Source of the DNA: Rouxiella sp. WC2420
GTDB lineage: Bacteria > Pseudomonadota > Gammaproteobacteria > Enterobacterales > Enterobacteriaceae
Assembly: GCF_041200025.1 (NCBI RefSeq)
Contig: NZ_CP165628.1
Span: forward strand, 3,782,001-3,846,000
Direction of reading: 5' to 3'
Length of the DNA: 64,000 nucleotides
Numbering within the stretch: position 1 is the stretch's first letter; every line of letters starts with the position of its first letter. The translations under genes were made by a program, and so were the position numbers. Positions 1 through 64,000 of this stretch are shown one piece after another. The notes below the pieces were generated by a model. The model ran no database searches. It was not told the DNA's origin and saw only the letters and a program-made list of their open reading frames with translations.

Positions 1-1
1 C

Positions 2-1303
2 GCCGATGTAGATACCCTTGACCATCTTTACCTGCGCGTTATTTCGCCACTAATTTCAGCGCTGGTGGTCATTGTCGCAGTCACCCTTGGGTTGAGTTTT
101 GTCGATGTGAAGTTAGCGCTCACGCTCGGCGGCATTATGCTGACACTGCTGGTGCTGCTGCCGGTAATTTTCTATCGCGCGGGTCAGCCTATTGGCCGTG
201 GCCTGACGCAGCTGCGCGGAGAATATCGCGCCCAGCTAGGCGGCTGGTTGCAGGGTCAGTCGGAGCTGGTGATTTTCGGTGCCGAAGCACAGAGCCGCAA
301 AACGCTGGATGAAATCGAACGACGCTGGCTTGACCGCCAGCAGCAGCAGGCGAAACTCTCCGGCCTGTCACAGGCCTTGGTGATTGCCACTTCGGGTTTG
401 ACCCTGTGCCTACTGTTATGGCTGGCATCGGGGGGTGTTGGCAGTTTACCTGCCCCCGGTGCTTTGCTGGCACTGTTTGTCTTTACCCCATTGGCGGCCT
501 TTGAAGCTTTGGGGCCAGTCGCCGGAGCCTTCCAGCATCTTGGACAGGTCATGGCCTCTGCGGGTCGCGTGACGCAGATTATCAGCCAGCGCCCCGTCGT
601 CACCTTCCCCGACAAAGGTCCTGGGGGTGAAACGATAGCTTTCATATCGATTCAAGATGTGAGTTTTACCTATCCCGGACAACCCCAGCCAGTGTTGCAA
701 GAAGTCAGTCTGGAGATCCAGCGCGGCGAGCATATTGCCTTGCTGGGTAAAACCGGCTGTGGCAAATCGACACTGGCTCAGTTACTGACCCGCGCGTGGG
801 ACCCTCAGGAGGGCCGTATTCAGCTTAACGGGGTTTCGTTAGTAGATTATCAAGAATCAAGCTTGCGCAGCATGGTGACGGTTCTGAGTCAGCGAGTGCA
901 CATATTTAACAGCACTTTACGCGACAATCTCCTGCTGGCAGCTCCGCAAAGCAGCGATGAAAAGCTGTCTGAGGTATTACGCCTGGTAGAATTGGGCAGT
1001 TTGCTTGAAGATACAGGGCTGAATGCATGGCTTGGCGAGGGCGGCAGGCAGCTTTCCGGCGGGGAGCAACGGCGTCTCGGATTGGCGCGGGCGCTGCTAC
1101 ATGATGCTCCGCTGTGGATACTGGATGAGCCTACGGAAGGTTTGGATACCGAAACTGAACGCCATATTCTGGCCTTGCTCGACAGTTACTGTAAAAACAA
1201 AACCTTGCTAATGATAACTCATCGCCTCACGGGTATCGATAAAATGGATCGTGTCTGCATCATGTCTGATGGGAAAATAGCGGCGTCGCCGGCACGGCTA
1301 TAA
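2..1303 (+). CDS. cydC: Heterodimeric ABC exporter subunit CydC, 5' end missing
   Basis: The frame is open from base 2, so only the C-terminal 433 residues are present. CydDC exports cysteine and glutathione to the periplasm and is needed to assemble cytochrome bd oxidase. The visible part starts in the membrane domain (ADVDTLDHLYLRVISPL, nearly as in E. coli) and continues into the nucleotide-binding domain, with Walker A GKTGCGKS, signature LSGGEQ, Walker B LWILDEP and the switch His in ITHR. The end is odd: after IMSDGKI the protein stops with AASPARL, about 20 residues earlier than E. coli CydC, and lacks the usual EQGTH-type tail. Other frames downstream show no homologous tail. aat follows after 36 bases. 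The identity is firm; whether the short end is native is open. Confidence 0.95.
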   Translation, partial: ADVDTLDHLYLRVISPLISALVVIVAVTLGLSFVDVKLALTLGGIMLTLLVLLPVIFYRAGQPIGRGLTQLRGEYRAQLGGWLQGQSELVIFGAEAQSRKTLDEIERRWLDRQQQQAKLSGLSQALVIATSGLTLCLLLWLASGGVGSLPAPGALLALFVFTPLAAFEALGPVAGAFQHLGQVMASAGRVTQIISQRPVVTFPDKGPGGETIAFISIQDVSFTYPGQPQPVLQEVSLEIQRGEHIALLGKTGCGKSTLAQLLTRAWDPQEGRIQLNGVSLVDYQESSLRSMVTVLSQRVHIFNSTLRDNLLLAAPQSSDEKLSEVLRLVELGSLLEDTGLNAWLGEGGRQLSGGEQRRLGLARALLHDAPLWILDEPTEGLDTETERHILALLDSYCKNKTLLMITHRLTGIDKMDRVCIMSDGKIAASPARL

Positions 1304-1339
1304 TCATCATTCTGAAACTTTTTTTGATTGAGACTTTTT

Positions 1340-2068
1340 ATGCGCCTGGTGCAGCTTTCTGCCAATTCAATTCGCTTTCCCGACCCAGAGACCGCGCTGC
1401 GCCAACCCAACGGCTTGCTGGCGATTGGCGGTGACCTCTCCCCCACGCGCCTGCTTTCGGCCTATGCAGGCGGCATTTTTCCGTGGTTTGAACCCGGAGA
1501 AGAAATCCTCTGGTGGTCGCCCGATCCACGAGCGATTCTGGTTCCGCAAGAGCGTCACATCAGCCGCAGCCTGAGACGTTTTCTACGCCAATCAGACTAC
1601 TGCTACACCCTGAACCGGGCGTTTGGACAGGTCATCTCGGCCTGTGCCGAAGACCGCGAAGGTGGAACCTGGATTGGCCCATTGGTGCAAAAAGGCTATC
1701 TTGCGCTGCATCGGCAGGGTCATGCACATTCGATCGAGGTCTGGTCCAAAGGCGAACTGGTCGGTGGAATGTACGGCGTGGCGATAGGTGGACTATTTTG
1801 CGGCGAGTCGATGTTCAGCCGTCGTATCAACGCATCCAAGTGCGCAATCATGGTTTTTTGCCAATATTTTACCGCTCAGGGGGGAGAACTGGTTGACTGT
1901 CAGGTGATCAACCCTCACACTGCGTCGCTGGGTGCGAGAGAGATCCCCCGCCGCCAATTTTTGCAGCAGTTATCCCGACTTTCGCAACTCACGTTGCCAC
2001 CGGAATGCTGGTTGCCACAAGACTTACCCCCACATGACGTTGATTTGCCATCCCTCCTGAAGGAATAG
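1340..2068 (+). CDS. aat: Leucyl/phenylalanyl-tRNA-protein transferase
   Basis: This cytoplasmic enzyme moves Leu or Phe from aminoacyl-tRNA to proteins with N-terminal Arg or Lys, creating N-degrons that ClpS delivers to ClpAP; clpS and clpA lie nearby. The 242-residue product has the family signatures [50 protein letters not shown] and HTASLGA. I chose the ATG at 1340, which begins MRLVQLS as in E. coli, over an in-frame TTG at 1328. The Shine-Dalgarno is weak. It is slightly longer than E. coli Aat because of a divergent C-terminal tail. It probably shares a transcript with cydC. Confidence 0.96.
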
Positions 2069-2153
2069 GGAATGTGTGCGGAAAACGCCAACAATTCTTT
2101 ACATAATGTGGGTTTTTCGGCATTATCTTGCCGGTTAAAAACTATGGTAGTAA

Positions 2154-2387
<234 letters not shown>

Positions 2388-2540
2388 TAGGCTCACTCAT
2401 CGCTGATTCATCCCGCGATACCTGAGGTTACCCATTTCGCTCTTCCACAGTCAGAAATGATACGTGGCAAGGGCGTTTTGTGGTTTCCGCTATTTAGCGC
2501 CTAAAGCTGCTTCAGAAGATAATACGGATTTACCGATGTA

Positions 2541-2575
2541 AAAAAGGCGATGTTTTAACATCGCCTTTTTCTATT
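2541..2575. terminator. Bidirectional terminator between infA and clpA
   Basis: A 14-bp perfect inverted repeat (arms 2541-2554 and 2557-2570, core GGCGATGTT/AACATCGCC) has an A run on one side and a T run on the other. It can therefore stop infA transcripts on the plus strand and clpA transcripts on the minus strand. Confidence 0.9.
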
Positions 2576-2596
2576 TTAACACTTCAAATCAAAAGA

Positions 2597-4876
2597 TTAG
2601 TGCACCGCACCCTCTTCTTTGATCTTCTGCGCACTCATAAAGTGATAGGTCAGTTTATCGGCCACTTTATCCAAAGCTACGGAAACTGAACCTCCATCGA
2701 CCAGCGAACCAAACAGCAGTTCATTAGCCAACGGTTTCTTCAGATTTTCCTGCACGATACGCGTCATTGGACGAGCGCCCATTGCACGATCGTAACCTTT
2801 AACTGACAGCCAGTCGCGCGCTTCATCGCTAACTTCAAGCGACACGCCTTTCGCATCCAGCTGAGCCTGCAGTTCGACGATGAATTTATCGACAACCTGC
2901 TGGATAACCTCAGGAGACAGATGATTAAACCAAATCACGTTGTCCAGGCGGTTACGGAACTCAGGGGTAAACACTTTCTTGATCTCTTCCATCGCATCAG
3001 GGCTGTTGTCCTGATGGATAAGACCAATCGATTTACGCTCTGTCTCACGCACACCGGCATTGGTGGTCATTACCAGTATCACATTACGGAAGTCGGCTTT
3101 ACGGCCGTTGTTGTCGGTCAGAGTCCCGTTATCCATTACCTGCAACAGCAGGTTAAAGACATCTGGGTGGGCTTTCTCGATTTCATCGAGCAGCACTACG
3201 GAGTGCGGATGCTTGATTACGGCATCAGTCAACAAACCGCCCTGATCAAAACCAACATAACCTGGAGGAGCACCGATCAAGCGGCTCACGGTGTGACGCT
3301 CCATGTATTCCGACATATCAAAACGCAGCAGTTCGATATCCAGCGCTTTTGCCAACTGAACCGTTACCTCGGTTTTACCGACGCCAGTTGGACCCGCGAA
3401 CAGGAACGAACCAACAGGTTTGCGGTCCTGACTCAGGCCAGCACGGCTCATTTTGATCGCTTCAGTCAAAGCTTCAACAGCATTGTCCTGTCCGAATACC
3501 AGCATTTTCAGGCGATCGCCGAGGTTTTTCAGCACGTCACGGTCGGTGGCTGACACGGTTTTCTCTGGAATACGGGCAATTCGAGCAACTACGCTTTCGA
3601 TATCGCTGACGTTAACCGTTTTCTTGCGTTTGCTGACCGGCATCAGTCGAGCGCGCGCACCCGCTTCGTCAATCACGTCGATTGCCTTATCAGGCAGGTG
3701 ACGATCGTTGATGTATTTTACCGACAGCTCAACCGCTGCACGCACCGCTTTCGCGGTATAACGTACGTCGTGATGCGCTTCGTATTTGGTTTTCAGACCA
3801 TTGATGATCTGCACTGTTTCTTCAGGAGATGGCTCGGTAATATCAATTTTCTGGAAACGACGCGCAAGCGCACGATCCTTCTCGAAGATACTGCTGAACT
3901 CCTGATAAGTAGTTGAACCAATTACGCGGATCTTGCCGCTGGAAAGCAGCGGTTTGATCAAATTAGCCGCATCAACCTGGCCACCGGACGCCGCACCTGC
4001 ACCAATGATCGTGTGGATCTCATCGATAAACAGAATGCTGTTTTTGTCCTGTTCCAGCTGTTTCAGCAACGATTTAAAACGTTTTTCGAAGTCGCCGCGG
4101 TATTTAGTACCCGCAAGCAGTGAGCCAATGTCTAAAGAATAGAGCGTACAGTCGGCCATGATTTCAGGCACATCGCCCTGTTCAATACGCCAGGCGAGGC
4201 CCTCGGCGATAGCTGTTTTACCGACACCGGACTCACCCACCAGCAGCGGGTTGTTTTTACGGCGACGGCACAGCACCTGAATAGCACGTTCCAATTCTTT
4301 ATCACGGCCAATCAGCGGGTCAATGCCACCAACGCGCGCCAATTGGTTGAGATTTGTGGTGAAGTTCTCCATACGATCTTCCCCTGCCGACTGCTCTTCG
4401 TTAACCGGGTTCTCCGCATTGTTCGGAGCCTGGCTCGCTTCGTCTTTACGCGTACCGTGGGAGATAAAGTTCACCACGTCAAGGCGGCTGACATCATGCT
4501 TACGCAGCAGATAAGCAGCCTGAGATTCCTGTTCACTAAAGATGGCAACCAGCACGTTCGCGCCGGAAACTTCACTTCGGCCTGAAGACTGCACATGGAA
4601 AACAGCGCGTTGCAACACACGTTGGAAACTCAACGTAGGCTGGGTATCACGCTCTTCTTCGCTAGCGGGTAAAGTGGGTGTGGTCTGTTCGATGAAGGCT
4701 TCCAATTCCTGACGTAAGGCCACTAAATCGACCGTACAGGCCTCAAGCGCTTCACGAGCTGCCGGGTTGCTCAGCAACGCCAACAGCAGGTGCTCGACGG
4801 TCATAAACTCATGCCGGTGCTCGCGGGCTCTTGCGAAAGCCATATTGAGACTGAGTTCAAGTTCTTGATTGAGCAT
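2597..4876 (-). CDS. clpA: ATP-dependent protease ATPase subunit ClpA
   Basis: ClpA is the hexameric AAA+ unfoldase that feeds substrates to the ClpP peptidase. The 759-residue product has the Clp N-domain (about 1-145), a first AAA+ module with Walker A GESGVGKT and Walker B ILFIDE, and a second with GPTGVGKT and [11 protein letters not shown]. The IGL loop in RKSIGLIHQ is the ClpP-docking element. The ATG at 4876 is chosen because GGAGG lies 5 bases upstream and the product starts [11 protein letters not shown] as in E. coli; a GTG at 4882 would overlap that Shine-Dalgarno. clpS lies 27 bases upstream on the same strand, so the adaptor and unfoldase are probably cotranscribed. Confidence 0.98.
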
Positions 4877-4903
4877 AGGCACCTCCCAAATAGATTGCCT
4901 TAA

Positions 4904-5224
4904 TCAGGCTTTTTCCAGCGTACACAGCAACGGATGCTCGTTCTCCTTAGCGTAGCTATTCACATGTGCGACTTTGGTTTCAGCAACTTCTGCAGTATAG
5001 ATCCCGCAAACGGCCTTGCCTTTATAGTGCACTGTAAGCATCAGTTGCGTTGCACGTTCAATATCATAAGAAAAGAACTTTTGCAGCACGTCAATCACAA
5101 ATTCCATTGGAGTGTAATCGTCGTTGTTTAATATAACTTTATACATAGATGGCGGTTTTAGCTCTTCCTTTTGTTTATCTGCCGCCAAATGTTCAAAATT
5201 TTGCCAATCCTGATTGTCGCCCAT
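4904..5224 (-). CDS. clpS: ATP-dependent Clp protease adaptor ClpS
   Basis: ClpS binds N-degron substrates and hands them to the ClpA N-domain. The 106-residue product matches the E. coli length when started at the ATG at 5224 (MGDNQDW). Core motifs are visible: [18 protein letters not shown], which forms the N-degron pocket, and the ending [12 protein letters not shown]. An in-frame GTG at 5281 would add 19 unconserved residues. It lies upstream of clpA on the same strand and divergent from cspD. Confidence 0.96.
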
Positions 5225-5666
5225 TGCCTGTCCGCTACCCTTTGCATCTAGAAATTTGTTAGAAACAGTTTGATCCGACACCTTGCGAAAGATGTATCAC
5301 GTTGCATCTCGTCTCGGGTCACCAGATTACTCCAGTTATTTTACCATTTTTTAGACTTCCATGCCGCAGGACATAAACTGCGCCATTTAGCAGGCTATCT
5401 GCCGTAAAATAGGCCTAAAAAATCTCAATATCGTTACCTGCTTCAAACTTTGGTTATCTACCTGCCCCAGACAAATAGCCATCTCTTGACGTCTTAGACT
5501 AATACACTAGAGTGTAAATTTATAAGCCGGATGAGCTGCGGCACATCATCATTTTTTGCGTATTTTCCAACGGTAATACGCCTAAAACCCCACAATATTT
5601 TGATTTTGTGGTGCAGGCTTTAACTCTTTATTACTACCACCATAGTCATGAGAGGGATATGAGAGC
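5225..5666. other. Divergent clpS/cspD intergenic region with leader hairpins
   Basis: This 442-base gene-free stretch must hold the promoters of both neighbours. A weak candidate for cspD is TTGACG at 5486-5491 with TAGAGT about 16 bases on. Two stem-loops then lie in the presumed cspD leader: GCGTATT/AATACGC at 5558-5581 and CCACAA/TTGTGG at 5590-5611. No ORF or RNA gene is convincing here. Confidence 0.4.
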
Positions 5667-5888
5667 ATGGAGACGGGTACTGTTAAATGGTTCAATAATG
5701 CTAAAGGCTTTGGTTTCATCTGTCCTGTCGGCGGCGGCGAAGACATCTTCGCACATTACTCCACCATTAAAATGGAGGGTTATCGGACGCTAAAAGCCGG
5801 GCAACAGGTCAGTTATGACGTTCATGAGGGACCCAAAGGAAACCATGCCAGCATTATCATTCCAGTGGAAACTGAAGTGGTCGCCTGA
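5667..5888 (+). CDS. cspD: Cold-shock-like protein CspD
   Basis: CspD is a 73-residue OB-fold protein that, in E. coli, binds single-stranded DNA, inhibits replication and is induced in stationary phase. The RNP-type motifs KGFGFI and DIFAHYS are present, and the sequence follows E. coli CspD (KWFNNAKGFGF, GPKGNHAS) rather than CspA. It is divergent from clpS, as in E. coli. The following macAB efflux genes of E. coli are missing; ybjX comes next instead. Confidence 0.95.
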   Translation: METGTVKWFNNAKGFGFICPVGGGEDIFAHYSTIKMEGYRTLKAGQQVSYDVHEGPKGNHASIIIPVETEVVA

Positions 5889-5937
5889 CGACCAAACTCA
5901 ACCCCAGGTGATAACAGCAAACAATCATGCAAACTTT

Positions 5938-5972
5938 ATAAAATACCAGTCGCTCGTTGGCTGGTATTTTAT
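5938..5972 (+). terminator. Terminator after cspD
   Basis: A perfect 12-bp stem (ATAAAATACCAG/CTGGTATTTTAT) has an 11-base loop and ends in a T-rich stretch, about 50 bases after the cspD stop codon. Confidence 0.85.
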
Positions 5973-6113
5973 TTATGGGGGAGAAAGAGTATCTCTTCAA
6001 GCCTTGATGTAAAAAAAATTTAACTTTATTTATCTCTTCATTAGAAATCAGACTTTTCCGTTAATTTAAAATTCTGGTTTCACTTCACAATCTTCTTAAT
6101 TTACTCACAATCC

Positions 6114-6148
6114 TGTTGTTACAAGGTTTAAGATCCTGCAACTAATAT
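6114..6148 (+). promoter_or_regulatory. Candidate PhoP box and -10 of ybjX
   Basis: Two half-sites, TGTTGT (6114-6119) and GGTTTA (6125-6130), are separated by 5 bases, as in the PhoP box (T/G)GTTTA-N5-(T/G)GTTTA. A TAATAT hexamer follows after 12 bases (6143-6148), the spacing typical of PhoP-activated promoters that lack a -35. The predicted leader is about 23 bases. One half-site matches at only 4 of 6 positions. VirK/ybjX genes are PhoP-dependent in Salmonella. Confidence 0.5.
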
Positions 6149-6177
6149 GGTGTCAATGTCTCTTATGGTCTCTCAAT

Positions 6178-7122
6178 ATGTCAATTCTTAGCTACCCTGC
6201 TTCAGGCGCGAAACCGCAGTCTGGCCTTGCGCTGATCTCGTCGTTGGTAACCGGGAAAAATAAACCGGGAAGAATGTGGCAAAAGCCTGCCTATAGACTT
6301 AAGTTTATGATCCGTAGCCTGATGTTCCCTAAAGCAACGTTAAAGGTCATGAACGAGCTGGCTTCAAACCCAATGCGAAATGAAATTCTGCATGCACAGC
6401 CTACTCTGCCGTGCAAAGTGCATCGCACCTATCTAGCGGTGAATATGCTTCGCGAACAGCACGCCAGTGGTCTGTGCGATCACTATCGATTCATTCGAGA
6501 ACGCATGCCACTGGCAATGCAGTTAGGGCACCTTGAGAGAGAACACTTCAAGCTGGCTTCATTTTTAGGTAAAGACGAAGCAACTTACTCAATTAGCATG
6601 AATTCTTCGCTGCATCTCGATAAAGAAGGTGAAATTACCCTTAGATTTCTTGATGAAAATGACGAGCCGCTGGCTAATGTCACTTTTGCATTAATTAATT
6701 TTCAGGGGCTTTCTACATTATTTATTGGCGCAATTCAGGGCCCAAGCCAAAATATTGATCACACCAGGATTCAACAAGCGACAAAAGCCTGCCACGGTCT
6801 TTTTCCGAAAAGAGTATTAATGGAAGCCGTACTGCTTTTTGCAGAAAAGATGAATATGCAGCAAGTCTTTGCTGTGGGTAATCAAACACATATTTATGCC
6901 AACCCGCGCTACAGTAAGCGCAAAAAGTCTATTTTTGCCGACTATGACTCTTTCTGGGAAACGTTGGGAGCTCATCAGCATCCCAACGGGTATTTCCATT
7001 TTCCCGCGCAGGTCAAACACCGCTCGCTGGACGACATCGCGAGTAAAAAGCGCGCAGAATACCGCCGCCGCTACCAGTTGCTGGATGAGATGGAAACGCA
7101 GATCCGCAACAGATTTAACTAA
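6178..7122 (+). CDS. ybjX: VirK/YbjX family protein (DUF535)
   Basis: The 314-residue product belongs to the DUF535/VirK family. VirK is linked to virulence and outer-membrane remodelling in Shigella and Salmonella, but the biochemical role is unknown. Visible features are the basic N-terminal part, the central YRFIRERMP and LREQHASGLCDHY segments, and the conserved AIQGPSQNIDHTRIQQATKA core. The end is rich in Arg and Lys. There is no signal peptide. In E. coli ybjX lies next to macAB-cspD, so the position supports the call. The ATG at 6178 has a weak Shine-Dalgarno; upstream ATGs at 6147, 6156 and 6165 are in another frame. Control by PhoPQ is suggested by the site upstream. Confidence 0.85.
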   Translation: MSILSYPASGAKPQSGLALISSLVTGKNKPGRMWQKPAYRLKFMIRSLMFPKATLKVMNELASNPMRNEILHAQPTLPCKVHRTYLAVNMLREQHASGLCDHYRFIRERMPLAMQLGHLEREHFKLASFLGKDEATYSISMNSSLHLDKEGEITLRFLDENDEPLANVTFALINFQGLSTLFIGAIQGPSQNIDHTRIQQATKACHGLFPKRVLMEAVLLFAEKMNMQQVFAVGNQTHIYANPRYSKRKKSIFADYDSFWETLGAHQHPNGYFHFPAQVKHRSLDDIASKKRAEYRRRYQLLDEMETQIRNRFN

Positions 7123-7142
7123 GTATTCTGTTATCCCAAATC

Positions 7143-7268
7143 GATATTCTATGTAATTGGCGCTGCAACAAGGCGGCAAGTGCGTGAATCCCGATGAGCT
7201 GACTCAGGTCAGTGATTCAGGGGAACCCGCGCAGCCAACCAAGTGGCAGCTTCAAACACGTAGAGTAT
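7143..7268. repeat. ERIC-type intergenic palindrome
   Basis: This element of about 126 bp has the ERIC layout: ATATTCTAT at the left end, AAGGCGGCAAG, GAATCCCGATGAGCTGAC, a centre around CTCAGGTCAGTGATTC, GCAGCCAACC, and GTAGAGTAT at the right end. It fills the gap between the convergent genes ybjX and ybjD. Its right end touches the ybjD stop codon (7268-7270). Confidence 0.85.
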
Positions 7269-9073
7269 CAGTCGGCACGCCCACGGGCGAGCCAGGCTAC
7301 GCGCGAAAACATTTGTTTTAGCTCGGTTGGTACTGAACTGAGCCCCCGCGTAGCGGCTGACATTGCTACCTCAATGGCCAGATCGGGTTTCGAATTACGC
7401 TGCACCGCCTTTTCAATAATGTGCCGTGGAGAAATCGGCGTGCCCTCTGGCGTTCCCGCGGCGCGACGATAAACATCCTCGAAACCATTGCGATAAAGAT
7501 AAGTTTCAATATCCAGCGCAGGCAAAGCAGTCAACCTATCGCGCAAAATATCCTCATGATTTTCAACCAGACTTGCGACCGTCGCGGCATATTTTCGCCC
7601 TGCCTCATCGCCATCGACCAACACGTGCCATTCAATACCCATCTGACGGGCAAAGCGCAGCAACGGTTTCAGCCCGCTTTGGGCAAACTCGATCACCTTG
7701 ATACCCTCAGACTCAAAATTATAGTTACACTGGCGGGCAAGCTGATTGAGCAGCCACACTTCCGTTTCACCCTCCACCAGCAACCAGCAGCGGGCAAACA
7801 GCGATGAAGGTCGGCTGTAGCGAATATGGAAGGCAATACGGCGACTGTCTTCTGAAGACATACCCTGTGGCCCAATACTGTAGGCCGCCACCTTGCCGGA
7901 TTCTCTGACCAGACGACAGATTTGCTCAACAGGCACCAGCGAGAGCAGATCCCCAGAATTGGTAGTAGTAATACGCTGTAGCGGAAGCTGCTCCAGCAGT
8001 CCCCAGGCAACTGATAACATAATCGGATGCAGACGCGTTTCCGGATCTTCAATCAGTAAAAGCGGGCGAGCATCAGGATGCAGTGCCACCGAACCTTTAG
8101 CCTGCAATAACGTCGAAAACATTGCCAGTAGCATCACTCTCATACTGCGGCTGTTGGGCTCGGCGATCATCTGATTGATATTATTCAGCGAACGCCACGC
8201 CTGGCGACTTTCATTACGGCCATGGCGCTTCTGCTGCCAGGATTTTTTGTTTCGTTTCCGTTCCTCCGCACTGTTGTCGCCCGCCGTTGCGCTGCCAATG
8301 CCGGGTGTGTCGCTGATAAAACTGTTCATTCCAAAGTAATGTTCCAGCAGCTGCTGCATCGCCGCCAACCCTTGCCGCAACTCGGCGTTGGTCAGCGCCT
8401 GTGGATTATGAATCAGCGCGCGGGTCAGGTCATCAAGCTGTCGAGCCATGGTTCCGGCATCTTGTTGCAGCTGCGGCGAGAGATCTTCTTTGCGGATCCG
8501 GCGGACAAAGCGCGCATCGCGCAGACGCAAAACCGGATGAAGCTTGATCAATGCTTTGGCCAGCGGATCGATAGTGGTCAAAGCCAGCGGCTCACCGTTG
8601 GCAGAAAGGAAAGATCGCCAGGTTGCTACGCTGCCATCGTCATCCATCTCGCCTTCCAGACGATAATAGATACGATTTAAACGGTCATCGCAGCGAACCC
8701 AAAGTGGCGACAGCGGATTAAAGCGCGGCGACATATGATTGCCGGGCTGATTTTCACAGAAGGTGAAGACCACGTGCAGGTAACGCTGCTTATCCTGTTT
8801 TTCACCGGCCGGGAAATGGAAATCCTGCTCCTGAAAACAGTAGAGATCTGGTTCTGGTGACAGCAGCAGGGTCAGCGCATCAAGCAGGCTGGACTTACCC
8901 CAGGCGTTCTCCCCCAACAGCACGGTATTAGTGTTGATGGTTCCCAGATGGGTCAGCCCATTATCTGCATTGAGCGAGTTAAGCGCCACACCGCGGCGGT
9001 CTGGTTGCGTCAGAGTCAGGGAGAGTCGGTTGATCCCCCGGAACCCGACAATATCAATATGCTCCAGATACAT
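7268..9073 (-). CDS. ybjD: OLD-family ATP-dependent endonuclease-like protein YbjD
   Basis: This product combines an ABC-type ATPase with a C-terminal TOPRIM domain, like the overcoming-lysogenization-defect (OLD) nucleases. Walker A is GENAWGKSS near residue 74, the signature region is LLLIEDPETRLHP, and the TOPRIM motifs include CWLLVEGETE and VDGDEAG. It is 601 residues against 552 in E. coli. Part of the extra length is a low-complexity basic insert around EERKRNKKSWQQKRHGRNE. The ATG at 9073 (MYLEHIDIVGFRGI) has a strong GGGAGGTG Shine-Dalgarno. The cellular role is unknown; phage defence or DNA repair is inferred from the family. It is divergent from lysO. Confidence 0.92.
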   Translation of the reverse strand: MYLEHIDIVGFRGINRLSLTLTQPDRRGVALNSLNADNGLTHLGTINTNTVLLGENAWGKSSLLDALTLLLSPEPDLYCFQEQDFHFPAGEKQDKQRYLHVVFTFCENQPGNHMSPRFNPLSPLWVRCDDRLNRIYYRLEGEMDDDGSVATWRSFLSANGEPLALTTIDPLAKALIKLHPVLRLRDARFVRRIRKEDLSPQLQQDAGTMARQLDDLTRALIHNPQALTNAELRQGLAAMQQLLEHYFGMNSFISDTPGIGSATAGDNSAEERKRNKKSWQQKRHGRNESRQAWRSLNNINQMIAEPNSRSMRVMLLAMFSTLLQAKGSVALHPDARPLLLIEDPETRLHPIMLSVAWGLLEQLPLQRITTTNSGDLLSLVPVEQICRLVRESGKVAAYSIGPQGMSSEDSRRIAFHIRYSRPSSLFARCWLLVEGETEVWLLNQLARQCNYNFESEGIKVIEFAQSGLKPLLRFARQMGIEWHVLVDGDEAGRKYAATVASLVENHEDILRDRLTALPALDIETYLYRNGFEDVYRRAAGTPEGTPISPRHIIEKAVQRNSKPDLAIEVAMSAATRGLSSVPTELKQMFSRVAWLARGRAD

Positions 9074-9256
9074 TGGCACCTCCCGTGCAGCTTTTATTAT
9101 GGTCTGATTCCTGTTCTGAGCATGACGACAAACAGGCGCATTGGTCAAGAGTCAATAGCGAAAGACCCTGCTTACTCTCAGACCTTTACTCCTGCATAGG
9201 TTTTCGCTAGGTTGTGGCACGTTTATTATCGTTTTTTTGAATGGACTCCCTTTAAT

Positions 9257-10156
9257 ATGTACTCAGGTCTGCTGATTATTCTTGTGCCACTGATCCTCGG
9301 CTATCTTATTCCGGTCAAAAATCGGCGTTTGCTGCGCACCGTCGACCAGTTACTGAGCTGGATGGTCTACGTCATCCTGTTTGTGATGGGGGTCAGTCTG
9401 GCATTTCTGGACAATCTCAGCAGCAACCTGCTAATGATTTTTGAATACGCCTCGATATTTTTCGTCTGCATCTTTGCTTTTAACCTGCTGGCGCTGCGAC
9501 TGCTTGAACGTCGCAAGCCGTGGAAATCTTTGCATCGTCAGGAAGTTTTGACCTCAAGATGGCGTATGGCATTAGATTCGCTGCGGCTGTGCGGCGTGGT
9601 GGTGGTTGGTTTCTTGCTTGGCCTGACTCAATGGCACTGGCTAACCTATGCCAGCGAGGCCAGTGAAGCCGCGCTAATTTTACTGCTTGTGATTGTTGGT
9701 ATTCAGCTGGGTAACAGCAGCCTGACGTTGCGCCAGATTATCCTCAACCGGCGCGGGGTGATGGTAGCTACAGTGGTATGCATCGCCTCGCTCGGTGGCG
9801 GTTTGCTTGCCGCCTGTATTTTAGGATTACCACTAAAAACAGGCCTGGCGATGGCGTCCGGATACGGCTGGTATTCGCTTTCTGGCATCGTGTTAACCGA
9901 TTCTTTTGGCCCGGTCATTGGTAGCGCCGCCTTTTTTAATGATTTGGCACGCGAACTGTGCGCCATCATGCTTATCCCGTCTCTGGTGCGCAGCAGTCGT
10001 TCTTCGGCTCTAGGGCTGTGTGGAGCGACGTCAATGGACTTTACCCTACCCGTACTCCAACGTAGTGGCGGTATCGACATGGTGCCGCCTGCGGTGGTTC
10101 ACGGCTTCCTGCTAAGCCTGTTGGCTCCAATACTGATGGCACTTTTCTCTTCGTAA
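9257..10156 (+). CDS. lysO: L-lysine exporter LysO
   Basis: LysO (YbjE) is an inner-membrane lysine exporter that also confers resistance to the lysine analogue thialysine. The 299-residue product equals the E. coli length and has about eight hydrophobic segments. It carries the conserved blocks ASGYGWYSLSGI, GPVIGSAAFFNDLAREL and GATSMDFTLPVLQRSGG. I chose the ATG at 9257 (MYSGLLIILVPLI) because it matches E. coli; a longer frame to 9212 exists but is unconserved. It is divergent from ybjD and followed by poxB. Confidence 0.94.
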   Translation: MYSGLLIILVPLILGYLIPVKNRRLLRTVDQLLSWMVYVILFVMGVSLAFLDNLSSNLLMIFEYASIFFVCIFAFNLLALRLLERRKPWKSLHRQEVLTSRWRMALDSLRLCGVVVVGFLLGLTQWHWLTYASEASEAALILLLVIVGIQLGNSSLTLRQIILNRRGVMVATVVCIASLGGGLLAACILGLPLKTGLAMASGYGWYSLSGIVLTDSFGPVIGSAAFFNDLARELCAIMLIPSLVRSSRSSALGLCGATSMDFTLPVLQRSGGIDMVPPAVVHGFLLSLLAPILMALFSS

Positions 10157-10168
10157 ATCAGTTATGAA

Positions 10169-10176
10169 CTATGCTT
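10169..10176 (+). promoter_or_regulatory. Possible sigma-S type -10 of poxB
   Basis: CTATGCTT matches 7 of 8 positions of the RpoS-preferred extended -10 (CTATACTT), about 80 bases before the poxB start. poxB is strongly RpoS-dependent in E. coli. The single match is short and could arise by chance. Confidence 0.3.
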
Positions 10177-10257
10177 ACCCCCAGTCGTTTTAAATTTATA
10201 TAAAACCGCAGCAAACTTTTTATGCGGTAAGAAAATCAAAAAACACCGGAGGGATTG

Positions 10258-11979
10258 ATGAAACAAACCGTTGCGGCATTTATTGCAAAAACGTTCGAAG
10301 AAGCTGGCGTAAAAAGAATTTGGGGCGTGACCGGCGACTCTCTCAACGGCCTTAGCGACAGCCTGAATCGCATGGGCACAATCGAGTGGATCGGCACCCG
10401 CCACGAAGAAGTCGCGGCGTTTGCGGCAGGTGCAGAAGCACAAATCACCGGGGAACTCGCGGTTTGTGCCGGTTCTTGCGGCCCTGGAAACCTGCACCTG
10501 ATTAATGGACTTTACGACTGCCATCGTAATCACGTTCCCGTGGTTGCCATCGCTGCACATATTCCTTCCAGTGAAATTGGCAGCAACTATTTTCAGGAAA
10601 CGCACCCTACCGAACTGTTTCGCGAGTGCAGCCATTACTGTGAACTGATCAGTAACCCTGAACAGCTGCCACAAGTGCTGGCAATTGCCATGCGCAAAGC
10701 CATTCTGAACAAAGGCGTATCGGTCATCGTACTGCCGGGCGACGTAGCATTGAAACCAGCCCCTGAAGAGGCAAGCACCCAGTGGTATCCTCCTCAATTG
10801 CCTTTGGTTCAACCGCCTCGCTCGGAGCTGGAAAAACTGGCCGAGCTGTTAAACAACTCGAGTAATATCACCTTGATGTGCGGCAGCGGCTGCGCCGGAG
10901 CGCATCAGGAAGTGGTTAAACTCGCCGAAACGCTGAAAGCCCCAATCGTGCATGCGCTGCGCGGCAAAGAACATATTGAATGGGACAACCCCTATGACGT
11001 TGGCATGACTGGCCTGATTGGCTTTTCATCGGGCTACCACGCCATGCTCAACGCCGACACGCTGGTCCTGCTGGGCACGCAATTCCCTTACCGCGCCTTC
11101 TACCCAACCGATGCGAAAATCATTCAAATTGATATCAACCCAGGCAGCATCGGCTCGCATTGCCACGTTGATGTCGCGCTGGTAGGCGACATTAAAACCA
11201 CTCTTTCTGCACTGCTTCCCGGCCTCAAGGCCAAAACCGACACCAGTTTCCTCGATAAGGCGCTGAAACACTATCAAGAAGCGCGCAAAGGTCTTGACGA
11301 TTTAGCGACGATGAATGACAAACAGCCTATCCATCCACAATATTTAGCTAAGCAGATCAGTAAGTTTGCCGATGAAAACGCCATATTTACCTGTGACGTC
11401 GGCACCCCTACCGTTTGGGCCTGCCGTTATTTAAAAATGAACGGCAAACGCCGCCTGCTGGGGTCGTTTAACCATGGCTCAATGGCTAACGCCATGCCCC
11501 AGGCTATCGGCGCGCAGGCTATTGACCGCAGTCGCCAAGTGATCGCGATGTGCGGCGATGGCGGCTTTGCCATGCTAATGGGCGATTTTCTGTCTATTGC
11601 CCAGCACAAACTGCCCATCAAGCTGGTTATTTTCAACAATAGTTCCTTAGGTTTCGTGGCAATGGAGATGAAATCCGGCGGCTATCTGACCGACGGCACC
11701 GAGCTGAAAAACCCTGATTTTGCTGCCATCGCCGAAGCGACCGGGATTAAAGGCATCCGCGTTGAAAAAGCCTCTCAGGTTGATGCAGCGCTGCAAGAGG
11801 CCTTTGCCCATGACGGCCCGGTACTTATAGATGTCATCACCAACACGGAAGAGCTGGCGATGCCGCCGACAATAAAAATGGAACAGGCCAAAGGTTTCAG
11901 CCTCTACATGCTGCGGGCGATTATTAACGGTCGAGGTGACGAGGTCGTTGATTTAGCTAAAACCAACTGGTTACGTTGA
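10258..11979 (+). CDS. poxB: Pyruvate dehydrogenase (ubiquinone), pyruvate oxidase
   Basis: PoxB decarboxylates pyruvate to acetate and CO2 and passes electrons to ubiquinone at the inner membrane, mainly in stationary phase. The 573-residue product has the three thiamine-diphosphate enzyme domains: catalytic [13 protein letters not shown] near residue 45, the FAD region in the middle, and the ThDP motif starting [12 protein letters not shown] and ending FNN near 440-465. The C-terminal lipid-binding peptide is present ([11 protein letters not shown], ending AKTNWLR). The ATG at 10258 follows GGAGGG. ltaE lies downstream on the same strand behind a hairpin. Confidence 0.97.
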
Positions 11980-12035
11980 GGAAACCGCTCTGCATTTTGG
12001 CATTTTAGAGGTATATAGTGGAGGAGACATTCCAC

Positions 12036-12062
12036 CAGGGGCGACCAACGCCCCTGCTTTTC
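12036..12062 (+). terminator. Hairpin between poxB and ltaE
   Basis: A perfect 8-bp stem (CAGGGGCG/CGCCCCTG) with loop ACCAA is followed by CTTTTC. It lies 57 bases after the poxB stop. It falls inside the unconserved upstream extension of the ltaE frame, which argues for the later ltaE start. The T run is short, so termination may be partial. Confidence 0.55.
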
Positions 12063-12086
12063 AAGGCCAATAAAGAGGAAGCAACG

Positions 12087-13100
12087 TTGATCGATTTACG
12101 CAGTGACACCGTTACGCGCCCAGGCGAAGCTATGCGTCAGGCCATGTACCAGGCCGAGGTAGGCGATGATGTTTACGGCGACGACCCTACGGTTAATGCC
12201 TTGCAGGCTCTAGCCTGCGAGCTGACCGGCAAAGAAGCCGCGCTGTTTTTCCCCACTGGAACCCAGGCCAATCTGGTTGCGCTGCTGTCTCATTGTCAGC
12301 GCGGGGATGAATACATTGTCGGCCAAAAAGCGCATAATTATATGTACGAAGCAGGCGGCGCCGCGGTGCTCGGCAGCATTCAGCCACAGCCGCTGGACAT
12401 GGCCGATGACGGCTCTATTCCCCTGGATAAAGTCGCCGCAGCAATTAAGCCTGATGATATTCACTTTGCCCGTACACGCCTGCTAAGCCTTGAAAACACC
12501 CACAGCGGCAAGGTTCTGCCTTTAGCTTATCTCAAGCAGGCCTTTGAATTCACGCGTGAAAAAGGTTTGGCTCTGCACATCGATGGCGCAAGAGTCATGA
12601 ATGCCGCCGTGTCATTAGACGTGCCGCTAAGCGAAATCACACAGTATTGCGATACGCTGACCATTTGCCTGTCCAAAGGTCTTGGCGCGCCAATTGGCTC
12701 GCTGCTGTGCGGTAGTAAAGAGTACATGCTGCGCGCCAATCGCTGGAGAAAAATGACCGGAGGCGGCATGCGTCAGTCAGGTATTCTGGCGGCAGCAGGC
12801 ATTTATGCATTGGAAAACAATGTTCAACGCCTGCAAGAAGATCACGATAATGCTCGTTGGCTGGAGCAACAGCTGCGCGACATCGGTCTCGATATTGTTG
12901 CACCGGGTGCTCAGACCAATATTCTTTATGTCCGCCAGTCCGCTGAACAGGCTGCGAAATTGGGTAACTGGATGCGAGAGCAAGGGGTGTTAATCAGCTC
13001 TGGTCCGGTGACACGGTTAATTACTCACATCAACATTAGCCGTCAGGATCTGGAAAAAGTTGTCGAACTATGGCAGCGTTTTTTACGTAATCCGGGCTAA
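12087..13100 (+). CDS. ltaE: Low-specificity L-threonine aldolase
   Basis: LtaE is a PLP enzyme that splits L-threonine or L-allo-threonine into glycine and acetaldehyde. The start is ambiguous. A TTG at 12087 preceded by AGAGGAA gives 337 residues starting LIDLRSDTVTRP, as in the family. A GTG at 12018 with its own AGAGG would add 23 unconserved residues and read through the upstream hairpin. I prefer the TTG. The PLP lysine is in LSKGLGAPIGSL, and the motifs GDDVYGDDPTVN, HIDGARVMNA and MTGGGMRQSG are intact. The order poxB-ltaE-ybjT-ybjS is the same as in E. coli. Confidence 0.93.
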   Translation: MIDLRSDTVTRPGEAMRQAMYQAEVGDDVYGDDPTVNALQALACELTGKEAALFFPTGTQANLVALLSHCQRGDEYIVGQKAHNYMYEAGGAAVLGSIQPQPLDMADDGSIPLDKVAAAIKPDDIHFARTRLLSLENTHSGKVLPLAYLKQAFEFTREKGLALHIDGARVMNAAVSLDVPLSEITQYCDTLTICLSKGLGAPIGSLLCGSKEYMLRANRWRKMTGGGMRQSGILAAAGIYALENNVQRLQEDHDNARWLEQQLRDIGLDIVAPGAQTNILYVRQSAEQAAKLGNWMREQGVLISSGPVTRLITHINISRQDLEKVVELWQRFLRNPG

Positions 13101-13106
13101 TCCACG

Positions 13107-13163
13107 GCCTGCAGGTTTGCGCGAGAGCAAGGACGCCGCTCTTCGCCTGCGGGCTATTTTTTT
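13107..13163 (+). terminator. Terminator after ltaE
   Basis: An outer stem GCCTGCAGG/CCTGCGGGC (one G-U pair) encloses an inner AGAGC/GCTCT stem and is followed by TATTTTTTT, just after the ltaE stop. Confidence 0.7.
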
Positions 13164-13189
13164 GTCACTTTGAACGAGCAAAATGGAAG

Positions 13190-14647
13190 ATGCCTACACT
13201 CAACGCAGACACTCGCGTCGTAGTTCTTGGCGCAAGCGGGTATATCGGCCAACACCTTGTATCCCACCTGAATCAGCAGGGATACAAGGTCACCGCTGCC
13301 TCCCGGCGCAGAGACGTGCTGGTTGCGCAGAAATGGCCAGGGGTACGCTGCTGCTTCGCTGACGTTTATCATAACGCCAGCCTGCGCGATGCATTCGCCG
13401 ATGCTGACGTCCTGGTTTATCTGGTTCACGCCATGAGCGATGCCGAAGACCTGTTCGAGAAAGAGCGTCAGGCGGCACAAAACACACTGCTGGCGTTAAA
13501 AGACTCATCAATCAGGCAAATTATTTATTTGGGTTCGATGCAGCCAGAGCATGACTCTTCACTGCAATTACAGGCCAGTAAACTGACCGGCGATCTGTTT
13601 CGCATGGGTAGCATACCCGTTACCGAGCTGCGCGCGGGGATTGTCATCGGCCCTGGCTCTGCTGCCTTCGAGCTGATGCGCGATATGATTTACAACCTGC
13701 CGGTGCTAACACCTCCGAGCTGGGTGAGGAAGCACTCTGCGCCGATTGCGCTTAACGACCTGATGCATTATCTCGGCGGGTTAATTGGTATTGCTCCCTC
13801 GGCGCAGCACCAAATCTTTGATGCCGCAGGGCCTGAATACCTCAGCTATCGTCAGCTGATGGAGCGCTTTATGGCTCTGAGCAATAAGCGACGCTGGCTG
13901 GTGCCGGTTCCCCTTCCTACACAACTGTTGACCGTCGCATTTCTCGGACTGCTGACCTCGGTACCCAGCACGCTGGTCAAGTCATTGATTCAAGGCGTTA
14001 AACAAGACCTGCCGCCCGATAGTGACACCTTGCGCGAGCTCGTGCCGCTAGAGTTGACCACGATAGATGATGCAATTACCCAGACGCTGGCTCAGGAAGA
14101 AGACGCGGTGCTAAACACGCCGGAATGGGCCAATGATGCCGATGCGCATCGCCGCTGGCGTCCAGGCTATGCTTTTTATCCGAAAGAAGTGAATTTTCGA
14201 CTGGAAACGTCAGCTTCAATCAAGGCGCTGTGGCACGTGATTCAACAATTGGGCGGTGAGGAAGGTTTCTTCTATGCTCAAGGCCTGTGGCGGTTACGGG
14301 CAAGAATCGATCGGATGTTGGGAAATAAAACCCCTTCGGGGCGGCCTGCAACTGCCCGGCTTGCGGTTGGTGACAACATTGATGGCTGGAAAGTGATAAG
14401 CCTGGTGCCAGATAAATCGCTGACGCTGCTGTTTGGCATGCGGGCGCCTGGCCTGGGGCGGCTAACATTTACACTGAAAGATCATGGTGAAAGGCGCAGT
14501 CTGGAGATCGCCTCATGGTGGCATCCGGCCGGAGCACGCGGTCTTTGTTACTGGTATGCAATGATGCCTGCCCATCTGTTTGTTTTTCGCGGCATGGCGA
14601 AACGAATTGCCAGCCTTGCGCGTCAGAAAGACCGGCGCGGTCACTGA
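13190..14647 (+). CDS. ybjT: NAD(P)-binding SDR-family protein YbjT
   Basis: This 485-residue protein has an N-terminal atypical short-chain dehydrogenase (NmrA-like) Rossmann domain with VVLGASGYIGQHLV. A C-terminal DUF2867-type domain carries LTLLFGMRAPGLGRL, WWHPAG and the ending FRGMAKRIASLARQ. It aligns along its length with E. coli YbjT. The substrate is unknown. An out-of-frame ATG lies 7 bases upstream of the chosen ATG, whose product starts MPTLNADTRVVVLGASG. ybjS follows on the same strand 162 bases later. Confidence 0.88.
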   Translation: MPTLNADTRVVVLGASGYIGQHLVSHLNQQGYKVTAASRRRDVLVAQKWPGVRCCFADVYHNASLRDAFADADVLVYLVHAMSDAEDLFEKERQAAQNTLLALKDSSIRQIIYLGSMQPEHDSSLQLQASKLTGDLFRMGSIPVTELRAGIVIGPGSAAFELMRDMIYNLPVLTPPSWVRKHSAPIALNDLMHYLGGLIGIAPSAQHQIFDAAGPEYLSYRQLMERFMALSNKRRWLVPVPLPTQLLTVAFLGLLTSVPSTLVKSLIQGVKQDLPPDSDTLRELVPLELTTIDDAITQTLAQEEDAVLNTPEWANDADAHRRWRPGYAFYPKEVNFRLETSASIKALWHVIQQLGGEEGFFYAQGLWRLRARIDRMLGNKTPSGRPATARLAVGDNIDGWKVISLVPDKSLTLLFGMRAPGLGRLTFTLKDHGERRSLEIASWWHPAGARGLCYWYAMMPAHLFVFRGMAKRIASLARQKDRRGH

Positions 14648-14809
14648 AAAAGCAGCCGGGTTATTTTGCAGGCAAACGCACCGGGGAGCCTCACAACTTT
14701 CCCTGTTTCTGATTGCATAGCATAGAAATTCAAGAAAGAATGGCGACCTATTTATCAGGAGCAACGTTCAGGCTCCCGGCAACGACATTTTTATAGAATT
14801 TGGATACAT

Positions 14810-15841
14810 ATGAAGGTATTGGTTACCGGTGCAACCAGTGGTCCAGGCCGCAACGCAGTGGAATATCTGTGTAAGAAAGGACTCAAAGTCAGGGCTACCG
14901 GCCGCAATGCGGCAATGGGGCCCTTACTGGAGAAGCTGGGTGCGGAGTTTATTCATGCCGATTTGACTAACCTGGTATCCGCCGAGGCGAAAGTGCTGCT
15001 CGCCGATGTTGACACCCTGTGGCACTGTTCTGGCCTGAGCGCGCCCTGGGGCAGCGAGCAAGATTTCCAGTTGGCCAACGTTCGCGCTACTCGTCGTCTC
15101 GGCGAATGGGCGGCAGCCTACGGTGTTGAGAACTTCGTACATCTGTCTTCGCCAGCGATTTATTTCGATTTTCATCACCATCGCGATATCAAAGAAGATT
15201 TCAGGCCCGCTCGCTTTGCCAACCAGTTTGCCCGCAGCAAAGCGGCTGCGGAGCAGGTGATCACCACGTTGGCGCTGTCCAATCCGCAAACCCATTTTAC
15301 GATTTTACGCCCGCAGGGTATTTTTGGCCCACACGATAATGTGCTGTTGCCGAGACTATTGCAGATGATCAAACACGGCACGCTGATGCTGCCACGCGGC
15401 GGTGAGGCACTGGTTGATATGACTTACGTCGAAAACGTATCACATGCAATGTGGCTGGCGACCGAGAGTCAAAATCATGAATCCGGGCGCGCCTATAACA
15501 TCACTAATATGCAGCCAAGGCCGTTAAAAACGCTGCTAGAGGAGCTAATGGGCGGACTGGACGTTAAATATCGTATTCGCTCGGTGCCCTACCCTCTGCT
15601 GGACATGATGGCGCGCGGCATGGAAAAACTTGGCCGCAAGCAACACCGCGAGCCGATGTTTACTCACTATAGCGTGGCCAAACTTAACTTTGACGTCACG
15701 CTGGATATTCATCGCGCCAAAACCGAACTCGGCTATAGCCCGATTGTTTCTCTCGACGAGGGCATCCGCCGCACTGCCATCTGGCTGAAAGACCACGGTA
15801 CTCTTCAACAGCAGCAGGGAATTATCGGCCATTCGAATTAA
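14810..15841 (+). CDS. ybjS: NAD-dependent epimerase/dehydratase family protein YbjS
   Basis: This is a 343-residue extended short-chain dehydrogenase. It has the Rossmann glycine motif [19 protein letters not shown], in which the family's second glycine position reads P, an NAD-binding Asp in HADLT near residue 50, and the catalytic region SSPAIYFD followed by the downstream FARSKAAAE. The YxxxK signature is not canonical (the Tyr is in SPAIYF), as in other 3-beta-HSD-like members. E. coli YbjS is of similar length and position. The substrate is unknown. The 162 bases before it hold no clear signal. Confidence 0.87.
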
Positions 15842-15851
15842 CGTAAAAGCC

Positions 15852-15978
15852 TATATTCTATGTCATTGGTGATGTAACAAGGCCGCCGGAGAAGGTATCT
15901 CGATGAGCTTGGGCAAGTTGATGTTTCGGGTTGGTAAACTCATCCAGCCCGGTGACAGTGCTTATGACGAAGGGTATT
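15852..15978. repeat. Diverged ERIC-like element overlapping the end of amiD
   Basis: The sequence keeps the ERIC ends and spacing: ATATTCTATGTCATTGG at the left, ACAAGGC, CTCGATGAGCTTGGGCAAG, and GAAGGGTAT at the right. The middle has drifted. Its last 17 bases form the final codons and stop codon of amiD (stop at 15962-15964). Confidence 0.65.
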
Positions 15979-16807
15979 GCTCAAGCAGCGCCTCCACAAT
16001 AGCCTCACTTTCAGCATCCGCATTACCACGATAATCACTCTGCCTGAAATGCATCTGGAAGGCTACAACCACGCGACGCTGCTGCTGCGGCGTCATATTG
16101 GTTGACACCGGATACCCATAACGCGCCAGTTTGCTCAATAATTCCTCCATTGGAACCGGCTGCTGCGGATCACGCCCGTGCAATAACGTCTTCACCCGCG
16201 ACGCCTGTGGCCAGGCACCAACACCGTTTTCAGCCAACTGTTGCCAAGGGAATAACGGACCTGGGTCTTCCTTGCGCTGCGGCGCGATATCACCGTGCGC
16301 CACCACATCTTGTGGTTTGATTTGATAGCGTTTTACGATGTCCTGACTCAGCGAGGTTAGCAGGGTTATTTGCGCCTTGGGGAACGGATAAAAACGCTGT
16401 TCCAGCATCCTGCGGGTATAGCCTTTATTTTCCAGCTCGATACCAATAGAAGTGTCATTCAAATTGTTTCTGCCCTGCCATTCACTGGCACCGGCATGCC
16501 ATGCGCGCAGAGACTCAGGCACCAGCTGCCAGGCCACCGGCTGCCCGTGGACCAGAGGAGGTCTGGCTGGAATCAGATAGTGTGCGCTTACGTGTTCATC
16601 GGTCAGCGTATTTAATGCCGTGTGAAAATCCTCGGCGGTGTAATGAATCACTAAAAAACGAATACGCTGATCGGCCCCCTGCGCCTGCCGAGTGGTTTCA
16701 AGCACATAGTTATGCTGTTCCTTAACAGGAGCCGTTACCTGACAGCCAGCCACCAGCAACAGCCCGGCAAACACACTAAATCTGTGTAACCCTATTGGAA
16801 ATAACAT
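15962..16807 (-). CDS. amiD: N-acetylmuramoyl-L-alanine amidase AmiD, lipoprotein
   Basis: AmiD is a zinc amidase anchored to the outer membrane that cleaves the MurNAc-L-Ala bond, including in anhydro-muropeptides. The 281-residue product starts with a lipoprotein signal ending LLLVAGC (lipid-bearing Cys). Zinc and catalytic motifs are VIHYTAEDF, ELENKGY and VAHGDIAPQRKEDPGP. A peptidoglycan-binding domain follows at the C-terminus. I chose the ATG at 16807 because AGGGAAGGG precedes it by 8 bases; an upstream ATG at 16828 lies before that Shine-Dalgarno. The last codons come from an ERIC-like repeat. Confidence 0.93.
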   Translation of the reverse strand: MLFPIGLHRFSVFAGLLLVAGCQVTAPVKEQHNYVLETTRQAQGADQRIRFLVIHYTAEDFHTALNTLTDEHVSAHYLIPARPPLVHGQPVAWQLVPESLRAWHAGASEWQGRNNLNDTSIGIELENKGYTRRMLEQRFYPFPKAQITLLTSLSQDIVKRYQIKPQDVVAHGDIAPQRKEDPGPLFPWQQLAENGVGAWPQASRVKTLLHGRDPQQPVPMEELLSKLARYGYPVSTNMTPQQQRRVVVAFQMHFRQSDYRGNADAESEAIVEALLEQYPSS

Positions 16808-16967
16808 CTTTATCGCCCTTCCCTGCATTGGCCAGCCACCGATTACGGACAGTATAATGGTTGAAGTAAAAAGTATTGAAATAAGCGAAATGTAACACTC
16901 TGGTAACCATATCTTATGCTAACTTTAGGATTCAGGCCGCACACAAATAAAATTCTCAGCTCCTTTG

Positions 16968-16984
16968 TTGCATAACTATGCTAC
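16968..16984 (+). promoter_or_regulatory. Possible ArgR half-palindrome before artP
   Basis: GCATAACTATGC (16970-16981) resembles the degenerate core of an ARG box and lies about 55 bases before artP, whose E. coli homologue is repressed by ArgR. A perfect 16-bp palindrome, CAGAGGGTACCCTCTG (16984-16999), follows immediately and would form a leader hairpin. The match to the ARG box is partial. Confidence 0.3.
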
Positions 16985-17028
16985 AGAGGGTACCCTCTGC
17001 GGCATTAATGGCTATTCAGTATTTGCGC

Positions 17029-17757
17029 ATGAGTATTCAACTAAACAGTATTAACTGCTTCTACGGAGTCCACCAGGCACTCTTTGACATACAGCTCGAC
17101 TGCCCTGCGGGTGAAACGCTGGTGCTGCTCGGGCCAAGCGGCGCGGGTAAAAGCTCGCTTCTGCGTGTGCTTAACCTGCTGGAAATGCCGCGCTCCGGCA
17201 CGCTGCAGATCGCCGGTAATCAATTCGACTTCCAAAAGAAGCCGGACGAAAAAGCGATCCGCGAACTGCGTCAAAACGTCGGCATGGTTTTCCAGCAATA
17301 CAATCTTTGGCCGCATCGCACCGTGCTCGACAACCTGCTTGAAGCTCCGTGCCGCGTGCTCGGCTTAAGCAAAGATGCCGCTATGGCGCGGGCCGAGAAG
17401 CTGCTGACTCGCTTGCGACTCAAAGACTTCGCTAACCGCTACCCACTGCATTTATCCGGCGGTCAGCAGCAGCGCGTTGCCATCGCCCGTGCGTTGATGA
17501 TGGAGCCACAGGTGCTGCTGTTTGATGAACCCACAGCCGCGCTTGATCCGGAAATTACCGCACAAATTGTCAGCATTATCCGTGAGCTGGCCGATACCGG
17601 GATTACGCAGGTTATCGTGACCCATGAAGTCGAAGTTGCGCGTAAAACCGCTACTCGCGTGGTGTACATGGAAAATGGCCGTATCGTCGAGCAAGGTGAT
17701 GCCAACTGCTTCGCGCAGCCGCAAACCCAAGAGTTTGCCAGCTATTTATCACATTGA
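17029..17757 (+). CDS. artP: Arginine ABC transporter ATP-binding protein ArtP
   Basis: ArtP is the ATPase of the periplasmic arginine importer ArtPIQM. The product has 242 residues, exactly the E. coli length, with Walker A GPSGAGKS, signature LSGGQQQR, Walker B LLFDEP and the switch HE. The ATG at 17029 ([13 protein letters not shown]) matches E. coli; the frame extends 51 bases upstream without conservation. It is the first gene of an operon with artI, artQ and artM. Confidence 0.97.
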
Positions 17758-17794
17758 TTAGCCCCCTTAAGATTATATGATGGAGTCGTTTGCA

Positions 17795-18526
17795 ATGAAA
17801 AAGCTTATTATTGCGGCTGTTTTAGCCAGTATCAGCTTATCCGCCAGCGCGGCAGAAACCATTCGTTTCGCCACTGAAGCCGGTTATGCGCCGTTTGAAT
17901 TTGTTGATTCAAACAACAAGATCCAGGGCTTCGACATCGACCTGGCAAATGCTATGTGTAAACAAATGCAGGCCACCTGCACCTTTACCAATCAGTCTTT
18001 TGACAGCCTGATCCCAAGCCTTAAATTCCGCCGCACCGACGCGGTTATTTCAGGCATGGACATCACCGCCGAGCGTCTGAAGCAGGTTTCTTTCACTAAC
18101 GCTTACTATGACAACTCCGCTATTTTCTTTGCTCAGAAAGGTAAGTTTACCGATTTGGCTTCTCTGAAAGGCAAACGCGTAGGTATCCAGAACGGCACTA
18201 CCCATCAGAAATACCTGCTGGACAAGCATCCTGAAATCACTGCTGTGCCTTACGACAGCTATCAAAATGCAGTGCTGGACCTGAAAAATGGTCGTCTTGA
18301 TGCCGTATTCGGCGATACTGCCGTAGTACAGGAATTCCTGAAGCAAAACCCAGGCCTCGGTACAGTCGGCGACAAAATTACCGACCAGAGCTACTTTGGC
18401 AGCGGTTTAGGCATCGCGGTGCGTCAGAACAATACCGAATTGTTGGGAAAAATGAACGATGCGCTGGCGAAAGTCAGACAAGACGGCACTTACAAAGCGC
18501 TGTATACCAAATGGTTTACGCAATAA
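17795..18526 (+). CDS. artI: Arginine-binding periplasmic protein
   Basis: This is the periplasmic substrate-binding subunit of the arginine importer. It is 243 residues, with a Sec signal peptide (MKKLIIAAVLASISLSASA) and the family motifs GFDIDLANAMCKQM, NQSFDSLIPSLKFRR and NGTTHQKY. It resembles both ArtI and ArtJ of E. coli. The position between artP and artQ identifies it as artI. No separate artJ follows artM, where E. coli has it, so this may be the only binding protein. GGAG lies 9 bases before the ATG. Confidence 0.93.
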   Translation: MKKLIIAAVLASISLSASAAETIRFATEAGYAPFEFVDSNNKIQGFDIDLANAMCKQMQATCTFTNQSFDSLIPSLKFRRTDAVISGMDITAERLKQVSFTNAYYDNSAIFFAQKGKFTDLASLKGKRVGIQNGTTHQKYLLDKHPEITAVPYDSYQNAVLDLKNGRLDAVFGDTAVVQEFLKQNPGLGTVGDKITDQSYFGSGLGIAVRQNNTELLGKMNDALAKVRQDGTYKALYTKWFTQ

Positions 18527-18537
18527 TCTGAATAGCG

Positions 18538-19254
18538 ATGATTGAATTTCAACCTCTGCTAAGCGCCGCCGGTATGACCGTCGGCCTTGCCATTTGTGCA
18601 TTGATCCTGGGCCTGTTTCTGGCAATGCTGTTTGCCGTGTGGGAGTCATCCCCGTGGAAACCGCTAAGCTGGCTGGGCACTGCCTGGGTGACAATTTTAC
18701 GCGGCCTACCAGAAATTCTGGTGGTGCTGTTCATCTATTTCGGCTCCTCACAACTGCTGCTAACACTGTCCGACGGCTTTGACATCAATCTGTATCTGTT
18801 CCAGATCCCCGTTAAACTGCCAGTCGATAATTTTGAAGTCAGCCCGTTTGTCTGTGGTGTGATTGCACTGTCTCTGCTTTATTCTGCCTACGCCTCGCAA
18901 ACGTTGCGCGGTGCGTTAAAAGCGGTTCCTCATGGTCAATGGGAATCCGGTCAGGCGCTGGGAATGACTAAAGTAGCCATTTTCTTCCGGCTGATTATGC
19001 CGCAGATGTGGCGTCACGCACTGCCTGGCCTCGGCAATCAATGGCTGGTGCTACTCAAAGACACCGCACTCGTTTCACTGATTAGCGTCAATGACCTGAT
19101 GCTGCAAACCAAGAGTATTGCCACCCGCACTCAGGAGCCGTTTACCTGGTACATGACCGCGGCGGCTATCTATCTGGTAGTGACCTTGTTTAGTCAGTTC
19201 GTCATAAAACGCATCGAACTCCGTACCACCCGATTTGATCGGAGCGCTTCCTGA
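18538..19254 (+). CDS. artQ: Arginine ABC transporter permease ArtQ
   Basis: ArtQ is one of the two membrane subunits of the arginine importer. The 238-residue product has about five membrane segments and the amino-acid permease EAA loop around [14 protein letters not shown]. It starts at the ATG at 18538, 11 bases after artI, and its TGA overlaps the artM ATG by one base, which suggests coupled translation. Confidence 0.97.
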
Positions 19255-19922
19255 TGTGGCAATATATGCCTGAAGTTTTGCAAGGCCTGCAAACTAGCCT
19301 GACGCTGACCGTAGCCGCGCTGATTGTCGCGCTGCTGCTTTCGCTGCTGTTTACTATTGTACTGACGCTAAAAGTGCCGGTGTTAAGCCCGATAGTACGC
19401 GCTTACATTACGTTGTTTACCGGCACGCCGCTGCTGGTGCAAATCTTCCTGATTTATTACGGTCCGGGGCAGTTCCCGTCAATCCGCACTATCCCGTGGT
19501 TGTGGGAAATGCTGTCACAACCCTGGCTGTGTGCGATGTTTGCATTGGCGTTTAATAGCGCAGCCTATACCACCCAGCTGTTTACCGGTGCAGTAAGAGC
19601 GATTCCGGGCGGTCAGTGGGAATCTTGCCAGGCTTTGGGGATGTCGCGAAAAGCGTCGCTGCGCATTTTGCTGCCTTTTGCTTTTAAACGCGCACTGTCT
19701 TCCTACTCCAATGAAGTGGTGCTGGTGTTCAAAAGTACCTCGCTGGCTTACACCATTACACTGATGGATATCATGGGCCACAGCCAGCTGATGTATGGCC
19801 GCACTTATGATGTGATGGTGTTCGGGGCTGCGGGGGTAGTTTATCTTTGTGTCAATGGTTTGCTCACGCTGATGATGCGCCTGATTGAACGTCGCGCGCT
19901 GGCGTTTGAAAGACGTAACTAA
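19254..19922 (+). CDS. artM: Arginine ABC transporter permease ArtM
   Basis: ArtM pairs with ArtQ in the membrane channel. The 222-residue product carries the HisMQ-type signature (FTGTPLLVQIFLIYYG) and the EAA loop GGQWESCQALGMSRKA. It starts inside the artQ stop codon (TGATG) and ends the operon. A GC-rich imperfect stem at 19936-19970 follows but lacks a T run. Confidence 0.96.
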   Translation: MWQYMPEVLQGLQTSLTLTVAALIVALLLSLLFTIVLTLKVPVLSPIVRAYITLFTGTPLLVQIFLIYYGPGQFPSIRTIPWLWEMLSQPWLCAMFALAFNSAAYTTQLFTGAVRAIPGGQWESCQALGMSRKASLRILLPFAFKRALSSYSNEVVLVFKSTSLAYTITLMDIMGHSQLMYGRTYDVMVFGAAGVVYLCVNGLLTLMMRLIERRALAFERRN

Positions 19923-20125
19923 TCGCTGTCATTTTAAGGCGCGGAAAAATATCTCTCGATTTCGCGCCTTGTCTCCTTCAACTTCGTTACTTCAGTACTC
20001 TCGATGAATAGCCTGATGTTTGTATCGGATTTGAACAATCTGATGAACTCGCAAAACAGGTTGAAAGATCCATAAACCTGCGAGATATCTCGCATCGCTG
20101 ATACTTATTACATTTATTGCACAAA

Positions 20126-20171
20126 TAAAGTGATGCTAGTCACACAAAATTCGTATAAAGCCTCGTAAAAT
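20126..20171 (+). promoter_or_regulatory. CRP site and -10 of the cdd promoter
   Basis: GTGA-TGCTAG-TCACA is a near-consensus CRP site centred at 20136.5. TAAAAT at 20166-20171 predicts a transcription start near 20178, which places CRP at -41.5, the class II position. A TTGCA motif beside the site could serve CytR. In E. coli cdd is controlled by CRP and CytR. Confidence 0.65.
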
Positions 20172-20202
20172 AACTTTCCGTAATGCTATCAAGGATGTCT
20201 CA

Positions 20203-21087
20203 ATGCACACTCGTTTTGTCGCTGCTTATGCCGGCCTGCCCGCCAATCTGCAATCAGCCCTTGAGCCGATACTCAGTGATGACGACTTCCCCGCGATGTT
20301 GCGCTCCGAGCAGGTGAGCCTGATTAAATCGCAAACTGGTCTTGATGACACCGCATTAGCTTTTGCGTTGCTGCCTCTGGCCGCTGCCTGCTCAGTGGCC
20401 CCTATTTCCAAATTTTACGTGGGTGCCGTGGCGCGCGGCGTCAGCGGTAACCTGTATTTTGGAGCCAATATGGAGTTTCGCGGCGCCTCGATGCAGCAAA
20501 CCGTTCATGCCGAGCAGTCTGCCGTGACTCATGCCTGGATGCGCGGAGAAAAACGGCTGGAGTCGATCACCGTTAATTACACCCCTTGCGGCCACTGTCG
20601 CCAGTTTATGAATGAACTTAACAGCGGGACTGAACTGGAGATCCATCTGCCAGATCGCGCCGTTGCCAGCCTCGGCGAGTATTTACCCTATTCCTTCGGC
20701 CCGCGTGATTTAGCCATTGAGACACTGCTGATGGACGACGTGGACCACGGCTATCAGCTTGCCAACGCCGCTCCGCTGGTTCAGCAGGCGCTAACGGCCT
20801 GTAATCAGAGCCATGCTCCTTACAGCCAGTCGCATAGCGGTATCGCGCTGGAAAGCTTTAGCGGTCAGGTATTTACCGGCCGCTATGCTGAAAACGCCGC
20901 CTTTAACCCAAGTTTGCCACCCTTACAGGCTGCGTTGATCGTGCTTAATCTAAGCGGAGAGGACTGCACCCGAATTAAACAGGCCGTGCTAGTCGAAAGC
21001 CACGATCCGCTGGTCAGCCAACACGATGCCACCCGCGCCACGCTCGCGGCATTGGGCTGTTTGCAGTTACAGCACGTCGAAATCTAA
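20203..21087 (+). CDS. cdd: Cytidine deaminase
   Basis: Cdd hydrolyses cytidine and deoxycytidine to uridine and deoxyuridine in nucleoside salvage and catabolism. The 294-residue product is the two-domain homodimeric type of E. coli: the catalytic domain has HAEQSA (zinc ligand and catalytic Glu) and PCGHCRQF (two zinc Cys), followed by a broken duplicate domain. AAGGA precedes the ATG. It forms a functional pair with the nucleoside channel tsx further on; both have CRP sites. Confidence 0.97.
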
Positions 21088-21321
21088 CCTTCCATTACCG
21101 CACTCGTATTTCCTTCATAATAAGGGGCCATAATTTCTTGGCTCCCATTTCCTCCATTGATTAACGGTTTATCAACGCAGCTCCCCATTATTGTGAAAAA
21201 ATTGAGTTAGAGCTTTCACCTCTGCTAAAGTCCTTGTCACACATATTTTAAAAACAATGTGACCTTTGCTCAGACCTTTTGCTTCACCTGTCCCCTACCA
21301 AGACCAGAAGAGTAAAAATTA

Positions 21322-23019
21322 ATGGAACTTGAATACGAAAGTAAGCGTCCGCTGTATATTCCTCACGCAGGCCCGATCCTGTTGGAATTCCCGTTATTGA
21401 ACAAAGGCAGCGCGTTTAGCCAAGAGGAGCGTGCCAATTTCAACCTGCACGGCCTGCTGCCTGAAACGGTTGAAACCATTGAAGAACAGGCCGCTCGTGC
21501 CTATCGCCAGTTTCAGGATTTCAAAACCGATATCGATAAACACATTTATTTGCGCAATATTCAGGACACCAACGAAACCCTGTTTTATCGCCTGATTGAT
21601 GAACATTTAAGCGAGATGATGCCCGTGATTTACACCCCGACCGTGGGTGAAGCCTGTGAGCATTTCTCCGAGATTTATCGTCGCGCCCGTGGCTTGTTTA
21701 TCGCCTATCCAAATCGCGAACACATCGATGACATGCTGCAAAACGCCACCAAACAGCACGTAAAAGTGATTGTGGTTACCGACGGCGAACGCATTCTTGG
21801 CCTTGGCGATCAGGGCATCGGCGGCATGGGCATTCCTATCGGCAAGCTGTCACTTTATACCGCCTGTGGCGGGATTAGCCCGGCCTACACGCTGCCAGTA
21901 GTGCTGGATGCCGGGACCAACAACCCGCAACTGCTTAACGATCCGCTGTATATGGGATGGCGACACCCGCGAATTACCGGCGAAGAATACTCCGACTTTG
22001 TTGATCAATTTATTCAGGCAGTGAAAGTTCGCTTCCCCAATGTGCTTTTGCAATTTGAAGATTTTGCACAAAAGAACGCTATGCCGCTGCTCAAGCGCTA
22101 TCGCGAAGAGCTATGCTGCTTTAACGATGATATTCAGGGCACTGCTGCGGTCACCGTGGGCAGCCTGTTGGCAGCCAGCCACGCGGCCGGAAGCCGACTG
22201 CGTGACCAGACTGTAACCTTCTTGGGCGCGGGTTCTGCTGGCTGTGGTATCGCCGAACAAATCGTTGCACAGATGAAATCCGAAGGACTCAGCGAAGAGG
22301 AAGCCCGCGCGCGCATCTTCATGGTTGATCGTTTTGGCTTGCTCACCGACAAGCTGACTAACCTGCTGGATTTCCAGAGCCTGCTGGTACAGAAAACGGA
22401 AAAACTCGAAGGCTGGGACGTCGACAGCGACAATATTTCCCTGCTCGAAGTTGTGCGTCATGCTAAACCGACCGTACTGATCGGCGTCTCTGGACAGCCA
22501 GGTTTGTTTACTGAAGAAATTATTCGTGAAATGTACAAGCACTGCGAACGTCCGATCGTCATGCCATTGACCAATCCGACCTCACGTGTAGAAGCGCATC
22601 CTGCCGATATTATCACCTGGACCGACGGCGCCGCGCTGGTGGCAACGGGCAGTCCGTTTGCGCCGGTAACTTACAAAGACAAAGTTTACCCAATAGCTCA
22701 GTGCAATAACTCGTATATTTTCCCGGGTATTGGCCTGGCTGTGATTGCTTCTGGAGCCAAACAGGTAACCGACGGCATGCTGATGGCGGCAAGTCGCGCG
22801 CTGGCAGAGTGTTCGCCGCTGGCAACAGATGGCGTGGGTTCTTTGCTGCCCGACGTCAATGATATCCAGGGTGTATCGAAATGCATCGCTATGGAAGTCG
22901 CGAAAATGGCGCAGATTGAGGGCGTAGCACAGGTCACTACTGAAGACGCACTGTCGAAAGCCATCGAGCACAACTTCTGGGCTCCGCAGTATCGTAGCTA
23001 TAAACGTACGTCGTTCTAA
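21322..23019 (+). CDS. maeA: NAD-dependent malic enzyme
   Basis: MaeA (SfcA) oxidatively decarboxylates L-malate to pyruvate with reduction of NAD+. The 565-residue product has the E. coli length, with NETLFYRLI and PVIYTPTVG near the N-terminus, the malic enzyme signature [18 protein letters not shown], and the NAD-binding [13 protein letters not shown]. An unusual inverted repeat GTCACA/TGTGAC (21236-21263) lies before the start; its half-sites point outward compared with a CRP site. The stop is followed by a terminator. Confidence 0.97.
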
Positions 23020-23025
23020 CAGTCA

Positions 23026-23066
23026 AAGCGAAATCCGGCATCAGTCGTGGCGGATTTCGCTTAAAA
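23026..23066 (+). terminator. Terminator after maeA
   Basis: A perfect 12-bp stem (AAGCGAAATCCG/CGGATTTCGCTT) with a 13-base loop starts 7 bases after the maeA stop. The T run is short. Confidence 0.65.
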
Positions 23067-23160
23067 ACACAGCAAGCACCCTCGTTTAAGCCTCAGCTTA
23101 TTGCTTCATCCCCGCAGGTAAAGTAGCCTTGAACCCTCTGCATCATTACTATGACTTTAA

Positions 23161-24045
<885 letters not shown>

Positions 24046-24047
24046 TG

Positions 24048-24083
24048 GGCAAAAAAAAGCAGAGTACAATCCTGTACCCTGCT
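24048..24083 (-). terminator. Terminator of the mglBAC operon
   Basis: On the minus strand 11-base arms (AGCAGGGTACA/TGTACTCTGCT, one mismatch) are followed by eight T. It lies about 80 bases beyond the mglC stop and just past the sanA stop. Confidence 0.75.
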
Positions 24084-24162
24084 ATTAAAGGCTTCTGTAT
24101 TACCCTCCGCCATTGAAACCGGAACAATGACTTTAGGTAAACTTCTTAGGTTAAGTTTTAAC

Positions 24163-25173
24163 TTACTTCTTCTTGGCGTATTTCAGAGAATCCAGAGCCA
24201 CGGCGAAGATGATAATTCCGCCTTTGATAATATACTGCCAGTAAGGATTAACACCGATGTAGGTCAAACCGTAGTTGATTACAGTAAAGATCAGCACCCC
24301 GGTTACCACGCCTGCTACAGAACCGACACCACCGGCGAATGAAACCCCACCGACAACGCAGGCTGCAATTGCGTCTAATTCATACATAAAACCAAGGTTG
24401 TTGGTCGCGCTGCCGATGCGCCCTGCTTCGAGCATCCCGCCAAAGGCATAAAACACCCCGGACAATGCGTAGATCATTATCAGATTTAGCGGAACGTTAA
24501 CGCCGGAAACCTTGGCTGCTTCAGGATTACCACCGATGGCAAAAATGTTTTTGCCAAAGCGAGTCTTATTCCACAATACCCATACAAAGGCGATAGCAAT
24601 AATCGCGTAGAAGGTAATATAAGACAGCTTTAGGCCGCCAAGAGTAATAAACCCTTGGGCAAACTGCGAGAAGTGGGAATCAAATCCGGCAATTGGCGAC
24701 GCGCCCACATAATCGTAATACAGCGAGTTAATACCGTAGACGATAATCATGGTGCCTAAAGTCGTAATAAATGGCGTTACGTTGAGATAGGCAATAATAA
24801 TCCCGTTGACCAGACCAATCACCGCACCAATCAGGCATACGGCAAGGATCACCAGCGGAATTGGCACTACTTCCAGATGCGGAAATACCTTGTTGACGTT
24901 GTCCATACCTTGCAGCATGGTCGCGGCTACGACTGCCGAAAGCCCTACCTGACGACCTGCGGAGAGATCGGTGCCCTGAGTTACAATCAACCCAGCCACG
25001 CCGAGTGCAATAATTACGCGCACAGACGATTGGGTAAGGATGTTGCCCAGGTTAATCAGGCTCAGGAAAGTCGGATCCTGGAATATAATAATTGCCAACA
25101 ACACAAACAGTACAACATAAATCCCGCCCTCTTTAAAATAAGTGAGCATGCTTTTCTTATTTAATGCATTCAT
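24163..25173 (-). CDS. mglC: Galactose/methyl-galactoside ABC transporter permease MglC
   Basis: MglC is the membrane subunit of the high-affinity D-galactose and methyl-beta-galactoside importer. The 336 residues equal the E. coli length. There are about eight to ten membrane segments, with conserved GTDLSAGRQVGLSA and GGVSFAGGVGSVAGV. It is the last gene of the operon, 18 bases after mglA. The ending YAKKK is typical. Confidence 0.96.
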   Translation of the reverse strand: MNALNKKSMLTYFKEGGIYVVLFVLLAIIIFQDPTFLSLINLGNILTQSSVRVIIALGVAGLIVTQGTDLSAGRQVGLSAVVAATMLQGMDNVNKVFPHLEVVPIPLVILAVCLIGAVIGLVNGIIIAYLNVTPFITTLGTMIIVYGINSLYYDYVGASPIAGFDSHFSQFAQGFITLGGLKLSYITFYAIIAIAFVWVLWNKTRFGKNIFAIGGNPEAAKVSGVNVPLNLIMIYALSGVFYAFGGMLEAGRIGSATNNLGFMYELDAIAACVVGGVSFAGGVGSVAGVVTGVLIFTVINYGLTYIGVNPYWQYIIKGGIIIFAVALDSLKYAKKK

Positions 25174-25191
25174 AATAAGAACCCTTAGAAA

Positions 25192-26712
25192 TTAGAGGTG
25201 CAAGGATGCAAGGCGTAGAATTTCATTCTGCGAAGTATTTTTTGTTTCAACAATACCCGCAACCTGTCCATTGCTCATAACCAAAATTCGGTCGGTAATA
25301 CCTAATAATTCCGGCATTTCAGAAGAGATAATAATAATCCCTTTATCTTTCTTGGCCAGTTCAGTCATTAATTGATAGATTTCGAACTTAGCTCCAACGT
25401 CAATGCCGCGCGTAGGTTCATCCAACATCAATATTTCTGGCTGAGTTAACAACCAGCGTCCAATAATGACTTTTTGCTGATTACCGCCGGACAGCGATCC
25501 AATACTGGTCTTATGTCCCGGAGTTTTAACGCGCATAGAATCGATAACCCATTGGGTATCACTTTTCATGCGATTATTATCAAGTAGACCTATTTTATTT
25601 TTATAACTACGAATATTCGAAATTAACGAGTTAAAGCCGATATCCAGATAAGCGTATATACCGGTTGAACGACGTTCTTCGGTCACCAGAGCAAAACCGT
25701 GGTTGATGGCTTCATTGGCACTGTGGTTATTTATTTTTTTGCCGTGCAGCTTAATAGTCCCTTGCACCTTTTCACGGATACCAAACAGTGTTTCAACGAT
25801 GTCGGTGCGCTTGGCGCCCACCAGCCCGGCAATACCCAGGATTTCACCCTTGTGCAGGTCAAAAGAGATGTCGCGAATCGACGGCTGACGCAAAGATGTC
25901 AGGCCACGCACCTCCAAAATCACCTCTCCCGGCGTGTTTAAACGATCCGGGAAACGTTGACTCAATGAACGACCGACCATCATCGAGATGATCTTGTCCA
26001 TGTCCAGGCCCTCAAGGGACTGTGACACAATCCACTGGCCATCGCGCAGGATGGTAATGTCATCGCACAGCTGGAAAATCTCTTCCATCTTGTGAGAAAT
26101 ATAGACAATTCCACAGCCGCGATCTTTCAGTTTACGAATAATGGTAAACAGGTGATTAACCTCTTTCTCGGTCAGAGAAGAGGTCGGTTCATCCATAATT
26201 ACAATTTTCGCGTTATACGAAAAAGCCTTGGCGATTTCAATCATCTGCATTTGCGACACAGATAACTTTCCGCATTTTTCACGCGGGTCTATATCAATAT
26301 CAAGCTCATCAAAAATTGCTTTGGTGTCTTGATACATTTTGTCCTGATCGACAAAAAAACCTTTCGTTGGATAACGGCCGAGCCACATGTTATCCATTAC
26401 CGTACGCTGCAACACCAGGTTCAATTCCTGGTGAACCATCGATACACCCTGCTCTAACGCCTCTTTCGAGCTTTTAAAATTAACTTCCTTACCCTGAAAA
26501 AGAATGGTCCCTGAGTCTTTACTATAAATACCAAACAGGCATTTTAATAATGTAGATTTACCCGCGCCATTCTCACCCATCAATGCATGAATGGAATGTG
26601 GGCGCACTTTTAAATTCACATTGTCTAACGCCTTTACGCCCGGAAATGATTTATTAATTCCACTCATTTCCAGCAGCCACTCGCGGGGCTGTTCCGTATT
26701 AAGATCGGCCAT
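25192..26712 (-). CDS. mglA: Galactose/methyl-galactoside ABC transporter ATPase MglA
   Basis: MglA is the double-domain sugar ABC ATPase of the galactose importer. The first domain has Walker [10 protein letters not shown] and Walker [12 protein letters not shown]. The second has the degenerate Walker [10 protein letters not shown] normal for this family, with an intact LSGGNQQKV and [11 protein letters not shown]. It is 506 residues, as in E. coli. A hairpin attenuator lies between mglB and this gene. Confidence 0.97.
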
Positions 26713-26741
26713 AGCGCTACCTAATTAAATGAAACCGGGCT

Positions 26742-26779
26742 AAAGATTAAAATCGCCGGTCAGATATTTCCTGACCGGC
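26742..26779 (-). terminator. Attenuating hairpin between mglB and mglA
   Basis: On the minus strand a perfect 9-bp stem (GCCGGTCAG/CTGACCGGC, arms 26755-26763 and 26771-26779) is followed by GATTTTAATC, about 40 bases before mglA. Partial stopping here would give excess binding protein relative to the membrane complex. Confidence 0.6.
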
Positions 26780-26943
26780 TGACCTAAGCGACATAACGCA
26801 AAGTATATTTACTTAACCAGCTCGTAAGACTTGCTTAAAACATGCCACTGCTTTTAGCTTCTTAGCCGACTAACCTTCCCACTTCTTTTATATCCGTACT
26901 TCAGGTCAAAATAGTGTTGGCTGCAATACTCGCTTAAAACAAA

Positions 26944-26985
26944 AACTCTCAATCATTGACGATGTAGCGAGGCGGCAAGTACGAC
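26944..26985. repeat. Half ERIC-like element after mglB
   Basis: The stretch carries only the left half of the local ERIC type (GATGTAGCGAGGCGGCAAGT) and ends against the mglB stop codon. It looks like a decayed or truncated copy. Confidence 0.5.
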
Positions 26986-26988
26986 AAA

Positions 26989-27984
26989 TTATTTGACGAA
27001 ATCACTAAGATTATCTTTATCAACTGGCTTATAGGCAACGCGTACCACTTTATCAACGATTTTCCATTGAGTGCCGTCTGCAGCTGGTTTACCTTCTGCC
27101 AGGTTTTTGGCCAGATCAAAAGTCGCTTTTGCCTGGTTGTCTGCATCGTTCAACACGGTACCGGCCATCGCACCTGATTTCACCAGCGCCAACGCTTCTG
27201 GCAGGGCATCGATACCGAATACTGGAATGGCGGATTTGTTGTGAGCTTTCAAGGCTTCTACTGCACCCATTGCCATCGCATCGTTGTTGGCGATTACGAC
27301 TTCAATCTTGTTGGCATTTGGGCCTGAGAACCAGGCGTCGGTTTTATCCTTCGCTTGAGCGGTATCCCACATTGCGGTATCAAGCTGCAGCTGTTGGGTT
27401 TTAATGCCTTGATCGTTCAGCGTTTTAACCACATAAGTGGTACGAGCTTCAGCATCAGGATGGCCTGGTTCGCCTTTCAACAGCACATACTGAATGATAC
27501 CGTCTTTATTCAGATCCCATGACGGATTGGCTTTCCAGTGTTTGGCAATCAGTTGCCCCTGGATCACACCAGATTCTTTAGAATCGGTACCGACGTAATA
27601 CACTTTGTCGTAGCTATCCAGGTCTTTGCGTGAAGGTTCTTTGTTAAAGAACACAACCGGAATACCTGCACCGCGGGCTTTCTCGATAATCACAGGAGCA
27701 GCAGCCGGGTCTACCAGGTTAATAGCCAAAGCTTTTACGCCCTTGGCAATCAACACGTCAACCTGATCGTTTTGCTTGGACTGGTCATTCTGCGAGTCAT
27801 TCATCAGCAGCTGAATATTTGGCGCCGCTTTCGCATCTTTCTCGAGATCTTTGCGCAGGCCAGACATGAAATTGTCATCGTATTTATAGATAGTGACACC
27901 GATACGGGTATCAGCAGCATGAGCGGCAGTGCCAAACATCATGCAGGCAGCCAGAGTAGCCAGGGTGAAAGCCTTCTTATTCAT
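26989..27984 (-). CDS. mglB: Galactose/glucose-binding periplasmic protein MglB
   Basis: MglB binds D-galactose and D-glucose for import by MglAC and, in E. coli, presents them to the chemoreceptor Trg. The 331-residue product has a signal peptide ending [10 protein letters not shown], the sugar-contact segments KYDDNFMS and [10 protein letters not shown], and the EF-hand-like calcium loop [10 protein letters not shown] chose the ATG at 27984 ([14 protein letters not shown]) with GGAGA upstream; the longer frame is leader. From the predicted start near 28170 the leader is about 185 bases. Confidence 0.97.
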
Positions 27985-28169
27985 TTGTATCTCCGGTTTT
28001 GTGTAGGGGGGTACAGAATTTGGTGTCTGTCCAATATCTTTTAAATCGACATTTTTGCCAGATACCCGCCTTCCTTGACGAAGATCTTCCTGAACTGCCA
28101 ATCATCACTTTTGTTATTTATTTGTGCTGTGTATCAATCAAAATGAAACAGATAGAATCATCCTGAAAA

Positions 28170-28237
28170 CGCCTGAATCATAATAGGTGCGATGTTAATA
28201 AACTGTGAAAGTTCTCACAGATTGAAAACGGTTACAT
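28170..28237 (-). promoter_or_regulatory. mglB promoter with CRP site and GalS operator
   Basis: A perfect CRP core, TGTGA-AAGTTC-TCACA (28204-28219), is centred 41.5 bases upstream of a start predicted near 28170 from TATGAT at 28182-28177 (minus strand). Next to it, farther upstream, TTGAAAACGGTTACAT (28222-28237) matches the GalR/GalS operator pattern with its central CG. The operator centre falls near -59.5. Confidence 0.75.
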
Positions 28238-28249
28238 CAGATTAAATTC

Positions 28250-29281
28250 TCAGGGAGTGACGGGTGCCACACTTTGCCATGGCGCTACAGAATGACGCCT
28301 TACCAGCGTAGGCATAAAACAGTGGGAAACTCCGGCAGATAGCTGATTGGCTGCTCCCTGAAGCGCCAGCTCGGTCGCCAGCGTGGCCATGGAGATGATC
28401 GGATAGCGCACGGTGGTCAGCTTCGGACTGGTATAACGAGCGATGGGAATATCATCGAATCCGACCAATGAAAATTCGCTGGGAATGCGAATACCGTTTT
28501 CTTTCAATACCGCCAGAGCACCGGCGGCCATAGAATCGTTGTAGGCGAACACCGCGCTGAGGTTCAAATTTCTCCCCAACAGCTCGACCATTGCCGCCTC
28601 ACCGCCTTGTAAATCGGGAGAGCCTTCCGCGCGCCAGCTGTCCGGTGGCAAGGTTTGGTCGTGACGTGCCTGCTTCATGGCGGTTACGTAGCCTGCAAAA
28701 CGCTGGGTTTCATCGGCAATAGCATGGCTGGAACCTATATAGCCGATACGCTGATGCCCTTGAGATATAAGCAGTTTAGTTGCAATCTCGGCACCAACGA
28801 CGTTTTCCAGCGACACACAACGGTGTTCGTAACCGCTTACCACACGGTTGATCAGTACCATGCCGGGAACTTGATCCATAAACAGTGCCAGCTCGGCATC
28901 TCCCAACGCTTTAGCATGTACGATCAATGCGTTACAGCGCTGGCGGATCAGGACTTCAATCGCGTGACGTTCTTTTTCGGCCTGATGGTAACTGTTGCCA
29001 ATCAGCACATATTTATTGTGCTGCTGGGCCACGGTATCAACCGCTTTGACCAATGCACCGAAGAACGGATCGGAGACATCCATGACCACTACGCCAATGG
29101 TATCGCTGCTTTGAGTTGCCAGTGCCTGCGCATTGGCGTTTGGCCGATAGCCCAGCACCTTGACCGCGCTAAGCACCTGTTCTCGCGCCTCTTTACTGGC
29201 AATAGCGGGATTATTCAAGACTCTGGAAACCGTGGCAACAGACACGCCGGCCAGTTTGGCAACATCACGAATGGTAACCAT
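28250..29281 (-). CDS. galS: mgl operon repressor/isorepressor GalS
   Basis: GalS is a LacI-family dimer that controls mglBAC and itself in response to galactose. The 343-residue product has the HTH ([21 protein letters not shown]) and a periplasmic-binding-protein-like effector domain with [27 protein letters not shown] and SLVGFDDI. Its position directly upstream of mglB marks it as galS rather than galR. GGAG precedes the ATG. It reads in the same direction as mglB but has its own promoter. Confidence 0.93.
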
Positions 29282-29426
29282 AGGTCGCTCCGCAGGTCGT
29301 GAACAGAGGCCGACGGCAGCTAGGAAGAGATGAACCCCGGGCAGAAGAGAGAAAGTCTAGCGAAAGAGAAAGTACAGTGATCATGGTTGTTTCCTGTTTT
29401 AGTTAAGCGATCGGCTTACTCTGCAC

Positions 29427-29495
29427 GACCGCTATCCTAAACACTTTGACGACAAACCAGCGTGAGTCTCGTCACAGCTCAGAAAACGTTTACAT
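29427..29495 (-). promoter_or_regulatory. galS promoter with CRP site and GalS operator
   Basis: CGTGA-GTCTCG-TCACA (29461-29476) is a CRP site. CAGAAAACGTTTACAT (29480-29495) is a GalS/GalR-type operator 19 bases upstream, centre to centre. TAGGAT at 29439-29434 (minus strand) predicts a start near 29427, which places CRP at -41.5. The layout copies that of the mglB promoter. Confidence 0.65.
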
Positions 29496-29535
29496 ACAAT
29501 TTTGCAACTTTTGTCGCATCCTCACACAATCTGCG

Positions 29536-30693
29536 TCATCGGCCGCTATTGGCAGGTTCTCCAGCGGCCTTGGCAGTCAACTGACGCCACAGCCATTCCA
29601 TCGGCCCCTGACGGAAATAGTGCAACCAGCACAGCGTGACGGTCAGGTTTATCAGCCAGACAGCGGGAACCAGCGCCAATAACTGCAACCGATTGAAATG
29701 TTGATAAAAATGAAGTGTATTAAAGAAAAAATCGCAAATCAGCGTTTGCAGTAGGTAGTTGGTCAGCGCCATTCGCCCCACTTGCGACATCCACAGAGCC
29801 CAACGCTGCTTCACCAGCCATGGCCAGCAGCCATAGCACAGCGCCAGATAACCCATGGCTTGCATCAGCGCGCCTATTTCACGCGGGGCCTGTAAATAAA
29901 AACCGCTCCAACGATAGTCCCAACCAGTGTGCCAGGCAATGGCCACCGCCGGGATCTGAATGATCCATGAAAGCGGTAACAATACTGCCGCTACGCCAAG
30001 ATAATGGCGAACGTTAAACTGCCCTTTCAACCAGCCGCTGCGCATCAGGCTCGCGCCCATCAACATTGCACCGCCCAATTCCCAGCCATATTGCACGGCC
30101 ACTGAAATCAGGCTCGACGACAGTAAGTCCAGCCGATTATTGATTGCCTCAATGCCGCCTTTGAAGCGCCAAAACTGCTCGTACTGCAACTCGGCATAAC
30201 CAGGATTCCAGAAGCTGCCGGGATCAGGTTTAGAAATCAGGCCAAGCATTAACAGAATCGCCACGCCCATGAGATATAACATCACGCCGGTTCGAAACAG
30301 TGTTTGATTGCTTTTCGCCTCGCGCACCAGCCGCCAAAACACCAGCCCTATCAGGCCATAAGAAAGCAAAATGTCGCCATCCCAGAAAAACACCGCGTGG
30401 ATCAACCCGCACAGCAGCAACAGCGAAAGTCGAGACTGGATCCAGGCCTTGCCGCGCGGTAACAGCAAATGCAACCCCGCGCCGAACAGCATGGCAAACA
30501 TCATCAGGAATTTCCCTTGCGCTAGCACGTCAAGCACGGCCCACGTCCAGGCATCAACGCCAGAAGGTTGCCCAGCATAGGCAGGATTCAGGTAAGCGGC
30601 CTTGGGCAGGCCAAACGAGCTGATATTAAGAAGAAGGATGCCGAAAATGGCGATGCCACGGGCAAAATCAAGGGTAGCAATACGTGGGCGCAT
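29536..30693 (-). CDS. yeiB: DUF418 membrane protein YeiB
   Basis: YeiB is a multi-pass inner-membrane protein with a DUF418/heparan-alpha-glucosaminide-acyltransferase-like fold and unknown function. The 385 residues equal the E. coli length. Conserved parts are LDFARGIAIFGILLLNI, LLFGAGLHLLLPRG and the C-terminal GRMALTNYLLQT and YFRQGPMEWLWRQLT. I chose the ATG at 30693 (MRPRIATLDFARG) with AGGA upstream. It lies downstream of folE on the same strand behind a strong terminator, as in the E. coli gene order. Confidence 0.92.
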   Translation of the reverse strand: MRPRIATLDFARGIAIFGILLLNISSFGLPKAAYLNPAYAGQPSGVDAWTWAVLDVLAQGKFLMMFAMLFGAGLHLLLPRGKAWIQSRLSLLLLCGLIHAVFFWDGDILLSYGLIGLVFWRLVREAKSNQTLFRTGVMLYLMGVAILLMLGLISKPDPGSFWNPGYAELQYEQFWRFKGGIEAINNRLDLLSSSLISVAVQYGWELGGAMLMGASLMRSGWLKGQFNVRHYLGVAAVLLPLSWIIQIPAVAIAWHTGWDYRWSGFYLQAPREIGALMQAMGYLALCYGCWPWLVKQRWALWMSQVGRMALTNYLLQTLICDFFFNTLHFYQHFNRLQLLALVPAVWLINLTVTLCWLHYFRQGPMEWLWRQLTAKAAGEPANSGR

Positions 30694-30713
30694 CAATAAC
30701 GTCCTGTCGCAGG

Positions 30714-30764
30714 GATACAAAAGCAAACGCCTCGAGAGGCCCTGGGGCTCTTCGAGGCGTTTGC
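30714..30764 (-). terminator. Terminator after folE
   Basis: A 13-bp perfect stem (GCAAACGCCTCGA/TCGAGGCGTTTGC, 30723-30764) is followed on the minus strand by TTTTGTAT. It separates folE from yeiB. Confidence 0.8.
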
Positions 30765-30822
30765 CCTGAAAATTGGCTTCGAGCCAATACTGTACAGTAT
30801 AGCGATTTTATCAACGCAGCTA

Positions 30823-31485
30823 TCAGTTATGACGTACTGTGCGCAAGAACTCCTGACGGGTATTCTGGCTGGTTTTAAACAGGCCGCCCAGGGAGGTCGT
30901 CGTGGTCGCGCTGGTCGCATCACGGATACCGCGCGCTTTCACACAGTAGTGAACTGCATCGATAGACACTGCAACGTCTTTGGTGCCAAGCAGGGTTTGC
31001 AGAGCAATCAGGATCTGCTGAGTCAAACGTTCCTGCACCTGTGGACGCTGCGAGAAGAACTGCACGATACGGTTGATTTTGGACAAACCAATCACCGCGT
31101 CTTTAGGGATGTAAGCCACCGTCGCTTTACCATCGATAGTGACAAAATGGTGCTCACAGGTGCTGGTCAGCGTGATATCACGCACCGAAATCATCTCGTC
31201 GACCTTCATCTTGTTAGTGATAACGGTGATTTTCGGGAAGTTGGCGTAGTCGAGGCCGGAGAAAATCTCATCGACATACATCTTGGCGATGCGCGTCGGG
31301 GTTTCAGCCAGACTATCGTCATTCAGGTCAAGATTGAGCAGCTGCATGATACCGGTCATATGCTCTTTAATCCGCTGTTTGCGGGTATCGGCGTCTAAAG
31401 ACGGCTCTTCACGCAGCGGGGTTTCAAGACCACGGGCCATTAACGCCTCATGAACCAATACAGCTTCTTTACTCAATGTTGCCAT
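30823..31485 (-). CDS. folE: GTP cyclohydrolase I
   Basis: FolE converts GTP to 7,8-dihydroneopterin triphosphate, the first step of folate synthesis. The 220-residue product carries the zinc/catalytic [14 protein letters not shown] and the signature segments [17 protein letters not shown] and [12 protein letters not shown]. The start at the ATG at 31485 gives [15 protein letters not shown], similar to E. coli (222 residues). I saw no MetJ-type box in the 127 bases before it. Confidence 0.98.
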
Positions 31486-31612
31486 TTTCTTCTTTCTCCA
31501 GCAGTTGATATCACCTTGATGCAGATCACACCAAAATGAGGTGGCTTACTGTAGTTGAGTCCGCCCGCAGAATCCAGTGATTGCTCTTCATGATGGCTGA
31601 AATAGCTCGAAG

Positions 31613-32740
31613 TTATCGACTGCGTTTGATGACCAGTGCTCCGGCGAGCCAGAATCCGGCCATAGCCACATAAAGTGCGGGCTCAAGTCGATGAGTCAGC
31701 GAGGTGGAAACCGCCGATAGCAGGGGTCCCATCAATTGCCCGACGGCATAACCGGTGGTGAGTAAACCTGCCATGTAACGTGCATGGTTGGGTGCCAGCT
31801 CGCGGCTGTACTGTAACGCCAGCTGAACCACACACAGGAACCCGCCACCGGTTAGCAAAGCGCCGATAATCAGCCCGTTAACACCGGGAACAATTTCTGA
31901 ACAGAGTACGCCAATTCCCTGCATCCATAGCGTCAACGCCAGACGCTGATGCGTTTTCAGGCAGTGTCGGGTCATGATACCGATAACAATGCCGATCATT
32001 GACGCGCCGCCAAACACCGGCCAGACAAACTGTGCGAACAGACTATCGGGAAAACGAGCGTTGGCCATCTGTGAGAAAAATGTCGCAGGAAGGATATAAC
32101 CAAAGCCTGCCAGGCTGTAACACAGCACCAACCTTTTGAGGTCAGGAGTCAGGATTAACGGAGTCGTCGATACATTGGCGCGGTGCAGCTCACCGGCGCG
32201 AGGAAAATTGCGGGTAATAAGCAGCACCAGAATCAGCGCTAATCCACCATAAACTGCCCAGGCTACGGCAGCGCTCAGCGCCAGACTGTGAATGGCGGCA
32301 GCAACAATACCGCTGAGGAAAATTCCCGCACCGGGGCCAGCAAACACCGCAGCGCTCATCGCCGGGCGGCCATAGTGTGCCAATCGCTCGTTGCACCAGG
32401 CCGAAATCAACACCATCGCCCAACCGCTGGTCCAGCCAATCACAAAGCGGATGACAGAATGCCAGATTTCGCCAGTGACCACGGCAGAAAGCAACGTCAG
32501 CACCACCGCTCCCCAAACGCCAATCCACAGGCGGCGTTCAACGTGACGGGTGGATTTCATCGCGTCATAGGCACCAAACAGGTAACCAAGATAGTTAAAT
32601 GCTGCCACTAATCCAGCACCGGTCAACGTAAACTGATGTTCCGCGATCATCAACGGAACCTGGGGAGTGAACGCAAAACGCCCTATTCCCAATGCCACTA
32701 CAAAGGCCAAAAAGCCGGTCAGTGCTACACGAAATGCCAT
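31613..32740 (-). CDS. MFS transporter, YbfB/YjiJ family
   Basis: The 375-residue product has about 12 membrane segments and the YbfB/YjiJ-type MFS start (ALGIGRFAFTPQVPLM, then NYLGYLFGAYDA). Members are putative exporters; the substrate is unknown. I chose the ATG at 32740 (MAFRVALTGFLAFVVAL), preceded by GGAGTGAG. It is divergent from a LysR-type regulator 142 bases away, a layout that usually means the regulator controls the transporter. This pair sits between folE and yeiG, which are neighbours in E. coli, so it is probably an insertion. Confidence 0.85.
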   Translation of the reverse strand: MAFRVALTGFLAFVVALGIGRFAFTPQVPLMIAEHQFTLTGAGLVAAFNYLGYLFGAYDAMKSTRHVERRLWIGVWGAVVLTLLSAVVTGEIWHSVIRFVIGWTSGWAMVLISAWCNERLAHYGRPAMSAAVFAGPGAGIFLSGIVAAAIHSLALSAAVAWAVYGGLALILVLLITRNFPRAGELHRANVSTTPLILTPDLKRLVLCYSLAGFGYILPATFFSQMANARFPDSLFAQFVWPVFGGASMIGIVIGIMTRHCLKTHQRLALTLWMQGIGVLCSEIVPGVNGLIIGALLTGGGFLCVVQLALQYSRELAPNHARYMAGLLTTGYAVGQLMGPLLSAVSTSLTHRLEPALYVAMAGFWLAGALVIKRSR

Positions 32741-32830
32741 ACTCACTCCAGAAAAGTCTGTGGTTATTCGCACGGCTCAAAATTCTCGTGCGTTAAAAAT
32801 TCTGTTAATCATGATGACCTAAAGTTAGAA

Positions 32831-32843
32831 TCACGAATAGTGA
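32831..32843. promoter_or_regulatory. Candidate LysR-type operator (T-N11-A)
   Basis: TCACGAATAGTGA is a T-N11-A motif with inverted TCAC/GTGA arms, in the divergent promoter region 40 bases before the LysR gene and about 90 bases before the MFS gene. Confidence 0.35.
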
Positions 32844-32882
32844 ATAATACAAACAAACTTCGTTACGATAAGAGAATAAATT

Positions 32883-33764
32883 ATGGATCTTACCCAGTTA
32901 CGAATGTTTTGCTGTGTGGCAGAAACCGGCTCGGTAGCGCGTGCAGCACAACAGCTCCACCGCGTGCCGTCTAACTTGACCACCCGCCTGCGCCAGCTTG
33001 AACAAGAGCTGGGCACTGATTTGTTTATCCGCGAAAAACAGCGACTACGGCTTTCAGCTATTGGCTACAACTTTTTGAGTTACGCTAAACGAATTCTGGC
33101 GTTGAGTGAAGAAGCGCTGGCTTTAACCCATGCCGGTGAACCTGCTGGGCAATTCGAGCTGGGCGCAATGGAAAGCTCGGCAGCGACACGCCTTCCTGCT
33201 CTGCTTGCGGCTTATCATCAGCGTCATCCACAGGTTGCACTTTCGCTGAACACCGCACCGTCGGGCGAAACCATCGACAGCGTCCGTTCTGGAAAACTGG
33301 CCGCAGGTCTGGCTGAAGGTCCAATTGACGATGAAGATTTAACCGGCTGCGTGGCTTTCCAGGAACGGTTGGTACTCATCTCCCCGCTGGGAGAAGACCC
33401 AATGGTCACCCTTCCTGGCCGACCGGGACACACGGTATTTGCGTTTCGTCCCAGCTGCTCTTATCGTCAACGTTTAGAGAACTGGATGAGGCATGCCGGA
33501 TTTCACGCCAACAGCACCATGGAGATTCAGTCATATCACTCCATGGTCGCCTGCGTCGCCAGCGGGGCGGGTATTGCCATGCTGCCGCGCAGTCTGCTGG
33601 ATCAAATGCAGGGCAAAGAACGCGTGCAAGTACATGATTTAAATGAGAAATTCTCCGCCAGCACTACTTGGCTGTTTTGGCGGCGCGATGCTTTTGGGCC
33701 TAACGTAAGGGCATTGCAGGAACTGATTTTGGAGCTGAATGGCTCTGTGAATTTAGCGCATTAA
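32883..33764 (+). CDS. LysR-family transcriptional regulator, PtrR/YneJ-like
   Basis: The 293-residue product has an N-terminal winged HTH ([52 protein letters not shown]) and a substrate-binding effector domain. The HTH and the stretch ESYHxMxACVxxGAGIAxxPRS resemble E. coli PtrR (YneJ), a regulator of putrescine and glutamate use, but orthology is not established. It is divergent from the MFS transporter, its likely target, and 25 bases upstream of yeiG, with which it may be cotranscribed. Confidence 0.88.
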
Positions 33765-33789
33765 TTATAAAACTCTAAAGGAGCAACAG

Positions 33790-34638
33790 ATGAGCACATC
33801 AATAGAACTTCTGGAAGAACACCGGATGTTCGACGGCTGGCAACAGCGTTATCGTCACTTCTCCAGCAGTTTGCAAAGCAGCACCACCTTCAGCATCTAC
33901 CTGCCGCCGCCGCGTGATGACAATCCGCCTCCGGTGGTTTATTGGCTATCGGGCCTGACCTGCAACGATGAAAACTTCACAACCAAAGCAGGCGCACAGC
34001 GCATTGCTGCAGAATTAGGGCTCGTTTTGGTGATGCCGGATACCAGCCCGCGCGGTGAAGATGTCGCCAACGACGAAGGTTACGATTTAGGCCAGGGCGC
34101 TGGTTTTTACTTAAATGCGACCCAGTCACCATGGGCAGCTCATTATCGAATGTACGACTACGTTATCGATGAGCTTCCGCTACTGCTGCAGGAACACTTC
34201 AATATCAGCGATCGCCAGTCGATTATGGGTCACTCGATGGGCGGACACGGCGCATTGATGCTGGCCTTACGCAATCCCCAGCGTTTCCACTCCGCTTCTG
34301 CTTTTGCACCCATTGTTAATCCATGTCAGGTAGCTTGGGGTCGCAAGGCGTTTAGCGCCTATCTCGGCGACGACGAGAGTCAATGGTTACAGTATGACAG
34401 CTGCCATTTGCTGAGTGTTTATCCGGCAGATCAGGCGACTTTTCCTATTTTGGTCGATCAGGGCGACAATGATCAGTTCCTCGCCGACCAGCTACAACCG
34501 GCCAAGCTCGCCGAACTGGCCCGTCAGCGCGACTGGCCGCTGCAGCTGCGTGTACAGCCTGGTTATGACCATAGCTATTTCACTATCGCGAGCTTTATTG
34601 AGGATCACCTGCGTTTCCATGCCGGGAATTTGGGATAG
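33790..34638 (+). CDS. yeiG: S-formylglutathione hydrolase YeiG
   Basis: This esterase-D-family enzyme hydrolyses S-formylglutathione to formate and glutathione in formaldehyde detoxification. The 282-residue product has [28 protein letters not shown], the nucleophile elbow GHSMGGHG, the catalytic Asp in DQGDNDQF and the His in YDHSYF. It matches E. coli YeiG closely. AAGGAG precedes the ATG. No formaldehyde dehydrogenase gene is adjacent. The stop is followed at once by a terminator that belongs to the end of repeat cluster 1. Confidence 0.95.
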
Positions 34639-34690
34639 ACCGCTCCCTTAGCGGTTTTAGATTGGCAATCTAAAGGCAACTTTTTTGTGC
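34639..34690 (+). terminator. yeiG terminator fused to repeat-cluster end
   Basis: ACCGCT/AGCGGT (34639-34655) with TTTT starts one base after the yeiG stop. A second hairpin, TAGATT/AATCTA (34658-34672), is followed by TTTTTT. From 34652 to 34698 the sequence is almost the same, in opposite orientation, as the right end of the second cluster (45 of 47 bases by eye). Confidence 0.75.
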
Positions 34691-34783
34691 TGCGCACTGG
34701 CTTGTGTGCTGCGCACGGCCTTTAATGCTGCGCATGGCCCTTAATGCTGCGCATGGCTTAACTTCAAATTCAAATTCAACTTC

Positions 34784-35085
34784 ATGCGCTGCGCTTACTG
34801 GGCTGCGGCCCAGACCGCCTCAAGGGTGGCCCTTGGGCCGCCACCCTTAAGAATCCCCGGCCCCTTTTCTCGTGACCAGATTGGTGCAAAAAAAGTAGAT
34901 CTTTTCAGAAGCCTCGGTGCGTGGCGTTGGCCACGGCCCTGCGGGCTGCCTTCACTCAGTCGGGAGCCAAAAGCGTCTCCCTTTCCTTCGCTCAGCGTAG
35001 GCCTGAGGCCGCCAATAGTAGCTAAAAAGAAAAACCGGCAACTCTACGGCGGTCAACGCTACGCCTGATGCTGCGCATGGCCTTT
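34784..35085 (+). repeat. Repeat unit A1
   Basis: The unit starts ATGCGCTGCGCTTACTGG. A head of nested palindromes follows (GGGCTGCGGCCC; AAGGGTGGC/GCCACCCTT enclosing GGCCCTTGGGCC), then CCAGATTGGTGCAAAAAAAG and a GC-rich tail. It contains an open frame of 94 codons, also present in units A2-A4. I do not regard it as a gene, because most differences between copies change the amino acid. Confidence 0.85.
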
Positions 35086-35114
35086 AGCTTAACTTCAAAT
35101 TCAACTTTAACTTC

Positions 35115-35763
35115 ATGCGCTGCGCTTACTGGGCTGCGGCCCAGACCGCCTCAAGGGTGGCCCTTGGGCCGCCACCCTTAAGAATTCCGGGCCCTTGTCG
35201 CCGTTGAATAAAACGGTTCTCAAGTTTGTAGCTCTTTCCAGTCACTCCTCTGTGTGGCGCGTTGCCGCGTGGCTCCGCCATTCCTTCGCTCGGTCAGGAG
35301 CCAAAAACGTCTCCTTCCTCTCACTCAGCGCCGTCACGGAGTGCGCCAATATTAGCCCCTAGGGAAAACCGCTCCCTCCTTTTTTAAATAAAACTCACAA
35401 CGGCAAAGGAAAAATAATGGGTAAGAGCGATGGATTTTTGACTTTATGCCGGATGGAAAGTTTTTGGACCTAAGGTCAGGTTGCCGATTTTTCTTTAATA
35501 GCCCTGATTGGCGGTCTCGGGGCGGCGCTGAGGGAGGGAGAAAGACGTTTTTGGCTTTCGAACGAACGAGGGGACCGCGCAGCGGCGCGACCAACGCCAC
35601 ACACAATGGCAACTGAAACGAACTCATCGTCTGGTGCCGTACAGGCAAGCGACACCCAAAGGGCGCGGAGATGCAAGAGGGCTCGCCCTGGAGACCTCTT
35701 GCCCGGTTCCGGCGCTGCCGGCTAATTGACCATTGAAATGAGTGAACCGGAAAAACTCCTCGG
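35115..35763 (+). repeat. Repeat unit B1
   Basis: The unit has the same head as unit A (to about 35186), then a different middle, then from 35478 an arm that is an inverted, diverged copy of the A-type tail. It ends with several hairpins, for example CAAGAGG/CCTCTTG around GGGC/GCCC. It aligns without gaps with B2, with about 20 substitutions by eye. Confidence 0.85.
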
Positions 35764-35841
35764 AATTTAATGGCCTTAGAAGTTAATCGCGATCAATGCC
35801 ACACTTGATGCTTTGCATGGCTTAACTTCAACTTCAACTTC

Positions 35842-36490
35842 ATGCGCTGCGCTTACTGGGCTGCGGCCCAGACCGCCTCAAGGGTGGCCCTTGGGCCGCC
35901 ACCCTTAAGAATTCCGGGCCCTTGTCGCCGTTGAATAAAACGGTTCTCAAGTTTGTAGCTCTTTCCAGTCACTCCTCTGTGTGGCGCGTTGCCGCGTGGC
36001 TCCGCCATTCCTTCGCTCGGTCAGGAGCCAAAAACGTCTCCTTCCTCTCACTCAGCGCCGTCACGGAGTGCGCCAATATTAGCCCCTAGGGAAAACCGCT
36101 CCTTCCTTTTTTAAATAAAACTCACAACGGCAAAGGAAAAATAATGGGTAAGAGCGATGGATTTTTGACTTTATGCCGGATGGAAGGTTTTTGGACCTAA
36201 GGTCAGGTTGCCAATTTTTCTTTAATAGACCGAATTGGCGGTTTCGGGCCGGCGCTGAGCGAGGGAGAAAGACGCTTTTGGCTTTCGAACGAACGAGGGG
36301 ACCGCGCAGCGGCGCGACCAACGCCACACTCGGTGGCAACTGAAACGAACTCATCGTCTGGTGCCGTACAGGCAAACGACACCCAAAGGGCGCGGAGATG
36401 CAAGAGGGCTCGCCCTGGAGACCTCTTGCCCGGTTCCGGCACTGCCGGTTAATTGACCATTGAAATTCGTGAACCGGAAAAACGCCTCGG
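35842..36490 (+). repeat. Repeat unit B2
   Basis: This is a tandem direct copy of B1 at a constant offset of 727 bases, same length (649), about 97% identical by eye. The linker between them includes TTAACTTCAACTTCAACTTC. The duplication looks recent. Confidence 0.85.
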
Positions 36491-36580
36491 TGATCATTGA
36501 CCTTAAAAAGCCTGTGCGCAGCACCTAAAGCCCGTGCGCTGCGCATGAAGTTGAATTTTGAAGTTAAACCTTGTGCAGCA

Positions 36581-36610
36581 ATATAAAAACCTAGCTTTTA
36601 AGCTTAGGAT
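36581..36610 (-). terminator. Terminator overlapping the end of gsiD
   Basis: On the minus strand CCTAAGCTT pairs with AAGCTAGG (one bulge) across the last gsiD codons and is followed by TTTTTATA. Confidence 0.55.
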
Positions 36611-37511
36611 CCAGGGCATCCCTTAATCCGTCCCCCAATAAATTAAACGCCAACACGGTTAAAAATATCGCCAGACTGGGGAAAATAGCCTCGTGAGGAG
36701 CAGTAACCATGTCCGCACGAGCTTCGTTGAGCATTGCGCCCCACTCCGGCGTTGGCGGCTGCGCGCCCATGCCCAGGAACGACAGGCTTGCGGCAGTAAT
36801 GATTGAGGTGCCGATGCGCATGGTGAAATACACCACCACCGATGACAGCGTGCCGGGCAGAATATGGCGGAACAGAATAGTCATGTCCGAAGCGCCAATA
36901 CTGCGCGCCGACTCAATATAGGTGAGATTTTTCAATACCAGCGTATTGGCCCGCACCAAGCGAGCGAAGGCCGGAATACTAAAAATCGCCACTGCGACAA
37001 CAACGTTCGCCATGCCATTTCCCATTACAGCAACCACGGCAATTGCCAGCAAAATACCCGGAAAGGCAAACAGCACGTCACAGACGCGCATGGTTACCCT
37101 GTCCCACCAGCCTTCATAGAAACCGGCCATCAGCCCCAGCACTGTGCCAATCGCCGCGCCGAGGATAACCGATAACACCCCGGCCGCCAGCGAGATCCTC
37201 GCGCCCATCAGAATACGGCTAAAAATATCCCGCCCCAAAGAATCAACGCCCAACCAATGCAGCAGCGAAGGCCCTTCATTCAAGCGGTCATAATCAAAGT
37301 AGTTTTCAGGATCGAACGGCACCAGCCATGGCGCCAATATTGCTGCGCCAATCAACAGAACAACAAATATGCCGGCGACCAGCGCAATATGCTGCTTGCG
37401 AAAACGTCGCCAAAAAGCGCGCCACGGCGTGCGTACCGGCTTACTGCTTACCTTTTCCTGTGTGACCAGTGGCATGGATGCCAGCGCGGCTTTGCGTCGC
37501 CAGTTTTTCAT
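36591..37511 (-). CDS. gsiD: Glutathione ABC transporter permease GsiD
   Basis: GsiD is a membrane subunit of the dipeptide-type ABC importer for glutathione. It is 306 residues from the ATG at 37511, with an N-terminal basic stretch ([16 protein letters not shown]), about six membrane segments, and conserved [22 protein letters not shown] and the EAA loop [19 protein letters not shown]. The start is uncertain: a GTG at 37523 overlaps the gsiC stop (GTGA) but has no Shine-Dalgarno. It is the last gene of gsiABCD and converges on yeiG across repeat cluster 1. Confidence 0.93.
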
Positions 37512-37519
37512 GCGCTTAC

Positions 37520-38440
37520 TCACTTGTATCGAATTGAAGGATTGATGACCGCATACAGCATGTCGACCAACAGGTTGATAAGGATAAACTCCAGCGAAAA
37601 CAGCAATACTTCGGCCTGAATCACCGGATAATCGCGCATTTCTACCGAGTCGATAAGCAAACGGCCCAAGCCCGGCCAGTTGAACACTTTTTCGACAACA
37701 ATCGAACCACCAAGCAAAAATCCGAACTGCAATCCCATCATGGTGACTACCGGAATCATCGCGTTACGCAGCCCGTGTTTAACGACCACCACAGATTCAC
37801 GCACGCCTTTTGCCCGCGCGGTGCGCATGTAATCTTCCTGCATCACCTCGACGAAGGAGGCTCTGGTAAAACGAGCCATGATTGAGGCCACCGCTGCGCC
37901 AAGGGTGATCGAGGGCAAAATGTAGTTGCGCCAGCCATCCGCGCCAATAGTTGGCAGCCAGCCAAGTTGTACGGAAAAAATCTGCATCAGCAACATGCCC
38001 AGAGCAAACGCCGGGAACGAAATTCCCGATACGGCGAGCGCCATGCCCAAACTGTCAGGCCAGCGGTTGCGCCATACCGCAGATACCACGCCAATAATCA
38101 GTCCAAAAATCACCGACCACAGCATGCTGGTCAGCGTGAGATATAACGTCGGCATAAAACGCGAGCTGATTTCATCGATCACCGGTCGTTTCGAGACCAT
38201 CGACTGCCCAAAATCACCACGCAGTGCGTGCTCGAAGAAAATCAGAAACTGCTGCCAAAGAGGTTTATCAAGGCCAAGATCCTGACGCACCATATTCACC
38301 ACGCTCTGATCGGCATCTTGCCCGGCCAGCATGCGTGCAGGGTCGCCCGGCAGTAGATGGACGAATAAAAACACCAGCACAGCAACAATCAGCAGCGTCG
38401 GGATTAGGCCGAGCAGTCGCTTTAAAAAATAATTGAGCAT
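37520..38440 (-). CDS. gsiC: Glutathione ABC transporter permease GsiC
   Basis: GsiC is the other membrane subunit of the glutathione importer. The 306 residues equal the E. coli length. It starts [20 protein letters not shown], has about six membrane segments, and carries [15 protein letters not shown] and an EAA-type loop around [21 protein letters not shown]. It is separated from gsiB by 169 bases with a stem-loop. Confidence 0.95.
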
Positions 38441-38523
38441 AATTAATCAGGATTTTTCATTAGATATTCTATCCACACGTTGTCCCATCGACGTTTTAAA
38501 ACGCCATCGCCCCTGGCTGCCGA

Positions 38524-38565
38524 CACTCACTCCAAGGCTTACCAGAGCAAGTATCGGAGTGAGTG
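38524..38565 (-). other. Stem-loop between gsiB and gsiC
   Basis: A perfect 10-bp stem (CACTCACTCC/GGAGTGAGTG) with a 22-base loop lies 45 bases past the gsiB stop. No T run follows. It may be an mRNA-stability or processing element that raises binding-protein levels. Confidence 0.5.
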
Positions 38566-38609
38566 CATTGCCACCCGTAGATGAAATCCAATCGGACGAT
38601 GAGTAAGGG

Positions 38610-40148
38610 CTATTTCACGTCTGCATTATCAAAGTTGAATGAAGTATCGGGCATCACGTAGAAGCCGGTCAGGCGCTTATTACTGGCTGACAGCAGGCGC
38701 TCGGTTGCCAGGAAAGCCCAGGGGGCATCGGCCCAGATACGGTCCTGCGCGTCTTTATACAGCTTGTCCTTCGCTGATTTATCAGTCGTGTTCAGCGCAT
38801 CGCTCAAATCTTTATCGACCTGCGGATTGCTATAGAACGCAGTATTGAACTGCTTTGGTGGTGCAGATTGAGTAGCAAACAGCGGCGTTAGTGCCCAGTC
38901 AGCTTCACCGGTAGAGGCCGACCAGCCAGTGTAGAACATCCGCAGGCCCGACTCTTTCTGGCCGACGTTCTCAACCTGAGCGGCACGCTGCGCGGCATCA
39001 AAAGCAGTCACAGTGACTTTAATCCCTACCTGCGCCAGCTGCTGCTGTGCGAACTGAATGACTTTCTGCGCGGTGCTGGAATTGTGTGACGACCACAGCG
39101 TAGTAGTGAAGCCGTTTGGATAACCCGCCTCTTTCAGCAACTCTCGGGCCTTGGCCGGATCGTAAGGCCATGGCTGATATTTTGCAGAATATTCGATACT
39201 GGTCGGCAATGGCCCTTCAGCAGGCACCGCGTAACCGGCAAACGCCACTTTAATCAGCGCCTGTTTGTTAATGGCATAGTTGATAGCCTGACGGACTTTT
39301 AGATTATCAAAAGGCTTTTGGGTAATGTTGAAACTGATGTAACGCTGCAAAATTGATGGCGAAGTCACCAGATTCAATTTGCTGTTTTTTTCCAGCAAAG
39401 CCGCCTGCTCATAAGGCACCGGATACGCTAAATCGGCCTCACCGGTTTGCAACATTGCAGCACGGGTATTGTTATCAACCACTGGCCGCCAGGTGATGGT
39501 GTCCAGTTTTGGCTCGCCTTTTTTCCAGTAGCCGTCAAACTTCTTCACTTTCACGAAATCAGTCTGATTCCACTGTTCCAGCGTATAAGGGCCTGTTCCG
39601 ACCGGATGGAAACCAATGTCTTTGCCATATTTCCCCAGCGCCGCAGGTGAGATCATCACCGCAGAAGGGTGTGCAAGATTATTAATAAAGGCTGAGAATG
39701 GCGCTTTCAGAGTGATCTTGACGGTATCAGCGTCAATCACCTCGGTTTTGGCAATCATCTTGAACAGGTTGTAACGTTTGAGATGGCTGTCAGGATTGCT
39801 GGCGCGATCGAGGTTAACTTTTACCGCTGCCGCATTAAAATCGGTGCCATCCTGGAATTTGATCCCCGGATGCAGCTTGATAGTGTAAGTAAGGCCATCC
39901 TGGCTCACGGAGTAGCTGTCGGCCAGCACGTTAACCAGCTTCATGTCTTTGTCAAAACCGAACAGGCCCTGATAAAACGATTTTGCTACCGCCTGAGAGA
40001 GCGTGTCGTTGGCGTCATACGGGTCCAGTGAGGTGAAGTTTGAACCAACTGCAATCACGACATCCTTCGCTGCCCAGACTGAACCGGAAGCCATTGCGCT
40101 AAGCATTACCGTCGCCAGAACGGCTCTGCGCATCATTTTCTGCTTCAT
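38610..40148 (-). CDS. gsiB: Glutathione-binding periplasmic protein GsiB
   Basis: GsiB is the periplasmic receptor of the glutathione importer (SBP family 5). The 512 residues match E. coli. It has a Sec signal peptide cleaved near [10 protein letters not shown] and the family signatures [28 protein letters not shown] and [19 protein letters not shown] precedes the ATG. The order gsiA-gsiB-gsiC-gsiD is as in E. coli. Confidence 0.95.
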
Positions 40149-40205
40149 ACTGATTTCCTTTTCCTTAGACCCTGTAGATAAAGCTCCCTGTAAGTTGGGC
40201 GCTCC

Positions 40206-42122
40206 TTAATAAACGCCGGCAATAGCATGACGAGCAACGTAATGCCCCTCAGACACTTTCACCAGCGGTGCAATAATAGGCTCATCGCCGATCGCTCGGA
40301 TCGGACTTGGGATTTCATCCACCAGCAGCGCCTGTTCAACACGTCGATGTTGCGGGTCCGCCACTGGCACCGCAGCCATAAGCTTGCGGGTGTAGGGATG
40401 CTGCGGATTTTCAAACACCGCCGCCCGTGGCCCGATCTCGACAATTTGCCCGAGATACATAACCGCGACACGATGGCTTATCCTTTCTACTACCGCCATG
40501 TCGTGCGAGATAAACAGAAACGCGATGCCAAATTCTTTCTGCAGATCCATCAGTAGATTGACGATCTGCGCCTGTATCGAAACATCCAGCGCCGACACCG
40601 ACTCATCGGCAATCACTACTTTAGGATTCAGTGCCAATGCGCGGGCAATACAGATCCGCTGACGCTGACCGCCTGAAAATTCATGCGGATAACGCTCGGC
40701 GTGCTCCGGCAATAGCCCAACTTTCTCCAACAGCCATGAAACCCGCTCTTTTGCCTGTTCACGACTGCCAATTTTATGGACCAGCAGGGGTTCCATGATG
40801 GAATATCCCACCGTGAGGCGCGGATCGAGGGAGGCGTAAGGATCTTGAAAAATAAACTGAATATCACGTCGAAGATGTTGTAGCGCAGAACTGGAAAGCT
40901 GCCCGGTATGTTCGCCATCGAACACAGTTTTGCCGTTAAAAATAACTGAACCACTCTGGCTTTCGACCAGCCTGAGCAATGAACGCCCAGTGGTAGATTT
41001 GCCGCAACCGGATTCTCCAACCAGCGCCAGAGTTTCTCCGGGATAGATATCGAAGCTCACCTTTTCCACCGCGTGCACATAGCGGTTTATACGATTAAAC
41101 AGGCCACTGCGTAACGGGAAACGAGTCACCAGACTGCGCACCTGCAAGATAGGAGCGGCACCTAAAGTTAAAGTATTTTGAATTAAGGAGGAGTCATCAA
41201 CGGGCTGATCGTTGACTTCGGTATTTAACAGCGGGAAACGAGCGGGTAGCTGAGTGCCTTTCATTGCGCCAAGTTTTGGCACCGCAGCGAGCAACGCGCG
41301 GGTGTAGGGATGTTGCGGCGCGGCAAATACGCGACCCACTTCACCGCTCTCAACACTTTCACCTTTATACATCACCAGCACACGGTCGGCGATTTCGGCC
41401 ACCACGCCCATATCGTGAGTAATGAAAATCACCGCCATCTGCATCTCTTGCTGCAGCACGCGGATCAGTTGCAGAATTTGCGCCTGAATGGTGACGTCCA
41501 GCGCGGTGGTCGGCTCATCGGCAATCAGCAGCGCCGGTTTACACGACAGCGCCATCGCAATCATCACTCTCTGGCGCATCCCGCCGGAAAGCTGATGCGG
41601 GTAACTATCAAGAATATTTTGCGCTTCGGGAATGCGCACCAGCTCAAGCATGCGCAAAGCTTCTGCACGCGCGGCGGCATGGTTTTTGCCCTGATGCAGA
41701 CGGATAGATTCGGCAATCTGTTCGCCGACCGGAAACACCGGGTTAAGCGAGGTCATCGGCTCCTGAAAAATCATTGCCATATCCGCACCGCGCAGCTTGC
41801 GCATCTCGGACTGGCGGGCGGCAGTCAGGTCAACAATCTGCCCGTTACGACGCCTAAAATCGATTTTTCCCTGATGAACCTGGCCACCACCCTGCTCCAC
41901 CAGGCGCATCAATGCCAGTGAGGTGACGGATTTCCCGGAGCCTGATTCCCCGACGATCGCCAGCGTCTCACCGCGTTTTACCTCAAAGTCGAGATGACGC
42001 ACTGCCTCAATCGCCTGCCCCTCGTGCTCGAAACGAACGCTGAGACTGCGCACCGACAGCACTTGATCGTCAAGCATTGTCGGTGCCGAAAACGCGTGCT
42101 CGGGGGAAATTGTCTGACTCAT
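40206..42122 (-). CDS. gsiA: Glutathione ABC transporter ATP-binding protein GsiA
   Basis: GsiA is a fused double ATPase of the glutathione importer. Domain one has [17 protein letters not shown] and LLIADEP; domain two has [17 protein letters not shown] and VVIADES. Each ends in the oligopeptide-transporter segment around PQHPYTR. The product has 638 residues against 623 in E. coli. I chose the ATG at 42122, with AAGGAG 5 bases upstream. iaaA lies 73 bases upstream in the same direction, as in E. coli. Confidence 0.96.
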
Positions 42123-42195
42123 CACGACTCCTTAACCATGTACTTCTCCCTGAATTTCTTGAAACTCGCCTGCTGATTAGCAATAACTTCAGATG

Positions 42196-43221
42196 TTAAC
42201 GATAAATTGCCACTTCTGGCGCTTTGCCAACGTAGGCAAAACCGCGATACATACCTTCGCTGTTAAACGGCAGGCGTACATTGCCGAAACGGTCGATGGC
42301 TATCATGCCACCCGAGCCTTCCAGCGCCACCAGCTTTTCCATTACCACTTTATCGGTGGCCTGTTCGAGTGTAAGTCCTGCGTACTCAATCAGCGCGGCG
42401 ACATCATAGGCCGCGACTGTGCGCATAAATACTTCACCAGTGCCGGTGCTGGAGACTGCGACCGTTTTATTGCTGGCATAGCAGCCTGCGCCGATAATTG
42501 GCGTATCGCCAACACGGCCAGCCTGTTTATTGGTCATGCCGCCGGTTGAAGTCGCAGCAGCCAGATTACCCATAAGATCCAATGCAACGGCACCAACAGT
42601 GCCAAATTTGCGATCTGGATCTAAAGGATCGTCAGAAATATTGGCATTTAAGCTCGCTCCGTCATGATCAAGCATGACGCCATCAGTTTTCAGAGCGCGT
42701 TGCAGTTGATCGAAACGGTCCTGAGTGAAGAAATAATCTGCCGACACCATTTCTTGCCCGTGCTCACGCGCAAACGATTCCGCGCCTGCGCCGGTAAACA
42801 TTACGTGCGCGCTCTGTTCCATCACTTTACGGGCGGTCAAAATCGGATTGCGGATGTGACTGACGCAGCTGACAGCGCCGGAATCCAGTGTGCGGCCATC
42901 CATAATACAGGCATCGAGTTCGTGAGTGCCCTGGTGGGTAAATACCGCGCCGGTTCCGGCGTTGAAAAACGGACACTCTTCCAGCAGGCGAACCGCCTCG
43001 GTCACTGCGTCAACCGCGCTGCCACCCGCTGCCAAAATTGCCTGCCCGCTGCTGACGATCTCTTCCAGCGCCTGTAAATAAAGACGCTCTTTTTCGGCGC
43101 TCATTGCCTGGCGAGTTATCGCCCCAGCGCCACCATGAATAGCAATTACCGCCACCGGTGACGTTGAATCAGGTGTTCCGCCTATCACTACAGTTTGAGA
43201 TATGGTCATTTTTTCGCTCAT
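42196..43221 (-). CDS. iaaA: Isoaspartyl peptidase/L-asparaginase IaaA
   Basis: IaaA is an N-terminal-nucleophile hydrolase that cleaves isoaspartyl dipeptides and L-asparagine after self-processing. The nucleophile Thr is in FGTVGAVALD, where the precursor splits. Substrate-binding blocks AIHGGAGAI, LLEECPFFNAGTGAVF, TSTGGMTNK, GRVGDTPIIGAG and STGTGE are intact. It is 341 residues, with a longer N-terminus than E. coli: about 20 residues precede VAVIAIHGG. A second ATG at 43209 is possible. It probably supplies peptides for the glutathione/peptide locus downstream. Confidence 0.95.
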   Translation of the reverse strand: MSEKMTISQTVVIGGTPDSTSPVAVIAIHGGAGAITRQAMSAEKERLYLQALEEIVSSGQAILAAGGSAVDAVTEAVRLLEECPFFNAGTGAVFTHQGTHELDACIMDGRTLDSGAVSCVSHIRNPILTARKVMEQSAHVMFTGAGAESFAREHGQEMVSADYFFTQDRFDQLQRALKTDGVMLDHDGASLNANISDDPLDPDRKFGTVGAVALDLMGNLAAATSTGGMTNKQAGRVGDTPIIGAGCYASNKTVAVSSTGTGEVFMRTVAAYDVAALIEYAGLTLEQATDKVVMEKLVALEGSGGMIAIDRFGNVRLPFNSEGMYRGFAYVGKAPEVAIYR

Positions 43222-43432
43222 GTGCCACTAAGGCCGCCTAAAGAATAGTCCAGGATTTCGACTATATTTAGCCGTGCAGAGTATGTAAAGCTGAAAATTA
43301 AGTCCATCTTGACGAGGCTAATTGCTTAGATTATTTATAGAAAATAACGCGCAGGAATGAATAACCGACGGCGGATAAAACGAAAAAAAGGAAAACCAGC
43401 GGCGCTGATTTTCCTTCTTGATATTGAGGGGC

Positions 43433-43663
43433 TCAACTATGAGAGACGCGCTGCAAGCTATTGATCCAGCCATAGGAAGGCGGTGGATCAACGCGACGTG
43501 CCCTACCATGGCGGCGTTGAATCAATCCTTTGTCTTGCATTTCGTTGAGGTCACGGCGAATTGTTTCCAGACTCACCTCTAACCAAAGCGCTAACTCATT
43601 AACCTGAACTACCTCATGTTGATCCACCAATTTCAGGATGGCCTGATGGCGGTTTTTTTTCAT
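43433..43663 (-). CDS. Miniature DeoR-type HTH protein
   Basis: The 76-residue product is only a DeoR-family N-terminal winged helix (KKNRHQAILKLVDQHEVVQV, then WLEVSLETIRRDLNEMQDKG). It stops soon after RRHGRARRVD, without the sugar-phosphate-sensing domain. It may be a true small regulator or the remnant of a full-length gene; I see no leftover coding sequence in the 200 bases downstream. The ATG at 43663 has GGAG 10 bases upstream. It lies between iaaA and moeA, where E. coli has no such gene. Confidence 0.65.
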   Translation of the reverse strand: MKKNRHQAILKLVDQHEVVQVNELALWLEVSLETIRRDLNEMQDKGLIQRRHGRARRVDPPPSYGWINSLQRVSHS

Positions 43664-43697
43664 CACGATGCAACTCCAGACGCAAAAGACAATTTTA

Positions 43698-43713
43698 TGT
43701 GACACCCATCACA
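43698..43713. promoter_or_regulatory. CRP-binding site
   Basis: TGTGA-CACCCA-TCACA is a perfect CRP core, centred at 43705.5. It lies 35 bases before the miniature DeoR gene, too close for the usual -41.5 activation of that start, and 288 bases before moeA. The target gene is unclear; repression or a missed transcript is possible. Confidence 0.6.
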
Positions 43714-43893
43714 CAAGGGCCAGTAATAATACGCCGATTGCAGGATCATTTATGCGATCGATCTCATTCTTTTAGAAGATTTTAAGAACTTTTTAAGCTT
43801 AAGATTGCTGATCTGCTGCTATTCAGATCTTAAAGATCGCTTAAACATTTAGAAACGTTCACGTCACTGAGTGCTTTTCGTTGGCCGTTCGTT

Positions 43894-43923
43894 TGGGCGC
43901 GCAGGGCTTTCTCTGGCATAATC
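43894..43923 (+). promoter_or_regulatory. Candidate moeA promoter
   Basis: TTGGGC (43894-43899) and CATAAT (43918-43923), with a TGG extension before the -10 and an 18-base spacer, lie about 70 bases before moeA. Confidence 0.4.
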
Positions 43924-43993
43924 AAAGGATATTTCTCACCATCAACCGGCTCGCCTTATGCCCCTTCTCAGCCGGTAATAAAAGGGTTTAATG

Positions 43994-45238
43994 ATGGAAA
44001 ACACGTTTACCTCTGGCCTGATTTCGCTACAAGAAGCGCTGAACAAAATGCTCTCGCAGACCTCGCCATTAACTCAGGCAAAAACTGAATGGCTGCCACT
44101 TACCGAATCCGCAGGCCGCATCACCGCCAGCGCGGTGCGTTCTCCGGTATATGTGCCTCCGTTTGATAATTCGGCTATGGACGGGTATGCCATTCGCAGT
44201 GCGGAATATCGCGAAGATGCCGTATTCACCGTGGCCGGTAAAGCCTTTGCTGGCGCGCCTTTCAACGGTGAATGGCCTGCCGGAAGCTGCATCCGCATCA
44301 TGACCGGTGCGCCCGTGCCCTCCGGCGCAGACGCGGTAATCATGCAGGAAGAAGCGGAGAAAACCGATGCGGGCGTGCGTTTCACTGTGCCGGTTGAAAA
44401 AGGTCAAAATATTCGTCTTATCGGCGACGATATCCGTCAGGGGCAGGAGGTTTTAGCCGCCGGCGTGCGACTGGGTGTCGCTGAACTGCCGCTGCTGGCT
44501 TCTTTGGGAGTTGAGAAAGTCGAAGTGAATCGCCGTCTCAAAGTGGCGGTATTTTCCACTGGTGACGAGTTACAGCCGGTCGGCACGCCATTAGAAGAAG
44601 GCCAAATTTACGACACTAACCGCTTTGCGGTTCACCTGATGCTCGATCAATTAGGTTGTGAAGTGTTGGATTTAGGCATTATCCGCGACGATCCGGCAGC
44701 GCTACGCCAGGCTTTCCAACAGGCCGACAATTATGCTGACCTGGTTATCAGCAGCGGTGGTGTCTCAGTCGGCGAGGCTGATTACACTAAGTCGATGCTC
44801 GATGAAATCGGCCAGATTGGCTTTTGGAAGCTGGCAATTAAACCGGGTAAACCTTTCGCCTTTGGTAAATTGAATAACGCGTGGTTCTGCGGTTTACCCG
44901 GCAATCCAGTTTCAGCCGTGCTGACTTTTTATCAGTTGGTGCAACCGTTGATCGCCCGCCTTTCTTCACACACTGACTGGCGCTTGCCGCCGCGCCTGCG
45001 AGCCAGAGCGGCGAGCAACTTTAAAAAAACGCCTGGTCGTCTCGATTTTCAGCGCGCGGTGTTTGTGCATAACGCGCAGGGCGAACTTGAAGCTCGAACC
45101 ACGGGCTCTCAAGGTTCACACGTGTTCAGTTCCTACAGCCTGGCTAACGGCTTCGTGGTGCTGGAGCGCGAGCGCGGCGACGTAGCGGTGGGCGAATGGG
45201 TCGACGTTGAGCCATTCAATGCCTTGTTAAAAGGATAA
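43994..45238 (+). CDS. moeA: Molybdopterin molybdenumtransferase MoeA
   Basis: MoeA inserts molybdate into adenylated molybdopterin to finish the molybdenum cofactor. The 414-residue product has [64 protein letters not shown] and [16 protein letters not shown], the standard set. Of two adjacent ATGs I chose 43994, which is 7 bases after AAGGG. moeB follows after 4 bases, so the two are translated together. Confidence 0.96.
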
Positions 45239-45242
45239 ACCG

Positions 45243-46004
45243 ATGACACTGCCAGAGCTAAGCGATGCGGAAACCCTGCGCTACAACCGGCAGATTGTGC
45301 TGCGCGGTTTTGATTTCGACGGGCAGGAAAAGCTTAAAGCCAGTCATGCGCTGGTGGTGGGTCTCGGTGGGCTGGGATGCGCCGCCGCGCAGTATCTGGC
45401 CGCGGCGGGGGTTGGCGCGCTTACCCTGCTCGATTTCGACACCGTTTCGCTTTCTAATCTGCAACGCCAAATCTTGCACAGCGATGCGCGTATCGGCATA
45501 AAAAAAGTCGACTCAGCAGCCATCGCGCTGGCAGCGATTAATCCCCACGTCATTCTTAATACCGTCGATCATCAACTCGATGCCGAGCAACTTTTGAAGC
45601 TAATCGACGAATGCGACATCGTGCTCGATTGCACCGATAACGTCGAAACGCGCAACCAGCTCAATAAAGCCTGCTTTACGCTGAAAAAACCGCTGGTTTC
45701 TGGCGCGGCAATCCGCATGGAAGGGCAAATCAGCGTTTTCACCTACCAAGACGATGAACCTTGCTATCGCTGCCTGAGTCGGCTGTTTCGCGAGCAGGCG
45801 CTTAGCTGCGTGGAGGCTGGAGTTATGGCACCGTTAGTGGGCACTATCGGCAGTTTGCAGTCTATGGAAGCCATCAAGCTGCTGGCGGGCTTCGGGGAAA
45901 TTAAAAGCGGCAGATTGCTGATGTATGACGCCATGACGCTGCAATTTCGTGAAATGAGGTTGGCGAAAAATCCGCATTGCGAGGTTTGTGGCAAATCAGC
46001 TTAG
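45243..46004 (+). CDS. moeB: Molybdopterin-synthase adenylyltransferase MoeB
   Basis: MoeB is an E1-like enzyme that adenylates the C-terminus of MoaD so that it can be sulfurated. The 253-residue product has RYNRQIVL, the nucleotide loop GLGGLGCAAAQYLAAAGVG, LLDFDTVSLSNLQRQ, the catalytic Asp in LDCTDNVETR, and zinc Cys pairs CYRC and CEVC. AAGGA lies just after the moeA stop region. A strong terminator follows. Confidence 0.97.
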   Translation: MTLPELSDAETLRYNRQIVLRGFDFDGQEKLKASHALVVGLGGLGCAAAQYLAAAGVGALTLLDFDTVSLSNLQRQILHSDARIGIKKVDSAAIALAAINPHVILNTVDHQLDAEQLLKLIDECDIVLDCTDNVETRNQLNKACFTLKKPLVSGAAIRMEGQISVFTYQDDEPCYRCLSRLFREQALSCVEAGVMAPLVGTIGSLQSMEAIKLLAGFGEIKSGRLLMYDAMTLQFREMRLAKNPHCEVCGKSA

Positions 46005-46029
46005 TCCCTATCGCTGATTTAAAGCATTA

Positions 46030-46062
46030 AAAAAGCCGGTTATCAAAACCGGCTTTTTTTCT
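46030..46062. terminator. Bidirectional terminator after moeB
   Basis: A perfect 9-bp stem (AAGCCGGTT/AACCGGCTT, loop ATCAA) has flanking A and T runs. It serves moeB on the plus strand and possibly ybiT on the minus strand. Two direct copies of ATTTCAAAAAACTAGC follow (about 46067-46106). Confidence 0.85.
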
Positions 46063-46129
46063 ATTTATTTCAAAAAACTAGCGTTTAATTATTTCAAAAA
46101 ACTAGCTTTACAGAATCAGCTTGAAACGC

Positions 46130-47725
46130 TTAGCTATTGATGCCCTGGCTGCGCAGGTAATCTTCGTAATTACCGGTGAAATCAGTGATTTTGTTCGGCG
46201 TGATCTCGATGATTCGGCTCGCCAAAGAACTCACGAACTCACGGTCGTGGGAAACGAAGATCAGCGTGCCTTCATACATTTCCAGCGCCATGTTCAGCGA
46301 TTCGATGGATTCCATATCCAGGTGGTTGGTAGGTTCATCCATTATCAGAATGTTTGGACACTGCATCATCAGTTTACCAAAGAGCATACGGCCCTTTTCG
46401 CCACCAGAAAGCACTTTAACTTTTTTCTTGATGTCGTCCTGACCAAACAGCAAACGCCCCAGAACACCGCGCACGGCCTGCTCGTCGTCTTTTTCCGATT
46501 TCCACTGGCTCATCCAGTCGAATACGTTCATCGTTTCGTCGAACTCGTACTCGTGATCCTGCGCGTAGTAGCCAATCTTGCAGTTTTCAGACCATTTTAC
46601 GGTACCGGCATCGGGCAGCGAATCGCCTACCAGCGTTTTCAGCATGGTGGTTTTACCGACGCCGTTTGCACCCAGAATCGCCACTTTCTCACCCACTTCC
46701 AGCATCAGGCTGAAGCCTTTGAACAGCGGGCCGTTGTCGAAACCTTTAGTAATCTTGTCCACTTCCAGCGCATTACGGAACAGTTTTTTATCCTGCTCGA
46801 AACGCATATAAGGATTCTGACGGCTTGAAGCCTTGACTTCATCCAGCTGGATTTTATCAATTTTCTTGGCGCGAGAAGTTGCCTGCTTGGATTTGGAGGC
46901 GTTGGCGCTGAAGCGGCTAACGAAAGATTGCAGCTCGGCGATCTGAGCTTTTTTCTTGGCGTTATTAGCATTCAGAAGATCACGAGCCTGCGTTGCCGCC
47001 GTCATGTATTCGTCATAGTTGCCTGGGTAAACGCGCAGTTCGCCGTAATCCAGGTCAGCCATGTGAGTACAGACCATGTTCAGGAAGTGACGGTCATGCG
47101 AAATAATGATCATGGTGCTGTTACGCTCGTTCAGCACCTGCTCGAGCCAGCGAATAGTATCGATGTCGAGGTTGTTGGTTGGTTCGTCGAGCAGCAGGAT
47201 CTCTGGATCGGAGAACAGCGCCTGCGCCAACAATACGCGCAGTTTGAAGCCGGGAGCAATTTCGCTCATCGGGCCGTAATGCTGCTCAACCGGGATACCT
47301 ACACCCAGCAGAAGCTCACCAGCACGGGATTCAGCACTGTAGCCGTCCATTTCACCGTAAGCAACTTCAAGGTCAGCGACTTTGTAGCCGTCTTCTTCGC
47401 TCATGTCGGCCATTGCGTAGATGCTGTCGCGCTCTTCTTTTACAGCCCACAGCTCTGCGTGGCCCATAATAACGGTATCAAGCACGCTATATTTTTCGAA
47501 GGCGAACTGATCCTGACGCAGCTTACCCAAACGTTCGTTGGGATCAAGCACGACGTTACCGCCCGATGGCACTAAATCGCCACCGAGGATTTTCATAAAG
47601 GTCGATTTACCGCAGCCGTTCGCGCCGATCAAACCATAACGGTTTCCGCCGCCAAACTTGACGTTAATATTTTCAAATAGCGGCTTGCTGCCGAATTGCA
47701 TGGTGATGTTGTAAGTACTTAGCAC
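46130..47725 (-). CDS. ybiT: ABC-F family ATPase YbiT
   Basis: YbiT is a soluble ABC-F protein with two ATPase domains, thought to act on ribosomes (relatives of EttA). The 531-residue product has Walker A motifs GANGCGKS and GANGVGKT, Walker [12 protein letters not shown] and [11 protein letters not shown], and the inter-domain linker with its long basic helix ([20 protein letters not shown]). The second signature is LSGGEKGRM. The start is a GTG at 47725, aligned with the E. coli start; the Shine-Dalgarno is poor. Confidence 0.95.
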
Positions 47726-47756
47726 AGAGCTCGCTCTTAAGTTTAATTGGATTCAA

Positions 47757-47883
47757 TATAATCTATAGCTTTCATGATGCAGGAAGGCGGCAACTCAACG
47801 AATCCCCACGAGCTTACCAAGGTAAGTGACTAGCGTGAAAGAAAGCAGCCAACGCATCTGCAACTTGAAAGATAAAGAGTATA
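47757..47883. repeat. ERIC element
   Basis: This 127-bp copy is close to the classic enterobacterial repetitive intergenic consensus: AAGGCGGCAACTCAACGAATC, CCACGAGCTTACCAAGGTAAG, TGACTAGCGTGA, GCAGCCAACGCATCTGCAAC and AAAGAGTATA. It lies directly upstream of ybiT. The rest of the 328-base gap to tsx (to 48053) shows no gene. Confidence 0.92.
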
Positions 47884-48053
47884 AGTGTGATTTGGCGCGC
47901 ATTATGCCATAAACCGGCCAAGAGATCGTGCGAAGTTTTGGTGAATTATTGCGCTATCCAACGAGACAGCGCAATAGAAAGGCAGAGGCCCAGGCTGACA
48001 GGCTATGCAACCGAGGTTTATAAAGCCTTAAGGAAGCCGCTTAATACAAAGTA

Positions 48054-48926
48054 TCAGAAGCTATAACCGATCACTGCGTAGTAGCCAAAACCGGTTGATT
48101 TGACGGTGAAATCGCCGTCACCGAAGTTCAACTGGGTGCCATCGGCCCATTGTCCGCCGTTGTGGAAGTAACGCGCCACCAGCGAGTAATGCCAGTGCGC
48201 ATAGTTCAGCGCCAAAATGTGGCTGGAAGCTATCGAATGGTTGGTTCGTGCGTAGTTCTCGTGATCGGCCAGATGTGAACCCCAGTCGAAGTTGGTAAAG
48301 CCGATATAGCTGACTTTCCCGCCCCACATTTCACCTAACGGCAAGAAGTATTTCACTTTGAAACGGTAACCGTCCCATTTGTTTTCATTGGCAGCACCAT
48401 AGTTTTGCCATTGATATTTTTTATAAATATTCAGAGACAGGTTTAACGGCGTGTGAGTATCGATGTCGGTACCCAGGCCCATGTACCAAGTATTCTGGCG
48501 GTTGGCGTTGTTAGGGCCCTGATCGTAAATATAGTTGTTGGCGAAATACCACTGCTTGATCGGGCCGATGCTCAGATCTTTGCCGGTCAGTTTATCGATA
48601 GAGAAACGCGGTTCGATCTCGGTAAATACTGGAGAACCTACTTTTCTGTCCCAGATGCCGTTGTCGTTGCCGTTACCTACACCGAAGAATTTTGGCACAT
48701 CGACATAACCGTAGAAGTCGAACCAGTCTTTATGCGCAAAGGCTTCGTACTCAAGATATAAGTCATTGTTTTCATGTGGTCCAAAACGCGTGTGGTAGCT
48801 GCCAACCACGTTAACGCTTTGATGCCACCAGTCGGAAACGTATTGATCCTTGAGATCGTCAGCAAGCGTTTGCGCACTGTAAGAAGAAAGGAGAAGTGCA
48901 CCTGCCAGTAAAATTTTAGTTTTCAT
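48054..48926 (-). CDS. tsx: Nucleoside-specific channel-forming protein Tsx
   Basis: Tsx is a 12-stranded outer-membrane barrel that lets nucleosides through and is a receptor for phages and colicins. The 290-residue product has a signal peptide ending QTLADD, then [47 protein letters not shown] and [12 protein letters not shown]. It ends in the barrel signature Phe (VIGYSF). The extracellular loop segment after NFDWGS is shorter than in E. coli. Control by CRP is likely. Confidence 0.95.
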
Positions 48927-49081
48927 GGGTTACCAGAAGCAAAAGGAAAGCAACTCCCTGGCGTGGGGAGATATTTGTGTATAAAAACGACCCTGCTAAC
49001 AAGCCGACACATTCCGGAAATCGCACGTTCAAATAAACGTCACATCGGAAAATTCTGTATACGGCGTAAATGTTGTCTCTT

Positions 49082-49159
49082 AATTATCGACTCGGTCAAC
49101 ATTTGTCAATTTCAGTTTCATTTTCATACACACTTTATGTGATCGATGTCACATAAATT
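49082..49159 (-). promoter_or_regulatory. tsx promoter with CRP site
   Basis: On the minus strand TTGACA (49110-49105) and TAATTA (49087-49082) are 17 bases apart. A perfect CRP core, TGTGA-TCGATG-TCACA (49139-49154), sits inside a 24-bp palindrome (49136-49159), centred near -71.5 from the predicted start. That is an allowed class I position. The rest of the 362-base gap holds only the betA terminator. Confidence 0.7.
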
Positions 49160-49215
49160 TCACGTTCTTATGCTTTTGCTTTCTATGCTTATGCTTTTGG
49201 CTCCTCCAGTGAGAA

Positions 49216-49252
49216 GGCAAAAAAAGGGGATAATCCGAAGATTATCCCCTTT
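49216..49252 (-). terminator. Terminator of the betIBA operon
   Basis: A perfect 13-bp stem (49223-49252, core GGGGATAATC/GATTATCCCC) has a TTCG loop on the minus strand and a run of seven T after it, 37 bases past the betA stop. Confidence 0.9.
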
Positions 49253-49288
49253 AATCACGTCTTAACTGCCTAGAGCGTAAATTTATAC

Positions 49289-50986
49289 TTAAACAGTTTT
49301 ACTGTTACTCGCCTTCAGCGGCTCGCCGCGCACCGGAGCGCCGTTGGCCTGATAATACTCGGTGGTGCTGCGTGGCAGCGGCTGGCGACCACGAATAACA
49401 TCAGCAATTTTCTCGGCAATCATGATGGTAGTCGCGTTCAGGTTGCCAGTAATGATTTGCGGCATAATTGAAGCATCAACTACGCGAAGATTCTGCAAGC
49501 CGTGAACGCGCCCTTGCCCGTCAACCACGGCCATCTCGTCGCTGCCCATTTTACAGCTACAGGATGGATGGAACGCGGTTTCAGCATGTTCGCGAATAAA
49601 CGCATCCAGCTGTTCGTCGGTCTGCACCTGGATACCCGGACTGATTTCGCGGCCACGATAAGGGTCCAGCGCCGGCTGAGCCATGATTTCACGGGTAATG
49701 CGGATAGCATCGCGGAACTCATGCCAGTCCTGTTCGCTAGACATGTAGTTGAACAGAATACTCGGATGCTGGCGTGGATCTTTCGATTTTACCTGCACGC
49801 GACCGCGGCTTGGCGAACGCATAGAACCCACGTGCGCCTGGAAGCCGTGTTCTTTTACACCATTACTGCCGTTGTAATTAATCGCTACCGGCAGGAAATG
49901 ATACTGAATGTTCGGCCAGGTAAACTCTTCGCGGCTGCGGATAAAACCACCGGCCTCAAACTGGTTGCTGGCACCAACGCCAGTGCCATTAAACAACCAT
50001 TCGGCACCAATTTTCGGCTGATTAAACCATTGCAACGCCGGATAAAGCGAAATCGGCTGAGTACAGCTGTACTGCAAATACATCTCCAGATGGTCCTGCA
50101 AATTTTCGCCCACGCCCGGCAAATCGTGTACTACAGGAATATCCAACGAATTCAACAATGCTGCTGGACCCACGCCCGAGCGTTGCAGAATCTGTGGAGA
50201 AGCAATCGCTCCACCACACAGCAGAACCTCGCGTTTTGCCTGAGCTTCAATCAGCTTGATATCGTCGCCTTTCATATAGTTGACGCCCACGGCTTTCTTG
50301 CCATCAAACAGAATGCGGTCGGTGGTGGCGTGAGTGACGATAGTCAGATTGGCGCGCGGTTTAGCCTGATCCAGATAACCACGAGCGGTACTCGCACGGC
50401 GACCTTTTGGCGTCACGGTGCGGTCCATCGGGCCAAATCCTTCCTGCTGATAACCATTGAGGTCGTCAGTGCGCGGATAACCCGCCTGAACGCCTGCTTC
50501 AATCATCGCGTGGAACAGCGGATTGTTGCCGGCTTTCGGGGTGGTGACGCTAACCGGGCCGTTATCGCCGTGGAAATCATTACCGCCAATATCACGGGTT
50601 TCTGCCTTGCGGAAATAAGGCAGGCAGTCGAGATAGCTCCAGTTTTCAAGCCCCGGCGCGGTGGCCCAATTGTCGAAATCCATCGCGTTGCCACGGATGT
50701 AGCACATGCCGTTGATCAATGAAGAGCCGCCCAGACCTTTACCACGGCCACACTCCATGCGGCGGTTGTCCATATGTGGCTCGGGGTCGGTTTCATAGGC
50801 CCAATTATAGCGACGCCCCTGCAATGGAAATGCCAATGCAGCAGGCATCTGGGTACGGAAATCGGCACGGTAATCCGGACCGCCCGCTTCGAGCAACAGC
50901 ACGCTGACGCTGCTGTCTTCGGTGAGTCGGGTCGCTAACACGTTGCCGGCAGAACCCGCACCAATAATAATGTAATCGTAATCCAT
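49289..50986 (-). CDS. betA: Choline dehydrogenase
   Basis: BetA is a membrane-associated FAD (GMC) oxidoreductase that oxidises choline to betaine aldehyde and further to glycine betaine. The 565-residue product has the FAD dinucleotide motif [18 protein letters not shown] signatures [14 protein letters not shown] and [15 protein letters not shown], and the C-terminal catalytic region [12 protein letters not shown] and [11 protein letters not shown] chose the ATG at 50986 with AGGAGA upstream; the longer upstream frame overlaps betB out of phase. It is the last gene of betIBA. Confidence 0.96.
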
Positions 50987-51011
50987 AAAAATCTCCTCTA
51001 GCAGTCGGCGG

Positions 51012-52484
51012 TTAAAACACCGAACTAAATTCGCCCAGCTCAACCTGCACGGATTTGATTTGTGTGTAATGTTCAAGCGTGCTGACGCCGTTTTCACGAC
51101 CGACGCCTGAATGCTTGTAGCCGCCAACCGGCATTTCTGCCGCCGATTCGCCCCAGGTATTGATCCAGCAAATACCGGCTTCAAGCTGATGAATAACGCG
51201 ATGCGCCGTGTTGAGGTCGCGAGTGACCAGACCGGCGGCCAGACCATAATCGGTATCATTGGCGCGACGAATCACTTCTTCTTCGCTTTCGTAAGTCAGG
51301 ATGCTCATCACCGGTCCGAAAATCTCTTCGCGGACGATTTCCATCTCATCGCGGCAGTCAGTAAACACCGTCGGCGCGACAAAAGCGCCTTTGCCGTATT
51401 CGCCGCTGGTTACGCGTTCGCCGCCAATCAGCAGACGTGCGCCTTCACGTTTGCCGCTATCGATAAAGCGCAGCACGGTTTCCATGTGGGCAAAGCTCAC
51501 CAGAGGCCCAAAGTTCACGGCTTCATCGGTCGGCTGACCCAGCTTGATGCGCTTGACACGCTCAAGAATTTTGGCTTCGAATTCGCCCTGCCGTGTTTTC
51601 GGTACAAAAACGCGGGTGCCGTTGGTACACACCTGTCCAGAGCTGTAAAAGTTAGCCATCATCGCGATGTCGGCGGCCTTATCTAAATCGGCATCCGGGA
51701 AAATGATGAGGGGTGATTTACCCCCCAACTCCATGGTTACTTCTTTCAGCGTGGACGCCGAGGCGCTGGCCATGACTTTCTTGCCGGTCACGACGCCACC
51801 CGTGAAGGAAATTTTGGCAATACCGGGATGTTCGGTCAGATATTGACCGATTTCAGCGCCCTTGCCGGTCAACACACTGAACACGCCATCTGGCACACCG
51901 GCTGCGGTGTAAATTTCAGCCAGTTTCAATGCGGTTAACGACGTGACCTCGCTTGGCTTGAAGATCATTGCGTTACCTGCAGCCAGCGCTGGCGCGGATT
52001 TCCACAGTGCGATTTGTATCGGATAGTTCCACGCACCAATGCCTGCAACGACGCCCAACGGTTCGCGACGAGTGTAAACAAACGCGCTGTCACGCAGTGG
52101 GATCTGCTGACCTTCAATCGCCGGGATCAGACCCGCGTAATACTCCAGTACGTCGGCACCGGTCACAATATCTACGGCGGTGGTTTCAGACAGCGGCTTA
52201 CCGGTATCCAGCGTTTCAATTTGCGCCAGTTCGTCATTACGATCACGCAGGATATCCACGGCCTTGCGCAGGATGCGGGAACGTTGCATCGCGGTCATCG
52301 TGGCCCAGATTTTTTGCCCCTTCTGCGCAGCCACAACCGCACGGTCGAGATCTTCGCGAGTTGCCGAGGCTACCTCGGCCAGAGTTTCACCGTTGGCCGG
52401 ATTAATGGCCGGAAAAGTTTCACCGCCGGTGCTGTCCTGATAGCGACCGTCGATATAAAGTTTTTGCATGCCAAAGCGGGACAT
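51012..52484 (-). CDS. betB: Betaine aldehyde dehydrogenase
   Basis: BetB oxidises betaine aldehyde to glycine betaine with NAD(P)+. The 490 residues equal the E. coli length. Active-site motifs are the Glu in ELGGKSPLI and the Cys in GQVCTNGTR; the cofactor loop [11 protein letters not shown] and the ending HSGVGRENG are normal. AGGAGA precedes the ATG. It lies between betI and betA, with short gaps of 25-48 bases. Confidence 0.97.
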
Positions 52485-52532
52485 AAATTCTCCTGTATGA
52501 AAGCAAGCAACTTGTGCAGGCTTTTCAGTGTT

Positions 52533-53126
52533 CTAACGGGCGGCAGTCTGCGCCAGCGATTCGATATAACGATGCGTAATTAATAACGCCTCCTGGCGAT
52601 CGAATGCTTCGTGACTCAGCGCGCTGCGCAACCACAAACCATCAATCAGACCTGCCAGGCCTTTCGCTGCCAGACGCGCCTCGTGATGAGGTAAAAAACG
52701 TCGAAATTCGACGCAAAGATTCGAGTAGAGCCTTCTGCTATTCACCTGCTGTAAACGATACAGCTGCGGGTGATGCATGCTCGTGGCCCAAAACGCCAGC
52801 CAGGTTTTCATCGCCGGATCGTTGGTTTGCCCTTCATCAAAGTTGGCTTGGGCAATCGCCCGCAGCCGCGCAGTCGGCGAATCATCGTTTAAGGTAGCAA
52901 GCCTTTGCTTGACGCTGTCGCCAAGGTGACTGAGCAAATAACGCATCGTCGCCTCAAGCAGGCCATTTTTGTCACGAAAATAGTGACTGATAATGCCGTT
53001 CGATACGCCCGCCCGACGAGCAATCTGGGCAATCGAGGCATCGTGCATGCCAACTTCATTCACGGCGGCCAGCGTCGCGTCAATCAACTGCTGTCGCCGA
53101 ATCGGCTGCATTCCAACTTTAGGCAT
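52533..53126 (-). CDS. betI: HTH-type repressor BetI
   Basis: BetI is a TetR-family repressor that senses choline and controls betIBA and betT. The 197-residue product has a TetR HTH ([20 protein letters not shown], then [20 protein letters not shown]) and a ligand domain with [21 protein letters not shown] chose the ATG at 53126 ([13 protein letters not shown]), as in E. coli; an in-frame GTG at 53135 is less likely. It faces betT across a region with the BetI operator. Confidence 0.96.
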
Positions 53127-53223
53127 GGACTCCACTCCTGAAAAAGGCGTTTCGAAACGGCCATTTTGCGGGCTGTTTCAATGTTAATGAACGCCGTAAC
53201 TGCCCCTATTAAACTTTTTTTTG

Positions 53224-53237
53224 ATTGAACGTTCAAT
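53224..53237. promoter_or_regulatory. BetI operator
   Basis: ATTGAACGTTCAAT is a perfect 14-bp palindrome at the position and with the core (TTGA..GTTCAA) expected for the BetI binding site between betI and betT. Confidence 0.75.
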
Positions 53238-53422
53238 AAAAAATGCATATATTTTATTACCGGTTGGTAACCAGTTTGGGCAAAAAAGTGCTTAAAAAAG
53301 TTATCAATTGATTGAAAAACAATAAGTTTAAGGAATTATTTCCCTAAGCTTACTTTTTGGTAGTGATTGGAATTTATAGCCAGTGTACTCAGCGGATCTC
53401 CTGTCAGGACAAATATTTTGCC

Positions 53423-53510
53423 GATGCAAAAGCAGTCCTCGGTGTTCTTGATATGCGCTAAGGCGCGCTGCTTTTGCGTCCAATCGCTTACCTGTTTTTT
53501 GTTTTTTTTT
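53423..53510 (+). promoter_or_regulatory. betT leader stem-loop with delayed T run
   Basis: GATGCAAAAGCAG (53423-53435) pairs with CTGCTTTTGCGTC (53468-53480), 12 of 13 positions; the loop contains a small GCGC/GCGC stem. A T-rich run (53495-53510) follows 14 bases later, shortly before betT. It could be an attenuator, an RNA-stability element or a decayed terminator. Confidence 0.4.
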
Positions 53511-53533
53511 ACTTCTGATAAAACGGGAAAACG

Positions 53534-55570
53534 ATGGCTTCTATCGAACTTTCGGATAAACCTAAAGACTCGCTAAACAAGGTGGTGTTTTTTACCTCGG
53601 CAGGATTGATTCTGGCCTTTACGCTGATGACCATTTTCTTTACCGATATCTCTGGAAAAGCAATTGGCGTGGCGCTGGAATGGGTATCGGCCACTTTCGG
53701 TTGGTATTACATGCTCGCCGCCACCTTATACATTGTATTTGTGGTGTTTATCGCCGCCTCGCGCTTTGGCTCGATCAAACTCGGGCCAGAACAGTCGAAA
53801 CCTGAATTCTCGATGATGAGCTGGGCATCGATGCTGTTTGCCGCCGGTATCGGCATCGACCTGATGTTCTTTTCAGTGGCCGAACCCGTGACGCAATATA
53901 TGCTGCCGCCCGAAGGTCAGGGGCAGAACATTGCTGCGGCCAGGCAGGCGATGGTTTGGACACTGTTCCACTACGGCCTCACCGGCTGGTCGATGTACGC
54001 CTTGATGGGCATTGCATTGGGTTATTTCAGCTACCGCTATAACCTGCCGTTGACTATCCGCTCCGCGCTGTATCCGATTTTTGGCAAGAAGATCTATGGT
54101 CCGATCGGTCACAGCGTAGATATTGCGGCAGTAGTCGGCACCATCTTTGGCATCGCAACCACCTTGGGTATTGGGGTGGTGCAGCTTAACTACGGCCTGA
54201 AAGTCTTGTTCCATATTCCAGAAAGTCTGGGGGTACAGGCGGCGTTGATTCTGCTGTCGGTGATTATGGCTACGGTTTCTGTGACCTCTGGCGTGAACAA
54301 AGGCATCCGCATCCTTTCGGAGCTGAACGTCCTGTTGGCGCTGGGTCTGATCCTGTTCCTGCTGTTCTTCGGCAATACTGAATTTCTGCTCAATGCTCTG
54401 GTGCTGAATATTGGCGACTACATAAATCGCTTTATGGGCATGACACTAAACACCTTTGCGTTTGATCGACCAACGCAGTGGATGAACAGCTGGACTCTGT
54501 TCTTCTGGGCCTGGTGGGTTGCCTGGTCGCCGTTTGTCGGGCTGTTTCTGGCGCGTATCTCTCGTGGCAGAACCATCCGTCAGTTCGTATTGGGTACGCT
54601 GATTATTCCATTTGTGTTCACGCTATTCTGGCTGTCGATTTTCGGCAACAGCGCGCTTTACCAGATCCTGCATGGTAATCTGGCATTCGCCAATGAAGTG
54701 ATTGCTCACCCTGAGCGCGGCGTTTACAGCCTGCTGGCACAATACCCTGGCTTCACTCTTAGCGCCTCGGTGGCAACTATTACCGGCTTGCTGTTCTATG
54801 TCACTTCAGCGGATTCGGGTTCACTGGTGCTGGGTAATTTCACCTCCAAGCTGGTCGACATCAATAATGATGCGCCAAACTGGCTGCGCATTTTCTGGTC
54901 GGTGACCATCGGGGTTCTGACTTTGGGGATGCTGATGACCGACGGTGTTTCGGCATTGCAGAACACCACGGTGATCATGGGCCTGCCGTTTAGTTTTGTG
55001 ATCTTCTTTGTGATGGCCGGGCTGTACAAGTCGCTGCGCCTTGAGGATTTCCGCCGCGCCAGTACGCAGCAGAACTATGCACCCGCCACGCCGTCAACCG
55101 GAGATGCGGCGCTGAACTGGAAGCAGCGTCTGTCACGAGTGATGAATTTCCCGGGCACCACGCACACGCAGAAAATGCTCGATATTGTCTGTCGCCCGGC
55201 AATGCAGGAAGTCGCAAATGAGCTTGAACTGCGCGGCGCCAAGGTTGAATTCTCTGAGGCGCAAGCGCTGGAAGATGAAAAGCTCAATCATCTGGAGTTA
55301 TTGGTCAAGCTGGGCGAGGAGCAGAACTTTATCTATCAGATTTGGCCACAGCGCTATGCCGTGCCGGGCTTTACTTATCGTGCTCGCTCGGGGAAATCGC
55401 ACTATTACCGCCTGGAAACCTTCCTGCTCGAAGGGACACAGGGTAACGATCTGATGGACTTTACCAAGCATCAGGTGATCAACGATATCCTCGACCAGTA
55501 CGAGCGACACCTGAACTTCCTGCATATTAATCGGGAAGCCCCGGGGAATACTCTGACGTTTCCCGAGTAG
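53534..55570 (+). CDS. betT: High-affinity choline transporter BetT (BCCT family)
   Basis: BetT imports choline, driven by protons, as precursor of the osmoprotectant glycine betaine. The 678 residues match E. coli. It has about 12 membrane segments, the BCCT signature region (MNSWTLFFWAWWVAWSPFVG, then LFLARISRGRTIRQF), the GIGIDLMFFSVAEP glycine-rich stretch, and a cytoplasmic tail of about 180 residues that in E. coli tunes osmotic response. It is divergent from betIBA. A 6-bp hairpin CCCGAG/CTCGGG spans its stop codon. Confidence 0.96.
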   Translation: MASIELSDKPKDSLNKVVFFTSAGLILAFTLMTIFFTDISGKAIGVALEWVSATFGWYYMLAATLYIVFVVFIAASRFGSIKLGPEQSKPEFSMMSWASMLFAAGIGIDLMFFSVAEPVTQYMLPPEGQGQNIAAARQAMVWTLFHYGLTGWSMYALMGIALGYFSYRYNLPLTIRSALYPIFGKKIYGPIGHSVDIAAVVGTIFGIATTLGIGVVQLNYGLKVLFHIPESLGVQAALILLSVIMATVSVTSGVNKGIRILSELNVLLALGLILFLLFFGNTEFLLNALVLNIGDYINRFMGMTLNTFAFDRPTQWMNSWTLFFWAWWVAWSPFVGLFLARISRGRTIRQFVLGTLIIPFVFTLFWLSIFGNSALYQILHGNLAFANEVIAHPERGVYSLLAQYPGFTLSASVATITGLLFYVTSADSGSLVLGNFTSKLVDINNDAPNWLRIFWSVTIGVLTLGMLMTDGVSALQNTTVIMGLPFSFVIFFVMAGLYKSLRLEDFRRASTQQNYAPATPSTGDAALNWKQRLSRVMNFPGTTHTQKMLDIVCRPAMQEVANELELRGAKVEFSEAQALEDEKLNHLELLVKLGEEQNFIYQIWPQRYAVPGFTYRARSGKSHYYRLETFLLEGTQGNDLMDFTKHQVINDILDQYERHLNFLHINREAPGNTLTFPE

Positions 55571-55666
55571 CGACTCGGGGGCGCTTTAAAGAGGGTTTGT
55601 GCGCCGCACGGGCTGGTGTGCTGCGGATAGCTTTAGGTGCAGCGCACAGCTTTTAACTTAAAATCT

Positions 55667-55951
55667 ATGCGCTTCGCTTACTGGGCTGCGGCCCAGACCG
55701 CCTTAAGGGTGGCCCTTGGGCCGCCACCCTTAAGAATCCCCGGCCCCTTTTCTTGTGACCAGATTGGTGCAAAAAAAGTAGATCGTTTCAGAAGCCTTCG
55801 TGCGTGGCGTTGGCCACGGCCCTGCGGGCTGCCTTCACTCAGTCGGGAGCCAAAAGCGTCTCCCTTTCCTTCGCTCAGCGTAGGCCTGAGGCCGCCAATG
55901 GCAGCTAAAAAGAAAAACCGGCAACTCTACGGCGGTCAACGCTACGCTTGA
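55667..55951 (+). repeat. Repeat unit A2
   Basis: This A-type unit has the same palindromic head and tail as A1, starts ATGCGCTTCGCTTACTGG, and has the 94-codon open frame. An extra upstream stretch of that frame is chance. Confidence 0.85.
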
Positions 55952-56012
55952 TGCTGCGCATGGCCTTTAGCTTAACTTCAAATTCAAATTCAACTTTAAC
56001 TTCATGAACTTC

Positions 56013-56297
56013 ATGCGCTTCGCTTACTGGGCTGCGGCCCAGACCGCCTCAAGGGTGGCCCTTGGGCCGCTACCCTTAAGAATCCCGGGCCCCTTTTCTC
56101 GTGACCAGATTGGTGCAAAAAAAGTAGATCGTTTCAGCAGCCTCCGTGCGTGGCGTTGGCCACGGCCCTGCGGGCTGCCTTCACTCAGTCGGGAGCCAAA
56201 AGCGTCTCCCTTTCCTTCGCTCAGCGTAGGCCCGAGGCCGCCAATAGCAGCTAAAAAGAAAAACCGGCAACTCTACGGCGGTCAACGCTACGCTTAA
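56013..56297 (+). repeat. Repeat unit A3
   Basis: This A-type unit lies 346 bases after A2. Its linker carries repeated AAATTCAA and TTCATGAAC hexamer-like words. The open frame is the same length as in A2. Confidence 0.85.
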
Positions 56298-56355
56298 TGC
56301 TGCGCATGGCCTTTAGCTTAACTTCAAATTCAACTTCAACTTCAACTTCAAATTC

Positions 56356-56640
56356 ATGCGCTTCGCTTACTGGGCTGCGGCCCAGACCGCCTTAAGGGTG
56401 GCCCTTGGACCGCCACCCTTAAGAATCCCCGGCCCCTTTTCTCGCGACCAGATTGGTGCAAAAAAAGTAGATCGTTTCAGAAGCCTTCGTGCGTGGCGTT
56501 GGCCACGGCCCTGCGGGCGGCCTTCACTCAGTCGGGAGCCAAAAGCGTCTCCCTTTCCTTCGCTCAGCGTAGGCCTGAGGCCGCCAATAGCAGCTAAAAA
56601 GAAAAACCGGCAACTCTACGGCGGTCAACGCTACGCTTAA
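56356..56640 (+). repeat. Repeat unit A4
   Basis: This A-type unit lies 343 bases after A3. The linker is AACTTCAACTTCAACTTC. Differences from its neighbours are scattered substitutions, most of which would change the predicted peptide. Confidence 0.85.
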
Positions 56641-56686
56641 TGCTGCGCATGGCCTTTAGCTTAACTTCAAATTCAACTTTAACTTC

Positions 56687-56963
56687 ATGCGCTGCGCTTA
56701 CTGGGCTGCGACCCAGACCGCCTCAAGGGTGGCCCTTGGGCCGCCACCCTTAAGAATCCCCGGCCCCTTTTCTTGTGACCAGATTGGTGCAAAAAAAAGT
56801 AGATCGTTTCAGCAGCTCCCGTGCGTGGCGTTGGCCACGGCCCTGCGGGCTGCCTTCACTCAGTCGGGAGCCAAAAGCGTCTCCCTTTCCTTCGCTCAGC
56901 GTAGGCCTGAGGCCGCCAATGGCAGCTAAAAAGAAAAACCGGCAACTCAACGGCGGTCAAAAG
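56687..56963 (+). repeat. Repeat unit A5 with frame-breaking A insertion
   Basis: This A-type unit lies 331 bases after A4. The A run after GGTGC has eight A instead of seven, so the open frame shared by A1-A4 is broken. Its tail diverges at about 56960. Confidence 0.85.
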
Positions 56964-57110
56964 CCGATCTCACAAAGATAGGTCTCTTAGGTTTGTTCGA
57001 GACTAAATATAACTTTTGATTTCGTTTCTGAATTAATAAAACCGATGTTCGCAGAATGTCACCTTCAAAAGAAAATTTTTGCCAGAAGAAAGGTCTTTTG
57101 ATCTCAGCTT

Positions 57111-57395
57111 AGGTTGCCGGTTTTTCTTAGATAGACCGAATTGGCGGTCTCGGGGCGGCGCTGAGCGAGGGAGAAAGACGTTTTTGGCTTTCGAACGAAC
57201 GAGGGGACCGCGCAGCGGCGCGACCAACGCCACACACGGTGGCAACTGAAACAAACTCATCGTCTGGTGCCGTACAGGCAAGCGACACCAAAGGGCGCGG
57301 AGATGCAAGAGGGCTCGCCCTGGAGACCTCTTGCCCGGTTCCGGCGCGGCCGGTTAAATATCCATTAAAATTAGTGAACCGGAAAAACTCCTCGG
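57111..57395 (-). repeat. Inverted repeat arm C
   Basis: This stretch resembles the right arm of the B units (35478-35763) and is a diverged reverse complement of the A-type tail. It contains the CAAGAGG/CCTCTTG hairpin with an inner GGGC/GCCC, and ends with GTGAACCGGAAAAACTCCTC. Confidence 0.8.
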
Positions 57396-57469
57396 TGATC
57401 ATTGACCTTAAAAAGCCCGTGCGCAGCACCTAAAGCCCATGCGCAGTACACAAGCCGTGCGCAGCACAA

Positions 57470-57515
57470 AAAAGTTGCCTTTAGATTCCAAATCTAAAAC
57501 CGCACTCTGTTCGGT
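57470..57515 (-). terminator. EEP-gene terminator fused to repeat-cluster end
   Basis: On the minus strand a short ACCG/CGGT stem with TTTT follows the EEP stop at once. Then comes the perfect 8-bp hairpin TTTAGATT/AATCTAAA and a T6 run. The arrangement mirrors the yeiG end of cluster 1. The first stem is weak. Confidence 0.55.
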
Positions 57516-58607
57516 CTAACAGAATTCAGCTTGATGAACATCCCGGCTTTTAATCCCCGCGTTTTCCATTTTTTCACGAGCTTCCTCTATGTCGCCCTGC
57601 TCTATCTCAAGCTTTTGCTGCGTCTTTCCTTCCTGCGGATTTAGCGCTAGCTCCACCATGATCGGGAAGTGATCCGAACCCATCGGCTCAAGGCGTTTCA
57701 GGTCGATTAGAGTGAATTCTTTACTGTGAAAAACGTGATCCAGCGGCCAGCGGAGCACCGGATAACTGGCGTGGAAAGTGTTAAACATCCCTCGGCCACG
57801 GCGCGGGTCCAGCAGACCACTGATTTTCATAAATAAACGTGTAGTGCGCGACCAGGCCACATCGTTAAGATCGCCAGTAACAATAGTGGGATACGTTGCC
57901 CGCGCCGCCGTATGGCCAACCGCAATGAGCTCGCCATCGCGGTTGGTGGATTCGTCATCTTCCGTAGGGCTAGGCGGCATCGGATGCAAGCAATGCATCA
58001 CAATTTCCTCGCCCCCCTGCAAACGCACTCGAAAATGCATCGAAGGGATCCCCTCTGCTACCAGATACTGAATTTTCGACTCAATCAGCGGCAAGCGCGA
58101 ATAAACGTGCATACCATAGAGATTTTCCAGCGGACATTTGAGAGTGTATGAATAATTCGCCTCCAGCGGAGACATTTGCTGTTCCCACCACAAATCAGTT
58201 TCCAGCAGCACCACAATATCCGGCTGATTTTTTTCAATAATCTTCAGTAACTTTGCCGTATTGCGATTAGTCATCAACACATTGCAGTTGATGAGTTTGA
58301 TACGAGAATGCGTGGTGTGCGGTGTCTTTTTGACCTGAATTTTTGCCAGCCCTGTGTACGGGAAAATCCACCAGCTTTGATAAAGAGTACAGCCAAGCGC
58401 CAACAGCACGATAATCCACGCCAAAGGCCCACCGCCGGGCAGGAAACACAGCTCCAGAATTAAAAAAATCACCGATAACACCGCCATTTGCAGGCGCGGG
58501 AAATCCCAAACTCTGACCCACCAACGCTGGTTACGCGATAGAGGCAATAGGGTTAATAACGTCATAATCAGCGTGAGAATCGCTACCACAAGACGTGCAT
58601 TATCCAT
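57516..58607 (-). CDS. Membrane-bound endonuclease/exonuclease/phosphatase-fold protein
   Basis: The 363-residue product has three N-terminal membrane segments (about 5-23, 40-57, 63-83), then an EEP domain. Its motifs are INCNVLMTNRN, the metal Glu in VVLLETD, GDLNDVAWS and GSDHFPI. Such proteins may cleave phosphodiesters of lipids, nucleotides or nucleic acids; the substrate here is unknown, and the side of the membrane is not shown. The C-terminal 40 residues are charged and poorly conserved in look. It starts 9 bases after the eptB stop, so it is probably cotranscribed with that lipopolysaccharide-modifying enzyme. Confidence 0.82.
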   Translation of the reverse strand: MDNARLVVAILTLIMTLLTLLPLSRNQRWWVRVWDFPRLQMAVLSVIFLILELCFLPGGGPLAWIIVLLALGCTLYQSWWIFPYTGLAKIQVKKTPHTTHSRIKLINCNVLMTNRNTAKLLKIIEKNQPDIVVLLETDLWWEQQMSPLEANYSYTLKCPLENLYGMHVYSRLPLIESKIQYLVAEGIPSMHFRVRLQGGEEIVMHCLHPMPPSPTEDDESTNRDGELIAVGHTAARATYPTIVTGDLNDVAWSRTTRLFMKISGLLDPRRGRGMFNTFHASYPVLRWPLDHVFHSKEFTLIDLKRLEPMGSDHFPIMVELALNPQEGKTQQKLEIEQGDIEEAREKMENAGIKSRDVHQAEFC

Positions 58608-58616
58608 TTATTCTTC

Positions 58617-60287
58617 TCAATTTGATCCCGTTGTTTGCACATGACACCAATTATGCTGATCCACCACGCCGCCATCAGGTGAGGAATAGCCTATACAACC
58701 TAATATACTGTCGAAAAGTTTCTCATGATAGGCCGGTGTTTTATTCTTCGCCATCAGTTGTAGCTGTGCAAAACCCTGACGATTCTGATCGTTAGCCAAA
58801 AACTTGTCTGAAGCCCATACCATGATCGGCACTTCTCTCTGCTCGATAGGCGCACGATCGCGTGGTGTTCCGTGGAAATGCATATTTTTCGATACGGATT
58901 CCCCATGGTCAGCAGCATAAAATACGACAGCATTTTTATCGCGTAGTTGATTCAGCACCTGCTCGAGGAAATAGTCGGTATAAAGCAGCGAGTTGTCATA
59001 AGAATTGATCATCGCTTGCGTAGAACAGGAATTATCTATCCCCATACACTCCGGCTGGTAGCGGGCAAAACTGCGCGGATATCGTTCAGAATAAAGATAG
59101 TGCGAGCCTTTGGTATGCAGAATGATGAGATGCTTGCCATCAGGATGATTGGCGATAGAGTCTTTCATCTCATTAATTAGCAAAATATCGTCAACGGGTT
59201 TACCGGTATTGCGCTTTTCGGAACCAATAGTTTCCCGTAAAGAGTAAGAATCAGCATTGGTTTTGTTGTAAAACCAGGCCTCGCTTTGCATGGAATAGAG
59301 GTCTGAGCTGAATCCTTGTTTTTTAAGTAACGAGAAAACGTTCATCTCTTTCAAAGTGCGTTCCGGATTATCCTGAGTCCCTCCCATTCGTACAAACATA
59401 CAACGCAGGGAAAGCTTGGTTGCTGTATCACAAGAATAACCTTGCAGCGCGGCCAGATTTTTTTCTTTATCGAGGTTGGGAGTATTGTCCCGCGCATAAC
59501 CATACAGACCCATGTGGTCGCGCCGGGCACTTTCACCAATGACAAATACGACATACAAATCTTTAACGTCTTTGGGCGGAACATAGGTGAAATGTTTTGC
59601 CGGATCGAACAGATTTTTCGTGTCTTCAGATTGGCTGTAAGCGCTATAGGCAAAAAGTCCCAGTGCAGAAAGCCAGTTGGATGGCGAATAGGTTGCGGCA
59701 ACCACCCCGCCATAACTCGCCATCATGCGATTATCAAGGCGATCATGGGCCTCTTGCTTGTGCTCCATCCACTTCAATGGCATCAAACAAGCCAGACCAC
59801 TAACAAGCAGCAGTCCTCCTTTGAACAGCAGTTTTTGCCAGGTAGTCTCACGCAAGGCAGAACCGGGCATTTTGCCGCCCCACAGTACAATAAGCGGGAT
59901 TAGACTGCCGATAAGGGTCCAGAGGAAAAAGTGAGAGCCTACCGACTCTTTCGAAAGGTCTATAGAGTCAAAGGCCAGGGCTGATGCGAGAATACCGTAG
60001 CCAATATCGACATTAAAAACAATCATATAGTAGCCAGCGGCGAGCGAGCCGACCACGACAAAACTCATTAATATCCGATAGAAAGTTTTGCCGGTTAAGG
60101 ACACAAGCGTGGTAATGAAGTAAACCAGAGCAAATGCGGCAATCATCTCAACCATTAGTGCCTGGGTATTGGCGTAATGGACTTGATGAAAACGACGATA
60201 GAAAATAGGTAGGTTAAGTATTATTCCCAGGTATAACGCAATAAAAAGTGAAATCTTCTGTTGTATTAGTGCTTTTAATTTATACAT
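58617..60287 (-). CDS. eptB: Kdo2-lipid A phosphoethanolamine transferase EptB
   Basis: EptB adds phosphoethanolamine to the outer Kdo of lipopolysaccharide, from the periplasmic side of the inner membrane. The 556-residue product has five N-terminal membrane segments, then the alkaline-phosphatase-like domain. Zinc-site motifs are VIGESARRDH and YAADHGES; the catalytic Thr is in YSCDTATKLSLRCMF. Long stretches match E. coli EptB rather than EptA (SYGGVV..., PSNWLSALGLFA, HNWCHV near the end). The ATG at 60287 is chosen; the TTG just before it is less likely. E. coli has eptB at a different locus. Confidence 0.9.
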   Translation of the reverse strand: MYKLKALIQQKISLFIALYLGIILNLPIFYRRFHQVHYANTQALMVEMIAAFALVYFITTLVSLTGKTFYRILMSFVVVGSLAAGYYMIVFNVDIGYGILASALAFDSIDLSKESVGSHFFLWTLIGSLIPLIVLWGGKMPGSALRETTWQKLLFKGGLLLVSGLACLMPLKWMEHKQEAHDRLDNRMMASYGGVVAATYSPSNWLSALGLFAYSAYSQSEDTKNLFDPAKHFTYVPPKDVKDLYVVFVIGESARRDHMGLYGYARDNTPNLDKEKNLAALQGYSCDTATKLSLRCMFVRMGGTQDNPERTLKEMNVFSLLKKQGFSSDLYSMQSEAWFYNKTNADSYSLRETIGSEKRNTGKPVDDILLINEMKDSIANHPDGKHLIILHTKGSHYLYSERYPRSFARYQPECMGIDNSCSTQAMINSYDNSLLYTDYFLEQVLNQLRDKNAVVFYAADHGESVSKNMHFHGTPRDRAPIEQREVPIMVWASDKFLANDQNRQGFAQLQLMAKNKTPAYHEKLFDSILGCIGYSSPDGGVVDQHNWCHVQTTGSN

Positions 60288-60523
60288 CAATCAGTAATGA
60301 CTCTTTTAAGGATTTGATAGCGAATACAACTCGCTCATTCCGAAGTCATTGCCCAGAGAGCACAAAAAGACAACGGATTACTCTATCAGACCCTAGGATT
60401 ACAGAATCATTCTGCTTCTGTTCATGACTAAAACAAAATAATGTTACGAACTTTACGAAAAACCTATATATCAATGAGATAAATAAGCACAAAAAAACAA
60501 TTATTTTGTATGTTTTAACTAAA

Positions 60524-61924
60524 TTAGTTTTGCTGACGCGGAAACGAAAGAGTAAAACGCGTTTTACCGCCGGCCAGTGAACTAACCTGAACGCTACCAT
60601 GATGCAGCGCCATAATAGCCTGAACGATAGATAATCCCAGCCCGTTTGAACTTCCGCCTTCGCTGCGAGAAGGGTCGGCGCGATAGAAACGGTCAAACAG
60701 TTTATCAAGCTTGTCGGCTGGAATGGCTGGGCCGGCGTTGTCGACATTTACCAAACTACTGTCCGGCTGATGATCCACCGAAACCTGTACCTCACTGTTT
60801 TCGTTACCGTAATTGATGGCATTGGCAACCAGATTACTCAAGGCACGCTGGAAAAGCAGCGCATCGGCAAACACCACGCCCTCGCCCTGGCAGTGCAACC
60901 GAATCCCCCGCTCCTCGGCCAGACCTTCAAAATAGTCAACCACGCGCAGCGTTTCATTCGCCATCGACAATGGCGTGATAGTCAGCACTGAGCGGGCATG
61001 GGAAGCGCGCGCAAGAAACAGAATATTTTCCACCATCCGTGAAATGCGCTCCAGCTCGCCCATATTATTAGCCAGCAGCGTTTCGTATTCTTCGGTGCTA
61101 CGAGTCTGATAAAGCGCAACCTGGCAATGCCCCATCAATGCGCCTACCGGCGTGCGGATCTCGTGGGCCAGATCGGCAGAAAACTGGTTAAGCCGCTGAT
61201 AACCCTCCGCCAGTCTGTCCAGCATCTCGTTGAATGAGTGAATAAGCTGCTGCAATTCCAGCGGTGCTCCTTCTTCGCTCAATCGGGTAGATAAACTGGT
61301 CGGGTGAATTTCGGCAGCTTCCTGCGCCATTTTCTGCAACGGCCGCAGCCCGCGACGGATAACGATATAGCCCAGCCCGGCAATCAGCACATAGGCCAAC
61401 AGCACCGAGGCAATAATTTCCCAGCGAAAAGCCACCAGCATCCGAGTTTCCCCAGCCATGTAATGCCCTGCCAGAATCTCCACAGTTTGGCCATTTCTCA
61501 TCCGCACGTCGGCTGCGGCATAGCGCACCGGTATATCATCCATAGCCAAAATATGATGAACACTTTGTAAAGTGAGATCCTGGCCATCAGCGACAGCAGC
61601 GACCTCAGGCAACACGATATGACCGGGATTAACATTGATGATCGGTGACTGCCCCACCAGTTTAAAGCGCAAAATATCCTGCTCGTTGCCAAGCATGTTT
61701 TCGAATAATCCAGGATTTTGCGTCAGCTGCGTCAAAGGAAAGCTGTTACCCAGCAGTTGACGGAAATACTGCACACGACCCGCAACCTGATAGTCGGCAC
61801 GGCGCACCATCTCTTTTTCCATCGCGTAATAGAGATAAAAACCTACGCTGCTGACCACCAGAGCGGCTATCAAGGCAAACAGCAAGGTTGAACGCAGGGT
61901 TAGTGAAAAAGTCGGTTTACTCAT
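60524..61924 (-). CDS. Sensor histidine kinase, CusS/heavy-metal type
   Basis: The 466-residue membrane kinase has two membrane segments (about 10-32 and 170-190) around a periplasmic sensor domain. A HAMP region follows, then the phospho-His in [13 protein letters not shown] box [13 protein letters not shown]1 [13 protein letters not shown] and G2 [10 protein letters not shown]. The layout and sequence fit the CusS/HprS/CopS family; the signal (copper, silver or oxidative stress) is not shown. Its ATG overlaps the response-regulator stop by 8 bases (ATGAGTAA), so translation is coupled. Confidence 0.9.
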
Positions 61925-62594
61925 AATCACGTACTTCGCAGACATAGCCGATACCGCGAACGGTATGGATCAATTTCACATCATAAGGACGGTCAATTTT
62001 ACCGCGCAGGCGTTTCACCGCCACATCAACCACGTTGGTGTCGCTATCAAAGTTCATATCCCAAACCTGTGAAGCAATCATGGTGCGCGACAGCACTTCG
62101 CCCTCGCGGCGCATTAATAAATGAAGCAGCATAAATTCTTTGTTTGTTAATGGGATAACCGTTTCCTGACGCGTCACTTTACGCCTCAGGACATCAAGAT
62201 GCAGGTCAGCCAGCGAATAAGTGTCGGACTCACGCACCGTACCGCGTCGCAGCAGGGTACGCACGCGAAGCATCAGCTCGGTGAATGAAAAAGGCTTCAC
62301 CAGATAATCGTCAGCGCCCAGCTCAAGGCCGCGGATCCTATCCTGCACTTCATCGCGAGCAGTGAGAAACAGCACCGGTACTGCGCTTTTCTTGCGCAAC
62401 ACTTCCATCACCTGCCAGCCGTTTAGCCCAGGCAGCATCACGTCGAGGATAATCGCGTCATAGCCCTCTTCCAGCGCCATAAACAATCCGTCGGCACCGT
62501 TTCGCGCCAAATCTACGCGATAACCCGCCTCACTCAGCCCCTTTTTCAGGTAATCGCCAGTGCTGACGTCGTCTTCGATAACCAGTATCCGCAT
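61917..62594 (-). CDS. Response regulator, CusR/CopR type (OmpR family)
   Basis: The 225-residue product has a receiver domain with acidic IEDD, phospho-Asp in [13 protein letters not shown], Thr in FLTARD and Lys in YLVKPFSF. The OmpR-type winged helix carries [40 protein letters not shown] and RLRGKI, near identical to CusR. It overlaps the kinase gene. A perfect CusR-like palindrome lies 59 bases upstream of its start, so autoregulation is likely. Confidence 0.93.
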
Positions 62595-62652
62595 TAGTGC
62601 CTCTGTTCACTGCTATTCTTAATAAAGTCTATCAGTTCTGTCAGAAACCTTT

Positions 62653-62682
62653 GATGACAATATTGTCATCAACTTGTCATCA
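62653..62682. promoter_or_regulatory. CusR/CopR-type box
   Basis: GATGACAATATTGTCATC (62653-62670) is a perfect 18-bp palindrome with the CusR box core ATGACAA-N2-TTGTCAT. A third half-site TTGTCATCA (62674-62682) repeats with an 11-base period, one helical turn. It stands between the response regulator and the DUF5666 gene and could control both. Confidence 0.75.
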
Positions 62683-62836
62683 GCAGGTCCCTGTTTGTCG
62701 TTCACTCTTACTATTATTAGTAAACAGAGTTAAACCAAGTAGCTGTTTTTCTTGGGTGATGCATTACCTGCTCTTTCCTCGATGGAACGAGCTTTGACTT
62801 CCTGTCAGTTTCTCATACGAAAATTTGGAGAGTAAT

Positions 62837-63457
62837 ATGATTAAGTCCTCACGCCTTGCCGGTCTGCTTTTATCTTCGCTGCTGATGACCAGCGGTGCTT
62901 TCGCAGCAGATGCCAGCAACGTTATCAAACCTACTCGTGGCACTATCGACTCAGTGACGCCAACGTCTCTGGTTCTGACCACCCGCTCTGGCGACAAGCT
63001 GGACGTTAAATTGACTGACCAGACTAAAATCACTCAGGTTACCGAAGGCAAACTCACTGATATCAAGGCAGACAGCTTTATCGGTACTGCGGCAGTTCCT
63101 CAGGCCAACGGCACGCTGAAAGCGCTGGAAGTTCACGTTTTCGCACCAAGCCTGCGCGGCAGCGGCGAAGGCTTTAACCCGTTTGAATCTGCCGATGGCA
63201 AAATCAACACCATGACTAACGGCACCGTCGGCAAGCTGGTTAACAGCAATGGCCGCACCCTGACCGTTAAATATCAGAACGGCGAAAAAACGGTAATCGT
63301 TCCAGATAATGTTCCAGTAGTTCTGCTGGCGCCGGGCGATCGTAGCCTGCTGAAAGCGGGTGCTCACATCGTTCTGTTCCCGGTTAAAGATGCGCAGGGC
63401 GCACTGGCAGCTCGCGGTATTGCAGCCGGTAAAGATGGCGTAACCCCACCGATGTAA
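62837..63457 (+). CDS. Secreted DUF5666-domain protein
   Basis: The 206-residue product has a Sec signal peptide (MIKSSRLAGLLLSSLLMTSG, cleaved near AFAADA) and two repeated beta-rich segments. The first is TRGTIDSVTPTSLVLTT and the second TNGTVGKLVNSNGRTLTV, each followed by a charged strand pattern, as in DUF5666. Function is unknown. GGAG precedes the ATG at 62837. It lies between the CusR-type box and a cytochrome b561-type gene on the same strand, so a role in the same stress or redox response is inferred. Confidence 0.85.
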   Translation: MIKSSRLAGLLLSSLLMTSGAFAADASNVIKPTRGTIDSVTPTSLVLTTRSGDKLDVKLTDQTKITQVTEGKLTDIKADSFIGTAAVPQANGTLKALEVHVFAPSLRGSGEGFNPFESADGKINTMTNGTVGKLVNSNGRTLTVKYQNGEKTVIVPDNVPVVLLAPGDRSLLKAGAHIVLFPVKDAQGALAARGIAAGKDGVTPPM

Positions 63458-63567
63458 TTTGGCTTTTGTCATTGATAACTAGTTATGATTAACAGCTTCG
63501 GTCCGCCTCCCTCACGTGTCTGCGTTTCAGGGCGGATCGAAGCTGACCTCCCTCCAAGGACACTCTG

Positions 63568-64000
63568 ATGCGTAAAAAAAGAATCCATCCCTGGCCGGTG
63601 AGAGTTTGTCATTGGGTCAATCTGCTGGTGATGATTGGCATGGTGATGAGCGGTTGGGGTATTTATAACGCCGACCCCATTTTCAGTTTTACTTTCCCGC
63701 AAAGCGCCACGCTGGGCGGCTGGCTGGGTGGCAACATTGGTTGGCATCTGGCGGTGATGTGGGTATTGGCAGCCAATGGGCTGTTTTATGTTCTCTGGGG
63801 GCTGTTTAGCGGTCACTTTAAACAACGATTTTTTCCGTTTACTCCCTCCTCCGTATGGCATGATTTTGTCGGCGCTTTGCGCCTGCGTTTGTCGCATAAA
63901 TCAAACCAATACAATGCGGTGCAAAAGCTGATGTATGTTGGCGTCCTGCTATTGGGGCTGTTGCTGGTGCTTTCTGGGCTGTCAATCTGGAAACCGGTGC
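63568..64000 (+). CDS. Cytochrome b561/b6-domain membrane protein, 3' end beyond window
   Basis: The frame is open from an ATG at 63568 (AAGGA 8 bases upstream) to the window end, giving 144 residues. The start MRKKRIHPWPVRVCHWVNLL carries the heme-ligand His typical of di-heme cytochrome b subunits. Membrane segments follow at about 14-32, 58-78 and 122-140, with a second His in GWHLAVMW. Such proteins pass quinone electrons to a partner oxidoreductase, often a molybdoenzyme. The partner would lie beyond the window. It probably forms an operon with the DUF5666 gene. Confidence 0.85.
   Translation, partial: MRKKRIHPWPVRVCHWVNLLVMIGMVMSGWGIYNADPIFSFTFPQSATLGGWLGGNIGWHLAVMWVLAANGLFYVLWGLFSGHFKQRFFPFTPSSVWHDFVGALRLRLSHKSNQYNAVQKLMYVGVLLLGLLLVLSGLSIWKPV

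Follow-up and report, generated by a model that had tools for sequence, protein, structure and literature searches.

Among the closest described systems, the REP sequences or palindromic units (PU) and the BIMEs are extragenic palindromic units set in alternating orientation in Escherichia coli and its relatives, as presented in the passages available from two sources (PMC2817692, PMC3733652). ERIC sequences are about 127 nt long, with a predicted fold that consists of one long stem-loop, according to the available parts of two further papers (PMC2267715, PMC1590033).

The window analyzed here, a stretch of 64,000 nucleotides from Rouxiella sp. WC2420, holds two gene-free clusters, at 34652-36580 and 55571-57502, for which a sequence-only reading had claimed common hairpin-rich modules and a position between convergent genes. 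A module map locates both clusters and their common modules where claimed, and the convergent setting is found for each. Cluster 1 lies between an esterase family gene (PF00756; named yeiG in the sequence-only reading; 33826-34638, plus strand, start as gene-called) and an OppC-like permease gene (36591-37523, minus strand). Cluster 2 is flanked by a BCCT transporter gene (53534-55570, plus strand) and an endonuclease/exonuclease/phosphatase (EEP) family gene (57516-58607, minus strand).

Cluster 1 begins about 12 nt past the esterase stop codon (stop at 34638) with the E end module (34651-34684, minus strand), an AT-rich hairpin, TTTAGATT-GGC-AATCTAAA, plus a T run, and then a T module of short GTGCTGCGCAC repeats (34682-34737, minus strand). 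The remaining modules lie on the plus strand: a multi-hairpin, right-facing A unit (34784-35073), its A2 variant (35109-35385), a first B-C module (35478-35763), second copies of A2 (35836-36112) and B-C (36205-36500), and a T module at the right edge (36505-36539), some 50 nt away from where the permease gene stops. The B-C module is an inverted and diverged copy of the A unit, and is therefore left-facing. In cluster 2, where the BCCT transporter gene stops at 55570, a T module (55596-55654, minus strand) forms the left edge. It is followed on the plus strand by four A units within 55665-56960 (55665-55956, 56013-56302, 56356-56645, and 56687-56960), a B-C module, again A inverted and diverged (57106-57405), a T module (57410-57472), and an E end module (57470-57505) about 10 nt from the EEP stop codon (57516).

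Twelve cluster sites are present in this Rouxiella genome, which is of the same species as "Serratia sp. M24T3". Their grammar consists of at least one A unit of about 290 nt, then inverted diverged copies (BC), and is also followed in the 38 R. aceris clusters examined. The units form facing pairs, with A read from the left and reverse-complemented BC from the right: the facing order was seen in 25 of 25 opposed neighbors by eye in a table of 65 hits, and in 18 of 18 in a scripted subset covering 51 of these hits. Whichever convergent gene a transcript comes from, it thus enters the first unit in the same orientation. Both arms of the pair have expanded into arrays in two Rouxiella species. 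The BIME-like logic proposed by the earlier reading is borne out, the clusters being mosaics of inverted structured units on a much larger scale.

For the left end of cluster 1, at 34652-34698, a match at 45 of 47 positions had been reported with the reverse-complemented right end of cluster 2, the differences being confined to a hairpin loop. The inverted match is real, but the ungapped figure is 44 of 47; two of the three differences do fall in the 3-nt loop of TTTAGATT-NNN-AATCTAAA, and the third, at position 47, is a one-base insertion. Once a one-base gap is allowed, the match spans about 93 columns, and it is not due to chance, since the E module recurs elsewhere in the genome. The boundary is specific to this species' version, and R. 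aceris clusters end in a different sequence. That the E ends abut stop codons is correct (about 10-12 nt), but the supply of terminators also ascribed to them held up poorly: at both E ends of the window, the boundary is straddled by a small hairpin that carries a short T-rich tail and that the consensus scan does not list.

The position of the clusters relative to genes is biased. The bias to convergent gene ends holds in three genera: convergent pairs flank 38 of 60 cluster sites vs. 14 of 96 background sites, and divergent pairs flank 1 of 60 vs. 29 of 96. The sites of the genome itself comprise eight convergent, four tandem, and no divergent pairs (six, five, and one, respectively, with codon-model gene calls alone). 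Within R. aceris tandem pairs, the cluster lies nearer the upstream stop than the next start in 12 of 13 cases. Positions between divergent genes are represented by R. aceris cluster L107 and by one Rahnella plasmid copy. Promoter avoidance alone would produce such an orientation bias, and this favors the main rival explanation, a neutral or selfish repeat without host benefit, which survives where it is least harmful (3' ends and convergent gaps). Its copies would be kept alike by gene conversion, and its hairpins would reflect its own spreading chemistry. This explanation is a serious possibility, though one held at clearly less than even.

The modules turn over within the species. Between two strains of the same species, module content differs at 9 of 12 sites despite flanks that are mostly 97-99% identical, so that the earlier suggestion of recombining clusters is upheld. 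In M24T3, the counterpart of the second window site carries a Cif-like gene in place of the A and B units, with the cluster ends kept. Copies are homogenized within each genome and swapped between sites, presumably via gene conversion and unequal recombination. Copy number also varies widely, from 12 sites here and 38 clusters at the loci examined in R. aceris to almost nothing in the relatives G003 and G004. Both this variation and the module turnover inside one species would be expected of a neutral repeat. Neither window site holds a cluster in G003 or G004, and the clusters are therefore dispensable there.

The sites themselves are old. R. aceris likewise has a cluster at 8 of the 12, and a covariance model finds the family in two further genera (g41 and g52), usually as one facing pair; these relatives, missed by sequence searches, were found by the structure model. 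By raw count, 7 of the 20 loci from these genera lie at a gene end also occupied by a Rouxiella cluster (the first of the window among them), and as 8-17 candidates were scored per genome, the loci there are a lower bound. The 3' end of the OppC-like permease gene carries a facing pair in another genus too (locus L291). The pair sits mostly at gene 3' ends, many of which retain it in different species and genera, and its retention at the same gene ends over genus-level divergence argues against a neutral repeat. Genus g52 is probably Rahnella, judging from sequence identity, because Rahnella plasmid copies are closer to its loci (about 72-89% identical) than to those of g41 (69-72%).

Relatives of the family occur on Rahnella megaplasmids, which, together with the inverted architecture, the inverted end modules, and the high R. 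aceris copy number, could point to a non-autonomous MITE- or REP-like element moved by an unrecognized enzyme, with the facing pair as the transposable unit. The earlier reading had also considered mobile elements, a suggestion that finds no support here. This explanation is quite improbable, and the sites are largely inherited. All 12 were located in the second strain by at least one flank (four at contig ends), eight of them with both flanks on a single contig. The E module occurs at one outer end only in each window cluster. No target duplication was visible, the empty G003 and G004 sites being too diverged to read one. A Y1 family search (PF01797, the REP-associated, RAYT-type transposase) gave matches in none of six genomes of the genus and in 5 of 14 control genomes. 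The REP/RAYT system itself was rejected on this absence and on the unit, a multi-hairpin of about 290 nt. A Rouxiella-type copy was not found on plasmids or phages, nor did blastn of the A unit match E. coli genomes, and on these absent matches the derivation of the Rouxiella-type clusters from plasmids, phages, or E. coli was rejected. As a separate observation, a g41 unit has plasmid matches in three Klebsiella records, all inside glyS, and in one Aeromonas record.

Each unit is a string of small hairpins (H1, H2, P1, P2, and P3) of about 300 nt, among which P2 and P3 above all are preserved via double substitutions. Covariation was analyzed on 21 of the 167 units collected. In this set, changes on both sides were found in 11 of 20 pairs, the covariation score was 0.382 vs. 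0.200 in shuffles, and pairing was 87.6% vs. 78.2%, values reached by 0 of 500 shuffles in both cases, with the caveat that related sequences can beat shuffles without structure. Slid versions of the helices pair at 43-48%, and further pair types did not exceed the shuffles (20 vs. 19.9; 295 of 500). The 34 matches from other genera pair at 82.4% vs. 74.0%, again reached by 0 of 500 shuffles. Across the Rouxiella and other-genera sets, P2 takes eight different, fully paired stems. Helix P4 is poorly preserved (66%) and is not counted among the conserved hairpins. Such double substitutions in several hairpins, with neither a Y1 transposase nor a visible target duplication, also speak against a neutral repeat.

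A long A:BC duplex was rejected as the conserved structure. Within one genome, A and BC have different P2 and P3 stems, yet each is self-paired, and hence it is the local hairpins that are kept. RNAalifold applied to all A units together returned a positive, unfavorable covariation term, in our opinion because the hairpins of the different species were misaligned; separate groups and hand-set helices were used thereafter. Mismatches in H2 favor the antisense strand (30 A-C vs. 6 G-T), while those in P1 favor the sense strand (201 G-T vs. 39 A-C cells), and folding z-scores gave no consistent strand polarity. These tests being contradictory, no folding strand is claimed.

Folds without consistent strand polarity would suit a DNA-level site between converging units, acting by hairpin extrusion or by binding a nucleoid protein, gyrase, or a recombination or replication factor. 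Positive supercoils build up between converging transcription units, and a site of this kind would be of use in convergent gaps. In addition, 6 of the 12 sites fall inside 325 kb of chromosome (scan probability 0.004). Nevertheless, a string of hairpins with changing stems would be unusual for a protein site. Conservation is most evident in the P3 loop region and in the form of the P2 stem-loop, and this explanation is considered unlikely.

The A units contain open frames of 80-104 codons, and the annotation of one Rahnella copy shows two hypothetical proteins that face each other; the units could accordingly be non-coding RNA genes in their own right, or genes for small proteins. This is very improbable: sigma-70-like promoters number zero in either window cluster, with 0.7-0.8 expected, and the P1 loop differs by one base in length between A and A2, which shifts any reading frame. 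In the consensus scan, terminator-like sites are fewer in the window clusters than in shuffles (2 vs. 4.4 and 1 vs. 3.8), and the conserved hairpins lack the T tract that follows the G+C-rich hairpin of an intrinsic terminator. Terminators of -12 kcal/mol or lower are found at 13 of 64 cluster-adjacent gene ends vs. 22 of 38 convergent background ends (p 2e-4), a deficit that depends on threshold and comparison, as it is absent at -6 (40 of 64 vs. 29 of 38, p 0.19) and, against all background ends, gives p 0.012 at -12 and 0.16 at -8; some of the cluster-adjacent terminators counted sit inside the element. A test with loops of at most 10 nt missed an apparent G004 terminator, seen by eye, and was replaced for this comparison.

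The putative transcription-barrier and mRNA 3'-end roles proposed earlier fit the data. The best explanation, still put forward tentatively, is that the clusters are old, largely vertically inherited two-sided 3'-end elements, which probably limit read-through or protect mRNA ends. The element would work once transcribed by read-through; its hairpins might slow or end both converging transcripts, and/or cap and protect the mRNA 3' ends of both, making it a structured buffer between colliding transcription units. A more far-reaching and rather doubtful proposal is that it represents a new class of two-sided structured 3' elements, in which each converging gene enters its own copy of the unit, the pair having been selectively held at junctions since before the genera split while its primary sequence was rewritten, as a two-sided transcription collision buffer.

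To our knowledge, it is not yet settled what takes place at the meeting point of two converging bacterial genes. The family has kept its position, facing order, and folds although its sequence is altered almost beyond recognition, so that dozens of natural sites that have or lack the element lend themselves to testing its effect on converging transcription. With its shared sites, within-genome homogenization, and module swapping between strains, it also offers a clear case of concerted evolution of bacterial non-coding DNA.

The family is apparently undescribed so far: a search of open-access titles, abstract starts, and passages found no description of such a family. Rfam 15 gave no match in the window clusters up to E 1, and in five loci of relatives, a tRNA alone exceeded its curated score, others falling far below; with no family over the curated threshold in the clusters, a known Rfam RNA was rejected. 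As far as the available passages describe them, ERIC and YPAL of the Enterobacterales are likewise structured repeats that lie between genes and may function as RNA hairpins within the mRNAs they are co-transcribed with (PMC2267715, PMC1590033). The family is set apart from ERIC and YPAL by description; unlike ERIC, its paired arms of about 300 nt fold separately and expand into arrays. With bidirectional intrinsic terminators, as portrayed in the passages at hand (PMC1590033), the clusters have in common the position between convergent genes and the proposed job, but no T tract follows their conserved hairpins, and they extend over hundreds to two thousand nt. Similarly to REP and BIMEs, again within the passages available (PMC2817692, PMC3733652), they form mosaics with intervening or tail motifs, preserve palindromes despite change, and frequently occur as head-to-head dimers. 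Whereas the palindromic units of REP and BIMEs measure 20-40 nt, those of the clusters reach about 300 nt and comprise several separate hairpins, with one facing order and many sites common to species and genera.

Both clusters, cluster 1 at 34652-36580 and cluster 2 at 55571-57502, are present at the positions first stated, and their modules recur at high identity, inside each cluster and from one to the other. From left to right, cluster 2 contains short repeats (T), four multi-hairpin A units (~290 nt each), a spacer, B, C, T and an end module (E), and cluster 1 follows the order E, T, A, A2 (a variant unit), B, C, A2, B, C, T. The sequence-only reading had proposed an inverted boundary common to both clusters, and this boundary was found, with 44/47 ungapped matching positions instead of the 45/47 counted then. 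Between B and the latter half of A, complementarity is ~73%. In a tree of 32 thinned units out of the 167 collected, one branch (97/97) parts the A units of both species from the reverse-complemented BC units (B plus C) of both species, and BC is, for this reason, an inverted and diverged A. At 35361-35377, one A2 unit closes with AGGGA-loop-TCCCT and then CCTTTTTT; this feature resembles a terminator and is not listed for the A units of cluster 1 or 2.

In the 5.28-Mb WC2420 genome, 43 places resemble one A unit and 59 resemble the B-C-T-E part, all falling into 12 sites. Used as a pattern on the genome collection, the most conserved hairpin retrieves 54 stretches, 45 from Rouxiella aceris SAP-1 and 9 from 'Serratia sp. 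M24T3', which is the same species as the window genome; it occurs in 2/295 family-sample genomes, both Rouxiella. A shorter loop motif is enriched in only those two genomes (34 and 126 copies), with at most two copies in each of the other 390, the same as for a reversed control. A covariance model built from 21 units gives matches in 6/178 family genomes and adds two genera, g41 and g52. With a second model (57 sequences), 15/392 genomes are matched: 5/5 of g41, 5/5 of g52 and 4/5 of Rouxiella in the sample, and one marginal match in a fourth genus (E 3.8e-4); in the order sample, it matches 3/295 genomes, one each from Rouxiella, g41 and g52. Among the Rouxiella genomes lacking pattern matches, the model recovers clear units in G001, one partial unit in G003 and no unit in G004, where blastn gives two short matches. 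The family is also present on Rahnella megaplasmids (blastn gives 12 records, and the model matches both of those fetched), and g52 is probably Rahnella, as the plasmid copies are nearer to g52 loci (~72-89% identity) than to g41 loci (69-72%). On a Rahnella sikkimica plasmid (NZ_CP019063.1; L293, 2960-3666), the annotation places two hypothetical proteins, facing each other, on the element; both are probably spurious gene calls.

The modules follow a grammar. The 38 R. aceris clusters, drawn from 33 fetched loci with more matches at contig ends left out, begin with A units and continue with one to six BC, or show fragments of this order at contig ends; several have additional short-A, C or end pieces close to their edges, and in a single case (L243) the A-BC block is repeated. 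In WC2420, A-BC blocks may recur, hence A can come after BC. At the g41, g52, Rahnella plasmid and G001 loci, opposed neighbour pairs are all facing, a (+) unit followed by a (-) unit, in 25/25 pairs by eye (omitting L298, the same place as L273) and in 18/18 by a scripted count covering 51 of 65 hits.

The bias to convergent gene ends suggested by the two clusters extends to copies elsewhere (Fisher p against the R. aceris background: 3e-4 in WC2420, 9e-6 in R. aceris and 2e-6 in g41/g52; 7e-10 when pooled). The 12 WC2420 sites comprise 8 convergent, 4 tandem and 0 divergent after hand corrections, which are confined to this genome; calls of the codon model alone give 6, 5 and 1. The corrections concern ORFs, small or rich in AT, that escaped the codon model (L093, L095 and L098, made convergent), another missed ORF (L094, made tandem) and tRNA arrays taken as the neighbour (L091 and L100). 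Clusters with both flanks are convergent, tandem and divergent in 18, 13 and 1 cases in R. aceris (32 of 38), and in 12, 4 and 0 cases in g41/g52 (16 of 20). Among background gaps longer than 60 nt at R. aceris loci, 14/96 are convergent and 29/96 divergent, and the window's background gaps give 5/32 and 7/32. Two Rahnella plasmid loci stand outside these counts: one is divergent, and the other is convergent once the hypothetical proteins annotated face to face on the element are set aside. As a general preference of bacterial stem-loops for convergent gaps is reported in a passage of PMC1590033, the convergent bias alone is not special. Half of the WC2420 sites (6/12) lie inside 325 kb (C1, 3.675-4.000 Mb; scan probability 0.004). 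Two clusters stand 3' of tRNA-Val/Lys (L091, 5450-6520) and tRNA-Lys (L100, 4830-6580) arrays, in neighbourhoods where ORFs recur about every 200 nt, a sign of tandem repeats.

With the facing order, each converging transcript would, from the anatomy alone, meet the unit in the same sense, and it is mainly for this reason that a two-sided 3'-end role is preferred. A neutral repeat, tolerated at gene ends only, would account for the position bias nearly as well. No sigma-70-like promoter was found in either cluster, and terminator-like sites are fewer there than in shuffles. Terminator thresholds were examined jointly, on the analysis' own gene calls: cluster-adjacent gene ends vs convergent background ends give 13/64 vs 22/38 at <= -12 (strong terminators; p 2e-4), 19/64 vs 24/38 at <= -10 (p 0.002), 27/64 vs 26/38 at <= -8 (p 0.014) and 40/64 vs 29/38 at <= -6 (p 0.19); with all 114 background ends as the reference, p is 0.012 at -12 and 0.16 at -8. 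Since strong terminators are scarcer at cluster-adjacent ends, the data fit an element that stands in for the ordinary terminator.

The sites themselves are long-lived. All 12 were located in M24T3, where flank identity is mostly 97-99% and both flanks share one contig at 8/12 sites (L091, L096, L098 and L100 are at contig ends). R. aceris also has a cluster at 8/12, six identified via both flanks and two (L091 and L097, the latter being cluster 2) via one flank only; the chance of at least eight common sites is 2e-5, 2e-8 or 2e-13 for 300, 700 or 3000 candidate gaps (40 clusters). At least one adjoining gene end is held in common with a Rouxiella cluster at 7/20 g41/g52 loci: both genes at L287 (with L090 of WC2420) and L286 (with L242 of R. 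aceris), and one gene at L291 (the permease gene beside cluster 1), L276, L280, L288 and L273. Seven more loci in the same comparison, of which four are the same sites in other species, have no gene end in common. A neutral repeat accounts less well for such long retention at particular junctions. The window's two sites are occupied by ~90-130 nt without a cluster in G003 and G004, and by a short A-like remnant, seen by eye, in G001. In one instance (L093 vs L108), the WC2420 and R. aceris clusters occupy adjacent gaps, one gene apart, possibly through a local shift or separate gain.

Content turns over within these sites. Modules differ between WC2420 and M24T3 at 9/12 sites, L092 and L100 being nearly alike and L098 being impossible to judge. 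Within A, and likewise within BC, thinned units from one genome fall together (91/81 for A of WC2420, 100/99 for the other three groups), a pattern of concerted evolution. At the cluster-2 site of M24T3 (contig 28; L203, 1863-3159), ~1.3 kb replaces A4-B-C between unchanged outer sequences, and contains a C fragment together with an intact Cif-family gene (cycle inhibiting factor; PF16374, E 1e-42); cluster ends may be recombination arms for cargo genes. An AT-rich 300-codon ORF in a gap of 33% GC (L098, 3273-4598; C1 ~3.878 Mb of WC2420), between an outlying E module and the main cluster, is again cargo-like.

Pairing is maintained while sequence changes. Over a 144-position core, 94%, 99%, 92% and 66% of cells are paired in helices P1 to P4, respectively, and 11/20 pairs have changed on both sides. 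Observed pairing, double changes and covariation score are each reached by 0/500 shuffles; the number of pair types is not above shuffles (295/500) and gives no support for covariation. Sliding the alignment by 1-3 columns halves the pairing. The same outcome is obtained for 34 g41 and g52 matches (some weak), with the qualification that their alignment was fitted to the covariance model: pairing is 82.4% vs 74.0% shuffled (0/500), pairs with double changes number 13 vs 9.2 (4/500), and sliding leaves 31-46% pairing. P2 has a 3-nt loop closed by 4 bp, its Rouxiella stems being GCCC/GGGC, TGGC/GCCA, CCGC/GCGG and CTGC/GCAG; a best-hairpin search, whose best-pick favours pairing, finds it fully paired in 44/51 hits, with four additional stems. 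P3 keeps a CC...GT loop within varying stems (by eye), and H2, a 9-13 bp hairpin, has been rewritten through double changes. As P2 and P3 of A differ from those of BC in one genome yet each self-pairs, the kept feature is the local hairpin. The neutral repeat also accounts less well for these paired changes than does the preferred two-sided 3'-end role.

G-U bias was examined as a pointer to the RNA strand. Watson-Crick-only helices display no strand bias (12 G-T vs 11 A-C columns, groups summed as written), H2 leans towards A-C (30 vs 6 G-T, read in the A sense), and P1 leans the opposite way (201 G-T vs 39 A-C cells). Mean folding z-scores range from -0.6 to -3.2 over the two strands, neither being consistently ahead. 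Given this disagreement between strand measures, a DNA-level or two-strand function is possible.

The family, which the sequence-only reading did not recognise, matches no Rfam family, and no description of it was found in the open literature searched, including passages of PMC2267715, PMC2817692, PMC8375033, PMC1590033 and PMC3733652. ERIC elements are set apart by their description, being smaller and predicted to fold into one stem. Identity with REP/BIME was dropped, because neither unit size nor transposase fits, but the clusters do have their logic in common with these elements.
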